In this document: positions 1 through 64,000 of the stretch, in pieces
Position numbering within the stretch: the first letter of the stretch is position 1
Layout: each line of letters begins with the position of its first letter
Assembly: GCA_026874595.1 (NCBI GenBank)
Contig: CM049316.1
Span: 26,643,339 to 26,707,338 of the forward strand
DNA: 64,000 nucleotides
Direction: 5' to 3'
From: Sipunculus nudus
Taxonomy: Eukaryota; Annelida; Sipuncula; Golfingiida; Sipunculidae
Notes under the pieces: generated by a model
What the model was told of the DNA's origin: nothing
The model's database searches: none
What the model saw: the letters and a program-made list of their open reading frames with translations, nothing else
Made by a program: the position numbers and the translations under genes

Positions 1-540
1 ACTTTCACATCAATCTACACACTAAACACAGTAGGAATCTAGATTAATATTATCAACTGCATCTTTGTCTATCATTAATTTCATTCATATGATCCCTAAT
101 GATTAGTAATGAATAATATGATTTATTTATTTATCATTAAAATTGAACTGAAAAATAGGTGACTGCATGGTGTTATTTGGAATAACATTGACATTGACAT
201 TATATCCATCCATACAAGATTCTTACATCATCAGTAACTGTAAGTTAATTTTCCTGTTACTCATCAACTAACAAATTCCTTTTCTAATAATTTTTCTTTA
301 ATTTGTTATTAAAAACCAATAAAAAATTATTAATTTATTGTTTATTGTTATGTTGTTTTTCAAAACAACTACTAGATGAGTTGGGTTGGACACCTTGATC
401 ATCTGTGGCTGGGCATAAGCTGCCTGGCTGCCCCAGTGTATGCCTCGCCTCAAGCGTGTATAAATTGCTGAAAGGTCAACAAGGTCAACATACAAGGTGA
501 CTGAAGAGGGGCTGGGTATAGCCTGGGTCTGACTTGGTCT
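1..540. other. Non-coding AT-rich stretch
   Basis: No gene, RNA gene or recognisable repeat end is seen here. The sequence is AT-rich and slightly less so between about 370 and 540. The longest open frame (minus strand, 298-543) has low-complexity composition and no family resemblance. Confidence 0.5.
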
Positions 541-3061
541 CATAAAAACATTAATAAAAGCTACAATTTTTGGCCAATTTCTTTCAGCTTTCTAAACTAC
601 AAAGCTGAAATCCTCATGTGTCCACGATATGAAAATTATATCAACAGTGCTCTCAGGAAACAAACGTGCTATGGTCAAAGTTGGGCAAAATTTAAGGTAC
701 TAATTTTATATTTATACTAATAACTTATAAAATTTGAAAAATTCAGAACTAATTTTGGGTATTCAATTGAATCTTGATTAAATAATGTTTATATCCCTGA
801 CAAAAAATCTCTAGCTTCAGCAATCCTCTTGTTAAGGGAGTAAATATATTTTCTTGATTTTTTTAAAAGTGCATTATGTTTGGGCCCATAACTTAAAACA
901 ACTAGAATACGGGTAGTCGACAAGCGACTACGTGTATCCGCCATAATCAGAGAAGGACGGGTTAAGTGAGGCATGGATTGAGTGGCAAGGGGAAATAAGA
1001 GTTACACGTGTTACATATTAGAATGGATGTCTGCCACGTAAACATGATTGTAGGTGGCGCCACCTGTTATTTGAATGAGAAACTATCCAAGATGTATACA
1101 CATGCAAAATTTCAGGTTGGAAAGCAAACCCCTGCAGAGATAGGAGTGATTTTAACCCACAGCAGGCAAACAGATGGACGCTGTCCAAAAATGGCTGCAG
1201 GTGGCACCACCATATTTGTGTATGTTATAAAGCATTTATGTCTGCAGCGTGAACGTGAATGAAGCTGGCGCCACCTGTCATAAAATCAAGAAAGCTATCT
1301 AGGACGTATACGCATGCCGAATTACAGGTAATTTGGGTAAACCACTGCAGAAATATGAGTGATTTTAACCCAAGGCAGACAAACAGATGGACGCTGTGCG
1401 AAAATGGCTGCAGGTGGCGCCACCATTTTTGTGTATGTTATAAAGCTATCCTAGGGCTATATTTGTGTAAATTTTTTTTTCAGATTGGTTGAACGAGTCC
1501 GGATATATAAGCAGGGATGTCTACAGCGTGAACGTGAATGTAGGTGGCGCCACCTGTCATAAAATCAAGAAAGCTATCTAGGATGTATACGCATGCCGAA
1601 TTTCAGGTGAATTAGTCAAACCACTGCAGAGATATGAGTGATTTAAACCCGAGGCAGACGAACAGATGGACACTGTGCAAAAAATGGCTGCAGGTGGCGC
1701 CACCATTTTTTGTGTATGTTTTAAAGCTATCCAAGGGCTAAATTTGTACAATTTTTTTTTCCTGATCGGTCAAACGGTTCCCGAGATATGTGGGTTTATT
1801 TGTGGAAACAGACGCACAAATGGACGCTGGGCAGAGAGGAAAGGTCAAAGGTCAAGGCCAATTGGCTAGGCACCAGTTCACATGTGACCCGATAATTGGT
1901 GTAAGTTTCGGAAAAATCCGTCCAGTAGTCTCAGAAGAGTTCTCCGGAAACGAACGCGGCGGCCGCGGCGGCGGCGGCGGCGGCGGAACCCGTTCAAAAA
2001 CATAGTATCCGCAAAACTTCGTTTTTGCGGATACAATTAAGCAATACTGACATCATTTCTGGCATGTGCATAGCGAATGTATAGAAAATTATGTATATTA
2101 TATATGATCAAAGTTAGATCAGTGGTTTTGATATTAGGCAGTCTTAAAGTGTAACAATGGGTTTTTTTATGGAAAAATGAAGTTTTTCATTAATATCTCG
2201 AAGGAATTAAGTCCTAGTGACCAAATTCATGGCATGGTAGGGGATTTTGGAGACATCTATAACTGTATGCCAAATTTAAGCTGAGCTCTAGCAAACTGTA
2301 AAACACTAGCTAGATGTAACCAATATGTAACATGGTGCTTGAAAACTTGAATAAAATCTACAGTTTTTGATCACCTGGTTTCAAATTTTGGGTTTTAACA
2401 GTTGAAATGCTAACAAAAACATGCTTTGAAAATTAAATCCACAGCAGTTATAGGAAAAAAACTTGCCATGGTCAAAGTTGGGCAAAATTTAAGATACCAA
2501 TTTTTTATTTTTGCCAATATTTAAAAAAATTTAAAGATTTTGATCTAATTTTGGGTATACAATTTAATTTTGATTAATAAAAGTTATATTACTGAAATAA
2601 AAGTGCTTAGCTTTAACAAGTTTTGTGTTAAGTGATCAAATTTCTTTTCTGATTATTTTCAAAATGCATATGTTTGGGCCCATAACTTTTTTAAATTATA
2701 TAATACAGACCTAATTTCTGGCATGTGCATAGGAACTATAGAGAGGATTATTTATGGTAAATATGAGGAAAAAAAGATGTGTGGTTTTGAAGTTAGGCAG
2801 TCCTGAAGTGTGAAAATAGGTTTTTAATAAAAAATTGATTTTTTTTTCCTTGATTTCTCAAAGAAACGAAGTCGCAAAGACCCAGGTTTCGGCTTGGTAG
2901 GAGATCTTGGGGACATCTAACATTATTCCAAATTTTGTCCTAGGTCTTACGGTTTCAAAACTTGCCACATCTACGGACAGACGGACGGCTAGACAGACGG
3001 ACGGACGACGGACAATGGACCAAGACTAGCTCAGATGACTTATAGTCAGCTGAGCTAAAAA
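541..3061 (-). mobile_element. Family A-related tandem-repeat element
   Basis: Two diverged monomers are visible, one at about 541-2330 (split by the nested family B copy at 901-2037) and one at about 2340-2950. Both contain the landmark TGTTTGGGCCCATAACTT (near 877 and 2669). The right end has the family A terminus read on the minus strand: purine-rich GGACGG repeats at about 2990-3015, then GACTTATAGTCAGCTGAGC at about 3037-3055. The same terminus is seen at 37.78 kb. No coding capacity is visible. The left boundary is uncertain because no hairpin end was found. Confidence 0.6.
901..2037 (+). mobile_element. Family B tandem-repeat element, copy B1
   Basis: It begins ACTAGAATACGGGTAGTCGA and ends with a hairpin, GTATCCGC ... 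GCGGATAC, at about 2005-2034. Between these lie tandem units of about 285 bp, each with two GGTGGCGCCACC-type palindromes roughly 130-150 bp apart (for example near 1051, 1263, 1414, 1540, 1692). A (GGC)n run lies at about 1955-1986. It interrupts an A-related monomer: the flanks resume the order seen in the uninterrupted copy near 2680. I infer a non-autonomous Helitron/Helentron-like element because there is no target duplication, the end has a hairpin, and there are central tandem repeats; it could be another class. Confidence 0.7.
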
Positions 3062-3753
3062 TGAATTATCCGATAGGCCTATCAAGGCTATATTACGTCG
3101 TATGTGAGGTATACTAAAGCGACTATTTGTGTTGTCCACAAAGTGGGACCCATTGTGTCAAATGAAAGATCGAGATCTAAAGAAATCGCTACTATAATAT
3201 ATATCCTGTATGAGCGCGCACGATACAAATAACGCAATACAAAAACTACAAATAACACCGTTACATATCCTATCGCCCAACCACATCCCCAGTCAAGACT
3301 GTCAAACCGCAATTTAGTTTACCTTTTTTACCTGTTCTCCAGTAGATGTCGAGACATCTTACCACTGTGTCTACGTTGACGTGTCGTCAACCATAAAAAG
3401 TGATTTCTTTGCTGGACACGCATAATGCAAGGTTTTTACTCCTGCGCATGCGCTTGTAATCCTTATGGTTTTGTGCGGCGGAAATAAATGGCAGATGCGA
3501 CCGCAAGTAGAATTCTTTGTCAGCGTCACTTATATCTATATATACACTTGACTCGGCCATGGGTCTTATATTGTCGCGCATATAATTTGTTTGATATTCA
3601 AGTGCATGCCAGTTCTGTATTCATAATTATATTGAACTCATTTGTATGATGCAAATACATGTGTGTATACTTTACGACATAACTGGTCATATTTAAAAAC
3701 CAGCACCAGATGAGGGTTTAATAATTTGCGCGAAGACTTTTTGCTAGATACGT

Positions 3754-3911
3754 CCTACTAACCTCCGATCCCCGGAGTGTATATATCGTCCCCGCGTCAC
3801 CTATAGCTGTAAGACGGCCTGGGTCGCATGCACCTACTAACCTCCGATCCCCGGAGTGTATATATCGTCCCCGCGTCACCTATAGCTGTAAGACGGCCTG
3901 GGTCGCATGCA
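3754..3911 (+). repeat. Perfect 79-bp tandem duplication
   Basis: Two head-to-tail copies of 79 bp (3754-3832 and 3833-3911) are identical by eye. Each starts CCTACTAACCTCCGATCCCC and ends GGTCGCATGCA. The identity suggests a very recent duplication or an assembly duplication. Confidence 0.9.
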
Positions 3912-4637
3912 CCTGTCATGAGCCACACTGGACACGGCGGCGATCAGCAGGATCCGCCCGTGATTTCGTATCAATCAGTACTCCTACATATAACAATTAA
4001 GTTTCAATGTCATCTGATGCCCTATCCGAATGTCCATGAGTTCATTACATGCACTGTTTATATGTACTGAAAGGTGTTAACTCGAAAACCAGCGAAGCGC
4101 CACATTCGCATATACGACATTCAGTGTTGTTATTATCCTTATATTATTATGATAATTAAATGTATGCGTGAGGGCATGCGAGGTGGCTGTTGAGCATGCA
4201 TATATAATTATCAAACCCCTTGGCATGGCTTGTGAGATCGATTTACAATTTGTTATCTCCGGCAGAATTTAGTACATGTAGATTATATGTATTTTGGAAA
4301 ACGCAAGATTTATCATTGTAACAGCCTATACGAGTAAAAAGCCCACTTGAAGTCTCGTATGCAGAAGTTTAAGGGAGAAAACGGGATCGGACGTAATCCG
4401 TTGCTCCTTTTTGATTTTAGATGTATATTATTTATCGCATAGATTTTAATTGTCCCCCTTGTAAATCCACCCCTGGCATATATGGCGATCCGCAGGTGTA
4501 GATATATCGTGGTATATCCTATCAGAAAAAAAAGTGTTGTGGTGTCAATTTATCTTCAAGGGTGTGGGGTGATAGAGTGTGGGAGGGTAATCAAGGGCGA
4601 GGGAGGATAATCAAGGTTGGGACAACTTTGTTTTAAA

Positions 4638-4642
<5 letters not shown>

Positions 4643-4692
<50 letters not shown>
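4643..4692. repeat. (AT)n microsatellite
   Basis: About 50 bp of alternating A and T with one interruption (ACATA). Confidence 0.95.
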
Positions 4693-4694
<2 letters not shown>

Positions 4695-5230
4695 CACCTT
4701 TTATTGTCCATGACACGTTTCAAATATATTACAATTAAGTATAAGGTTTTAGAAACTACGGTTTTATGTTTTTGGTATATTTTAATTCAAAAATAGATTT
4801 AGATATTTAATGTTTCAGAGTAAACTAAGAAATGGAACTAAAGTCTATAATTCTAATTCATAATATATTTCATTTCGAATAAATAAATATCATTCTCTGA
4901 AAGTGGGTGGATGGGGGAGGGGGGTAATTATACTGACCATCCCCCTTGCTAAAAGGTGGGGCATATATTTCACCCCCTCCCCTGTATTTACGCCCCTGGC
5001 AGTATTTGGCAAGAGAAAATAGGTGTGGACGGGGCTGTAGTATTTATGTGCTAGTCACACTAGGTTGTAAATTTTAAATCGCTTTGCCATAAACTGATCA
5101 TCCAGGAAATATAGAGAAATGGACACAAATCTGATTTATCGATAAAAGTTCAGCTTGAATTGAAAGTCTCGTTTTTAAAAAGTACACATATATTTATTAC
5201 GAATGGGTGTTCAGTTCTTAATGTACCCAA

Positions 5231-5290
5231 TGACGTCACACTGCCAGTGATCATTCACCGTGACGTCATGATTCCATCTTATATATAGGA
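5231..5290 (+). promoter_or_regulatory. Two CRE palindromes followed by a TATA-like box
   Basis: TGACGTCA occurs at 5231-5238 and 5261-5268, exactly 30 bp apart, followed by TATATATAGG at about 5280. A third TGACGTCA lies at 5778-5785. TGACGTCA is the consensus CREB/ATF site. The arrangement looks like a core promoter, but no convincing gene follows on the plus strand, so function is inferred only. Confidence 0.35.
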
Positions 5291-5336
5291 GTTTATACAC
5301 TCAGGGGCGGATACATGATTTCAGAAATGAGGGAAA

Positions 5337-5371
5337 GGGGGGGGGGGGGGGCTGAAGGGGGGGGGGGGGGC
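5337..5371 (+). repeat. Poly-G tracts
   Basis: Two G homopolymers of about 14 and 14 bases are separated by CTGAA. Other long G tracts on the same strand lie at 11277-11294, 20470-20488 and 22598-22618. Confidence 0.95.
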
Positions 5372-6900
5372 TCAACAACCTGCCATAGGTAAACAATTGT
5401 GCCGTGAGTGCTTGTAGACTATACATAACTCTCACATGCATAAGGAGAAAACGACACCAGACGCAAAATCCGGCGTTTTTAACGGATAATATAATATATT
5501 CGAAGAGCTTTGGCCAAAGCCCCGTTGACCCTCCTCTAGATCCGCTCATGAGACTAAACGTGGTGGCACGAGGTTGATGACCCGAAGATCACCCCCTTAC
5601 TTGTGATAATCGCATGTAAGATAATTTTACAGCTATAAGCTAAGCGCCTTAACCCATATCAATTCAGATATGAGAACTATCCAGAATGAAGCCCTCCGTG
5701 TTTATACACTATTATATATATTGAGAGATACAATCCAGTGAAATAATGATTAAAGTAATAAATGTATACTCACTAGCTGACGTCATATCACTCAGTGACT
5801 GCTGACTCCACGGATATATGTCAAGGCAGTAACTCTCACATACCAAAAAATTTACGATACTGGCCTAATACTATACGATATCAACTAGTTCCATCGCTTG
5901 GACTAGGATATCCAAATCCACAACCATCCTATTAAGTTAAATCTGAGAACAAAAGGTCTGGGATGTATATATATATACGGCATGGGCTGTGACCTCATGG
6001 CTTATAGGGTCAGCGCTAATGTGAGCGGCGTCCCTGGACAAAGCTATCCTGGATTATCTGACCCCGGGTCAAACAAAACCGCTGGAGTGACCGGGCTCAG
6101 GTCACTGGCACGCGCCAATCGAGTGCCGCGATCGACTGGCTGATGCGGTCAGCAAAGGAACAGCGACAATCTCGACCGCCTGTGACGTACGTGATACCAT
6201 CACAAGTATATATGTCAGTGTTGGACAATGGTATATTTTAAAAAATTACATATTTAAAAACAAAATATTTCATGTATTGAATATATTTTACATATTTTGT
6301 GTTATAAAAGGTAAAGTTTTATTCAACCTAAATTGCGCTTAAATAAAAATAACGAGTAAGGGAAATAGCCACATGCGCGCTTAAAAGTGTGTCACCGCCT
6401 AGCATTTTTTTATTTGTTGATACATAGATCAAAGTACATAAGTGATCTTAATCATCTGAGTAAACTTTGCTTCACAGACTTTGTACATTAAAGGGCTTGG
6501 ACCTATTGTACTGGCTATCTTTAACAATTAAATAGTGCATGGTATCGGGAAGATATCAATATAGAAAAATACCTCGCTAAACAAAGGCATCTTTTTTTAA
6601 CATATACGTTTAGGTACTTGCACCGTATACAAACCATGTGTCATCTGACGGTAGAGATATCCTGGTCACAAAGCTGCCATTAAATATGTCACAACAAAGA
6701 ACAAATATAGCTACAAAGTGATTCATGTTATCTAAGATACTTGTTATCTTGTTATTAATTGTTGAACCTATGACGAAGGAAACCTTTGCCATCACCAGAC
6801 CTTCCACCTATACCTTGAAACAGAGGGCAAGTGTGACTATCACGAAAGGAAAAATAATCTGACCCAGTTATATTATAAAAAATAAAATAATAATAATAAA
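5372..6900. other. Non-coding stretch
   Basis: No gene recognised. The part at about 5980-6210 is GC-richer (contains TGACCCCGGGTCA near 6059) but shows no open frame with family resemblance. Confidence 0.5.
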
Positions 6901-6906
6901 AATAAA

Positions 6907-6908
6907 TA

Positions 6909-6947
<39 letters not shown>
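6907..6947. repeat. (AT)n microsatellite
   Basis: About 40 bp of alternating TA. Confidence 0.95.
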
Positions 6948-6950
<3 letters not shown>

Positions 6951-7016
6951 TTGCACCCCTATATCAAGTGAAACAGATGTTGTCCATCGTAAAAATCCGC
7001 AAACGTAACATTAATA

Positions 7017-7211
7017 AAACAAGAAGAAATGAAAGACAGGAAGGAAGGAAGAAAAAAGGAAGGAAAATGAATGAATGAAAGAAAAATTGAAAGTTGGAGG
7101 GAAAGACGGAAGGGAAGAAAAATAAAAAGAAAAGACAGGGAGAGGCAGGGAGAGAGAAGAGAGAAAGAAAGAAAGCGAGACAGGCAGACAGAGAGTGACA
7201 GCCAGACTGAC

Positions 7212-7275
<64 letters not shown>
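7017..7275 (+). repeat. Polypurine tract joined to (AT)n microsatellite
   Basis: From 7017 to about 7200 the plus strand is nearly all purine (GAAA, GGAA and GAGA motifs), followed by about 65 bp of alternating TA at 7211-7275. The Lys/Arg/Glu-rich open frame across it is a product of the simple sequence, not a gene. Confidence 0.9.
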
Positions 7276-7278
<3 letters not shown>

Positions 7279-7999
7279 GTTTACATACCAGTATGCTTTA
7301 TCTTAACAAAGCATCCTTCGGTTAGCCGTTTCGCCAGGGTTTGCACTACCCTGTAAATGCACCCTGTATGTATATCCAGTATATAATATAGATTGTCCTC
7401 TATCAGAAACCATGCATATGATAGCCCTCTGTGTCCTTGCATATGACGGCATGATCGAAGGAATGCAAACACACGTTTCCGCGAGTGCCCACAAAGTGAT
7501 ATCTGTTACGAAGCCTACGGGAACAACGGCCGTATATATATATATTCCTTCAGCCTATGCGTACATTGAAGGTGGGCCAAAGTTGAAATTACTTGGGTGA
7601 AGTAAATGTTTGAGTATTCAGATAAAATACCATTCATAAGTCTTGTTTGATTATAAAGTAATATAACTGTAACTGATATGGCCCTTTTGGTAAATTCTGA
7701 ATTTGTGTAGATAGGAATTCCTAAGGAATGGACCAATGAAGAAGCGATTTTATTCTGGTGTGTGTCCCGCTCATGATAATAGCCTAACCCAAGAAGAACT
7801 TTCATGTATATTCTGATTTCACAAATGTGCAGTCACATATGCACGATTGAACATAGGCTATATGCAAATGCAAATACTTTTTAGGGAACATCAATATCTG
7901 AGGTTGTATATTTTTCACAACATACATCTAATTCCTGTTCACAAAGGTCCAGGTTAATGGTCACATACATAAAGAAATATATAATAAATAAATTATTTA

Positions 8000-8036
<37 letters not shown>

Positions 8037-8700
8037 TAGATAGATATATATATATATAATATCCTGTTAGTAGGTGGTTTAGTATCATCAATATTCTAAA
8101 ACACTTCACTATAAATGTTAGTCCAACAGATCTAACATTGAAGACGATAGGGTCGAGAGGGACATTAAAGAAAATGTGAACCAGGCAACCCATGGTAAAG
8201 GCACAGGCGCTTAAATTGCAATTACTTATCTGACTTTTCCCAGCATTTTTCACACTATATGAACCATCTTTATTATACCCAAATATAAGTAAATAATAAA
8301 GAGATAAACCATATAGTGTCAAAAACGCTGGTAAAATGTCAGATAAGTAATAGTTATAAGGAATTGACCAAGAAAAGTAACACATTTAACCGAAATCTAC
8401 ACTAATGGCAATATAAGCGCCTGTGGAAAAGGCCATGTCACCTGTCCATGACCACGTATAAGAAGAACTAGAAGGATGTAAAATGAATATATGTTGGTTC
8501 TCATCGTGAGCTTTTATTCCACATTACGTCTAATTAGTCCCTCACTGATTTCAGTGTAAAACTAACATTTATGTTTGTAAGAAAAATTGACCTAGAAGAA
8601 GCTTTGTCGGCGATATCTTGAGCATACTCACTAAGTATAACTTATTGGGTATTTTTGAGCAGTATCTCAACTCCGGATCATTCCCATGTAAACGAGCATG
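7276..8700. other. Non-coding stretch with (AT)n tract
   Basis: No gene recognised. A compound TA/TAGA tract sits at 8005-8058. Confidence 0.5.
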
Positions 8701-8726
8701 GAAACGTATTGTTAACTAAGCATTAA

Positions 8727-9200
8727 ATGCTTTTGAACAATCTATATACGAGGAAAATGTTTCCATTGATGATCACCTACGTACATTTTACGATATTATG
8801 CCTATTTGTTCCTGTCCGTCTCCCATGCATCTGGAAAGTCGCTCTTATTTATCCAGGTTCATTATTTATATTTATGTATTTGGCATGTATTTTAGTTACT
8901 CCAAATCTTCGATTTTCTGACAGCGAATTATGTATTTTATGTGGAACAATGTTCCGGGATAAAATTGAACACGTCCTTTTCGGATGCTTTGCATTAGACG
9001 AGCTGCGTGATTTGATGTGACAGCGGATTAGGACCTTTTCGTCAGAAGCATATATTTCTAAGCTCAATGAAGATCATAAGCTTATGGTTAAATTAATATT
9101 TGGTGGACCGCTACCAGATGATTTGAATCTGGATGAGGGAGTTTATGAAATCTTCCTTTATATGTGGACGAAATGTATATACTTCTCAATTGATCGAATC
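8727..9200 (+). pseudogene. C-terminal remnant of a non-LTR retrotransposon ORF
   Basis: The translation near 8905-9020 reads LRFSDSELCILCG, then DKIEHVLFGC, then ALDELRDLM, giving a Cys-x2-Cys ... His-x4-Cys pattern. This is the kind of zinc-knuckle C-terminus found after the reverse transcriptase domain of many LINEs (general knowledge of the family). A stop follows at 9018-9020 and the preceding sequence (8730-8830) reads sensibly only with frame changes. The remnant is therefore decayed. No catalytic RT motif is present. A different zinc-ribbon protein fragment cannot be excluded. Confidence 0.45.
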
Positions 9201-9394
9201 TAGAATATTTAACGCGTACGACAATTTGTTAAAACTATGCTACTTGACGTTAACTTCTTAACTGAAGTAAGACCTTTGCTTGGTTATTAAGTTATCATTC
9301 TCTGGTCCGTGATTGTATAAATTAAAGTGAAATTTCTTCCGCGTACTAGTTTAGGTGTGTCAGAAGCTCATGTTGTTATGGTGTCGCGATTCAT

Positions 9395-9935
9395 TATATG
9401 TATGTTTGTATGTATATATGTGTGTTTATATGTATGTGTATGTATGTGTATGTATATACGTATGTATATATGTTTATATAGGTATATTTTATGTATTTCA
9501 TTATATGTATATGTGTGTATATGTTGTGTGGGTGTATACACGTATGTACGTATATATATTTATATGTATGTGCAAATGCATGTGCATGCATTTCTGGTTT
9601 ATTATTGTCAACTTCTTCTGTGATACATTATAAACAGGGATATAAATGTGGACACATGCGTGTGTATGCACATATGTTTATGTACATTTATTTATCTGCA
9701 TATTTATTTGGGTATGTAAATGTATGTTCATGTATGTGTCATAAGTATATGTGAAAGTATGCATTTTCACGTGTTTGTATCTCTGCATGTATAGGTGTAT
9801 ATGTTTACATATACGTGATGTTTACAGCATATGTACGTGTATTCACTTGTATATGTTTATGTTTTAGATGCTTTAGATATGTGTACGTGTGTATACATTA
9901 GTAAATGCATATGTATGTATATATTTGTTAAATTA
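9395..9935 (+). repeat. Degenerate TATG/TGTA simple-sequence region
   Basis: About 540 bp of imperfect TATG, TGTA and TATA motifs with interruptions. All open frames in it (Tyr/Val/Cys/Met-rich) are by-products. Confidence 0.85.
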
Positions 9936-10520
9936 CTTTGCGTTTCGAAATATTAATTCACCTTCTGTTCCACATGAAGCATTGTGATGTATCTTCAATA
10001 TTGGAGGAATTAAATCAATCAATCATGGATAAGGCCTGGAAATCCCATCTGGCGACCATTCCGGGTTTGGCATCTATAGTGAAGACAGTCATTTTGGATT
10101 GCTGATTTACAGCGCCATCTTCTGTTTTTCCAAGACTGCAGCTCGGGCATCCTCCTTGGTATGTAGATTTACTGATGCCTGATTGTGTGTACAGATTGTA
10201 TGCAGTTTGACGAATGTTAAAGTTTAGAGCTAATTAAGTGGCATTTATAGCTCTATATTTACTTGTTGTGGTTTCTTAATGACCCAGGCGGATAGAAATA
10301 AAAATCATGTCCCCAGAATTAGAAATTCCCTACAAACTCTTAATAAAATCTTCAATTGATTATCTGTCTTGAAATCTTATCTCTCAAGGTCTCTTCTGAA
10401 GTAAACTTGAGGCGTTGTACGTGAATCAGTAGTAGTTCGAGAACCGCAGCTGGTAATCCATAAAGTCTTACAGCAGACGACACGTTTGGTCAGACATGCC
10501 TGACGTCACAATGAGTACAT
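9936..10520. other. Non-coding stretch upstream of CAP gene
   Basis: No open frame with family resemblance. A TGACGTCA palindrome lies at 10501-10508, just upstream of the first recognised CAP exon. An upstream exon with the signal peptide may lie in or before this stretch but I could not identify it. Confidence 0.4.
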
Positions 10521-10524
10521 ACTT

Positions 10525-10745
10525 TTGATATTGTTAATTTCATCAACAACAGCTCTCACGCATGGGGTACAGGTGTTCCAAGAAAGGAAACCTAGCAAGG
10601 TCACGACCCTGGATGACATGAAGAACCTTTCCCGCACAAAACGCACCATCTCAAATGGCTTGTCGTCTGCTGAGCGAAGTGCGGCAATGAACAAACACAA
10701 TGCACTGCGTTTCGGAGAAAGCGGAGCGGATCTAAAGTGTATGTG
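10525..10745 (+). CDS. CAP-superfamily protein, first recognised exon
   Basis: The exon encodes the front of a CAP (SCP/TAPS, CRISP/antigen-5-like) domain, found in secreted proteins. The key segment is LSSAERSAAMNKHNALRFGE followed by SGADLKCM. The HNALR match is the conserved first-helix motif, and GADLxxM is the usual sequence before the conserved Trp. It ends at a good donor, TG|GTAAGG, in phase 2. The start is open: ATG at 10525 is possible, but its N-terminus is not a convincing signal peptide, so the exon may instead begin after the AG at 10552 or 10572 with a signal-peptide exon upstream. Following exons lie at 11984, 12382, 13621, 15030, 15718, 16526 and 16949. Family assignment is solid; gene integrity is not. 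Confidence 0.7.
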
Positions 10746-11983
10746 GTAAGGGCATTGTGCTAGTAAGCATATGTTAGGTGTCTATCATTGTGTATGACAC
10801 TTCAGCTATATAAAGAACGACTAAACTGTTATTATATATATATACTACATATTCTATTTTACCCGAAAAAATGAGCTAGGAGGAGAAGGTACGGACAAAC
10901 TCTTAATATTTTAGTCACCCTAATTCCCTTCATGCGTTTCACGGAGGGTGGGGGGATGACAGAAATACATAATATGTCGAATTTGCATAAAATAACTGTC
11001 TCATCTTCGATTATTTTTTTTTTATTATACATGACATTTTCGTTACTCATAAATCATTTAAAAATTGTTATAACTTGATCCCATTATCGATGATTTGCAT
11101 ATCTTGTAATCAATTTTTTTTATGACTGCGAGTCAATATTGTTATCATTTTGGAGTTTACGAATTATGTCATACTCAGCTAATGGTATTTTACAACTGTC
11201 CTTATTTGTAAAAGGGGCTGTCATGAAGTTATTGATGTACCATGCATGGTGCTCCTAAAATATCACTTCATGCGAGGGGGGGGGGGGGGGGGGGAAGGGT
11301 TGGAGAGTACAAACTCTCTTACCTTTTTACTGGGTCATGAACACCTCTAGAGTGTGACTTGATAAAATACTTATGGTTACCGAATAAACAAAGTGCATAA
11401 ATGCAAGGTCAGTGGGGTAATGACCATTACAACACAAGAATGCAACCAAAGAGTGGGCTACAGCCTTTTATTTTGCCCTCGCAAATATGTATGTTTATCA
11501 AGCACCAGTAACCTGCTTTCATTGGTTTGGAGTAGTTTTTTTTTTATCTAAAACCATCAGTGGCGATGTTTGTTAGTTATTCTGACATCAACCATCGGCT
11601 TACAAAATATGGCACAGTGAACAGCTAGATACATTTATGTATACATATGTCCAATGAAGAGTCTTATGTCTTAAGCCGCATGTTCACGTGTGCGGATACG
11701 AATGCGGACGCGACTAAAATCGCGAACAAGGACATAGGAAAGACTAATAATAAGAAAAATAAGGAAAATATGCCGCATGTGGGACATATTGAATTATATT
11801 ATATTGTATTATATTCCTTTGAATAAAACATGTTTGGCTTTGAGGGACTGTATTCCTGTAACGTAAAAGGGATACTGTGGAATTTAATTACGATGACAGA
11901 ATCATACATGATAAAAATAGAGAAAAAATCTTCAGATTAGGCCTAACCTCAATCATAATATCATTTCCATCTACTCACTGCAG

Positions 11984-12130
11984 CGATGGGGTACATACCT
12001 GGCAGACATGGCACAAGAATGGGCTCAAAACTGTTGCTTCGTGCACGGAAAGCCTTCACGTGACCCTGACACCACACATTTTGAGCATGACCTTGAAGGA
12101 AATGCAATCTTAAGTGGTCGCAAGTTTATC
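11984..12130 (+). CDS. CAP-domain exon (second helix region)
   Basis: After an acceptor CTGCAG at 11978-11983 the sequence reads WGTYLADMAQEWAQNC, then CFVHGKPSRDPDTTHF and EGNAIL. LAxxAQxWAxxC is the conserved second-helix motif of CAP domains, and the EGN near the end stands where most members have GEN/GQN. The frame stays open to a stop at 12155; the true donor is not clear, so the end is approximate. Oddity: the preceding exon ends in phase 2, but this exon reads correctly only from phase 0, so the two do not join with a canonical splice. Either a small exon is missing, an indel has occurred, or the gene is decaying. Confidence 0.6.
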
Positions 12131-12381
12131 TTTCCATCTCCTGATACCGGGGAATAGGTGCACTAGTTGGAGATCACCTTTGGACAGCTCATAACTGGAA
12201 CCATGCTTCTCCTTTTTAAAAAAGTGGTAACAGTACCTAATAGGTCATCTACTTTTGTTGAAATAACTGTTATTTGAAATATATTGGAGCTATAGTAATC
12301 AGGCGTCATATTAAAAGCGAGGTTATTTGACGTCCTATGGTCTATGAAACGGTACTTATAACGTTAAATGTATTTCGACAG

Positions 12382-12500
12382 TTGGTATGGGCAACGAGTT
12401 ACGAAGTTGGATGCGGACTACACGATTGCAGAGTTTTAAAAGACCCTGATTCCAACTCAACCTCGAGTAACGCCCAGTACTTCTGTAATTACGGTCCAGC
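12382..12500 (+). CDS. CAP-domain exon with CAP1 and CAP2 signature motifs
   Basis: After CGACAG the exon reads LVWATSYEVGCGLHDC and ends YFCNYGPA. These are the two signature motifs of the family (xxTQxVWxxTxxxGC and xxCNYxPxG). It starts in phase 0 and ends at GC|GTGAGT in phase 2, which joins in frame to the 20-nt exon at 13621. The segment that normally lies between this exon and the one at 11984 (the conserved W..E...Y stretch and GHYT) was searched for by eye in 12130-12380 and not found. Confidence 0.7.
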
Positions 12501-12600
12501 GTGAGTAACGTTCATATCCATGGACAGTTTGAACAATTCTTTGGTTTTTAAACATTGTGGGTTAATTAAAAGTGTCAATTTTTTCCTTTTTATGGACCGC

Positions 12601-12648
12601 ATTTAGGAAGTGTCGAGCAATTGGTATTAGGCTCGACATTTCCTAAAT
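12601..12648 (+). other. Inverted repeat (hairpin) in CAP intron
   Basis: ATTTAGGAAGTGTCGAGC at 12601-12618 pairs with GCTCGACATTTCCTAAAT at 12631-12648 with one G-T pair, leaving a 12-base loop. The stem does not extend further. It lies in the intron after the exon at 12382. Confidence 0.85.
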
Positions 12649-12984
12649 GACTTGGAGCCCAATTGATCTTAATTGGTATAAGCATTCCCTCGACAGCCTT
12701 GCAACCCAGCTTTAATTCTATTATTAACTCTACCACCGAACCGTCTACATGTGCGGGAAACTGAGGAACCTTTCTTATACCCTATAAGTAGCGCCCTCCA
12801 CTACCCCCTTAGAACATGAAACACGTCGGATTTGATCATATACATAATGAAGAGTGTGAATTTTGTAACTTGTATGGGATTTTTGGCCAGGCCAGAATGT
12901 ATCGGAATAAAGGAGCGCTACCTTGAGCTGTAGGTATCAAACGGCAGGTGACGGCTATGTGGGATAGTGTTATTTTATGAGTGA

Positions 12985-12990
12985 AGAATT

Positions 12991-13025
<35 letters not shown>

Positions 13026-13111
13026 TAAATCTTGGCTCCTTTACAAAATCTATTAAGTGCTGAGATGACTTCCTATGTATTTATAACGGTTCTAACGTCT
13101 CACATATATTC

Positions 13112-13193
<82 letters not shown>
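12985..13193. repeat. Three (AT)n microsatellites
   Basis: Alternating TA at about 12993-13026, 13115-13148 and 13158-13194, in the same CAP intron. Confidence 0.95.
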
Positions 13194-13198
<5 letters not shown>

Positions 13199-13620
13199 GT
13201 TTGACATGTATTTAATTGTTTGTATCATTAAACTGTTGCAATGGGAACCTGGTAGGTCAAAGACCATATAAAAAGGGTGATGTGCTTCTGCAGAAAGCTT
13301 GTGTCACAACAATTTGTGTCGTACGATATCAAGCTTCTGTCTATGAAATGGGGTTTAATCTCCCATTCATAAAATCAGCATGAACCTAATGTCAACATTG
13401 CAAGCAAACCGTCATCATGATAAAGGTGCATTATATTATCATCGAATCATATAGTGACGTACCATTTTAAATAACATTGTATATTTTATTGTATTGGTTT
13501 CACCGGACCAATGTTATTGTTGCTTTAATACGGGATGTGACCGTAACCAACTTCAGTTATGCATACATGTATACATACATCTTATCTAACGTGTAATGTT
13601 TCATCAGAATCTGACTGCAG

Positions 13621-13640
13621 CAGCACCGGTGTATGCTGTG
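13621..13640 (+). CDS. CAP gene microexon (20 nt)
   Basis: The exon CAGCACCGGTGTATGCTGTG lies between ACTGCAG and GTAAGTGA. With the two bases carried over it encodes A-STGVCC and ends in phase 1. The alternative upstream acceptor (ATCAG at 13603-13607) would create an immediate stop, so the microexon is the in-frame choice. It adds two cysteines just after the CAP domain, where the hinge region of such proteins is usually Cys-rich. Confidence 0.55.
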
Positions 13641-14645
13641 GTAAGTGAAATAATTAAATCAAATTTCATGAATATCAGATAATTTAAATGTTTTAATATC
13701 GCGTCATGTTCTTACCCCCTCATGTCCATCCCGTCCCTGCCAAAGTTTCCACGAGTTGCCTCCGCAAGAGCTGGTCTAATATGTCCAAAAATCGCATAAA
13801 TTTATCCTCTCGAGGACTTGATAATAATAGAAAGATAGACTTACAAATAACGTTTCATGGCTATTCGTTGGAAGCAAACTGGGTATTATTGGGATGATTT
13901 TGTTAATTATTTATCTGATTGATCTGTATTAAAGAAGCGATAAGATGAGGAGTTTTTTCACGAGTTTGATATTTCCAATGAAACAGTCGATTTAACAATG
14001 ATGGTGTATAATGCCTTGCTTTTAGAAATGCGGATTAATATCGGGATATATTTTCACAAACCTATTATGTGCTTTTGCAGGATTATTCCTCTAATATTGT
14101 TAATTGTATTGATGAAGACATGAATAAAGCTTCAATACAACTATAATCGATAATTTTCTTCAAGGTAGGATCACTGTATCTAAATTCAATCCAAAAGTGG
14201 TTTATATTCATAATAGACCCAATAAGTATAAATGATTTTAAGCCTAGTACTGTGACCTTTGTGATTTTATATATACATATTTTTAACTTTTCATTCATAT
14301 TCACATGATTTTGTAACATTTAAAAAAAATAAAATTTTTAAAAGGTACACTTTTTTTGTAATAATAAAATACATGACAATATCTAAAACGTGTTTTTTTC
14401 TTTTTTATTTTTACTCTATCATGATTCTATCTACCCTCAAACTAACATTTCAAATTTTCATTCAATAAATTGTTGAATAAAAACCCGTCGATTAATTGCA
14501 ACAACAGCGTATAAACTGTGTGATATTTGTCAGAGTGTAGAGCTATTTGTCAGAACTGGGGGGTAAAAAATGAGTCTTCCTGTACAGGTGATTGCAAGGC
14601 TGGATGGTTGAACAGTGACTGTGAAGTTTTGCATTCAACTGGGAC

Positions 14646-14647
<2 letters not shown>

Positions 14648-14688
<41 letters not shown>
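14648..14688. repeat. (AT)n microsatellite
   Basis: About 40 bp of alternating AT inside the intron before the exon at 15030. Confidence 0.95.
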
Positions 14689-14690
<2 letters not shown>

Positions 14691-15029
14691 GATATAAACA
14701 ACCACAAATACGTTTCTATGTGGAATTGAATGACAGTCTCACTGTATCAGTTAGGATGGCTTGAATGGCTTTCTGTATCTTGAGTGCTGAAATATGACCA
14801 ACAAAGATACAAATTGAGTAAACCTCTGCAAGGTGGCTTGGTCTTAAATTTTACCTTCGTTTTGTCATTTGAGTTGACAGTTGGTAACTTCACTAATAAA
14901 AAAATAAATAAATAACAGCTTTAGGTGACATTTTGTTGAGGATTGGAGTAACACTTCAGTGACTATCCAATAATTTGTATAGGGAATTTTTATAAATAAA
15001 ATAATCTTTTCTGTTGGTCATACTTATAG

Positions 15030-15124
15030 CACCATGCTTGGACACACATCCTTACTGTGGTGCCAATCCCGGATGGCCAGCTTCCTTGTGTGAATCTCAC
15101 CAGTTTATTCGGGAAGACTATGTA
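15030..15124 (+). CDS. CAP gene exon, Cys-rich (ShKT-like spacing)
   Basis: After TACTTATAG the exon reads PCLDTHPYC, then GANPGWPASLC and ESHQFIREDYV, and ends at GTA|GTAAGT in phase 0. It enters in phase 1, matching the microexon. The spacing C-x-D-x4-C followed by a third Cys resembles the first half of a ShKT domain, a small cysteine module often found in extracellular invertebrate proteins, but the C-terminal CPxTC is not clearly present in the next exon. The module name is therefore tentative. Confidence 0.55.
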
Positions 15125-15717
15125 GTAAGTATATGCACATACATTCCCTTGGTTTTCAAAAAAACTGTCCGTTATATGGCCATCTGTTTTATCACCTGTG
15201 TTCATTTTTAATGAAAGCAATAAAACACGTTTTCCCACAGAATTACAAAATGCAACAATTACTTAAACGAAAATACTACCTTGACCGTACCTGTTTGAAA
15301 AGAAACAGTAAAAAAGACAACCGTTAATTCATAAATTAGTCTGTTCTGTTTGGATTCCATGTTTGAATCAGTTATATTCATAGATTTCATCCAAACGGCT
15401 TTGTGCAGTTCTCTTGAATTAAATATGTTTGAATACAGCCGCATAATATACATGACGCATTAACTGAACCAAACATGGTTGTAATGTTAAACCTCGAAAT
15501 TACGCCCACCATCGAGACGTCAATGAAGAGGTCAAATTTGCGAATTGGTCCTTTAAGTGAGGTCTTATTTAAAAGAATCAAAACGAATAGGGGCCCATGC
15601 AAGGAGCATTATTTGCCAATAAAAAAAAACTGTAACCCTAGTTATGATTTTTATATCGTGCATATTTTTTGTTAATATTGATACAAATATAAAATGACCT
15701 TTCATGTTTCCATGCAG

Positions 15718-15856
15718 TCCCAGCTGATGGTATTCTCTGCAGTCAAGGATTGTCCTTCTGGACAAGACACAATAACCGATAAAATATATACAAGGACGAC
15801 AGGCGACGCTATTACAAATCCCTCATGGCCTACAGATGTGGCTTTTACCTCACAAG
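15718..15856 (+). CDS. CAP gene exon, C-terminal extension
   Basis: The exon lies between CATGCAG and AG|GTACGA, enters in phase 0 and leaves in phase 1, both matching its neighbours. It is open across its 46 codons and includes KDCPSGQDTITDKIYTRTTG. No domain recognised. The support is the acceptor and donor quality and the phase match rather than family similarity. Confidence 0.4.
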
Positions 15857-16525
15857 GTACGAGAAACGTAAGCTGGATATCCAAGATTATATTTCATGAC
15901 AGTTCAGGTTTATGTTTCGTAACACGTTTTTGTTTTAAGCATTGGAAAAAAAACTATTTGCATGGTATGTGCAAGGTGTCTTTTACTGTAATATATGCAG
16001 AAGTGGTACCATGTATTGTTATTTATACTAGCCAGTTTCAATGCATTACCATTCATTCGCATCTTATTTTTTATGCTTGTAGTAAGCACCCTGAATACTG
16101 CGCCGTACTTAGTGGTCTTATTTGGCATAATCCATCGCCGAAATCCTCAATTTCTACATATAATTTAATTTAAATGAGAATTTAAGACCCGGAATATGTG
16201 TACTCATGTTGGCGTGAAAGCTTAGTATCAAAATATATCGCACTGGATAATACAATAAATTATGGTTCACTATATTTTCATTTCTGTTATTTACATAGTG
16301 ACTTCCATATAATGAACTTTTGAATAAATAATACAAATATTTTGTTATTTATTTAAAAAAGTGAAATTCGCCATATTTTACCAATATTACAAATCAAAAG
16401 TTATTTCCATGCTGCCAAGAAAAGGTTCTATGATATTACTAAGAAAACTGTTTTTGAATGTGAGTATATGATAACCAACAAAGAGGACTATAGTTTAAAA
16501 TTATTTAATCTTTTCAATATAACAG

Positions 16526-16632
16526 TTCCTGGTCGCCAGCTGCCCGACTGGAGTATTTCCATGGCAATCACATTGGCAGCTGTGAATCTTATGGCAGTTT
16601 CTTTGCATGGGTGTGTTCATCTACAAGAAAAC
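16526..16632 (+). CDS. CAP gene exon, C-terminal extension
   Basis: The exon lies between AATATAACAG and AAC|GTAAGT. It enters in phase 1 and leaves in phase 0, as its neighbours require. The in-phase frame includes VPGRQLPDWSISMAITLAAV and ends HLQEN. A second frame is also open throughout, so phase consistency is the only argument for the chosen one. No domain recognised. Confidence 0.35.
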
Positions 16633-16948
16633 GTAAGTGATAGTTCTCTATATGTTCCTTATACGTTCAATAAATCCATACTCAAATGAACCCACGGGCG
16701 AGAGAGAAGTACCTTGACAGATATTCGTTTTGGAAATGTTAACCTATGCTCTTTTTTATTGATATACATATTCAAAATATTGCACATCAATATAAGATTC
16801 AGAGCCAAGTACATGAATAGATTTTCAGGTGTTCGACTGAAATACTGATATTTTCCAGATTTTTTTATATCGTCGAGGTTGTGTGATTTAATCAAACATT
16901 TACAGTCCACATTTTTACCGTGAACATTTTATGTATTTTTTTTTTAAG

Positions 16949-16960
16949 ATCATCTGGTAA
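16949..16960 (+). CDS. Possible terminal CAP exon with stop codon
   Basis: After a long T-rich tract and TTTAAG at 16948, the in-phase sequence is ATC ATC TGG TAA, giving a short terminal segment. AATAAA occurs downstream near 17205. Weak by itself because the coding part is four codons. Confidence 0.25.
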   Translation: MIW

Positions 16961-17209
16961 AGCGAAGTTGTTCTAGCCAAGAAGTTCCCGATCAAGGACC
17001 CGATCACAGGCCGATGCTTAGTGACAGAGGCATTGTGTGATAGTGTATCTAGTATTAATATAACACTTTATAAAAGCGTATAAAAGAAAATTCATATCAC
17101 GGTTTAAAATGAATGAAGGATTTAGCACAATACCCATTATTTAACGCGTTTAAGGGGAGAATCAGTGTTCAGAATCCTTACTTAAATGAATTTTAGTTTT
17201 AAATCTAAT

Positions 17210-18290
17210 AAATCTAAATCTAATAGTCTGCTCCGTCCAATGGCCCATGCTTCCAAGAACTGACCCATTTAAATTTCCAGATTGTCAAACATATATTTAA
17301 GGGGGATTCGATTTATTCAAAAGGTTAATTGGGGTTATGCTACTGATTGATGATACACATTTACCTTTATTTTCAATTTTATACGATCCTTTCACGTTTG
17401 AATATGTAAAATGTGTTGAAATTAAGCCATTGCCTTGAATACACAGGTTTTACGAAAATGAAATATAAAAAGGAGAAGCTTACCTTGTCTCATGCCAAAT
17501 CCTTCAGCGCCAGGCTGTATTTTATACTTGACAGAATATTGAAATAATAAAAGATAGGAATACTTATGTTTGGGTGCTGGGATCCGTTGGCGAAGGTCCC
17601 CGACTCTAACCCCGCCAGAACCTCAACGTCAGAATGATTTAAATTGGATTCTCATTAACGGCTTCAAGAAAGGTTATCATTACTTGGGCTTTTGAAACCT
17701 AAAACCAAGAAAGCTCGATAATAGCATGCCACTCGTTTACCTTACGCATGGTTACTTTTCAGTAATCAGTGTCACCAACAACCCATGGGCCTATCCTTTA
17801 GAAAACGTGTTTTTTTTTCAAGTCAACGTACATGCTTTATACCTCTTTGCATTCAAACTACACGTTTTTGTGAATAATAAATGGATTATAATATATACCC
17901 TTTGTGTCTAACAGCACATATATCGTATGCACTTGAGTGAATTTGCATTCCGGAAACGTGTTTGTAATTATAATTTATTTATCTACGTATGGCCAAAAGT
18001 CTTCAATCAATAGAATTACCACACAATATGAAAAAGAAGGCGGCTCAAAGATACCAGAAACATTAAAAGTGCTCGTTGAACGGTCAGTTTAACTTAGACG
18101 GTGCTTTTGTACAAAGAATTAAGCAAGTAGGTCTCTATCCCTTGTTTACAACACGTAAATATCTTAGCCATTGTTTTAAAGCTATAGCAAGAATTAGATT
18201 TAGCTGGATACAAAATGTTGTTCATTCAGTCCCCCTAACTGTAGAATATTAAGTGTTTTCTGGCATTTTCGTAACATTGTGCATGTGCTC
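17210..18290. other. Non-coding stretch
   Basis: No gene or recognised repeat. AT-rich throughout. Confidence 0.45.
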
Positions 18291-18294
18291 AGCC

Positions 18295-18358
18295 AAAAAG
18301 AGGGACAGTGAGCAAAGGGCCATCTTTATAGATAACAACACATAAAGTCAGCTAAGCT
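18295..18358 (-). repeat. Diverged family A terminus
   Basis: GACAGTGAGC ... AAAGTCAGCTAAGCTAATA matches the minus-strand family A end (GGACAA ... GTCAGCTGAGCTAA) with several substitutions. The rest of this copy is not recognised. Confidence 0.45.
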
Positions 18359-18817
18359 AATATACCCCACGATGATCATGAACTTATCCAACTTTCAGCA
18401 CAAATAGCATAAGCAGTCCTGCGAAAATGAAAATGAAAAAAAATTACAGCATTTAAAAGCAACCAGTGTTCTTTAACCATTCAAACTATTCCTTATGGAT
18501 AAGCATAAAAATTTATGGCACACCATGAACCCACTGCTTAGAAACTAACACAGTTAATGTAAATCCAGTCTCTAAAATACAAGATAAAAATCAATAAAAA
18601 TGAGGTAAATGTGGATGGCACCACCTATCTTGTTGAACTGATTGATCTATCCATGACCAAATACAATAAATGGTTTCAGGACAATTCTTAGAAATTTGCA
18701 CAATTACTCCAAATTTACAGTTGCAGAAATACATGTACAAGATAAAGGTGTTTAAATTAAAAGATGTGAAATGCTTTAAATATTTTAAAAGTACATGAAA
18801 TTACCAGTGCAGCTAAA

Positions 18818-20345
18818 CAAGTGACCCATGGGCAATGATGCTCAGCTGAATTCAAGGAACCTTGAACTATGGTTAAAAGACTCCCCGAGTGCTCGAAATC
18901 AGGCATTTTGCCAATATATACCTTATATATAGGCTACAATACCTCCTTCAATACATTTACACCTACGCAATCTGTGTATTAAGAAGCCTTTAAAAGTGCA
19001 TTAATGGTGGGGTCGGATAGCGACACCCACAAACAGAGGTACGCACCACCCCTGGTGTACCAGGATCAGACAAGCGTCCTGGTCCTGAGTACACCGGTCC
19101 AAGCCGTCCGCTCCATTCATTAAAATACCATTAAATATATAATAAAATTGTAGTCTTTTACCATGCTTTAAATCCGCATATTGTTCCATTACATATGTGT
19201 TAAAATATTAACAGAAACCGAATATCATATATATAATTATATCCCTTTGACCTATTTCAAGCATACAAAGTATTTATGAACCACTTCTTTCTAGATTTGC
19301 CCAAGGTGAACTTTTCATTATCTTTGACACATGCTGACCACAATACATACTAAACTTGCATATTTTTATCATATGGGCTTAGCATAATATTTAGTTTTCT
19401 GAATGTATGTTACAAACCTATTTCGGGCCATAATTTGGCCATTTAATCTATCTACATACTTAGAGGGGCATTGAGTAGTATCTAGTTATTAGATTTTGGC
19501 CGAGACGAAAATCTCATGACCTTTTGACCCATGCTGTCCTAAAAACTCGCATATAATATTTTCATATTTTATATATCATATTATTTGACATGCAATTGGA
19601 TCGATATTCATTGATCTAGATCAAAAGCTATTGAGTTGTGGTCATTTTTGTATGCCCTACCCCTAACATGGCTTTCCTCACAAATTTATAATATTTTTTT
19701 TATCATTTTTATCATGTGCTTTTATTTTGAGTAAACTTAGAAATATGTGAATCAGAACTGTCTGAAGGTGTAGTTCAAACCTATTCCAGGTTAAACTTTG
19801 ATCGTTTGATCTAATTCCGCCACACAGAATAATTGAGTTGCAAACATTTTTATATTTTGTCCGAGATTAAAATGTCATGACATATTGACCCCTCCTGATC
19901 TCTATATAGGCCTTATTTGCATAGTTTTATATAAAATCTTAATCGGCATAGCCAATGCAACAATACGTTTGGTATTTTATTGTTCTAGGATAAACATTGA
20001 TGTACTTGTGGTCATTTCAATTTCCCCTACCCCTTATATGGCGTTTCTAAAAAAATCCTTAATATTGCACCAATTTGAGTAATCCTTGCACATAAGTGGG
20101 CCAAAACATTCCAAGTGTTTGAGATAAACCCACATTAGGCCATAAATTGACCATTTGATCTAATTCCGCCAAGCACAGGAATATAGAATCGTCAGTTTCT
20201 AGATTTTTGGCATGGGGAAAATCTAATGACCTTTTGACTCCTGTTGACCTCAATATTGACCTTATTTGCATATTTTATATATCATCTGAACGGGCTTGAC
20301 AAATGCAATAAGTTGATGGGTACTTTGAAATCTTCAGTTGTTATA
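18818..20345 (-). mobile_element. Degenerate family A-type element with ~355-bp units
   Basis: The left edge, AACAAGTGACCCATGGGCAA then GCTCAGCTGA, is the family A hairpin end read on the minus strand. To its right at least four degenerate units repeat, each with a GA-x-AAAATCTCATGACC-like block followed by a TTTGACCC-like block (near 19300, 19500, 19856 and 20205). No opposite terminus was found, so it is probably truncated. Confidence 0.5.
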
Positions 20346-20469
20346 GTGTGAAAAAAACAGCCTAGAGCCACTAGGGAGTCCCAGTTTATTCAGTGTTAAC
20401 ATCCTTAAAATAAAAATATAGGCTCACAGCAATAAGAAAAAATAGGTTTAGCTGATTGGTGGTGGTGGT

Positions 20470-20488
20470 GGGGGGGGGGGGGGGGGGG
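20470..20488 (+). repeat. Poly-G tract
   Basis: About 18 consecutive G preceded by GGTGGTGGTGG. Confidence 0.95.
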
Positions 20489-21099
20489 TCAAGGTGGGTC
20501 CCTTCAGCCCACGGGCTATGCGTTGCAATTTCTCTGTTTCACTGAGTAACTAGTCCAGTCATGGGAAACATGTCATGGGGTGACGTTATATTCTCGGGTC
20601 TCTAGGTTTTTTCTCTAGATCCACTTTTGTCTTAAATAAATGGGTCCTTTTGCCGAACATGTGTTAAGACGGAGGTCCTTGAAATTATCGGCCTATTGTA
20701 TAAAGCCCCATGGTCACTTGTATTATAGTTACTTATAGATAACATGTGAATGTGGCACTTTAAACAAGTGTCGCTGATCATTAGCAGGGCCATAATAAGA
20801 ATATGACAGTCAAGGGTCATCCCCTGAATTAAAGAAGCAGCGGTTGAGTATACCAAGAGATTGCGGTAAGTACACTATCGATACGTAACAGCATGATTTG
20901 TGGGTTCGCAGATACACTTTGCGTACACATCTGAAAGGTGACAATTTTCTGGAATTGACCTTTGATTACATAGCAAAGAGGTTAATCTTCGTTTCAGTGA
21001 TCTTGTACCTTAGAAATTGATTTCAGTTCTATGCAGCTGTATGCTTAAACATGCCTGTATAACAAGCCTGAAAGCCTGACTAACTGACAAAAGAAACCT

Positions 21100-21396
21100 A
21101 GTTAATGGGTAGTCAACAAGCGACTACATGTATCCGCCGAAATCAGAGCGGTACGGTTGAAGTGATGCATGGATTGAGTGATAATTAAGGAGATATAGAG
21201 TAAGATGTGTTGCATATTAGCATGGATGTCTGCCGCGTAAACATGATTGTAGGTGGCGCTACCTCTCACTTGAACGAGAAAGCTATCCAAGATTAATACA
21301 TATGCCAAATTTCAGGTGGATAAGTCAAACCACTGTTGAGATACGAGTGATTATTACCCTATGCAGATGAACAGATGGACACCATGCCAAAATGTG

Positions 21397-21449
<53 letters not shown>

Positions 21450-21733
21450 ATGATATAAAGCTGTCCAAGAACTACAAAAAATTTAGCCCCATTGGTCGAT
21501 CGAGTCCCAAGATATGTGGGGTTCTGTGTGAAAATTGTCGCACTGATGGACGTTCTGCTGAGAGGATAGGTCAAAGAAAATGACGGCGCAGCAGTTCACA
21601 TGTGACCCGATCATTATTCCAAGTGTCATAAAATTCCGTCCAGTGGTTACAGAGGAGTTCTCTGGAAACCTTTGCAGCGGCGTCCGGCTGAAAACATAGT
21701 ATCCGCAAAACTCTGTTTTGGCGCATACAATAA
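21100..21733 (+). mobile_element. Family B tandem-repeat element, copy B4
   Basis: It starts at GGTAGTCAACAAGCGACTAC and ends at the hairpin GTATCCGC ... GCGCATAC near 21700-21729. Only about one tandem unit remains, with GGTGGCGCTACC near 21252 and an (AT)n tract at 21396-21446 in place of the second palindrome. Confidence 0.65.
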
Positions 21734-21767
21734 GTGAGCAGTCAATGTTTGAAGCAATAATAATTAT

Positions 21768-23430
21768 GTAACAAGGGACCTGTGGGTAATCGAGCTCAGC
21801 TGAAATTGAATATGAGAATATTTTTATAAACAAAGGACCCATGGGTCACGTCACTCAGCTGAATTTTGGAAAATATTAGCAACTGCAAAATATTTTTATT
21901 TCTTTTGGTTTTTCATGTATATTATTAGCATTTGAAAAGCTAAGAGAAAATAGCCCTGTTAAAATGAAACTCTGTAAATTATAGAATAATGGACATGAAG
22001 TCAAGCATTTGCACTGTGTAATAAATGAAACCTGTGGCCTGAAACCATTTAATGATGCTCCATGGGAAAAAATGGTCCTACAGTAAGTGTTAAATAAAAA
22101 TTACATTTCAGAAATAAATACTGTGTGAAGGTAATTAAGCTTTCAAAAATTAAATATATGGCCAAATGATTTAAAATTAATCCAACAAAGTTTGACCAAT
22201 ATTCCTAATTTTAAAACTAAGTTTAACAGTGTTATTTACACTTAGGCGCGGCCAACTTTAAGAGATATGAATGAAATGCTACAAAGTATTTATATCTTCT
22301 TAAATCTTGTCAGTTAGCAATTACATTAGATCATAATATTTTATCACATTTGAGTATTAGGATTAAATTCCTGAACATTTTCTTCTTAAAAAAAATCAAA
22401 ATTGTCCAAGTCTCAACGAAAAGAATTAATTTAACATTAAAATTATAAGAATCGTCTTGCTTATTAGTCCTCGGTATTGAAGGGGCCAATGGGGGGAGGG
22501 GTCTCTGTTGTTATCGCTCGTTGCTGAAAAAAAAGTGAAAAATGAAATTATAATTCATCTTATTTATTGAACAGGTCTGTCAACAGAATAGGGGAAGGGG
22601 GGGGGGGGGGGGGGGGGAGGCTCCCTGTGCAGCTGTGCAGACAGCCGGATCAAGCTCAACAAGAGAGAGGGCTTGCCCCAGTGATGGGATTACATAACAA
22701 CAGCCCGGGGAGCATAGAGAGCTGCACTGAATGACCTACAGTGACCAAGTGGACTGCCCAAGGTAAGGGAGCCTCCAAAAAATTTAATAACTAGCCTAAT
22801 TTTGCAGCTTTTCAAATTTCAGATTTTTACTGATTAGTTCCTTATGTGTACATGCCGTGAAAATTAAATCACAGTACTGACAGGAAAAAAAACGTGCCGT
22901 GGCCAGATTTAGGCAAAATTGAAGGTACTAATTTTATATTTATGCTAATAAGTTAAAGAAATTGCAAAATATAGATCTAATTTTTCGGTGTACAATTGAA
23001 TCTTGATTAAATGAAGTTATATCCCTGAAAAAAGTCTCTAGCATCAGCAATTCTTATTTTAGGTGAGTAAATTTATTTTCTTAATTTTTTACAAGGTGCA
23101 TTATGTTTGGGCCCATAACTTCAACAAATTACGGAATACTGACCTAATTGTTGGTATGTACATAGGAAATGAATGGAGGAATATGGATATTTACTATGAT
23201 CAAATACAAATCAGTGGTTTTGATATTAGGCAGTATTGAACTGTAATAATGGGTTTTAAATGAAAAACGGAGGTTTTTTCCTTAACATCTCGACGGAACG
23301 AAGCCTTAGTGACCCAATTTTCAGTAGGAGATTTTGGGGACATCTTACTGTATGCATAGTTTTGGATTCCTAGCTCCAACGGTTTCAAAACGTGCCCTTT
23401 AACGGATGGACGGACGACAGACAAAAGACC
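21768..23430 (-). mobile_element. Degenerate family A-related element
   Basis: Two family A hairpin ends lie 63 bp apart (ACAAGGGACCTGTGGGTAAT at about 21768, ACAAAGGACCCATGGGTCAC at about 21831). The body at 22800-23430 is a monomer of the 541-3061 type, with TGTTTGGGCCCATAACTT near 23105, and ends in ACGGATGGACGGACGACAGA near 23402. The final GTCAGCTGAGC terminus is missing. A G tract lies at 22598-22618. Confidence 0.5.
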
Positions 23431-23639
23431 TTACACATTTGTACATAAGGTTTGGTACTTTACCTACAGGCTTAATGCGAACCTGTGTATTGGGATATAC
23501 ACAAGGTATAATGCTTCAATGCGGGCCCATTACTTTTCAAGTACATGTGTAACATGTATATGAACAATACAAGTAATAAAAACGTTTTGAACAAGAAAAA
23601 AATTCACAAACATCACTGCTGAAATTCTGGCTTGGGTGC

Positions 23640-23701
23640 AAACAACACAAAAATTATTGTAGTTGGCACCACCAGTCTTTTATACAATGAAGCTATCATA
23701 G

Positions 23702-23743
<42 letters not shown>

Positions 23744-24052
23744 CAATTTTAGACTGACATATCAAACCCCTCCTGAGAAATAAGCAGGGACATACACTGT
23801 GCGAAAATTATTGTAGGTGGCGCCACCAGTCTTATATATGACAAGGCTATCCGACATTTATAAATATGCCCGATTTCAGGCTGATATATCAAATTCCTAT
23901 GCAGAAATGCACGTACACTGTGCAAAAGTCACTGTTGGTGGCGACACCTGTCTTGTGAACGTAAAAGCCATCAAAGACGCAAAGAAAGGTCAAATATCAG
24001 GTCAATACATTAAACTTCCCTTGAGTTTGATGCACTGGGCTGACCAGGCTTA
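23640..24052 (+). repeat. Tandem units with GGTGGCGCCACC palindrome, family B-like
   Basis: Three units carry TTGGCACCACC (23664), GGTGGCGCCACC (23817) and GGTGGCGACACC (23938), each followed by CAGTCTT or TGTCTTGT and a GCTATC-like block. An (AT)n tract lies at 23707-23740. No element ends seen. Confidence 0.6.
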
Positions 24053-24055
24053 GGT

Positions 24056-24395
24056 GAGAAAGGCAGTTACCCCGAGTGAACTGTGACAAATTGCTGGCTC
24101 AAGCTATTGCACTGAGTGAACTTTTTACCTGCACCTGACTAGACTGTGTAAATTTTTGACCTATACCTGCCTGCATTGAGTGAATTCTTGACCTGTTGCA
24201 TAATCTGACTCAGTTGGCAATCTGCCAAAGCTATAAGTAGAATGCAGCTACTGCATTTATTGAGCTCTTGACCTGTTGCCTAATCTGATACAGTTGGAAG
24301 TCTGCCAAAGCTATAAATAGATCCCGGCTGACCTTTGGCATGTTGCCAAATCTGAAATAGTTGGCAGTCTGCCAAGCTATCTATAGATACAGAAA
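24056..24395 (+). repeat. Tandem units of ~75-85 bp with TTGGCN5GCCAA dyad
   Basis: Three clearest units share TTGACCTGTTGC, TAATCTGA and then a dyad: TTGGCAATCTGCCAA at 24214-24228, TTGGAAGTCTGCCAA at 24294-24308, TTGGCAGTCTGCCAA at 24361-24375. The first and third are exact TTGGCN5GCCAA, the known NFI-type dyad. Earlier units (24060-24180) are more diverged. Confidence 0.65.
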
Positions 24396-24399
24396 CAAT

Positions 24400-25390
24400 C
24401 TTTGCCTGTTAGTAAATTTGTTTACACATACTGAAAGACTTTGGCTAAAATGCTTTTTTTTTAAGCTGATGCATTCATAAGGGTTTTTTAAATAAAACTG
24501 TTTAGAAAAATAAAAGATGCAGTCCTTTAAGTTTAAAGGGGAATCTCCGGTAGGACCTACCACCAGTTCAGCAAGTCATGCATCACTGTCAACCCTGTAC
24601 CAGCAGGGAGCTCTGTTGATAAACATCACCAAGTGCTGTGTGACATGCGGGGTTGGAGGGGTAAAGCTGTGCTGCAAAATGCACCGGTAGTCTACATGAA
24701 TGAAACTTGTTAATTATTTAATGTAATTAAAGAAGCTTAACTACAATTATTTTCAGAAAGACAGGAATCATGTTTGCCTTTGTATTCCTATTCAGGACCA
24801 TTATCAGGAACTTGTCAAATAACTGGTTGCAGGTTTAACTGCTTAGTGAGTTTTACTAGTTCTAGGCTGCATTGTCTGACAGTTCCTCATGCCAAGTTTC
24901 TTCATGATTGCTTCAGGTTATTTTGTTATACGTTTTATTTGTTTTGTTAAAACTTTTGTTAAATGGCATACTTTTAATCACAACTTTTAAAAAATAAATT
25001 TTATATCAGTTTTTCTACAAGCATATAAGACTTCAATTTAATATAAATGTAATATATATTATATATAAAAAATATCAGCAATGTATTACCATGGAGATAG
25101 AATTTATTCATCTTCATATTATTAATATCCAAGTAAATCCCCATCCTGATTAACCTAGTCTTGAGAATTTGCTTTGAATGTGCCCCCTCCCCCTCATGAC
25201 AGACTTTATTGTCTGAGTGGTCAGCATGCTATCTCTGTACAAACAGTCCTGTGAGTTGAGATGCAGGTTTCTTGTCACAGATATTTTTGTGTCAGATTGG
25301 TCAGCATACTGTACAAGCAGGCCAAATCAGGTCAACACAGCAGTACATAACCATGAGTACTCCACATAAAATTGAGCTTTGAGACTGGGA
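24400..25390. other. Non-coding stretch
   Basis: No gene or clear repeat recognised. Confidence 0.45.
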
Positions 25391-25704
25391 TTTTCAGCAA
25401 CAAAGTGAACATAAGTCAGCAGTCTGATATGGAGTATCATGTGAATCAGCCCTGATCTTGAGGATGTACATGTCAAGGTGGATCTGTACCATCTGGCCTA
25501 CACTGCACGAGTTATTTCTCCGCACAGCGGGAACATGATACAGCTGATGAAAGACATGGAGACGGGGTATAAAGATAATGGGGAGCTCAATGAAAGTGTC
25601 AGTGATCCAGACCAATGTGAGAACTGCCTTTCGCGGCATTTCGTGTGTGACAACTAACCTGCCACAAACCGGCTTGGACAAATGAAAATGCTAAAGATAA
25701 CAGG
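25391..25704 (-). pseudogene. Possible GPCR-like exon or fragment
   Basis: On the minus strand, after a plausible acceptor (TTATCTTTAG at about 25705), an open frame contains RLVVTHEMPRKAVLTLVWIT, then ELPIIFIPR and NNSCSVGQ. This resembles the second intracellular loop and fourth membrane helix of rhodopsin-type receptors (RYxxVTHPMxxRKA ... W ... P) followed by an extracellular-loop Cys. The preceding DRY-type motif is absent and no neighbouring exon was found. Similarity is by eye only; it may be a chance open frame. Confidence 0.22.
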
Positions 25705-25709
25705 AATAA

Positions 25710-27245
25710 AGCTAATTATTTTCATTCTGAAACTTGTAATAATATTTATTTTTTTTACTTAATCAACATGAAGCAACAAAACCGCCCTGAGAGGAATACA
25801 TTCATATGACCAGGCTGAGCACATGGCTCCACTTATGTTTACTATTCATAGGCTCCACCCTCTTTACCCATGTGACTTAGTCATGTGACTTTACCGGCAA
25901 ATTTAAACTGGAAATTACCACTGACTGTTGTTTATTCTCTCATAAATTACAACAAACAGGTGAGGAGCTGAGTGTTTTTACTTAGCTCATTTTATTTACA
26001 ACGCATTAATCTTTATCTCAAACAAAAACTGGATGTATACAGCTCGTTTTAAACTTAATAACTCCAAATTTGTGTAAAAATCTGCCTGAGCTCTACACTG
26101 CATGCACAGACCACTCCCACTGATGGTGTGCTCCCATTGGGCCCTTTATACCCAGCGTTCCCCTTTAAAGGTCTAATTATTGTGCCAAATGTCATTAAAG
26201 TAAACTTGAATGAAAGCCACCTAAGAATCATTTTTGTGCAATGTTACATAAATTAAAACAACAGTTTTGCAGAAGTACACTATCGCAGCTACGCTCTGAA
26301 CACAGCGCGTGACCTCCCGGCCCGGTGACCTTCCACTCACACGCTGTGAGAAATAGCAGGATTTTTCAGGTTTGGCAACACCCAGTCAGTTTGCGCTTAA
26401 AAGTAAAATCTTATTGGCTCTGCGTTTAAACAAATATGCAGAGCTGATAGAAGAAATATGATTGGCTTAGCGTGTAAACAAACATAGCCATGCCCGAGGC
26501 AAGCTCGTGTTGCATGACAATACAAGAAATATGCAGACTGTGGGGGATAACTGACCTAAGGCAAGTCAGTATACAGACTGTGTTGAAAGTTGACGATTGC
26601 ATCGTGTGTAATCCAATAGGGGTGGAAAAAGTTAACTTGCATAACTGGGAAACTGGTTAAACGGTCCAAATGACCGAAAACGCAAGTAAAAGGGCTTTGT
26701 GTCTCGAAGTAAAGTCGTTCACAATGATCGAGTTCGGCTCTCGAATGGCATGGCTGGGTCTCCGCTGCTGGGATCGGTAGAGGGAATGCGGGTTGCTTCG
26801 GGCTTTGTGGCTGTGGGTGCTGTAGCTTTCTAACAAGGACTTCAACCCTGGAGAGAAGAGGGCGCCCCCTATGGCTCCTTGCTTGGCTTGGCGTGGCACT
26901 GCGACTGTTGGCTCAGAGAACGTGCTTAAGGAGCGCACAGGGCTGAGGTCTTGACCGCAGCAACCTGTAGCTGCTCGATGAGCGTATACTTCTTTTGGCT
27001 TGGCTTGGGGTGGAAAAAGTCTGTGCTACCAAGCGCTTTCCACAGCAGTGTAAAGTGACTGGTACCTCGAAGAAAATCCGATTTTGCATGGTGCTACCTG
27101 CAATGTGTTGGTTAAATATTACGCAGGGGGAATTCCACAGAGACAGCTACGCCTGGTGACCACACCTGACCGCTACCGCGGTTTAATGCAGCGGGTAGTG
27201 TAGCGAATAGTTAAGCGTAGCTTAATCGCTGCTTATGGAGCGTAT
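25710..27245. other. Non-coding stretch, GC-richer from 26.3 to 27.2 kb
   Basis: No gene identified. The part at 26280-27245 has more GC and CpG than its surroundings. A minus-strand open frame at 26657-26938 has no family resemblance. Confidence 0.4.
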
Positions 27246-27249
27246 ATCG

Positions 27250-28107
27250 TAGTCTACAATTTGTAAGAGGCTTGTGGGAGATCAAAAGAAACTCTACAAA
27301 CTGATTACAAAATTGACACAAGGTGAATCTATAACACCCTGTCCTGAATGTGAAAATGACAATATGTTATGTGAGAATTTCAGTATTTTTTATTGATAAA
27401 ATTGACAAAATCATGAGTGACATTGAAATGAACAATCGGAGTGAGAACATGTAATAAATTCTAGGGAACTTACCAGAACAACTGCTGAACATTTTTCTAC
27501 TTTTAAACCCTTGTCTGTTTCGATGATAAGGCTCACTCAGTCAGCTACAAAATCATGCATCCTGGACCCAATATCAACTGACCTATTAAAACAGTGCATT
27601 AATGTCCTGTTGGAACCAATAACACAAATTGTGAACAGTTCTTTAGTTAAAGGATCTTTTCCACGCGACTGGAAATGCGCGTTTGTGACCCCACTGTTAA
27701 AGAAATTGGGAGGTGAACTTAATTATAAAAATTATAGACCGGTCAGCAACCTATCATTTGTCTCAAAAATCATAAAAAGGCTACCCTATAACAGTATGTA
27801 GATCACCTGGAAAGAATCAATATGTTTGCATATAAAACGCAGCATTAAAGAAATACAACAGCACTGAAACACTGCTTTTAAAAGTTAATTCTGACCTGAT
27901 GAACAGCATGGATGACCAAAGAGTTACCCTTCTCGTACTCCTGGATTTAAGTGCAGCTTTTGATACGGTCAGTTTGGATATCCTATCAGAGATTTTTCAG
28001 AACCAATATAGCATTAGGGGATCCGTATTGAGTTGGTTCCAGTCATACCTGAGAAATCTGGATCAGAGAGTGACAGTAAACAACTATCTCTGATAAACAT
28101 AATTTGA
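27250..28107 (+). pseudogene. CR1/L2-like LINE, 5' part (RT N-terminal half)
   Basis: Fragments read in order as LINE reverse transcriptase: DQKKLYKLITKL (27282) typical of the segment before the RT, then DPISTDLLKQC, FPRDWKCAFVTPLLKK and NYRPVSNLSFVSKI (27560-27770), then LLVLLDLSAAFDTV (27926-27967), the conserved RT motif A region with its first catalytic Asp. Stops and frameshifts break the frame at about 27410, 27799 and 28091. The start is 5'-truncated and lacks the endonuclease. It continues at 40098 after a 12-kb insertion. Confidence 0.8.
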
Positions 28108-29203
28108 ACTAGAATACGGGAAGTCGACTAGCGACTACATGTATCCGCCAAAATCAGAGAAGGACGGGTGAAGTGAGGCATGGATTGAGTGGCGAGGGGA
28201 AACAGAGTTAGATGTGTCACATATTAGCATGGATGTCTGCCACGTAAACATGAATGAAGGTTGCGCCACCTGTAATTTGAAGGAGAAACTAACCAAGATG
28301 TATACACATGCAAAATTTCAATAGAAATAGTCAAACCACTGCCGAGATATGAGTGATTTTATCCCACAACAGACAAACAGATGAACGCTGTACAAAAATG
28401 GTTGCAGGTGGCGCCACCAGTTTCTTGTATGATAAAGAGCTATGCGAGATCCAAACACATGCAAAACTTTAGGAAGATACATCAAACCAATCCGGAGATA
28501 TTAGAATGGATATCTGCAGCATGAACGTGAATGTAGGTGGCGCCACCTGTCATAAAATTAAGAAAGCTATCCAGGATGTATACGCATGCCAAATATAAGG
28601 TGTATAAGTCAAACCACTGCCGAGATATGAGTGATTTTATCCCAAGTCAAACTAACAGATGAACGCTGTGCAAAAATAATTGCAGGTGGCGCCACCAGTT
28701 TCTTGTATGATAAAGAGCTATGTGAGATCTAAACACAAGCAAATTTTCAGGAAGATACGTCAAACCAGTCCGGAGATATAAGCATGGATGTCTGCAGCGT
28801 GAACGTGAATGTAGGTGGCGCCACCCGTCATCAAATCAAGAAAGCTATCCAGGATGTATACACATGCAAAATTTCAGGTAAATAATTTAAATCACTGCCG
28901 AGATATGAGTGATTTTAGCCCAAGTCAATAAATGGATGCTGTGCAAAAATGGTTGCAGGTGGCGCCACCTTTTTTTCTTTATGTTATAAAGCTATCCAGG
29001 AGCTACTTTGTACCATTTTTTTTCCCTGATTGGTCAACCGAGTCCGAAGATATTTTGGTTAATGTTTCAAAACAGACGTACAGAAGGACGCACTGGAGAG
29101 AGGAAAGGACAGAGGTCAACGCCAATTGGTTAGGCACCAGTTCACATGTGACCCGATAATTGGTGTAACTTTCTGAAAAATCAGTCCAGTAGTCTCAGAG
29201 GAG
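28108..29203 (+). mobile_element. Family B element copy B3, left part
   Basis: It begins ACTAGAATACGGGAAGTCGA inside the LINE and contains alternating tandem units with GGTGGCGCCACC near 28408, 28537, 28685, 28816 and 28959. It is interrupted at 29204 by the LTR retrotransposon and resumes at 39998, ending at about 40097 with the diverged terminal hairpin (ATTATCCACAAAA ... GGCGGACAC). Confidence 0.8.
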
Positions 29204-30174
29204 TGTCACACGGTACTCCGTGTGGTTCCAGGTTGTTTAAATATGATAGAGCATTTTGATGTAAATTAAATCTGACTGCGGAAGGACACCCTGGTGCAAG
29301 TACACTCACGCCTAAAAAGTGAAACAACACCTTTTAACAGAAACAATATAATTAAAAGAAAAGATATGGCAAACGTTATACTCACACTATCAGAGCAAAG
29401 TAAATACCATCACAGCTCTGGAGTAATTCCTATTAACTCACAGGAACAACTCGGGACACATAAAAGAGTCATATGACACACGTAAACACAAAGTTCTCCT
29501 CTGGGTGACGACACAGACACTGCATTAACAACACAACACACGAACAAGGAAAGTCTTTACGGCGCCCGCGAATCCAGTATCACTCCAGTGAATATATTCA
29601 ATACGCCGATAGTCCGTTCAATCTGTCCGGCCTATGGCACGTGCACAGGCGTACGGCTCCAATCTGCCTAACGATTAGCATTCAGGCTTCCGCCCCGCGT
29701 GGTCGATCCCGTAAACCACCCTACCTTCAGGACTCGGACATCCTGATACAAACAGTCTTACACAATCCATAGATTTCAGGTCCTGACAGCATGAGTATTC
29801 CCTCATGGAATATCACTGACGTGTTGCCGGCCCGGTACGTAGGATCCGGCCCTCCACTGAGACATCTGAACACGTGGAAAAAAATCTATTTCCCCGACGA
29901 CTAAAAGCAGTTAATGGGCAACTTACACCCGCAACGAAGTCTGCACCAAGGTTTCTGTCGGCTAACCCTTGTCGAAGGCCAGTACTTTCCCAGTACGCGA
30001 CTCTGAGGAGACTTCGTCCCGCTACCTCGTCATGACATGAACAGCACCTGCGTACACACGCAGTTTTTTTACAGATATCCCCCCCGTTCGGCCCCTTTTG
30101 GGGTCTTATATAGTGATGCATCCGGTCAACCCCTGGCCTAGCCAATCAGCGCCAAGCTTACCCTCCAAACTACA
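29204..30174 (-). repeat. 3' LTR
   Basis: 971 bp, starting TG and ending CA on the minus strand (TGTAGTTTGG ... CCGTGTGACA). It matches the LTR at 39026-39997 except at about fifteen positions counted by eye, including one single-base length difference in a poly-T run. A short hairpin (CACACGG TACT CCGTGTG) sits at its outer end. Confidence 0.95.
30106..30112 (-). promoter_or_regulatory. TATA box in LTR
   Basis: TATATAA on the minus strand in the context CACTATATAAGACC. The 5' LTR has the same site at 39929-39935, which would be the functional promoter copy. Confidence 0.6.
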
Positions 30175-30188
30175 TTCCCGCCATTCCT
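30175..30188 (-). other. Polypurine tract
   Basis: AGGAATGGCGGGAA on the minus strand lies immediately before the 3' LTR (TGTAG...), the usual position of the plus-strand primer. Confidence 0.7.
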
Positions 30189-30426
30189 AAACCCGGCGCA
30201 CACCCGCCTACGACATACAAAAGAACCTGAATTAAACCTGTTCTCTAAAATCGGCTTGTCACCGCTCTCCGGTGACATCACTAACCCAATTAAAAGAAAG
30301 TACACCGCATTGTCACCGTTCCCTGGTGACATCACTCCCCCCTAAAGAAGAAAATACGCAGTATTTTCTTATCGCCTTTCCAGAAATCAAACTTCCTACA
30401 TTTAATCTATTTCAAATCTGGAATGA

Positions 30427-30475
<49 letters not shown>

Positions 30476-30476
30476 C
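30427..30476. repeat. (AC)n(AT)n microsatellite inside the LTR element
   Basis: About 20 bp of AC followed by about 28 bp of AT, between the RNase H region and the polypurine tract. Confidence 0.95.
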
Positions 30477-30519
30477 GTTTTGTAAACAAGACTTGTCGTT
30501 TTAGTTTTCTGGCATCCTG

Positions 30520-31092
30520 CTAAGAAAATCTGGGCCATGGTTCAATTTGCCTGCAAATTGAGGCCCACCTCATGACTCTTTTGTTAACACACTTAGATTT
30601 GTTGATACATTGCAGTGGCTTGTGGTCAGTCTGTATGGTGAAAGACCCGCAAGACAGATACATTTCAAATTTCCGCACTGACCACACGATGGCCAGACAT
30701 TCTTTTTCTATAGCGGAATAGTTCCGCTCTCTCGCAAGTAACTTCCGACTCGCGTATGCAACAGGATGCATGACGCCTTCAGGCTCCTGTAAGAGGATGC
30801 TACCTATTCCGATGTCGGACGCATCACACCGGACTACGAACCGCTTGCTGAAATCTGGCTGCCGTAGGATAGGAGGCTCGGCTAATTTAGCCTTCAGAGT
30901 GCGATAGGCCTTCTCGTGTATGTACTCCCAGTTTAGCTTGTTGGGCTGACGCTTCCGGGTCATATCGGTCAGCGGAACCGCAATTTCTGCGTAGTTCGGT
31001 ACGAACTTTCTATAATATCCGGTCAGCCCTAAAAACGCTCGTAAGGCCTTCTTTGTTGTCGGTCGCTCTGAGGTCTCTATCTTCCGCAACAA
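30520..31092 (-). pseudogene. RNase H region of Gmr1-like pol
   Basis: The frame begins with the RT connection region (KALRAFLGLTGYYRKFVPNY) and proceeds to FVVRCDASDIGIGSIL (first RNase H Asp), VAYASRKLLARERNYS, IEKECLAIVWSVRKF and FTIQTDHKPL. These are the standard gypsy RNase H blocks with their acidic residues in place. It is out of frame with the RT block upstream. The final His/Asp block is absent before the stop, so the domain is probably truncated at its C-terminus. Confidence 0.85.
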
Positions 31093-31147
31093 GGCAGGAT
31101 TCGCGGCTAAATACCCTGAGCCGACTAGGTGGCCGAGAAATTCTAGG

Positions 31148-31693
31148 TTACGGTAACCGAGAAAAGGTTTTCATGGGCTTTGCCGCGAGATTCACACGTT
31201 CGAGCCTGGCCAATACCTCCGTGAGCACTTTAAGGTGGTCTTCCCACGTTTCTGTGTGAACTAACACATCGTCGATATAACAAACTACGTTCGGGAGGCC
31301 CCCGTGCACCTTACGCATCATCCGTGTAAAAACGGCACCGGCCGTCACAAGACCGAAAGGCATTACCCGAAACTGGTAGTGCCCATCTGGCGTTACGAAT
31401 GCGGTCTTGTTTTTCGCGTCCACGGCCAACGGAATTTGCTAGTAGCCCTTCGTTAAGTCGATTTTCGTGAAAAACCGACTCTGTGCTATTTCCGCAAACA
31501 GGGCCTCCGGATCTGGCATCGGTTCCGGATCAAACACCACTGACCGGTTCAGGCGACGGAAATCAATTACAAACCTAATTTTGCCATCTGGCTTGCGCAG
31601 CATAATGCACGGAGAAGCATAGCACGATTCAGACTTCTCGATAACGCCTAACTTCAGCATATCGCTGATCTCTGAGCGCATGGTCTCCCGCAT
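31148..31693 (-). pseudogene. Reverse transcriptase region of Gmr1-like pol
   Basis: Motifs in order: GVIEKSESCYASPCIMLRKP, DGKIRFVIDFRRLN, FFTKIDLTKGY (first catalytic Asp), FRVMPFGLVTAGAVFTRMM and YIDDVLVHTETWEDHL (the YxDD box). An in-frame TAG at 31439-31441 sits where a Trp codon is usual after KGY. The frame then changes before the RNase H block. The RT is of Ty3/gypsy type by its motif spelling. Confidence 0.9.
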
Positions 31694-31758
31694 CTCGTAA
31701 GGAACTCAGTATGGTTTGGAATGCACTGGTGCATCTGACGTGAGTTTGATATCGCACT

Positions 31759-32136
31759 CTATATATCGTCTGTGAGTTTGGGAACGTCAGTAAATACGTT
31801 TGCATGTTTGCCTAATAAATCGCGTGCCTCGCGTTTCTGCTTTCGGCTTAATTCTGGATTTACATGCACGTGATTTTCATTTTCTCTCCTCACCTTAGAG
31901 GGGAATGACTCAAACGAGGCCTCCTCCAGTCCCTCTTTGCTACCGGATTCGGAATATTCGGATTCCGAATGAGAGCTGTCCGGGTCGGAACTAGCTTCTG
32001 TCTCTAGCGTGACGGCTGACAGAAGGTGCTGGGGCTTCGCTCTGGTTACATACCGCTTGAGCATGTTAACGTGGAACGTTTTGATTTTGTTTCCGACACG
32101 GATTCGATAGTCCAGATCACCGACTTTCGCAACCAC
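31759..32136 (-). pseudogene. Integrase C-terminal tail and linker of Gmr1-like pol
   Basis: The frame has KVGDLDYRIRVGNKIKTFHV and NMLKRYVTR, the typical end of a GPY/F module; the GPY itself is readable just upstream (near 32138-32150) in the same frame. It is followed by an acidic Ser/Glu linker and then the LLGKHANVFTDVP segment that normally precedes RT. Finding this segment directly between integrase and RT confirms the gene order. Confidence 0.8.
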
Positions 32137-32480
32137 GGGGTACGGCCCTTGCCACCGTACTTGTTGCGATCTGTTGGGAGAAGTAACAAAACGTCATCCC
32201 CGATCTCATACGTCCGAGTACGTTTACCCAGGTCGTAATTTCGTTTGTACCGATTAGCCGATTTCTCCATGGCCTCCCGAGCTAATGCGCACGTATCACT
32301 GAGCTTATCTTTGAGGTCTAAGACGTACTGATACGTGGTTTTCGTTTCCACGTCCTTTTCGCTCTTTGTCCACAAGTCCCGTAAGATCCGCATAGGACCG
32401 CGTACTACCCGACCGTAGAGCAATTCGAAGGGCGAAAACCCGGTACTCTCGTGTGGCGTCTCACGATATGCAAAGAGCAC
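32046..32480 (-). pseudogene. Integrase core C-terminal segment
   Basis: Contains FAYRETPHESTGFSPFELLY, the conserved segment after the catalytic Glu, then a Lys-rich helix (ANRYKRNYDLGKRTRTYEIG) and DVLLLLP. It is out of frame with the main integrase block by a frameshift near 32480-32518, and loses frame again before the GPY/F module near 32150. Confidence 0.85.
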
Positions 32481-32517
32481 CGCACTTAAGTATCGATCCC
32501 AGTCTTTCAGAGCACAT

Positions 32518-33093
32518 TCATTTGAGCATTAACTTGAGAGTTCCGTTAAATCTCTCGACCATGCCGTTGCACATCGGATGGTACGGCGTTGTAGTCAGTT
32601 GCCTGATCGATAGCAAACGGCTGACTTCTTTCATGAGATCCGACGTGAACTGGCTACCCATGTCGGTAAGAACTTCCGTAGGAACCCCTACACGCGAGTA
32701 CACATCGACCAATGCCTCCGCGATCGTCACCGTATCGATGTTTTTGAGTGCTATCGCCTCCGCGTACCGAGTCGCATAATCTATTATGGTCAAGATGTAG
32801 CGGTTACCGTTGTCCGACGCCGGATGGATCGGTCCGACCAGATCCGTGGAAATTCTGCAAAAAGGCTCGTCGATCAGGGGCATCTTACCGAGAGTGGCCC
32901 CAGGCACTCTGCCTTTTGGTGTAGTTTTCTGACAAAAGTGACTTGACCGACAGTATTGTACTATGTCATCGTACATGCCCTTCCAATAGAACTGGGCTCT
33001 AATCCGTTCATGCGTACGGTCAATGCCTTGGTGTCCCGCCATTATTGCCTCATGGGCCATTTTCATCACATCCGGTCGCAATACGATGGGCAC
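32518..33093 (-). pseudogene. Integrase zinc-finger and catalytic core
   Basis: The N-terminal HHCC finger is visible (HEAIMAGHQG, then CRSSHFC), followed by the DDE core: ISTDLVGPI, LTDMGSQFTSDL and NGMVERFNGTLKLML. All three catalytic acidic positions are present. The block follows the protease block after a one-base frame change near 33096-33110. It would insert the element's DNA copy into the genome if intact. Confidence 0.9.
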
Positions 33094-33095
33094 TA

Positions 33096-34228
33096 CTACA
33101 CGCGCACGTCGAGATTACCTTGTTCATCTCTAACTAACCTTACCAAGAAACCGTCTTTGACTTGGAATGTGCTCCCGCTAGCGTTGTCCGATCTAGCACT
33201 CCTCCAACACAGATCTAAGGATTTATCGTCCTCCTGGGCTTTCAGAAACTCCCTGGGACTTACATTCGCGACAGGGCTAGTAACGCTGAGGCCCTGTAAG
33301 GGGTTTTCACGTCTACGTTTAGCAGCCCGAGTCTCAACGGCCGATGTTACTTCAACGGGCGTTTCCACATTGCTACGCACCGCATTCGCAGCCGGTGATC
33401 CCCACGAGGGATCAGGATCATTCGGATCATTCGGATCTCGTGCTCCGGTGACGTTGCCTATCGCCAAGTCGCATCCAGCAACTTTTATTACCATAGCCTC
33501 AATCGAGCCTACAAAATACGGACATTCCACTTTAATGTCGGCTGTACGGAATCGTCTCACGGTGCCATCGAACAATTTACATTCGACCTCTTTTCCGGTG
33601 TACTGGTCCGCCGTTACTAACGTATCGCGAACGCCTGCCGATGAACAACCAGTGTCACGTAAGATCTTGGCTGGTTGACCATTCACGATCCCATCACATA
33701 TGGGCAGACTTAACGCGGACCCCTGCCAAGACATTAATTCGAATGTCTTGCGTTCACATCCCGAATTTGGATTCTCCGACTTAACCGATTCAGTCCCTAT
33801 CTCTCCGCTTATGGCCGACAGTGTCTCAGCGTTCCGTTTAGGCTTGGACACTTGACCGTCCTGAGATTCTGAACCGCGCTGCTCTACCACAGCATGTAAG
33901 GCTTGTGGGCTAGACCTAGGCCCTGGCCTATTACCGGATTGCCTACATTCCCGAGCTACGTGCCCTAAGCCGTTGCACTTAAAACAACGAATACCCCCGG
34001 AAGACTTTACTACCGGAGTACGCGCTACGCGCTCCGTTTCGCGAGTGGTTTTTATCTGAGCTATCGGTGGCCCCGATCCCGATTTCTGAGGACTGCTCTT
34101 CGGAATAATCATAAAGCTATACAGACCATGGGCAGCTGTGTATCGCTCGGACGTATCCGCTATAGCACCTATGCTCTTACACTGTCTCTCCTTAATAAAG
34201 ACGGCTAGGTCTTTGCCGCAACAGTTTA
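33096..34228 (-). pseudogene. Gag C-terminal part and protease
   Basis: The frame starts at the nested element boundary with gag sequence (LLNCCGKDLAVFIKER), has one CCHC zinc knuckle CFKCNGLGHVAREC (about 33945-33990), then a retropepsin-like region with the active site RDTGCSS and a late hydrophobic block CDLAIGN. A spacer follows leading to integrase. The gag N-terminal part lies at 37782-38421, across the nested element. Confidence 0.85.
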
Positions 34229-37200
34229 ACAAGTGACCCATGGGTCATGACGCTCAGCTGACTGGGAAGAGATTCACAAAAGGAAATTTTATCATCAGAA
34301 TGGTAGATACCCATTTAACTGAAGCATCAAACAGATTAACCAACAGGCCAAGATTAAGTCTGTATTTATATATCTGAAAAATAGAGAAAAAATGTGTAAA
34401 CTTTAAAAACTAGAATACGGGTAGCCAACAAGTGACTACGTGGATCTGCCAAAATCAGAGTAAAGTGAGGCATGGATTGAGTGGCAAGGGGAAACAGAGT
34501 GAGGTATGTTGCATATTAGCATGGATGTCTGCAGCCTAAATGTGTATGTAGGTTGTGCAACCTACCACAAATCCAGAAAGCTGTCCAAGTTGTATACAAA
34601 TGCAAAATTTTAGGCAGAAAAGTCAAACCACTACATGGATATGAGTGATTTTAGCCCACGGCAGACAAACAGACAGACGCTGTGCAAAAATGGTTGCAGT
34701 TTTGTGTATGATAAAGACCTATGTGAGATCTAAACACAAGCACAATTTTGGCCCAAATGGTTCCTGAGATATTAGCTTGGATGTGTGCAGCGTTAACTAG
34801 AATGTAGGTGGCGCCACCTGTCATAAAATCAAGAAAGCTATCCAGGATGTATAAACCTGCAAAATTTTAGGCAGTTATGTCAAACCACTACACAGAAATG
34901 AGTGATTTTAGGCCACGGCAGACCAACAGACAGACGCTGTGCAAAATGTGCAAAAATGGTTGCAGGTGGCCCCTCCAGTTTTGTGTATGATAAAGACCTA
35001 TGTGAGATCTATACACATGCAAAATTTTGGCCCAATCGTTCAAACGGTTCCCGAGATATGAGCTTGGATGTCTGCAGCATAAACTAGAATAAAGGTGGCG
35101 CCACCTGTCATAAAATCAAGAAAGCTATCCAGGATGTATAAAACTGCAAAATTTTAGGCAGATTTGTCAAACCACTGCCAAGATGTGAGTGACTTTATTG
35201 CACGGCATACAAACAGACAGACGCTGTGCAAAAATGGTTGCAGGTGGTGCCACCAGTTTTGTGTATGATAAAGAGCTATGTTAGATCTATACACATGCAA
35301 AATTTTGGCCCGATCGGTCAAACGGTTCCCGAGATATGAGCTTGGATGTCATCAGAGTGAATGTGAATGTAGGTGGTGCCACCTGCCATAAAATCAAGAA
35401 AGCTATCCAGGATGTATAAAACTGCAAAATTTTAGGCAGATATGTCAAACCACTGCCGAGATATGAGTGACATTATTGCACGGCAGACAAACAGACAGAC
35501 GCTGTGCAAAAATGGTTGCAGGTGGCGCCACCAGTTTTGTGTATGATAAGGAGCTATGTTAGATCTATACACATGCAAAATTTTGGCCCGATCGGTCAAA
35601 CGGTTCCCGAGATATGAGCTTGGATGTCATCAGCGTGAACGTGAATGTAGGTGGTGCCACCTGTCATAAAATCAAGAAAGCTATCCAGGATGTATAAAAC
35701 TGCAAATTTTTAGGCAGATATGTCAAACCACTGCCGAGATATGAGTGACATTATTGCACGGCAGACAAACAGACAGACGCTGTGCAAAAATGGTTGCAGG
35801 TGTCGCCACCAGTTTAGCGTATGATAAAGAGCTATGTTAGATCTATATACATGCAAAATATTGGCCCGATCGGTCAAACGGTTCCCGAAATATGAGCTTG
35901 GATGTCATCAGCGTGAATGAGAATGTAGGTGGCGCCACCTGTCATAAAATCAAGAAAGATATCCAGGATGTATACGCATGCCGAATTTCAGGTGAATTAG
36001 TCAATTCACTGCAGAGATATGAGTGATTTTAACCAAAGGCAGATGAACAGATGGACACTGTGCAAACATGGTTACAGGTGGCGCCACCATTTTTTGTGTA
36101 TGTTATAGAGCTATCCAAGGGCTACATTGGTATAAATTTTGTTTCCTGATCAGTCAAACGGTTCCCGAGATATGAGCTTGGAAAGCTAATAAAATCAAGT
36201 ACCAGAGGAGCTCTCTGGAAACGAACGCAGCAACGGCGGAGGAACCCGGTCAAAAACATAGTGTCCACAAAACTTCGTTTTGGAGGGTACAAAAATACAG
36301 GTGGCTCCACCAGTCTGCAGAAACTAATAAAAACACTTACAAACATCAATATCCATGCAAAGAATCATGGTGATCTCCCCATAAGTTGTTCAGATACTTC
36401 AGCTTTTGTATAAAATTGTCCATTATTCTGAGGGATACTTCGGAGTCCTATAGCTTGAAGGATATGGGTAACAGAGACCTAATTTTAAGTTTCCACTGGC
36501 ACTTTTCATGGGCCTTCTTGCATGACAAGAATGAAGATTCTAGGTCCAGTTGTTGCGATTTGTACCCTGTTGACAGATAACCACATCTTTAAAGGTATCA
36601 AAAAAAGAGAAAAAAAATCGTAAAAATTTGAAAAAAATAGAGGTGGCGCACCCAGTCTGCAGAAACTGATGGAACAGGTCATGATCAATATGTATGCCGA
36701 AAATCATGACCATCAGTGTTGTAGTTATTGAGATACTGCAGTTTTTGTATCAAATTTTCCATTATTCTGGGGGGTAATTTGGAGCCATACAGCTTAAAGA
36801 ATATGGGTAACAGAGACCTAATTTCAGGTTTCCATGGAGACTTTTCATGGGTCTCCCTGTGTGTCAAGAATGAAGATTCTAGGTCCAGTTTTAATGATTT
36901 GTGCCCTGTTAACAGATGTTCATAACTTTAAAGGTCTCAAAAATAGAGAAAAAATTCGTAAAAAAACCCGAACAAATACAGGTGGTGCCACCAGTCTGCA
37001 GAAACTGATGAAACACTCCATGATCAATATCCATGAAAACAATTATGGTGATCTCTGCATTAGTTGTTTAGATACTTCAGCTTTTGTATCAAATTTTCCA
37101 TTATTCTGAGCTGTACTTTGGAGTGCCATAGCTCAAAGGATATGGGTAACAGAGACCTTATTTAAGGTGTCCATTGAGACTTATCATGGGTCTCCCTGTG

Positions 37201-37781
37201 TGTCAACAATGAAGATTCTAGGTCCAGTCCTTACGATTTGTACCCTGTTGACAGATAACTACATCCTGAAAGGTCTCGAAAATAGAGAAAAAAAAATGGT
37301 GAAAATTTGAAAAAATACAGGTGGCCCCATAGCTCGAAGGATATGGGTAACAGAGACCTAATTTCTGGTTTCCTAGGAGATTTTTCATGGACCTCTCCGT
37401 GTATCAAGAATTAAGATTCTAGGTCTAGGCTTTACGATTTGTGCCTTGTTAACAGATGTTCACATTTTTAAAGGTCTCAAAAATAGAGAAAAAATCATGA
37501 CCATCAGTCAAGTAGTTAATGAGATATTGAAGTTTTTGTATGAAATTTTTGACTTTTCTGGGGGGTACTTTGGGGCCCCATAGCTCGAAGGATATGGGTA
37601 ACAGAGACCTAATTTCTGGTTTCCAAGGAGATTTTTCATGGACCTCTCAGATTCCCAAGTTACAAGGTTCTAGGTTAAGCGGTTACGATTTGTGCCTGGT
37701 TAACGGACGGACAGACGGACAGACGGACGACGGACAAAGAGTGATCGCTATAGCTCAGATGACTTTCAGTCAGCTGAGCTA
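34229..37781 (-). mobile_element. Family A tandem-repeat element, copy A2 (nested in gag)
   Basis: On the minus strand it starts AGCTCAGCTGACTGAAAGTC at about 37780 and ends TGACCCATGGGTCACTTG at about 34231. Near-terminal inverted repeats (GCTCAGCTGA and TCAGCTGAGC) flank the body. The body at 36291-37690 has degenerate units of about 340 bp with GGTGGC(G/A)CCACC-type palindromes. Gag reading resumes on both sides with only TTA shared between the flanks, so the element was inserted with little or no target duplication. It contains family B copy B2. Confidence 0.85.
34409..36290 (+). mobile_element. Family B tandem-repeat element, copy B2 (nested in A2)
   Basis: It begins ACTAGAATACGGGTAGCCAA and ends with the hairpin arm region GTGTCCACAAAA ... 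GGAGGGTAC. It has the most regular array of the window: palindromes near 34809, 35093, 35244, 35371, 35520, 35648, 35797, 35926 and 36075, alternating about 150 and 128 bp, so the full unit is about 278 bp. Its surroundings are family A sequence. Confidence 0.85.
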
Positions 37782-38421
37782 AAAACTGTTCACGCACCAG
37801 CAGGTCAATCAACTGGTCAAAATCACGTTTTACGCCTGCCAATTCTATCCACCGATCTAACTATCCGCTCAACCGCACCGCAAACTGACCGGGGGTCTCA
37901 CTCCGATCCGGCCTACACGTACGAAATTTGTATCTGTACCCCTCCTCTGTCATCTGGTATCGCCTAAGCAATTCGAGTTTTAATTTGTCGTAATCCATTG
38001 CATCCTCTGTGGATAACTGTGCGTACGCATCAAGCGCTTTACCGCGTAACAACGAACTCAGATGTAGAGCCCAAGTCTTTTTTGGATAACCCTGACATGA
38101 CACAACTCGCTCAAACCTCTCGAGAAACGCATCTAACCGATCGCGTTGCTCATCAAAAGCCGGAAGCTTAAATTTCGGAAGCGATTCAGACGGGTTACTA
38201 TTACTGCGCTCTACTGGCTGTGAAGCCTGAATTTGTAACTTTTTTAACTCGAACTCGCGCTCGCGTTCCCTCTCGGCTACCCTTGCATCCCGTTCAGCAT
38301 CTTCCCGTTGCTTCGCTTCTACTACCGCTTAACGCTTAGAAACGAAATCCTGCAACGCCTCACCTGTATAACCTAACGCCTGTCCGCATCCAATTACGGA
38401 CTTCATCGGATGCATGGCCAT
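37782..38421 (-). pseudogene. Gag N-terminal part of the Gmr1-like element
   Basis: From ATG at 38421 it encodes MAMHPMKSVIG, then an in-frame TAA at about 38329, then a highly charged, probably coiled-coil Arg/Glu stretch (about 38320-38240), and a capsid-like region with LLRGKALDAYAQLS, ELLRRYQMTEEGYRYKFRTC and PGQFAVRLSG. A second in-frame stop (TAG) is at about 37860. The reading then runs into the nested element. This is the usual SCAN-like gag fold region of gypsy elements, by general resemblance. Confidence 0.75.
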
Positions 38422-39006
38422 TGCTAGCCCTAATGACAATCACGAGAAAACACGCTAAGTTTACAGAAAATAAAAAAAAATTATCCGCGACGTAGCCGAA
38501 AAAATGGTAAATACAAGTCACATCAACCGCAGTAAAAGATCTTAAACAATACGCAGAGGTACGCCCACGTTAAAACGACGGACGGAAGGATTGTTTCACA
38601 GAACACGTGGCCGTGGTGCCAGTTGCATGAAATCAGAAGGAGTTACTCACCTGTTTTGAGGCTTCACCATCCCTTATGACCACATATACCACTGATTAAA
38701 TAAACCTTTTCTACAGCTGAGCCTCAGCTCAACAAATAGCGGACTGACATCTGTAAATAACCTAACTAACCTCTGAAGACTTTGTACATGACAAATAGTT
38801 ATCCCATACATGTGTCGAGTGCACGAACCAGGTGTCACAGGATAATCAGCCTAGAATGTAACTTTAAAATCAGTTGTAATTCTATTACAATGATCTCAGA
38901 ACACAAAATACGTCGGCTAAATACGGCAAATTCTGACACTTTAACAATACGTGTACACAGACTCAAGCTTATACATGTGCTTAATCTGAACTAAATTTCG
39001 TGTCAA

Positions 39007-39023
39007 TCCTGGCACGCTCGCCA
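39007..39023 (-). other. Primer-binding site
   Basis: TGGCGAGCGTGCCAGGA on the minus strand lies two bases downstream of the 5' LTR. It begins TGG, complementary to the CCA end of a tRNA. From memory it resembles the 3' end of tRNA-Arg (ACG), with about two mismatches, but I cannot verify this without a tRNA set. Confidence 0.6.
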
Positions 39024-39025
39024 AA

Positions 39026-39997
39026 TGTCACACGGTACTTCGTGTGGTTCCAGGTTGTTTAAATATGATAGAGCATTTTGATGTAAATTAAATCTGACTG
39101 CGGAAGGACACCCTGGTGCAAGTACACTCACGCCTAAAAAGTGAAACAACACCTTTTAACAGAAACAATATAATTAAAAGAAAAGATATGGCAAACGTTA
39201 TACTCACACTATCAGAGCAAAGTAAATACCATCACAGCTCTGGAGTAATTCCTATTAACTCACAGGAACAACTCGGGACACATAAAAGAGTCATATGACA
39301 CACGTAAACACAAAGTTCTCCTCTGGGTGACGACACAGACACTGCATTAACAACACAACACACGAACAAGGAAAGTCTTTACGGCGCCCGCGAATCCAGT
39401 ATCGCTCCAGTGAATATATTCAATACGCCGATAGTCCGTTCAATCTGTCCGGCCTATGGCACGTGCACAGGCGTACGGCTCCAATCTGCCAAACGATTAG
39501 CAGTCAGGCTTCCGCCCCGCGTGGTCGATCCCGTAAACCACCCTACCTTCAGGACTCGGAGGTCCTGATACAAACAGTCTTACACAATCCATAGATTTCA
39601 GGTCCTGACAGCATGAGTATTCCCTCATGGAATATCACTGACCTGTTGCCGGCCCGGTACGTAGGATCCGGCCCTCCACTGAGACATCTGAACACGTGGA
39701 AAAAAATCTATTTCCCCGACGACTAAAAGCAGTTAATGGGCAACTTACACCCGCAACGAAGTCTGCATCAAGGTTTCTGTCGGCTAACCCTTGTCGACTG
39801 CCAGTACTTTCCCAGTACGCGACTCTGAGGAGACTTCGTCCCGCTACCTCGTCATGACATGAACAGCACTTGCGTACACACGCAGTTTTTTTTACAGATA
39901 TCCCCCCCGTTCCGCCCCTTTTGGGGTCTTATATAGTGATGCACCCGGTCAACCCCTGGCCTAGCCAATCAGCGCCAAGCTTACCCTCCAAACTACA
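39026..39997 (-). repeat. 5' LTR
   Basis: 972 bp, same ends as the 3' LTR. TATATAA on the minus strand at 39929-39935. It is followed outward by CTCCAAAAAAAGGAG and then the rest of the family B element. Confidence 0.95.
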
Positions 39998-40097
39998 TTC
40001 CCGCTCCAAAAAAAGGAGTTCTCCAAAAAAAGAACGCGGCGGCGGCGGAACCCGGTCAAAAACATATTATCCACAAAACTTTGTTTTGGCGGACACA
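39998..40097 (+). mobile_element. Family B element copy B3, right end
   Basis: It contains GAACGCGGCGGCGGCGGAAC and the terminal hairpin region, as at the end of copy B1. It completes the element that starts at 28108. Confidence 0.8.
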
Positions 40098-41308
40098 AAT
40101 AGGGTGTCCCACAGGGAAGCTGCGCCTGGCCTGAGATATTTTTAAGTTTAGTTCCCTCTATGATATGATGGAGAAATACTCGCCACTTATAGCGGGATAT
40201 GCTGATGATCACCAACTTACTTAGCGTACCAACCAGGATGTAAAAGAACGGAAATGGATGCCATTAGAAACCTTGAGAAATGTATTTCAGATGTCAGAGC
40301 ATGGATGCTGACCCATCGACTAAAAATTAACGACACCAAAACTGAATTTCTGTTCGTTGGAACAAAACAACAACTGGCAAAAGTAAACGTTAGTGAAATA
40401 AAAGTAGGGAATACAGTGATAAGGCCAGTCATAAAATAAGGAAACTGGGCGTAATCTTTGATTTAAACATGTTAATGTTAGATCATGTAAACCATTTGTG
40501 CAAGATAGGTTACCATCAGTTGACTTAAATTAGACAGATAAGGAAGTATCTGGACAAATCAACAGTTGAAGCACTTATTCACTCTTTTGTAAGCTCAAAT
40601 ATGGTCTATTGTAATTCTCTATTGTATGGCTGCTCAAGTATGTGATTAATTAATTGCAAAAGCTACAGAACTGTGCAGCCAGAGTGGTGTGTGGAGCCCA
40701 GAGATTTGACCCTGTAACTCCGCTGATGAAGGATCTTCACTGGCTTCCGGTTTCCTTACGAATTGAATATAAAATAGCTCTTTTGGTATTCAAGTGCCTG
40801 CATGGCCAGGCACCTGAGTATTTGTCTTGTTTAATTGAGAAGCATAATCCCAGCCATGCTCTGAGGTCCGGTCAACGTAATCTGCTTGTGGTTCCCAAGA
40901 CAAGGACAAAAACATTGGGGTCAAGGGCCTTCACAAGTGCTGCACCAGCCGTTTGAAATAAACTTCCGGACGACATCAAATGCTAAGACAGTATTAATAA
41001 CATTTAAAGCCTTTTTTAAAAACACATTTATTCAGAACTGCCTATCATATGTAAAATATACATCGATCACATGAAAGGTTAACACTATCATTTGATTTGC
41101 AATTTAGTTTTAGTCTCTTTAGTCATTCTTTTAATCAGGTCATGATCTTATTATATTCTGTTTTAATTTAATATTTTTTGTTGTAGGATCTTGTAAGTTG
41201 ATCTCCTAGTGAATGTATTTTTTAATTTTAGTCTGTACAGCGCAACTGAGTATTACACATATTGTTCATGTTTTATTGTGGCGCTTTATAAATTTAATAA
41301 ACTGTAGC
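40098..41308 (+). pseudogene. CR1/L2-like LINE, 3' part
   Basis: It resumes the LINE begun at 27250: GVPQGSCAWPEIF (40104) is the RT block after the motif A region, AGYADDHQL (40190-40216) holds the catalytic YADD, then AWMLTHRLKINDTKTEFLFV, LHWLPVSLRIEYKIALLVFK and CLHGQAPEYLSCLI, the C-terminal region typical of CR1/L2 elements. Frameshifts and stops occur near 40162, 40219, 40438 and 40642. The 3' tail ends GGCGCTTTATAAATTTAATA near 41300, a form common in L2-like LINEs. Confidence 0.85.
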
Positions 41309-41339
41309 TATAAAATATAATGGCCTTAATACCAACCTA

Positions 41340-42560
41340 AACTTCCTATGACTCTACAAAAAAAAAACAATGAACCCAATCTATTCTTATACAAGTAAAG
41401 AAATCCTATCCTAGAATATTCTTGTGAAAAATTAAACCATTCAGACTGAGAGTTTCATCATTAAACATTTTTAAGCTGAAAGTGGCTAAAATTACAAAGT
41501 TTCTGACCGTAAAAAACAGGTCGATGAAAGTGGCGCCACAAAAAAACTGCAATTTCAAATACGAGTCAGATTACCAACAATTGCACAAAATTTAGTGATC
41601 CTAGCTCCTATTCTTTCTGAGATTGTTATGTTAGTATGCTTACTTGCCAAACGACTAATTTCTAATTCCTGTCACTCGGCCGAAATTCATCAAACCAAAA
41701 CCATTTGAACAAATTTGATAGTCCTGATTTCTGGAATAATTTCTGTGAAATATTGAACCATTTGGCTGAATGATTTTCGAGAAGAAGATTTTCAAAGGTT
41801 TTTTAGCATTTCCCCAATAAAATGTAAGTTAATGCAGGTGGCACCACAAAAGCTCAATCCCACAACATTTGATATGTGACAGAGTTTTGCATAAAATTTA
41901 GGAATGCTAGCTTCAGCTATTCCTGAGAAATTATGGATTGATGTACTGATGACTGATGGCCCCTGAGCAGAAAAAGGTCGATGCAGGTGGCGCCACCAAT
42001 ACCTTAATTTCAAATATAACTCGTGTGACCAACATTTGATTAAATTTAGTGATGATAGCTAAAGCCGTTTCTCCAAACTTGAGAGAATTGTTTCAACGAT
42101 TATTCCTGTGAAAAATTGAACAATTTGGCTGGACAGATTCAGAGAGAAGATTATTTTTAAAGTTTTTTTTTCAATTTTCCATTTAAAATCTGAGTAAATG
42201 CAGGTAGCAAAAAATGATGCTATCATAGTTTTTAAATGGCTGAATTTTTGCATAAAATTTGGTGATGCATATTATAAAGCTTGTGATGAAAGCATGGGTT
42301 AACGTACGGACGACGGCAGACGGATGACGCTGCGCCATGGCATAAGCTCACAGATTCACTAAATAGAGGGTTTTTCCTAATTTCTCGAAGGAAGGAGGTC
42401 GCAGTGACCTAATTTTAGGTGTGTTAGAACTCAGGGACATCTACCTCCAAATTTTGGATTCGTAGGTCTAATGGTTTCAAAACTTGTCTTTTAACGGAAG
42501 GTCGGCCTGCATGACAGACAAAGGACCATGACTATAGCTCTGATGACTTATAGTACGGAA
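41340..42560 (-). mobile_element. Tandem-repeat element (family C) with A-type end
   Basis: Units carry AGTGGCGCCACAA (41529), GGTGGCACCACAA (41837), GGTGGCGCCACCAA (41986) and a degenerate GGTAGCAAAAAA (42202). Each unit also has a TTGAACCATTTGGCTGA-like block. The right part, 42370-42560, matches family A ends: TCTCGAAGGAAGGAGGTCGC, then ACTATAGCTCTGATGACTTA. The left limit is taken at the LINE tail. Confidence 0.55.
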
Positions 42561-42599
42561 GCGTGTTGCTGCCACCTGGTAAAAAAAATAAATTATTTA

Positions 42600-42767
42600 T
42601 CTCGTACGTACGACATACTGTCTCGTACGTACGACATACTATCTCGTGCGTACGACATACTATCTCGTACGTACGACATACTATCTCGTACGTACGACAT
42701 ATTATCTCGTACGTGCGACATAGTATCTCGTACGTACGACATATTATCTCGTACGTACGACATAATT
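42600..42767. repeat. 21-bp satellite, eight copies, centred on TCGTACGTACGA
   Basis: Eight head-to-tail 21-bp units, each containing CTCGTACGTACGACAT with occasional single changes (GTGCGT at 42647, GTACGTGC at about 42710). The core TCGTACGTACGA is a perfect palindrome. There is no unique spacer between units. Confidence 0.95.
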
Positions 42768-42799
42768 AATCTTACGCATCGGATCACAGAATACACAAC

Positions 42800-43980
42800 A
42801 GGCCAAATGATATATGTATAAGCAATATATATATGTTAAATAATGCGTGTTCGTACCCTAACTACACAACATCTTCATCTTGCAAACCAGCGGAAAACCA
42901 TTGAAAAGAAAAAAATACATATATTTATATTTTTTATTATTTATTTATTTATACTATAAATGTAAATGCTATTCGAATTATCATTGTTTCTTTGTGTCTA
43001 GATTTCGGAAATATTTCAAGGAAATGAAATTTATCAAATCATTGTCTGCCATTGTCTATACAGAACATTCATTTTTAAATAGGTAATTAAATTCTGTTAG
43101 CAGTGTATTATGTTATAATGATGAGCCTGTCATAATATTAATAAGAAAAAAAATATTGCCTTTGCCAAATTGAAACTACCTTTTGGCGAAGGAAGGGTTC
43201 GGACAAGAGGTACAGCTAACAAATAGCCTGATTGTAAGTAATTGAGAATGGATATATGTGGGGTAGGTTTCTTATATTCCGAAATTGATCTGTATAAGAA
43301 CTAGATTTATGACATAACGCACAGTGTCACTCGCCCTACTGTAAACGGCATGAAGTTCAACTGATGGGATCAAGCACTGTGTTTCATATATATAATATAT
43401 GAATCAGGAACCTCTCCTTACGGGCTTCTCTGTATTACAGACACCCCTATATTGCAATCAAGGTACATATTCTTTTGTAATAATATGTGTTTTGTCTCAC
43501 GTTATTAACTCATTTTGGCTGAATACGAAAGTTGTTCAGCAAATCCATGCCAATACACGGGCTTAATATCTCCTGTTTACCGGTTTTGCATACCTCATTA
43601 TGGTTCTGTGTATGAGTAAACACATTGCACCTTTGTCTGTTTATTATAACAAGACCGCGTGACCAGAAGCAAGATCTTAGTCTAGCACACGCGACAATTA
43701 TAAAAAAAGGAAGAAACATGAAAGAAAAAACACCCAGAAAACCTTGAAAAACATTGATTTGTGACGTTTATTTTTTCGGCCACGAGGTGGCGTGAGCGCT
43801 GTTTGTTTTTCCACTTGTATACAAAAGAAAGCAAACGAAGAACGAAATATTGAAAGATATTCCTTATTGAATATCTTATAGTATATCTTATTGAAAGATA
43901 TACTCCTTATAGTTTAAGGAGACTAAATTGTATTTCATGTATACTCAAAATACGTGGTTTGTAAAATATAAATAGGTCCT
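42800..43980. other. Non-coding stretch
   Basis: No gene or clear repeat recognised; AT-rich. Confidence 0.45.
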
Positions 43981-44009
43981 TTTTTCATTTAAACTCTCTA
44001 CTATACAGT

Positions 44010-44138
<129 letters not shown>

Positions 44139-44449
44139 AGACTGAAAGCCTTGGGATATAATAAAAGCGCTGTGTAAGAATGGATCAGCCGGTGGATACT
44201 TTTAATGTGATTAATATAGCATGGCAAAACATCTTATCCTGTTCAGAAAGACTTTATTATTATATTAAAGCACGCAAAAGCTTAATAGGTGATTCCTCAT
44301 GTTTAGAAAAAGACGCCACTCTAAAAAACATCTCTTGTCTGGAATGACACAACGGTCTATGCCGTGGCCATTTTCTATAGGTTTCCCATAAATATGATGA
44401 ATTTTACATCACCTGGAGGTTTCACGAACAGAAGCTAAGCCAACAGTGA

Positions 44450-44700
44450 CCTGGACAGTCGGGTGCTAACAATTAAGCTCGGCTCTTCCCTCTGGAGGCC
44501 CGGGTTCGATCCCTGCGTAACTATATGAAGGAAGGTTGTATAGTGGTTCCTTCATAGTCGGTGATTTCCTCTGGGTCCTCCAATTTCCTCCACCTCTAAA
44601 GACTAACCGGTTGCCAATATCTGAGCAACGGAGAGTGCGTAGGATTAGTTATTTTAACGAGCTCTTTTTTAAATTGTTAAACCAACTGCCTGAAACTCGT
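44450..44700 (+). mobile_element. tRNA-derived SINE-like element, copy 1
   Basis: It has a polymerase III B box, GGGTTCGATCCCT, at 44502-44514, preceded by an A-box-like TGCTAACAATTA about 40 bp upstream. The body contains TTTCCTCTGGGTCCTCCAAT and TTTCCTCCACCT, shared with the element at 54846. Boundaries are approximate. Confidence 0.55.
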
Positions 44701-44749
44701 GCATACGTACACTCCAAAAGATAAATAAAATATGATAAAACAAAAAACA

Positions 44750-46660
44750 AATCAATGTATTAAAGAAAACATACACTCACGTTTCTCTGGAGAGGCGCTC
44801 ACATATTGGCAATAATGATCATAAAAGTTCGAAACTAATCACAGAAACAACCACAAAGTCCGTTAACCACAGTACACAGGTTGTCCCTTGTTTACACTTC
44901 TCCTGATCACATGACGCATGTGACATCGGAATGTTGCGCTGCCCGGCTTACCGTTTGTTCGCGCTGTGTTCACACTAAAATCAGTCCACTTTTGATATAT
45001 TGAGCTCTGACCACCAATTAATTAATAGTCCCTCGTTGGAATACTGGTATAACTCTAAAGACACAGTTCACGCAGTACTCACTAATTAGCGCACAGACGA
45101 TTCTATTTTGACTGAGAGTCAATGTCTTTCACAGCTGATAATGTTGAAATTATACTCTCGGTCTGAAGCGCTTACAACAAGTGTAAATTCGCCAGATTAC
45201 CAGTCGGCAAAATGTGATACTCGCTCTGAAGTCCGTGACAGAGATATCACCGTGGCCCTTTTCAGAAACCGACAATCTACGCTTATAGACATCATCTCTC
45301 AGCTATCTTGACTCTTGATGATCGCGGACCTGCCCCTAGAGTGCAGATTTATTCATGCGACACGAGCTGACATCACAGGTCCTGACCGTCTTCTGGCCAG
45401 TCACCACTTTCTATTATGCCGACTGCCAATTATTACATGAATCTGAATATAGACATGCACGCCTCCGAGTCCAGATATAAAACCCTGAGAAGCCCATGCA
45501 ACTAACCAGGTGCACATCCTTTGAAGACTACAATGAACAATCTTTACTATAGAGGCTGCCAAACAGAGACGACTCCCACGGAATTAAACTGTCCTGAAAT
45601 TAACATAAAACAAGACACGTGCGCTCTCTAACCAAACATATATGGTACTTAATACAAATGTACAGTAAATTATCAAAACAATGATGTGGTTACACTCCCT
45701 ACTAGAACATGCAATACAAAACCTAAGTCCAAGTGCTCTGGTGACACCTCCTCTGCATAGATAAGTCGAGGTATTAATATTTTAGCCTTCCATCACGTTA
45801 ATAAAATCAACTTGCATTTACTTGCATTGCACTATGACATTACATTATATTATATATTATATATTATATCACTATATTCATTTTTACTATTTTTACATTC
45901 ATTTATATTCAAATATGAATCCTGTTCCGTCCTATTACAATACATTTTCAATATTGTTTAATTTTTTTTTTCTTAAAGATTTTGCTTTTTTTTAATATTC
46001 CTGGTTAGTATATTAACAGGTCTCGGCAACATCAATAAACGATGAAACAAGGTCTATAAACTTGTATTCAGTACGATATACGCATATATTTTGAGAAACG
46101 GAACTGTTTTTCCTTTACGAACGTGTTACAGTAACTGCATGACACAGACACAGATGAGGCGCAAATATTATATCCGCGTGCAGCAAACAACCCAAGATGT
46201 TGCATAAGACAGTTCACTGAAGGTCGGCCGATAGTTAAAACGCGCGGTCACCCCGTGCAGAGGTCGAGCTCTCGTGTCGATAAAGGCACGTCGTCTCTTC
46301 AGTGGACTCGAGTTGTTGTAACTGTGAGATATCCGTGCACCATGCACCATGTTGCACTGTCATACTATTTCATGCAGCTGCAGCAATAATGGTAGGCCTG
46401 ATATACGACAGGTAACTGATGCATTGTATACAACACGTGGGCCTTTAAGGACTAGACCGAGATTTTAATGTCCTTGCTGTATGCTTACTGAGCCTGAGGC
46501 AAATCAGCTGATACGGACGTGTAGTACCCGGGTGAAATATTGACTTCAGACTAACAAGAGCTTCTATTATTTGGTTCACATTGTCGGCACTTCGGTCCTT
46601 GGGTGTTGTTCAGGGGAATGAGACTGCACTTTCTAGGTCCAGGTAAGACACGAAAGTGCG
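44750..46660. other. Non-coding stretch
   Basis: No gene recognised. The part at 44930-45420 is less AT-rich. Open frames on both strands (45108-45311, 46168-46350) have no family resemblance. Confidence 0.4.
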
Positions 46661-46684
46661 TTCATCTGTGTGTGGATGGTGCTT

Positions 46685-46752
46685 TGTATATAAATATATA
46701 CAGGTATATATATAAATATTTTTATATGTACATATATTTTATATATATATAG
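46685..46752. repeat. Degenerate TATA simple sequence
   Basis: About 65 bp of TATA/TATAAATA variants. Confidence 0.8.
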
Positions 46753-46984
46753 GCCTTTATATAATACTAACCCGATAACTTGTCTTGCCTACTTATGCCT
46801 TTTTTTATGGGCCCTAATTACTGCTAATCTATGACTGATGCCCGTTTGGGCTTTCCAGTGGACCATGGCATGGGCCTGTGATTACATATAACATGTACTT
46901 AACAGATATGATACAACTGCACAATTGCTAATTAATCAGGCTGCTAAGAGTTTCACACATCATTATGTCTCTCTGAAAGCAGAT

Positions 46985-47600
46985 GTCATTAATTTTTTGC
47001 TCAACTGACTATAGTCCATTCCACAACCCATGTCCACCTAATTTTTCGCTATTTTCTCTACATAAGACAAACTTGCCAAACAAAATTTGAACCATGGCAT
47101 GAAGAAGCAAATGCGTAATGGTTGGTACCTTACCCACTCAAGATATAAATATTAACTACTTTATGGCCTGGTTAACATGTCTCATATATATTCGTGGTTC
47201 ATGGCATCCCTAATAAGTGGCCATTGTTTATCCTCCTTGGATATGTATTGGAAGTAATATGACATAACAGTGAGGTGCCTGAACACAGAAAAGACAAGTC
47301 TCACTGTTAAAAGAGGCTGGCAGCTCTATCTTAATCATTGGTCCCATGAATGTTGGTGTCTCTTTAGTACGTCACGTCTATTATGACGTCATCACTATTC
47401 CCTGATGTGCCCAGTTCACAGATTAGTGGCAAGATGTCACTACAAAATGGACTATTCACTCATTAAATGGTTTAAAATTGTTTACAAGAAAATGACATAA
47501 GTTAGGCTATTATTCCCATAATAGTTAATAGATATATAGATATTTCTCTATGTATTTCCTATGTACATGCCAGAAATTAGGTCAGTATTTTATAAATTGT
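46985..47600 (+). repeat. Fragments of family A-related elements
   Basis: TTTTTGCTCAACTGACTATAGT near 46995 resembles the family A 5' end, and 47540-47590 matches the 541-3061 monomer on the opposite strand (CTATGTACATGCCAGAAATT). A TGACGTCA lies at about 47384. Decayed. Confidence 0.4.
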
Positions 47601-47704
47601 TCAGAAGTCAGCCGGATTGGTAGATGATAGGATGCTGTCAGCCGATTAAAAAAAAAAATCTGGCAGGAAATATCCACTGCAAAAAACCTTGACCTTGTCA
47701 CAGC

Positions 47705-47905
47705 GTGCACAGCTGTTATCCAAACATTAAAGCGGCATGAACTCGAGTTGAGCGACAGAACCATTGCGGTTGATGAGTTAAAGAGCCTTGCCGGTATTAA
47801 TAACGTATATAACTGGTCCTCGTGGACAAATCACAATTGACAGGCCATGCAGAACTGTTATCCGAACATTCTAGCGACATGACTTCGAGTTAAGTGATAG
47901 CAATA
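47705..47905 (+). repeat. Diverged ~141-bp tandem duplication
   Basis: CAGCTGTTATCCAAACATTA near 47709 recurs as GAACTGTTATCCGAACATTC near 47850, followed in both by a GACATGA-like and TTCGAGTT-like block. Confidence 0.6.
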
Positions 47906-48317
47906 ATAGCTGAGGACCAACAAAACACCTCGACACATCAGGTTTTTTCGACACATGCAAGTTCGACACAAAAGGAGTTAAATTAGTAAGGTTTTAACTG
48001 TTTTTTGCAGGGACTCAAGATTTGACTTTGACACGTTGGAATTCCGCTTTACCCAGTTCCACACAACAAGGTTTCCCTGTAAATGTTATTCTGCATTGCA
48101 AATGTATAAGCTATAAACTTGAAAAAAAAATGGTATAATAAATATTTAAAACAAAATGATCTAATGCAATCTTTTCTCCATAATTTCATGCCTCAGCAGA
48201 ACATGAATGTGATCATGCAGCTTTGTTTGTCAACCTGTCTGTCTTTTCATTGTTACTGGGGATATTTGTTATATTGCAACTGCATTTAATTTATAAAACA
48301 AAATAATAGGTAAAATA

Positions 48318-48500
48318 AAAATTAAGGATCTAATTGAACAACTGTGTCAACTGCTGAACTTTCAAGAACTTATGTTAGAGCCAACCAATGATCATGGTAA
48401 TAGTATAGATCTTATTATTACAGAATGCTCACATACTTCAGTGTCAATATTAGAAAACACATGGTCAGATCATAAAATATTATTTGCAACATTTCCTTAA
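48318..48500 (+). pseudogene. LINE endonuclease fragment
   Basis: A single open frame reads DLIEQLCQLLNFQELMLEPT, then GNSIDLIITEC and TWSDHKILFATFP before a stop. This is the C-terminal part of the APE-type endonuclease of CR1/L2/jockey LINEs, with the characteristic PT...DLI and SDH blocks (the SDH histidine is a catalytic-site residue). No RT follows. It could belong to the same family as the LINE at 27-41 kb, which lacks this domain. Confidence 0.75.
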
Positions 48501-48763
48501 TCATCGATTTAGACCACCCATGGCCTGTATAACCTTTTCCTCTCAGATTTAATTTCCATTTATTATTATTTTATATTTTTACCTTTAAGGTCAACTACTG
48601 CTGAGCACCATGATCCATATGTCCTATGGTATACATATATGCTACTGTTCATATATGTGAAGTTAGGCGAGAGCTAGGCCAAGCTGGGTCTTGATTATGA
48701 GCAGGAGTATTACAACAAAAAAGCTGATAGACCTTTAGGCAGGGCATGTGGGTCAAATCAGTT

Positions 48764-49192
48764 ACTGTGGTTGACTTCATATTCGTGAGGCTGAAATTTC
48801 GCGATTTTTCAATTTTTAATGTTTCGTGAGGGTTTCATTATCGCGATCTCACCAGAACCCAAATATTTGGTAAAGCCATACCTATGTGTGTTATAAAATG
48901 AGAATAAGTCATGAGTTTGTGATATTTTTATCATATAACGATGGGCCCGAACACAAAGCACAGGTAGTTAAGTTCAAATTAAGGGGAACGTTTTCCCTAT
49001 ACCTGCATGGATGTAACTTATTATAACAATTCTCATTGTTCTAATCTATTCACATACAAATATTGGCTACATTAAATAAGAAGGACGTAATCCATTGGCC
49101 AATTATTCCCGAGGGTTTCATTTTCGCGATTATTTTCCATTCGCGAATATCGCAAAATTAAAACCCTCCGAAACAAAAAGGCAACAACAGTA
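48764..49192 (+). mobile_element. MITE-like family G, copy G1
   Basis: Terminal segments are inverted: TACTGTGGTTGACTTCATAT at the left and AAAAAGGCAACAACAGTATA at the right, with CGCGA-rich inner arms (TTTCGCGATTTTT; TTCGCGAATATCGC). The interior has GTTTCATTTTCGCGA twice. No coding capacity. Confidence 0.55.
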
Positions 49193-49630
49193 TATCTAGT
49201 CCAGTGAAATGTTATGCATCACATAAAATTTCACTTGGCCTGTATCAATCATAGCATTTGCTGAGCTTCGCCTCACCATGCCATGCCTGACCCACACCTC
49301 TTTAAACCTATGTGATGCATAACATGTCACTGGGCTACAACTAATACTAACTCCAATTTTTATGGAGACCTTTTGACATATCATGTGTGTGTGATGTTTA
49401 GAATTTAAGTATGGATCTAGTACCACTCCTGTTCTCCAAAATACTTAAATTCCTGTCCTCTTTCAGCTTGTGTTCCATCAGTTATAATATTAATACTTTC
49501 AAAGAGAAATGAGAATGTGAGAATAAGAAATAACTCAGGTTCAAGCTATATTGTCAGTACTAATTGGTCATAGTCATGATTTTTACTATTATATAGCCTA
49601 TAGTTAAACTCTGCCATGTCAAACCACCCA

Positions 49631-49968
49631 TAAGGCCAAAAAAAATAAGGTTTGGTTTTTAGAAATCAATGTGGGTGGGCAGTTTTTTATTTTTAATTTT
49701 TTTTTGTATGTTTCGAAATAAATGTCCTGTGATACTGAAAAGCATGATAATAACAGATTTATTTTTGCTAAAGAAGTACAAGCACTACATAACAAAGGAA
49801 ATTATATCAAAATTGTATGATTTTATCTTCTTGAAAGAAATGTCCCAGTGGCTGGAGCTCGAAATTGGTAAGTTTCTATTGATAACCAAAATAAAAATTT
49901 TTGATGCGGTGGTGAAAAATTTATGCGGCGGTGCCTGGGAACAATACCTTTTCTTTTTTTGGCCTGAC
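49631..49968 (+). mobile_element. MITE-like family E, copy E1
   Basis: Ends are inverted: AAGGCCAAAAAAAATAAGG at the left, TTTTCTTTTTTTGGCCT at the right. The interior includes GAAATTGGTAAGTTTCTATT and AAAATTTTTGATGCGG, matched on the opposite strand by the copy at 60430. Both copies hold a related open frame (see findings). Confidence 0.65.
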
Positions 49969-50064
49969 TTATTTGAACTTGATAAACCCAGTTCCTCGCC
50001 AACAGACAGAAATCTGTCTGTTAGACAGTTGATAACATGGACCCCTGATTAATATAAATATATA

Positions 50065-50420
50065 TATATCTGGTCAAATTTAAGAATAGGCCAGCCCAAA
50101 TTAAAATTTTGATTAATATATATATATATCAAGGCCCAGATTAGACTCTGATCAAATTTAAGACCAGCCCAAATTAAAATTTTGATTTGGGACCAGCCAA
50201 GATCAAAATTTTAATCTGGGCCAGACCAGTTTTAATCAGGACCAGCCGGCCCAGCCGAGATTAAAATTTTGATCTGGGCCGGTCAAGATGACAATCCTGT
50301 GGTGAAGACTTCAGGAAATGAGATCTGGTCTGGACTGATTTAAAACTGGGCCAGCCCAGATTAGAATTCTGATCTGGGTTGGTCCAGATTACAATCCTGT
50401 GGATTAACCTCAACCAGATG
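50065..50420. repeat. Palindrome array centred on AAAATTTT
   Basis: CCCAAATTAAAATTTTGATT (50095), CAAATTAAAATTTTGATTTG (50169), AAGATCAAAATTTTAATCTG (50199), GAGATTAAAATTTTGATCTG (50259) and CAGATTAGAATTCTGATCTG (50360) are near-perfect palindromes joined by GGGCCAG/CCAGCC linkers. Each could form a hairpin. Confidence 0.8.
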
Positions 50421-50429
50421 ATAATCTGG

Positions 50430-51790
50430 GCCTTGAAATATACATAGTAGAAGGGAGAGTGCACTGAACATGTGTGTCCTGTATTCATTAAAAAAATTAT
50501 ATCTGGGTTCTTTGTGGGTGCCTGTTAAACCAAAAGTATGGTCTGGAACACAGGATTTGCTCTGCTGTGTGTCCAGTTTGTGCAGCCACCAACAGCCTGC
50601 CTGTAAAGAGTAGGAACTCAACACATATTACCTGAATCAAGCTTGAGTAGTAATGAGTACTCATTACCATGGTGATAATCTATAAAGGTATATATAATCT
50701 ATAAAGGTATAAATAAATATTTAATTGGAATAAAAATTGAATTTGTTTAGTTTTAATTTTTAAAGCTGTTTTGTGTATCGAAGTATGACTATTCTGCATG
50801 CAATAAAGGGAATGTGCCATTGCACTGTAAAATGTAAGCAAGGCCTACCTATATCTTTGGGTAAGAATCAACTTAAATATGTAAATTTTAAGGCTTGGCC
50901 GAGAATGTGTAGAGATTGTACTCTGTATGATGCCTGTTTCACTGATATAGGTTAGAACACTTGGTCACCATTTGTATAGGAAAAGCTCTTAAGATTCTCA
51001 AGTGCATGCATAAAATATTAAACTTGTGTCCAGACTGCCACAGATTAATGTGACAGCTATATGCACAAAGGTACATGTTTATTTGTCATATATTAATGTT
51101 TATTTATTAGACAGCTTGCATTTGTCCTCTGTAAGGTGTGCGAAAAAGGTGGTTGCACTTGCTTACATTGGATAGCTATAACACATTTTTAGGATCAAAA
51201 AGTTTGATGTCAGTGGATCTTCAAAGGAACTCCCATTTGTGTGAGGCTATGCATGTAAAACTTTCTTTGATGTATTATATAATTATCTCAGAAAGAAGAC
51301 AGTAAGTTTTGGTGATGCAAGTAATGTTTTTTCCCATGCTAAGAGGAATTAACAGGCTTAGATTATAACATTAATTAGAAGATAATTAATTCATAAGTAT
51401 TTCCCATTCTGGGATGGTTACTGATTGAATTAAAAAAAGTCATACCGGTATTCATAGTACTGATGATTATGCATTTGAGGGTAGGAAAGTTTCTTACTTG
51501 AGACCAAGATAGCCTGTTTTATGACATGATGTCAGTCAAGGCTTGCATGGTCACACTGAATGCTGTGGTACATGACAAAAAATGTTGAGTACATTCAAAC
51601 ACACTAGGCTGTCCCCAAGAATTTTATAATCTCACCATGTATCCTAACTGGCCCATGCATCCAAGCATTAATTTTTGTAAAACACGCCTTACTCACAGAG
51701 GCTATATCTACTTAGATACAAGTCATAAGTTACTGACTGAACCAGTGATTAGTGAGGTGCAGTAGGATTAATTTTAACTTTAAAATATAC
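50430..51790. other. Non-coding stretch
   Basis: No gene or clear repeat recognised. Confidence 0.45.
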
Positions 51791-51799
51791 TGTACTAGA

Positions 51800-51910
51800 T
51801 TTTATAGTTTTTGATGCAATCGTGAAAATTGTACCCTCGTGAAATGTTCAAAATGAAGAAATAAAAAAATTATAGCCTCGCGAATATGAAGCCAACCACA
51901 GTATACAGTA
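51800..51910 (-). mobile_element. Family G fragment, copy G3
   Basis: On the minus strand it reads TACTGTGGTTGGCTTCATAT then CGCGAGGC, matching the left part of G1. The rest is missing. Confidence 0.5.
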
Positions 51911-52074
51911 TGCATGTGGTGAATTAAGATGTACTATACCCTGATGTGCAGCAAGTGAACCATTGCAGGTACTGTTGTTCATTGGTCATTGATTTGGATC
52001 ATATTATCTTATTTATTCAGTATAAATGCACAGGAAGCATCAAATTAATATGAAAGCAAAGAATAATATTAGAA

Positions 52075-52330
52075 CTGGCTTGTGTGGCTTGGTGGTTGAG
52101 CACAGGACTCAAAGCTAGGATCTCAGCTGAAGTGGTGGGATTTTTCATGATCGGCCCCCACCCATGGTGAGTACTCTGCAGACGTTATGGGAAGGCAATG
52201 CCCAAAGGCCATGTTTAACTCGCAAACAAGAGCAAGTTTTGGGGGTTAATCAGTGGTATGACCCAGAAATGGAAGTGTAGTCACCTGGCCTGGTTAACAC
52301 CAGAATATAAAATGAGAGCAAGCGTGTTAT
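52075..52330 (+). mobile_element. Possible tRNA-derived SINE
   Basis: TGGCTTGGTGGTTGAGCAC near 52086 resembles a polymerase III A box with flanking tRNA-like sequence. A B box is not clear. The element shows no internal repeats. Low support. Confidence 0.25.
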
Positions 52331-53019
52331 ACTTCTCTGTCACATAGTCTGTATCCATTTCTGCAGGTGTACATATACTCAAGAGTTATGCTAGCATTAA
52401 AAATTGGAGGAAGTTAACTTAGAAAAAAAGAATTAATAAATATAAGATAATGGTGCTAACAACATTTGCAGGACAGCCTTATTGTCAAGAGGAATAAAAA
52501 CTATGTAGTTATCAATTTTTAAGTATTATTTTACAAAATAATGTGATCTCTTTTCTGCATGCTAGGATAGTTCAAGTAACTTTCACACACAACTTCAGTT
52601 AACTGCCCTAACTTATTGATCCCAAGTTCTGTATAATTGATATTTTAAAACAGCTGTACATCATGTTTGTGTTAAAAGGTTATTCAACACACCTAGGCCA
52701 GAAAGAGGACCAGAGTATTTATATCATTTATCCCTTACTCATCCAGACTGCTAGTTTCGCTACTGACACAGAGATACAATAAACACTTCATTTTATCAAT
52801 TTATCAATAGTTGCTGATACACTGTGTGTGTAGCATGGCTCAGGCAACCTTTACCCATTATAAGATGTACATTATGTGTAACACAGGGACTTGACACATT
52901 TACTGAATACTATCTTCTCCGCTGGGTTTGTCCTCATATCTGACGCAATTTAGCTTGGATGACTCATAGTATTCTGAGCTATAGCAATCACTCTTTGGCC
53001 TTGATAAATGTCCTTGGAA

Positions 53020-54800
53020 ACATAAAATTAGGTCACCATGACCTGTATACTGGGAGCTATAGGAAAAAAACATGAATTGAGCACCCTGAAAGTCAAATGG
53101 GTTCAAATTTTATCCTTTAGACAAAGAATCTTCTAACGCAACATCCAGGGAGTTTCTGGGCAAATTTTCTCAGAAACCTTAAACCAGGTCAAGATGACCT
53201 ATATTCTGCAAGTAACTGGACAGAAACATGACTTTAATGAAATCAGGTCACCATGACCTATATTCTGTGATCTATAGGAAAAAACATGTATTGAGCACCC
53301 TGACAGTTAGATAGGGCAGAAATTGTATGCATTGAACCTAGAAATTTCTAACAGTACATCCTGGGAGTTCCTTGACATATCTCCTCAGAAACCTGAAATA
53401 AGGTCATGATGACCTATATTCTGCGAGCTAATGGCCGTAAAAAACATGATTTAGAGCACCCAGAGGGTCAGCCAGGGCACGACTTGTATCCATTTGGCCT
53501 ATACAATCTTCTGATGTGGGGAGGTCCTGGGTAAATGTCCCTTGAATAATGTAAAAAGGGCACTGGGACCTATATTCTGTGAGCAATTTGCAAAAATTAG
53601 ATTATGGGCACCTAAACAGTCAGGCATGGCACAGAATTATCTGTTGGACCTATAACCTTCTAATATTATATCCAGGGAGTTTATGTACAAATTTTCTCAT
53701 AAATCTTAAATCAGGTCATGATGACATATATTCTGTAACTGGCCAAAAAAACATGGCTTTAATTAAATTAGGTCACTGTGACCTATATTCTGCTAGATAT
53801 TGGAAAAAAACATGAATTGAGCACAATGGTGCACACACTGAATCTGTTAGACCTAGATTCTTCTAATGAAATATCTAGGGAAGTCTTGGGCAAATTTTCT
53901 TGGTAACCAGAAATTAGGTCATGATGACCTATGTCCTGTGAGGGACTGGCCAAACACATAATTTTTAACAACAGACAGTCAGAAAAGACACAAATTGTAA
54001 CTATTAGGCCTAGAATCTTATAACAAAACATCAAAGGAGGTTCTGGGCAAATCTCCTTTAAAACCTGAACAAAGGTCATGGTGACCTATCTTCGACAAGC
54101 ATCTGGCCAAAAATATGAATATGAACATGTAGAGAGTCAGGCATGGCACCAAACTTTACCGTTGGACCTATAACCTTCTAATATTATATCCAGGGAGTTT
54201 ATGTACAAATTTTCTAATAAATCTTAAATCAGGTCATGATGACATATATTCTGTAACTGGCCAAAAAAAACATGGCTTTAATTAAATTAGGTCACTGTGA
54301 CCTTTATTCTTCTAGATATCGGAAAAAAATGAATTGAGCACCTTCGAAGTCCATTGTGCACACACTGAATCTGTTAGACCTTGATTCTTCTAATGAAATA
54401 TCTAGGGAAGTCTTGGGCAAATTTTCTTGGTAACCAGAAATTAGGTCATGATGACCTATGTCCTGTGAGGGACTGGCCAAACACATAATTTTTAACAACA
54501 GACAGTCAGACAAGACACAAATTGTAACTATTAGGCCTAGAATCTTATAACAAAACATCAAAGGAGGCTCTGGGCAAATCTCCTTTAAAACCTGAACAAA
54601 GGTCATGGTGACCTATCTTCGACAAGCATCTGGCCAAAAATATGAATATGAACATGTAGAGAGTCAGGCATGGCACCAAACTTTACCGTTGGGCCTAGAA
54701 CCTTCTAATATGACATCCTTGGGGTCCTTGGCAAGTCATCTTTGGATCCTGAAATTAGGTCACTGTGACCTATTTTCTCTGAGCTATTAGCTGAAACCTA
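53020..54800 (+). repeat. Tandem array (family D) with AGGTCAnnnTGACCT dyads
   Basis: Units of about 157 bp, often with an extra dyad 58-59 bp away. Exact AGGTCAnnnTGACCT starts at 53030, 53186, 53245, 53401, 53770, 53916, 54073, 54289, 54443, 54600 and 54757; one-mismatch versions (TGACAT) start at 53712 and 54231. Other shared blocks are TTCTAA-x-ATATCCAGGGAG and TTGGGCAAATTTTCT. It lies 1.4-3.2 kb upstream of the first SLC16 coding exon. The open frames inside it are repeat by-products. Confidence 0.9.
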
Positions 54801-54845
54801 ATTTTGAGCACCCAGAAAATCAGACAGGTCACAAATTTTAAACTG

Positions 54846-55060
54846 ATGGTGGCTTCTCCACTTGCAACCCTGGGTTCAATTCCCAGTGTGGCTATGAGAG
54901 TGGGTTGTAGTGGCCCGTCCAAGAAGGATGGTTTTCTCCAGGTACTCCAGTTTCCTCCACCTTTACCAACTACAGAGCACTAATATCCGAGCCTTGGAAA
55001 AGGCCTTGTATTAGTTATTATAACTAGTTGTACAATCCATGTAAAATAATAAAGTTGACA
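54846..55060 (+). mobile_element. tRNA-derived SINE-like element, copy 2
   Basis: The B-box-like GGGTTCAATTCCC is at 54872-54884. The body shares TTTCTCCAGGTACTCCAGTT, TTTCCTCCACCTTTA and ATATCCGAGC with copy 1 at 44450. Copy 1 and 2 differ at many positions, so they are old. Confidence 0.55.
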
Positions 55061-55419
55061 TTTATTTGAAATGTAGAAACTTCCTTATGCATCAGTTTGT
55101 TAATCAAGGTTTAGTACTACCAGGTAGAGTGGAGAATTCAATTTAAAAACTGGAAAAGATTAAATATTGACCATGGAGACTGATGGAGTCAAGTCAGTGT
55201 GGATTAAAAATGAGTGATTTCTGTCTCGTCAGCATTTAACTGCTACTTATATGTGAAACAGTTTTACAGCATCTTTACCAGCATGTACTAAATGTAACCA
55301 TAAATTGTATTTTTTTACTTTTAATATTTGAAACTCATACCCCTTATGTAAGTAATAGTTCTGTACAATTACTGATGTGTAAGACATGTACCCCTGTATT
55401 AATTACCTGGTTTACAGTG

Positions 55420-55636
55420 GTTTGACTTATCCACCTGAAATTTTGCATATGTATACATCTTGGTAAGCTTGTTCTTTCAAATAACAGTGTGTACTATCAT
55501 GTTTATTTGGCACACATTCATGCTTATATGCAACAAATCTCACTCTTTTTCCCCCTTGCCACTCAATCCATGCCTCGCTTCACCCATCCCACTCTGATTT
55601 TGGCGGATACATGTCGACTACCCATATTCTACTTTT
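55420..55636 (-). mobile_element. Family B fragment, copy B5
   Basis: On the minus strand it begins AGAATATGGGTAGTCGACAT, continues with GTATCCGCCAAAATCAGAG and runs to the first CACATGCAAAATTTCAGG-like block near 55440. Only the 5' part of the family is present; the tandem array and hairpin end are missing. Confidence 0.7.
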
Positions 55637-56216
55637 CAATCTGGTATTTCCATGGAATTTTGAACTTTGCTAATCGCGAAGTTTTCCTATTTCAAATGTT
55701 TGCATATCTGTTACCTTTTATCTCATGAACTGTTGCACCAGTAATTATCAAATTATCCAGACATATTGATCACATGAATGAAGTGCTTATGATCTGCAGG
55801 TGGCATGACCTCTGTTTAATAGCTTTCTTTGTTCCAAAATGGTCTTTCCCATTTTCCTTCAGATAGTAATTCTCTTGCTGTTTCAAGTCTTTAATTCTGA
55901 TGGAGTTCCAAGATCCTTAGTCAGAGAGTCTTTTCCATGCTTAATTTCATGATAATATTTTGATTGAAATAATTGAAATAATATAATATTGAAACCAAAA
56001 TAATTTGTTTGTAATCAGTGTTAAAGTTAAAGTAGGGGAAAATATTTATAAGGTGAACTTTACTGTTCAAATAGGAAATCAAAATGACCAGATTATCATA
56101 AATTTAACTTTTATTTAAGTCAGATTGCAGTCTAAGATTATTCCTGAAATTCATGAAAGGAGCATGTCCACAGAGATTTTGTTTCATTATTACTGAAATG
56201 TGGCTTTCAGATTACC

Positions 56217-56225
56217 ATGCTGTGA
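56217..56225 (+). other. Minimal upstream ORF before SLC16 start
   Basis: ATGCTGTGA, a two-codon ORF, lies 13 bases before the main ATG. A possible acceptor (TGGCTTTCAG) ends at 56210, so these bases may be the last part of a 5' UTR exon. Confidence 0.3.
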
Positions 56226-56237
56226 AGTATAGCCACG

Positions 56238-56454
56238 ATGGGTGAAGATCAGGGTAAGATACAAAAGACGGCAGCCCCGGATGGAGGTTACGGCTGGGTG
56301 GTCTTGCTTGCCAGTCTCTTCACGTTCATGTGTTTCTCAGGGACGTTCGCTTCATATGGTATCTTCCTGCCAGAGTTCTTAGAGACATTTCACTGCACAA
56401 AGGCTGAAGTTGCGGTGATCACAGCCCTCTCAGGTGGTGCTAGTGGCGTGTCAG
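56238..56454 (+). CDS. SLC16/monocarboxylate transporter-like, coding exon 1
   Basis: SLC16 proteins are 12-helix plasma-membrane carriers of the major facilitator superfamily. Many move lactate, pyruvate and other monocarboxylates with protons, others move amino acids or thyroid hormone, so the substrate is not fixed here. The exon encodes residues 1-72. The family signature before helix 1 is clear: APDGGYGWVV (residues 13-22). Helix 1 (about 20-42) follows, then SYGIFLPEFLETF, another family hallmark, and the start of helix 2. ATG is in good context (CACGATGG). The exon ends at TCAG|GTGAGA in phase 1 and joins in frame with 60932. Confidence 0.92.
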
Positions 56455-56778
56455 GTGAGATTCCCAGAAGGACTTCCTTGGATAAGATTTACATTGTCTC
56501 AGTTTTAGGTAGACAATATAGGTACACAGACAGTTATAAATGTTTTTTGCCAAATTGTGTTGTCTTTTGTCGCATGTAAATGATAATATAAAATCTTTTT
56601 CATTTACACAACAATCAATATTCTTATATAGGAGCTCAGTTCTGGTTATTAATTTCTTTACAGAATGCAAAACTTTTTCATTTCCCAGCAGTTGCTTGAA
56701 TGGCAAAAAATGTAGCTTAGGTGTTAGCTGTTGCATCTAGAAAATTGGGGCTCATACCCAGACTATATAGACTTTATA

Positions 56779-59700
56779 CACTGTAGTTGGCTTCATATTT
56801 GTGAGCTAAAATGTTTGCGATTTTCACTTCTTCAATTTTTAGCTCAGCTGACTGAAAGTCATCTGAGCTATAGCGATCTCTCTTTGTCTGTCGTCCGTCC
56901 GGCCATCCGGCCTGTGTCCAGTTATCCGTAAACAGGGCACAAATCATAACCGCTGTACCTGGAATCTTCTAACTTGGTATCCTGGGAGGTCCATAACAAA
57001 TCTCCTTGGAAACCTGAATTATGTCTCTGTTACCCATATTCTTCGAGCTATGGGGCTCCAAAGTACCCCCCAGAATAATGGAAAATTTGATACAAAAGCT
57101 CAAGTATCTGAAAAAGTAATGCATTGATCACCATGATTTTTTGCATGGATATTGATCATTGAGTGTTTCATCAGTTTCTGCAGCCTGGTGGCGCACCTTT
57201 ATTTTTTCGATTTTTACCAATTTTTTTCTTCATTTTTGAGACCTCTTAAGATGCAGTCATCTGTTAACAGGGCACAAATCCTAAAGACTGGACCTAGAAT
57301 CTTCTCTCTTGACATACAGGGAGGCCCATAAAAAGTCTCTTTGGAAACCTGAAATTAGGTCTCTGTTACCATATTCTTCGAGCTATGGGGCTCGGAATTA
57401 CCCCCCTACTGCATTGATCACCATGATTCTTTGCATGAATATTGATCATGGGATGTTCCATCACTTCCTGCAGACTGGTGGCGCCACCTGTATTTTTTCC
57501 AATTTTTACGCATTTTTTGTTTTTTTTCAGACCTGCAATGAAACTGTCATCTGTTAACAGATCATAACCACTGGACCTGGAATCATTGAACTTAATATCC
57601 AGGGAGGTCCATGAAAAATACTCTTTGAAACCAGAAATTAGATCTCTGTTACCCATATTCTCCCAGCTATGGGGCTGTGAAATACCCCCCAGAATAATCA
57701 AAATTTTGATACAAAAGCTCAAGTATCTGAATAACTACTGCATTGATCACCATGATTATTTGCATAAATATTGATCATGAAATGTTCCATCACTTCCTGC
57801 AGACTTGTGGCGCCACCTGTATTTTATCCAATTTTCACGAATTGCTTTCTCTTTTTAGCTCAGCTGACTGTAAGTTATCTGAGCTATAGTGATCACTTTT
57901 TGTCCGTCCGGCTGTCCGGCCATTAACAGGGCACAAATCGTAACTGCTGGACCTGGAATCTTCTTACTTTACATCCAAAGAGGTCCATGAAAAATCTCCT
58001 TGGAAACCTGGAATTAGGTCTCTGTTACCCATATCCTTCGAGCTATGGGGCCCCAAAGTACCCCCCAGAATAGTCAAAAATTTCATACAAAAACTTCAAT
58101 ATCTCATTAACTACATCACTAATGGTCATGATTTTTGGCATACGTATTGATCATGAGATGTTCCATCAGTTCCTGCAGACTGGTGGCGCCACCTGTATCT
58201 TTCGATTTTTTACAAATTTTTTTCTCTATTTTTGAGACCTTTAAAAATGTGGACATCTGTTAACAGGGCACAAATCGTAAAGACTGGACCTAGAATCTTC
58301 ATTCTTGATATTCTGAGAGACCTATGAAAAGTCTCCATGGAAACCAGAAATTAGGTCTCTGTTACCCATATCCTTCAAGCTATGGGGCCCAAAATTACCC
58401 CCCCCCCCCAGAATAGTTAAAAAAATTTCATACAAAAACTTCAATATCTCATTAACTACATCACTGATGGTCATGATTTTTGGCATACATATTAATCATG
58501 AGATGTTTCATCAGTTTTTGCAGACTGGTGGCGCCACCTGTATTTTTTCGATTTTTAACGATTTTTTTCTCTATTTTTGAGACCTTAAAAGATGCAGTCA
58601 TCTGTTAACAGGGCACAAATCGTAACAACTGGACCAAGAATCTTCTATCTTGACATGCAGGGAGGCCCATGAAAAGTCTCCTTGGATACCTGGAATTAGG
58701 TCTCTGTTACCCAGATTCTTCAAGCTATGGGGCTCTGAAGTACCCCCCAGAATAATGAAAATTTGATACAAAAGCCCAAGTATCTGAATAACCACTGCAT
58801 TGATCACCATGATTCTTTGCATGAATATTGATCATGAGATGTTCCATCATTTCCTGCAGACTGGTGGTGCCACCTGTATTTTTTCGAATTTTTACAAATT
58901 TTTTTCTCTTTTTTCAGACCTCAATGAAACTGTCATCTGTTAACAGGGCACAAATCGTAACCACTTGACCTGGAATCTTCAAACTTAATATCCAGGGAGA
59001 TCCATGAAAAATCTCCTTGAAAATTTGAAATTAGGTCTCTATTACCCATATCCTTGGAGCTATGGGGCTCCAAAGTACCCCCCAGAATAATGCAAAATTT
59101 GATACAAAAACTCAAGTCTCTGAATAACTACTGCATTGATCACAATGATTCTTTGCATGAATATTGATCATGGGATGTTCCATCAGTTCCTGCAAACTGC
59201 TGGCGCCATCTGTATTTTTTTCAATTTTTACGAAATTTTTTCTTTATTTTTGAGACCTTCAAAGAAGCTGTCATCTGTTAACAGGGCACAAATCGTTACC
59301 ACTGGACCTAGATTCTTCTAACTTGACATCAAGGGAGGTTCATGAAAAGTCTCTGTGAAAACATGAAATTAGGTCTCTGTTACCCATATCCTTCGTAGTA
59401 AGTACCCCTCAGAATAATTAAAAATTTGATACAAAACTCCAGTATCTGAATAACCAATGCATTGATCTCCAAGATTCTTTGCAGGCATATTGATCATGGA
59501 GTGTTCCATCAGGTCCTGCAAACTGGTGGCGCCACCTGTATTTTTTTCAATTTTTTAGGCATTTTTCCTCTATTTATGAGACCTTCAAATGATGTGGTCA
59601 TCTATTAACATGCCACAAACTGTAACTGCTGTACCTAGAATCTTCATACTTGACATCCAGGGAGACTAATGAAAAATCTCCTTGGAAACCTGAAATAAGG

Positions 59701-60429
59701 TTTCTGTTACCCATATTCTCCGAGCTATAGGGCTCATAAATACCCCCAAGAATAATTAAAAATTTGATACAAACAAAAGCTCCAGTATCTGAATAACTAA
59801 TGCCTTGATAGCCATGATTCTTTGGACCTATATTGATCATGGAGTGTTTCATCAGTTCCTGCAGACTGGTGGCACTCCCTGTATTTTTTTTCATATTTTT
59901 ACGCATTTTTTTTCTATTTATGAGACCTTCAAATGAAGTTGTCATCTGTCCAAAAGCCCACTGAAACCCATTTCTAAGGACTTTTCACAAAATTCATGAT
60001 TTGTTTGCACTCTGACAGTCATTTTGCTCATTGTTCAACATTCCTTGATTTCAGCTGAGCGTCATGGCCCATGGGCCACTTGTTCCTGGAGGGTTTCATT
60101 TTCCATGCAGTAATTTGCATAGTGCATATAACAATTATCATATCAGTTACCTAATCGAGTCAGAACTCTTCGTGCAATAGAGGCAGATGTAAAAAAGTAT
60201 TGGTATAATTTATAAGGTATTATCAATCTTTGAATTATGGGTAACATATATGTATGCTTATATTGATGCCACTAGCATAAAATATATAGGAGAAGCCATT
60301 GAAGCTGTAGAATCAATTACTGTTAAACTGTGAAGATAGGGCACCTTTTTCACAATGGGTTTTATTTTCCTGATAATTTCCCCTTGGCAAATATTGGGAA
60401 TTTGAAACCCTCACAAACAAAAAGGCAAC
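56779..60429 (+). mobile_element. MITE-like family G copy G2, split by A1
   Basis: The left part, CACTGTAGTTGGCTTCATAT to TTCAATTTTT (56779-56840), and the right part, GGAGGGTTTCATTTTCC to AACAAAAAGGCAACC (60087-60429), match the two halves of G1 at 48764-49192. The inserted family A copy occupies the middle. Confidence 0.6.
56841..60084 (+). mobile_element. Family A tandem-repeat element, copy A1
   Basis: It starts AGCTCAGCTGACTGAAAGTC and ends TCAGCTGAGCGTCATGGCCC, then CATGGGCCACTTGTT. It contains nine units of about 340 bp, with GGTGGCGCCACC-type palindromes near 57187, 57477, 57806, 58182, 58527, 58863, 59201, 59525 and 59868. Other unit landmarks are TCTGTTAACAGGGCACAAAT and CGAGCTATGGGGC. 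A second 5' end (AGCTCAGCTGACTGTAAG) occurs internally at about 57857, so this is a head-to-tail composite. No coding capacity. Confidence 0.9.
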
Positions 60430-60776
60430 CATAAGGCCAAAAAAAAAATAAAAGGTATGGTTCTCAGGCACCGCCCGCATCAATTTTAAACCCCCGCATC
60501 AAAAATTTTTATTTTGATTTTCAATAGAAACTTTCCAATTTTGAGCTGTTGCCGCTCAGACATTTCTTCAAGAAGATAAAACCATACAATTTCCTTTGCT
60601 TTGTAGTGCTTTTCCTTGTTTATCACAATAAAACTGTTATTTTCATGCTTTTCCCTTGTCATTTGACATTTTAATCGAAACATACCAAAAAATATAAAAT
60701 AAAAAAAGCGCCCGCCCACATTGATTTCTGAAAAAAAGTGCCTGAGAACCATACCTTTTTTTTATTTTGGCCTAAT
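60430..60776 (-). mobile_element. MITE-like family E, copy E2
   Basis: Ends ATAAGGCCAAAAAAAAAATA and TTTTTTTATTTTGGCCTAAT are inverted, and GGTATGGTTCTCAGGCAC near 60455 pairs with GTGCCTGAGAACCATACC near 60739. Its sequence matches E1 at 49631 in opposite orientation. The flanks share ATA. Confidence 0.75.
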
Positions 60777-60931
60777 ATAACTCTTGCAGGCAGAAGATTG
60801 GGGAAGAAAACTGTGTAGGACATTTAACCTTGTATGATTTTCAGTAGATATGTATATATTATCCTATTTTCCTATTAAAGAGGTTAGAGGTCATGTGCTT
60901 TGGCTGTCACTTCTTTCACCTGAATTTATAG

Positions 60932-61075
60932 GTTTGTTCCTTGGGCCTCTTGTTCAGAGGTTTGGCTCCAAAGGGATGGCTCTAATTGGCTCCTGTTCAC
61001 TTGCCTTGGGGATAATTGCATCATCATTTGCACCAAATTTATACATGCTGTATGTAACGTATGGTATCTTAGTAG
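60932..61075 (+). CDS. SLC16-like, coding exon 2
   Basis: After TTTATAG the exon encodes residues 73-120 (GLFLGPLVQRFGSKGMALIG to YVTYGILV), i.e. helix 2, the loop with QRFGSK (the position of the conserved N/R-x-x-G-x-R/K loop of this superfamily), helix 3 and the start of helix 4. It is 144 nt, enters and leaves in phase 1 at GTAG|GTAAGT. Confidence 0.9.
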
Positions 61076-62076
61076 GTAAGTATGGCTAAATCTATTGTAC
61101 ATGTTATGTGGCATTATAAAAAATTAATATGCATGCATGATTAAACATTGATATGCATTTAATTTAAGCACTTTGTAAGGGTGTATCTCTGTCATGTAGC
61201 CTGAGTCAGGCTTTTTTGACATTGGCTCTAGAACATACCTTTGTCACAGGTTATAACCCATGTTCTCACATTGGCTAAAAAAAATGAAGTGAGAAACACA
61301 CTTCATGGAGGGTGTCATCGACCAACAGATGATAATAACTATTTTGACCCATACACTGAATGATTTGATATGATCAGAGCTTTTTTATGTAGAAAGAATC
61401 TACCAAACTGGTTTTGACTAGCACAGACTGCACCCAAACTGGAGGATTTATTTGTTTAAAAGTTCAGCTGTATTTCTCAGTTTGATGTGATGTGTCATCT
61501 CCACCATGATTGGAGCCTGGACTGTAATTGCTCATGATAAACTAATGTTTTAAAATTTACATCTATTGATTGTTGTTTACAATTGGAACTCTAAGGCTTT
61601 TATCATAAGAATGTGCAGCCCATAGTTTAGAAATGTGCTCTCTTCTAATATTAGTTAATTTGCAAGTAACAACTCTAATTTTCAAACCATTTTAATGCCA
61701 CTTGCATAAATCTTATTGTTTGGATATTGGCAGTATTTATCTTGATTATTGGGTTCTGAATAAAGAATATAAATTGGGTTTAGAAGTATGTACTATTGCA
61801 ATGTTTTTGTGTTTATTTTTGCATGATTGAAATTTTAAAGGTTTGCCCACAGCACTATGGGAATATTTAAAAGGGCCAGGTTTCTTTTAAAAATTAACTT
61901 TGAAAAAGAAAAAAAAAAGGTAGACCATTCTTTGTAAGTCTTGGTAACTCTCTGTATGGCTGTTTACTACTAATATACTTATATCATTAATTAAAAAATA
62001 TAAAACTCTTTTGTGTTTGATTTATGTGTAATATAAGCAAAAACAATCTTGTTACCATTTTGGGTCTTTTTTTCAG
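61076..62076 (+). other. SLC16 intron 2
   Basis: 1001 bp, GTAAGT to TTTCAG, phase 1. AT-rich, no recognised repeat. Confidence 0.85.
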
Positions 62077-62706
62077 GATTTTACTGGGCGTGCATGCAGG
62101 TGTCCTCTACAGTCATAGTGGTGCAATATTTTGACAAGAGGCGGGGCAAAGCAATGGGTGCAAGGGCTTTTGGTCTCAGCATTGGAATATTCCTAATACC
62201 GTACATTTTAAGACTTCTCATCGACAATTACACATGGAGAGGGGCCATGTTGATATTCGGTGGATTCCACTTAAATACCATTGCAGCCAGTTTGCTTTTT
62301 AGGCCGCTGAAACATATATCAACCAGAAGCAATAAAATGAAAAAAATGTGCACCTGCAAAAGTATTTTTAACTTCCAAGTGATGAAATATATAAAGGTGG
62401 ATTTATATTTTATGACTAATCTTCTGATGTTATCAGGGCATGCCATAGTGTTTTTGTTTACCCCTGGAAGACTTCAAAGCCTAGGGATGTCCAAAGACAC
62501 TGGAGCATTTATGATCCTTGTCATTGGGATAGCCAGCTCCATCGGGCGACCATTGACAGGAGTATTAGCAGATAAGACCAAGAAGCACAGAATCTTTCTG
62601 CATGGTTTGTTTATTATAATGGCTGGGACGGTAAACATTGTGACCTCTCAGCTGGTCACTTTTGTCCCTCTTCTTATATGCGCCATATTGTTTGGCCTCT
62701 CCAGTG
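62077..62706 (+). CDS. SLC16-like, coding exon 3
   Basis: The exon encodes residues 121-330. It holds helix 4 and the second family signature, YFDKRRGKAMG, leading into helix 5, then WRGAMLIFGG (helix 6), a short, basic central loop (about 30 residues, KHISTRSNKMKK ...), and helices 7 to 9 with a second MFS-type loop, GRPLTGVLADKTKKHR. The central loop is shorter than in many SLC16 proteins. It ends at AGTG|GTGAGT in phase 1; the last helices must lie beyond the window. The long single exon after two short ones and uniform intron phase fit SLC16 genes generally. Confidence 0.9.
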
Positions 62707-64000
62707 GTGAGTAAAAATCATTACATTTTTATTGATGACTCTGTTTATAAAAAAAATCATGTCTTTCCAGAAAATTTTTCAAAATTAGGTAAAACCAAGA
62801 CATTTTGCATTTGGAAAGTTATTTGGTGATTTGTTAGTGCTAATGTATGTTTTTTTGCCTTTCTAAAAAATGCTGATATTTATCACTGCAAAAATATTCT
62901 ACAGTATAAGAGTAAAACTTTCTAAAAAAGGTAAAACAGATTTGTTTCATAACATTTAATTTATAGTTTTTACACACCTGTCATAAGACGGGAATATTAT
63001 GGAAAACCAACCATCAGTTCGACCATCTGTTAACTGATAGTGTCACTGCGATAACTAAACAGGGCTTTGATGGATTTTCACGAAACTTAATGTAACGGCT
63101 TACCAACAGATTATCTTGCCCAAGTTCAACTATTGGCAACATCGATGCATATTTAATAAGGTCACAGATCACTAGGCTACTCTGTGGTGTTGCCAGGATA
63201 ACTTATGAAGAATATGAAGGATTTTGATAATGTTAATCAGTAAAATATCTTGCCTAAGTTTGATTTCCAGCAAATTCCATGCATATTTAATGAGGTCAGG
63301 GGTCACCACACTTAGAGGCACCTTAGTGACTTACCCAAAAATTCTTTGGATTTTCATGAAACTCAATATACATATCTAGCAATAAATGTTCTCACCTAAA
63401 TTACCTTCTCATCAAAATGCATGCATATTAAATGAGGTCAGAGGTCACCAGATACACGATAGGCGTATTATGCACATTTGAAGTGTTCTTGTTATTTATG
63501 GTACAGTGTAAAACCACAAGTAGAACCACATAGGTGATTGACCTTAGTTGTAGTAATTTGGAAGATTTATTTTCTAAATGTTAAGTTACCTGGATCATAT
63601 ATTATGGACCAAGAAAAGTTGTTGTATGTATGGGGAAGTTGCAGATGTGGGGTGGTCACAAGGCAGGGTTCCACTGCACTTAAACCTTCCATAAATAATT
63701 ATGTATTTCTATAAATAACTTCAAAAATTATCCAAAAAAGGGCAATAAAAATTCTTTTAAATTGATTGAGTTAGTTAAGCTACAGAATCAGACAGAGTAC
63801 AAAATTAAATTATTTCCAAGTCAATTATTTGATGCAAGAAAAATACATTCCAGCTTGTTTATCTCTTTATATTACTGCTGAGTCTCTCATGGCAAGACCA
63901 CCAAAATGACTGTTTTGATGAAATAGTAAACCATTGTGCAATTTACTGATATGGATGGAATATTTTACTTCATTAAAGTTTCTGTAAAAAAGTAGACAAA
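62707..64000 (+). other. SLC16 intron 3 (partial)
   Basis: Begins GTGAGTAAAA. No further coding exon was recognised before the window ends. Confidence 0.7.
63050..63475 (+). repeat. Degenerate tandem repeat in SLC16 intron 3
   Basis: Three diverged units of about 145-165 bp share GATTTTCACGAAACT-like, ATCTTGCC-like and GCATATTTAATGAGGTCA-like blocks (near 63072, 63224 and 63350). Confidence 0.65.

Follow-up and report, generated by a model that had tools for sequence, protein, structure and literature searches.

The tandem arrays that bear perfect dyads in the window, i.e., the whole 64,000-nucleotide stretch of Sipunculus nudus DNA analyzed here, are probably (at a probability of roughly 0.62) for the most part the core repeats of HINEs, non-autonomous Helentrons whose conserved boxes would have been spread by amplification and would then have decayed. 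The dyads would be parts of a few conserved boxes within HINE core units, and knowledge of the family suggests that rolling-circle transposition together with local array expansion may have produced their tens of thousands of copies. After insertion, a dyad would mutate at about the same rate as the rest of its unit, which gives no sign of functional upkeep at each locus. Constraint, if any, would be weak and would act on the lineages that transpose, among which several otherwise diverged families have GGTGGCGCCACC in common. Carrier transposons explain most of what is observed. The original prediction had described unrelated tandem-repeat families, each built around a perfect dyad. Arrays and dyads were indeed found where they had been placed. 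The families are not all unrelated, since one family comprises the three 278-bp arrays (1.0, 28.2, and 34.5 kb) and the 345-bp repeat is homologous to family D.

Elements that carry the arrays

The letters A, B, and C are used here for the elements at 0.9 to 2.0, 28.1 to 29.2, and 34.4 to 36.3 kb, the earlier reader having given letters without coordinates. Element A (902..2034, minus strand) is HINE-like and contains a 278-bp core array at 1015-1790 with GGTGGCGCCACC boxes. Its left end (2005..2034, minus strand) carries the subterminal repeat TGTATCCGC and an inverted copy of it, forming a hairpin with z = -7.2 that none of 200 shuffles matched, and is adjoined by a GCG microsatellite at 1956-1986. 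Its right end (902..942, minus strand) carries the subterminal repeat GCGGATACA and a 3′ stem-loop, GTAGTCG..CGACTAC (z = -2.06; 6 of 200 shuffles as good), and similar ends are found in genome stretches L020 and L025. The host site of element A is a dispersed repeat with an insertion-free copy at 22839-23355; the element's ends are accurate to within a few A/T bases. Element B (28109..29203, minus strand; core array at 28221-28995) belongs to the A family and interrupts a LINE-like reverse transcriptase frame, and a Gypsy-type retrotransposon separates it from its tail at about 40005-40098. Element C, also of the A family (34410..36290, minus strand; core array at 34513-36182), is nested within the 345-bp array of another HINE. 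Comparison of all three with insertion-free copies revealed AA/TT insertion without target-site duplication, the boundary being accurate to a few A/T bases. At 21107..21733 (minus strand) lies an old copy of the A/B/C element that consists of one unit; as judged by eye, an AT microsatellite takes the place of its second dyad.

Two further HINEs have 345-bp core units, and the outer limits of both are approximate. The one at 34222..37790 (minus strand; units at 36291-37707) is interrupted by element C and has its right-end palindrome, TGACCCATGGGTCA, at 34234-34247. This HINE-in-HINE junction recurs in genome stretch L009. The other (56841..60090, plus strand; units at 56919-59949) has its right-end palindrome, TGGCCCATGGGCCA, at 60065-60078; a second left end occurs at 57857 before any right end, and the element is a head-to-tail tandem HINE copy in which the first copy has no right end. 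Both ends of the 345-bp elements have subterminal inverted repeats (CTCAGCTGA/TCAGCTGAG), with GTCC-like repeats following the left ends. Palindromes centered on CCCATGGG were located at four right-end-like places, with one imperfect copy among them, and there is a degenerate fifth copy; taken whole, the right-end segment at 60 kb shows no folding advantage over its shuffles (171 of 200 as good). HINEs as a class encode no protein and depend for mobility on an autonomous Helentron that supplies Rep/helicase; no open reading frame of at least 150 aa lies within element A or the 56.8- to 60.1-kb element. Exact unit or end motifs had no match in the viral contigs scanned. The 278-bp and 345-bp arrays sit in elements with HINE ends.

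The evidence from ends covers the A/B/C and 345-bp elements. Family D may lie outside any complete HINE, and so may the 24-kb cassettes and the 21-bp satellite. Family D (53000..54850, plus strand) is made up of 14 units, three of them shortened, with a typical length of about 157 bp, and every unit contains AGGTCAnnnTGACCT or a close variant of it; its flank-anchored pattern is CTGAAATT-N15-ATATTCTG, with half-sites AGGTCA on the left and TGACCT on the right. A HINE-like left end was recognized by eye at about 52955-53010, and a right end was not seen. The 24.2-kb array (23640..24505, plus strand) consists of diverged GGTGGCGCCACC repeats followed by cassettes of TTGGCnnnnnGCCAA and AGCTATAAATAG. 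Repeats bearing GGTGGCGCCACC also occupy 41505..42555 (plus strand), along with a HINE left end seen by eye, and in four of six genome stretches fetched, repeats of this type lie within about 1 kb of TTGGC cassettes. The 21-bp satellite (42598..42764, no strand assigned) has eight copies with TCGTACGTACGA. At 50041..50420 (no strand assigned), an AT-rich region with AAAATTTT centers had been described as an array carrying a palindrome; inverted repeats 25 nt (88%) and 31 nt (90%) long are present, but the center itself does not stand out within its unit, where 300 of 400 shuffles do as well. One array of hormone-receptor-type or NFI-type dyads lies upstream of a transporter gene's ATG-bearing exon, at a distance of about 1.4 kb.

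The ends of the A/B/C and 345-bp elements resemble those of described elements, a likeness that was counted in favor of the HINE reading. In the available excerpts of its description, Cg_HINE of Crassostrea gigas (PMC7492417) likewise has a left module with a subterminal inverted repeat (subTIR), an inverted copy, and a microsatellite (matched by the GTCC type in the 345-bp elements), a satellite-like tandem core, conserved segments common to otherwise different monomers, a right module with a subTIR and a palindrome, and T-rich insertion without target duplication. This likeness is one of description, and the GGTGGCGCCACC and AGGTCAnnnTGACCT boxes are absent from the excerpted text; the S. 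nudus elements differ in the GCG microsatellite of the A/B/C element and in HINE-in-HINE nesting. HINE/DINE-1 elements, as excerpted (PMC4067079), have in common with them subTIRs, a 3′ palindrome, central repeats, a TT target, and no target-site modification. Core repeats with conserved boxes are also described in the excerpted account of bivalve satellite DNAs, namely, the Pearl family, DTC84, and BIV160/Cg170 (PMC5139131).

Recurrence of the dyads

In the 1.43-Gb genome, GGTGGCGCCACC occurs at 111,729 places (14 for the reversed-pattern control), AGGTCAnnnTGACCT at 13,608 exact sites (control, 93), and TTGGCnnnnnGCCAA at 12,589 exact sites (control, 279), so that all three dyads are strongly over-represented. 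Beside the window, 18 stretches were inspected for AGGTCAnnnTGACCT and 6 for TTGGCnnnnnGCCAA. Among the first 100 GGTGGCGCCACC sites listed, 74 have a neighbor within 700 bp, the commonest spacings being 149, 131, 129, and 336. Within the window, 40 matches to GGTGGCGCCACC with up to two mismatches were found (0.56 expected), as were 16 to AGGTCAnnnTGACCT at the same threshold (2.19 expected), 14 of them inside the 53-kb array, and 10 to TCGTACGTACGA (0.67 expected), 8 of them inside the 42.6-kb array. The signal for TTGGCnnnnnGCCAA, strong genome-wide, is weak in the window (4 matches with up to one mismatch versus 1.91 expected; equaled by 18 of 100 shuffles).

GGTGGCGCCACC is a block common to several otherwise diverged families; a 326-bp repeat with AACAGGTGGCGCCACCTGTT is among the families that carry a dyad of this type. 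In the 345-bp units, the homologous box reads AGGTCTCTGTTACC; it is strongly conserved in the window, even though it is not a dyad.

Divergence of the dyads and of the surrounding sequence

The prediction that dyads stay intact while their surroundings diverge held within the window but was borne out unevenly in the wider sample. In the window, the arms of the D dyad show 3 changes in 12 sites against 20.6 expected, a value that none of 20,000 base-matched sets equaled, and the spacer shows 11 changes in 3 sites. In the 278-bp unit, the first box has 8 changes where 17.1 were expected (185 of 20,000 base-matched sets as low), and the second has 5 where 15.5 were expected (26 of 20,000). The effect is weaker for the box of the 345-bp unit (11 changes versus 20.4 expected; 654 of 20,000 matched sets). 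Of the three GGTGGCGCCACC unit sets in the wider sample, that of the 345-bp dyad is clearly slower than base-matched sites (94 of 10,000 sets as low), that of the first 278-bp box is weakly so, and that of the second is not slow. Shared changes are fewer in the first 278-bp box (403 of 10,000) and in the 345-bp box (297 of 10,000). Changes private to a single unit are roughly equally common within and outside the dyads of the three GGTGGCGCCACC sets, at 0.75, 0.46, and 0.58 per site versus 0.57, 0.50, and 0.49 in the rest, and are more frequent in the D arms (0.92) than in the rest of the unit (0.47). The central CpG has become TG or CA in 22 of 92 GGTGGCGCCACC units.

At the AGGTCAnnnTGACCT loci of the genome, once the probands (the units that led there) were taken out, the ratio was 0.86, and 2,024 of 20,000 matched sets were as low; with window units kept, the ratio for the D arms was 0.73 to 0.74 (50 to 113 of 20,000 in three draws). 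The TTGGC arms showed no slowing (2,104 of 20,000, from the 11 usable hits of 23), and proband removal leaves four units, too few for this comparison. Across 52 tandem arrays, mismatches amounted to 4.5% in the best dyads and 5.8% in the rest, and among the 32 arrays with at least 10 mismatches, the dyad was slower in 19 and faster in 13. A general rule that dyads diverge more slowly was therefore rejected on the wider GGTGGCGCCACC sets, the 52-array survey, and the D loci.

The fate of paired half-sites depends on which subfamilies are counted. When every D and 345-bp-type unit is counted, there are 40 intact pairs against 29.9 expected under independence (n = 85), or 18 against 12.7 with probands out (n = 63). 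Without the AGGTCTCTGTTACC-type units, the numbers were 40 against 39.7 (n = 64) and, with probands out, 18 against 19.0 (n = 42). This removal took 21 of 85 units, recognized partly by right-half letters and including two that are perhaps decayed D units; independent decay of half-sites thus hinges on omitting the non-dyad subfamily. Conservation of a hairpin by compensation was rejected, as none of 117 altered pairs in AGGTCAnnnTGACCT of family D and 2 of 76 in GGTGGCGCCACC were compensated, the latter with three double changes where about 2.4 were expected.

Alternative origins and significance

A dimeric protein could bind the dyads (a nuclear receptor at AGGTCAnnnTGACCT, an NFI-like protein at TTGGCnnnnnGCCAA, the element's own protein at GGTGGCGCCACC), such that lineages keeping their sites spread better, an explanation that we consider unlikely. 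AGGTCAnnnTGACCT is, letter for letter, what we take to be the consensus form of the estrogen response element (ERE), and TTGGCnnnnnGCCAA is presumably the NFI consensus, again letter for letter; here both stand in repeated, transposon-like sequence. A gastropod estrogen receptor binds the vertebrate ERE, according to the excerpted report (PMC3778743). Binding would also fit the slow arms and fast spacer of the window D array, the scarcity of shared changes in two of the three GGTGGCGCCACC sets, the presence of this dyad in several diverged families, the 326-bp repeat included, and the surplus of intact pairs when the non-dyad subfamily is counted. Most of its specific predictions were nevertheless not clearly borne out: the D ratio is 0.86 in genome loci minus probands, intact pairs match independence outside the AGGTCTCTGTTACC type (given how the 21 omitted units were recognized), neither the second 278-bp box nor the TTGGC arms are slow, and a non-dyad homologous box is itself strongly conserved in the window. 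The recurrence of dyads in arrays and the sharing of GGTGGCGCCACC by diverged families would allow some role in element propagation. A more far-reaching version, which we regard as a long shot, is that HINE lineages keep in their core repeats one or two protein-recognized dyads (nuclear-receptor IR3, NFI, and GGTGGCGCCACC) whose binding aids replication or germ line expression, and so have seeded more than 10,000 hormone-receptor-type and more than 10,000 NFI-type sites. In the open-licence literature searched, the only match to GGTGGCGCCACC was one bacterial enzyme paper, and no report of an ERE in oyster transposable elements was found.

It is rather doubtful that the palindromes mark junctions or promote rearrangement, with arrays expanding, breaking, and swapping modules at the dyad. 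Bivalve precedents exist in the excerpted account of PMC5139131, where a 12-bp palindrome is associated with 13 of 16 breakpoints of phBglII400 and DTC84 has a conserved palindrome near its repeat junction, but the same excerpts describe other satellites whose junctions have no palindrome link. By eye, one 278-bp unit of the window (C1) lacks almost exactly its dyad, a junction falls within the dyad of one 345-bp unit, and the dyad region is gone from another 345-bp unit and from the old copy at 21.2 to 21.7 kb; these events are few and could reflect chance, and other rearrangements of the same arrays lie elsewhere. Flank comparisons between families reached z of at least 2 in 7 of 20 cases to the right of the box and in 2 of 20 to the left. 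Two of five core segments fold as single strands better than shuffles (the second 278-bp box, 6 of 200 as good; the 21-bp satellite, 0 of 200), but the first 278-bp box, D, and the 345-bp box do not (165, 51, and 79 of 200). That the dyads are chance features, any unit of 150 to 350 bp holding some dyad with arms of 5 to 7 bp that amplification would then multiply, appears very unlikely. Relative to shuffled units, the best consensus dyads are unremarkable in the 345-bp (199 of 400 as good) and 29-bp (300 of 400) units and marginal in the 278-bp unit (36 of 400) and in that of family D (12 of 400). The expected excess of dyads over shuffled units proved borderline across 34 families, collapsed from 52 arrays by our own grouping (Fisher P = 0.049; 4 of 34 below 0.05); the uncollapsed excess (52 arrays; Kolmogorov-Smirnov [KS] P = 1.6e-7) was set aside as pseudo-replication. 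The recurrence of one dyad, GGTGGCGCCACC, among several diverged families speaks against chance, albeit by informal comparison.

The reading of the arrays as mostly HINE core repeats has points against it as well, namely, the conservation of the window dyads relative to base-matched sets, the slower 345-bp dyad of the wider sample, the scarcity of shared changes in the first 278-bp box and the 345-bp box, the D ratio of 0.73 to 0.74 with window units, the intact-pair excess when all subfamilies are counted, and the chance that family D, the cassettes at 24 kb, and the satellite of 21 bp lie outside complete HINEs. On this HINE reading, several arrays that each carry a perfect dyad have largely one cause, transposons with conserved boxes in their core repeats. 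The window also offers a worked example of how a conservation signal from a single window can fade once the units that first attracted notice are taken out. When such genomes are scanned for ERE or NFI sites, transposon sequence probably accounts for thousands of the perfect matches to the consensus.

Repeat families of the window

A tandem-repeat search of the window returned 34 rows, including arrays with periods of about 278, 345, 215, 80/67, 29, and 21 bp; for family D (53 kb), units of ~157 bp were the best reading. The original prediction described unrelated families, each carrying a perfect dyad. However, self-comparison of the window joined the arrays at 1.0 to 1.8, 28.2 to 29.0, and 34.5 to 36.2 kb, i.e., those of elements A, B, and C, into one family and the arrays at 36.3 to 37.7 kb (minus strand) and 56.9 to 59.9 kb into a second. 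The D and 345-bp units were also alignable over about 115 to 120 bp (70% in one pair), a result that consensus alignment reproduced, and the box at the center of the alignment was AGGTCATGATGACCT in the consensus of D and AGGTCTCTGTTACC in that of the window's 345-bp unit. Moreover, the GGTGGCGCCACC dyad, typically present as two boxes spaced about 129 to 149 bp apart in the 278-bp unit, was common to both halves of that unit, the 345-bp unit, and diverged repeats at 23.6 to 24.0 and 41.5 to 42.3 kb, and it recurred, extended to AACAGGTGGCGCCACCTGTT, in a 326-bp repeat of another stretch of the genome (L016). Comparisons between families reached a z of at least 2 in 7/20 cases to the right of the GGTGGCGCCACC box and in 2/20 to the left, with L016 entered in both orientations. 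Dyad and non-dyad forms were mixed in some 345-bp-type arrays elsewhere in the genome (L033, L044, L049, and L051), where non-dyad units (AGGTCTCTGTTACCC, AGGTCCCTGTTACCC) lay alongside dyad units (AGGTCACTGTGACCT). Separately, two copies of a 79-bp unit at 3754 to 3914 were 100% identical, and other 21-bp arrays (L011:8004-8065 and L026:6487-6559) contained long TCTAGA-containing palindromes that 1 and 2 of 200 shuffles equaled, respectively.

Dyad frequency against chance

With up to two mismatches, the window held 40 matches to GGTGGCGCCACC (0.56 expected), 16 to the family D dyad AGGTCAnnnTGACCT (2.19 expected), and 10 to TCGTACGTACGA of the 21-bp satellite at 42.6 kb (0.67 expected); with up to one mismatch, it held 4 to TTGGCnnnnnGCCAA of the 24.2-kb array (1.91 expected). 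We take AGGTCAnnnTGACCT to be the ERE consensus and TTGGCnnnnnGCCAA the NFI consensus. Across the genome to which the 64,000-base window belongs (C11, positions 26643339 to 26707338; 1,426,538,692 bases in 153 contigs), exact GGTGGCGCCACC, AGGTCAnnnTGACCT, and TTGGCnnnnnGCCAA occurred at 111,729, 13,608, and 12,589 places, against 14, 93, and 279 for the reversed patterns, and a 200-kb sample (20 stretches of 10 kb, picked by position) held 35, 0, and 1, respectively. This over-representation is mostly copy number. Per family, the dyad advantage of the consensus unit over its dinucleotide shuffles was modest, a dyad as good arising in 36 (278 bp), 199 (345 bp), 12 (D), 65 (21 bp), 15 (24-kb unit), and 300 (29 bp) of 400 shuffles. 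An excess of dyads over shuffled units was present among 52 tandem arrays from the window and the sample (KS p 1.6e-7), many of them copies of the same families, and was borderline once these were collapsed by our own grouping to 34 families (p = 0.049; 4/34 below 0.05).

Divergence and decay of the dyads

The original prediction also held that the dyad stays intact while its surroundings diverge. Inside the window, this appeared to hold: the 12 arm sites of the D array had accumulated 3 changes, where base-matched sites predicted 20.6, and the 3 spacer sites had accumulated 11. The GGTGGCGCCACC boxes behaved similarly (278-bp unit, 8 changes against 17.1 expected in the first box and 5 against 15.5 in the second; 345-bp unit, 11 against 20.4). 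Conservation is not simply tied to palindromy, since the homologue of the D dyad in the window's 345-bp units, which is not a dyad, was likewise strongly conserved, its 10 outer sites showing 3 changes where 15.1 were expected and its 5 middle sites showing 1.

Because the dyads themselves had drawn attention to the window, the test was repeated beyond it, with the dyad masked while units were being found. In the window plus the 200-kb sample, the first 278-bp box had 25 changes against 34.5 expected, a total no higher than this arising in 1,028 of 10,000 matched sets; the second, taken together with an adjacent base, had 41 against 33.9 (8,734), and the 345-bp box had 15 against 24.9 (94). 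GGTGGCGCCACC was intact in 22/40, 12/38, and 6/18 units, respectively. Shared changes alone were fewer in the first 278-bp and 345-bp sets (403 and 297 of 10,000) but not in the second 278-bp set (8,918). For D, a first set comprising the window and six arrays picked for at least two exact dyads (57/60 aligned units) gave 3.67 changes per site in the arms, 5.92 in the rest, and 8.67 in the spacer. Enlarged by twelve more stretches picked by one exact dyad (85/90 units used), the set gave a ratio of arms to base-matched sites of 0.60, which became 0.73 to 0.74 in the 63 units left without probands, i.e., one or two units per stretch that had prompted its choice (50 to 113 of 20,000 in three random draws), and 0.86 in the 49 units left when the window was removed as well (2,024 of 20,000). 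Private changes per site in all 85 D units were more frequent in the arms (0.92) than in the rest (0.47). Over the 52 arrays, the rate of mismatches to the consensus was 4.5% for the best dyad and 5.8% for the remaining sequence; where an array had 10 or more mismatches (32 arrays), the dyad was slower in 19 and faster in 13. Slow divergence was apparent in the window for the D, 278-bp, and 345-bp boxes but uneven in the wider sample, where the second 278-bp box was not slow and the signal for D weakened; these counts come from units that share descent within an array, an effect that parsimony on FastTree trees lessens without removing, and from a small genome sample, with every D and TTGGC stretch on one chromosome contig.

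Both halves of the D dyad were intact in 40 of all 85 units against 29.9 expected under independence, and in 18/63 against 12.7 without probands. Removal of 21 AGGTCTCTGTTACC-type units, two of which may be decayed D units, left 40/64 against 39.7, 18/42 against 19.0 without probands, and 7/28 against 9.5 when only units outside the window were kept as well. The AGGTCTCTGTTACC-type subfamily may therefore account for the excess among all units, but that subfamily was itself recognized by right-half letters. Altered pairs in D were one-sided in 115 cases, changed on both sides in 2, and still paired in none; the corresponding counts in 92 GGTGGCGCCACC units were 73, 3, and 2, and the commonest decay affected the central CpG (22/92 units).

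HINE-like elements carrying 278-bp and 345-bp arrays

The 278-bp and 345-bp repeats sit within elements resembling HINEs (non-autonomous Helentron-associated elements), and these elements nest. On the minus strand, element A (0.9 to 2.0 kb) carries on its left TGTATCCGC with an inverted copy (hairpin z -7.2, 0/200 shuffles) and then a GCG microsatellite; past the core array come GCGGATACA and a stem-loop, GTAGTCG..CGACTAC (z -2.06, 6/200). Similar ends were found in L020, L023, and L025. The host site of element A is a dispersed repeat, with a copy lacking the insertion at 22.8 to 23.4 kb, that of element B (28.1 to 29.2 kb) a LINE-like reverse transcriptase frame, and that of element C (34.4 to 36.3 kb) a 345-bp array. 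For A and C, the joined flanks correspond to copies without an interruption, and for B they continue into sequence of the same reverse transcriptase frame; this comparison revealed no target duplication at A, B, or C beyond ambiguous A/T bases. The LINE-like sequence (27600 to 28108 and 40099 to 41300, by eye) is split by element B and by a Gypsy-type retrotransposon in the tail of B, whose long terminal repeats (29204 to 30181 and 39026 to 40004) are 98.6% identical and enclose integrase, RNase H, and zinc-knuckle domains (Pfam).

The 345-bp elements contain CTCAGCTGA / TCAGCTGAG repeats, microsatellites of a GTCC-like type, and, at their right end, a palindrome centered on CCCATGGG. Of five copies that resemble this end, one has the arms TGGCCC..GGGCCA, two have (T)GACCC..GGGTC(A), which amounts to a paired change, and two are imperfect. 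One 345-bp HINE lies head to tail, its first copy without a right end. The same HINE-in-HINE junction occurs at 34410 to 36290 and at about 8200 to 8640 in L009, indicating that the composite was probably copied as one unit. The 24-kb array consists of a cassette in which AGCTATAAATAG comes after TTGGCnnnnnGCCAA; since repeats like those at 41.5 to 42.3 kb lie near TTGGC cassettes in 4/6 genome stretches examined for the cassette (L036, L038, L039, and L040), these two parts of the window are probably one interrupted element. At 24110 to 24400 and in L035 to L040, TTGGCnnnnnGCCAA, about two bases, and CTATAAATAG are repeated, which looks like a promoter cassette amplified within a mobile element. 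Family D has only a recognizable left end (by eye); the family ends about 1.4 kb upstream of the ATG-bearing exon of a plus-strand transporter gene (56229 to 56455, monocarboxylate-transporter-like first exon by eye; 62049 to 62714, MFS_1 by Pfam).

The ends of the 278-bp and 345-bp elements match HINE features given in PMC4067079, and PMC7492417 describes oyster Cg_HINE elements with satellite-like core repeats and HINE ends, as here, and, in the introduction, head-to-tail Helitron copies of which the first lacks the right end, as in the 345-bp HINE. The original prediction is not new in kind, because the view that satellite monomers often carry conserved motifs and palindromes that possibly aid propagation is already established (PMC5139131); in that work, a 12-bp palindrome was linked to 13/16 breakpoints in one satellite of bivalves, and other satellites lacked such a link. 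A gastropod ER binds the ERE (PMC3778743), and a search of open-licence literature for ERE-type sites in oyster transposons returned no report.

Rolling-circle transposition probably amplified elements whose core units hold conserved boxes, two of which are perfect dyads or hold them in some subfamilies. Once inserted, the boxes would decay, for GGTGGCGCCACC most often at the central CpG. Given that shared changes were few in some sets, a modest signal, and that GGTGGCGCCACC spans diverged families, room is left for a function of the boxes in propagating lineages.
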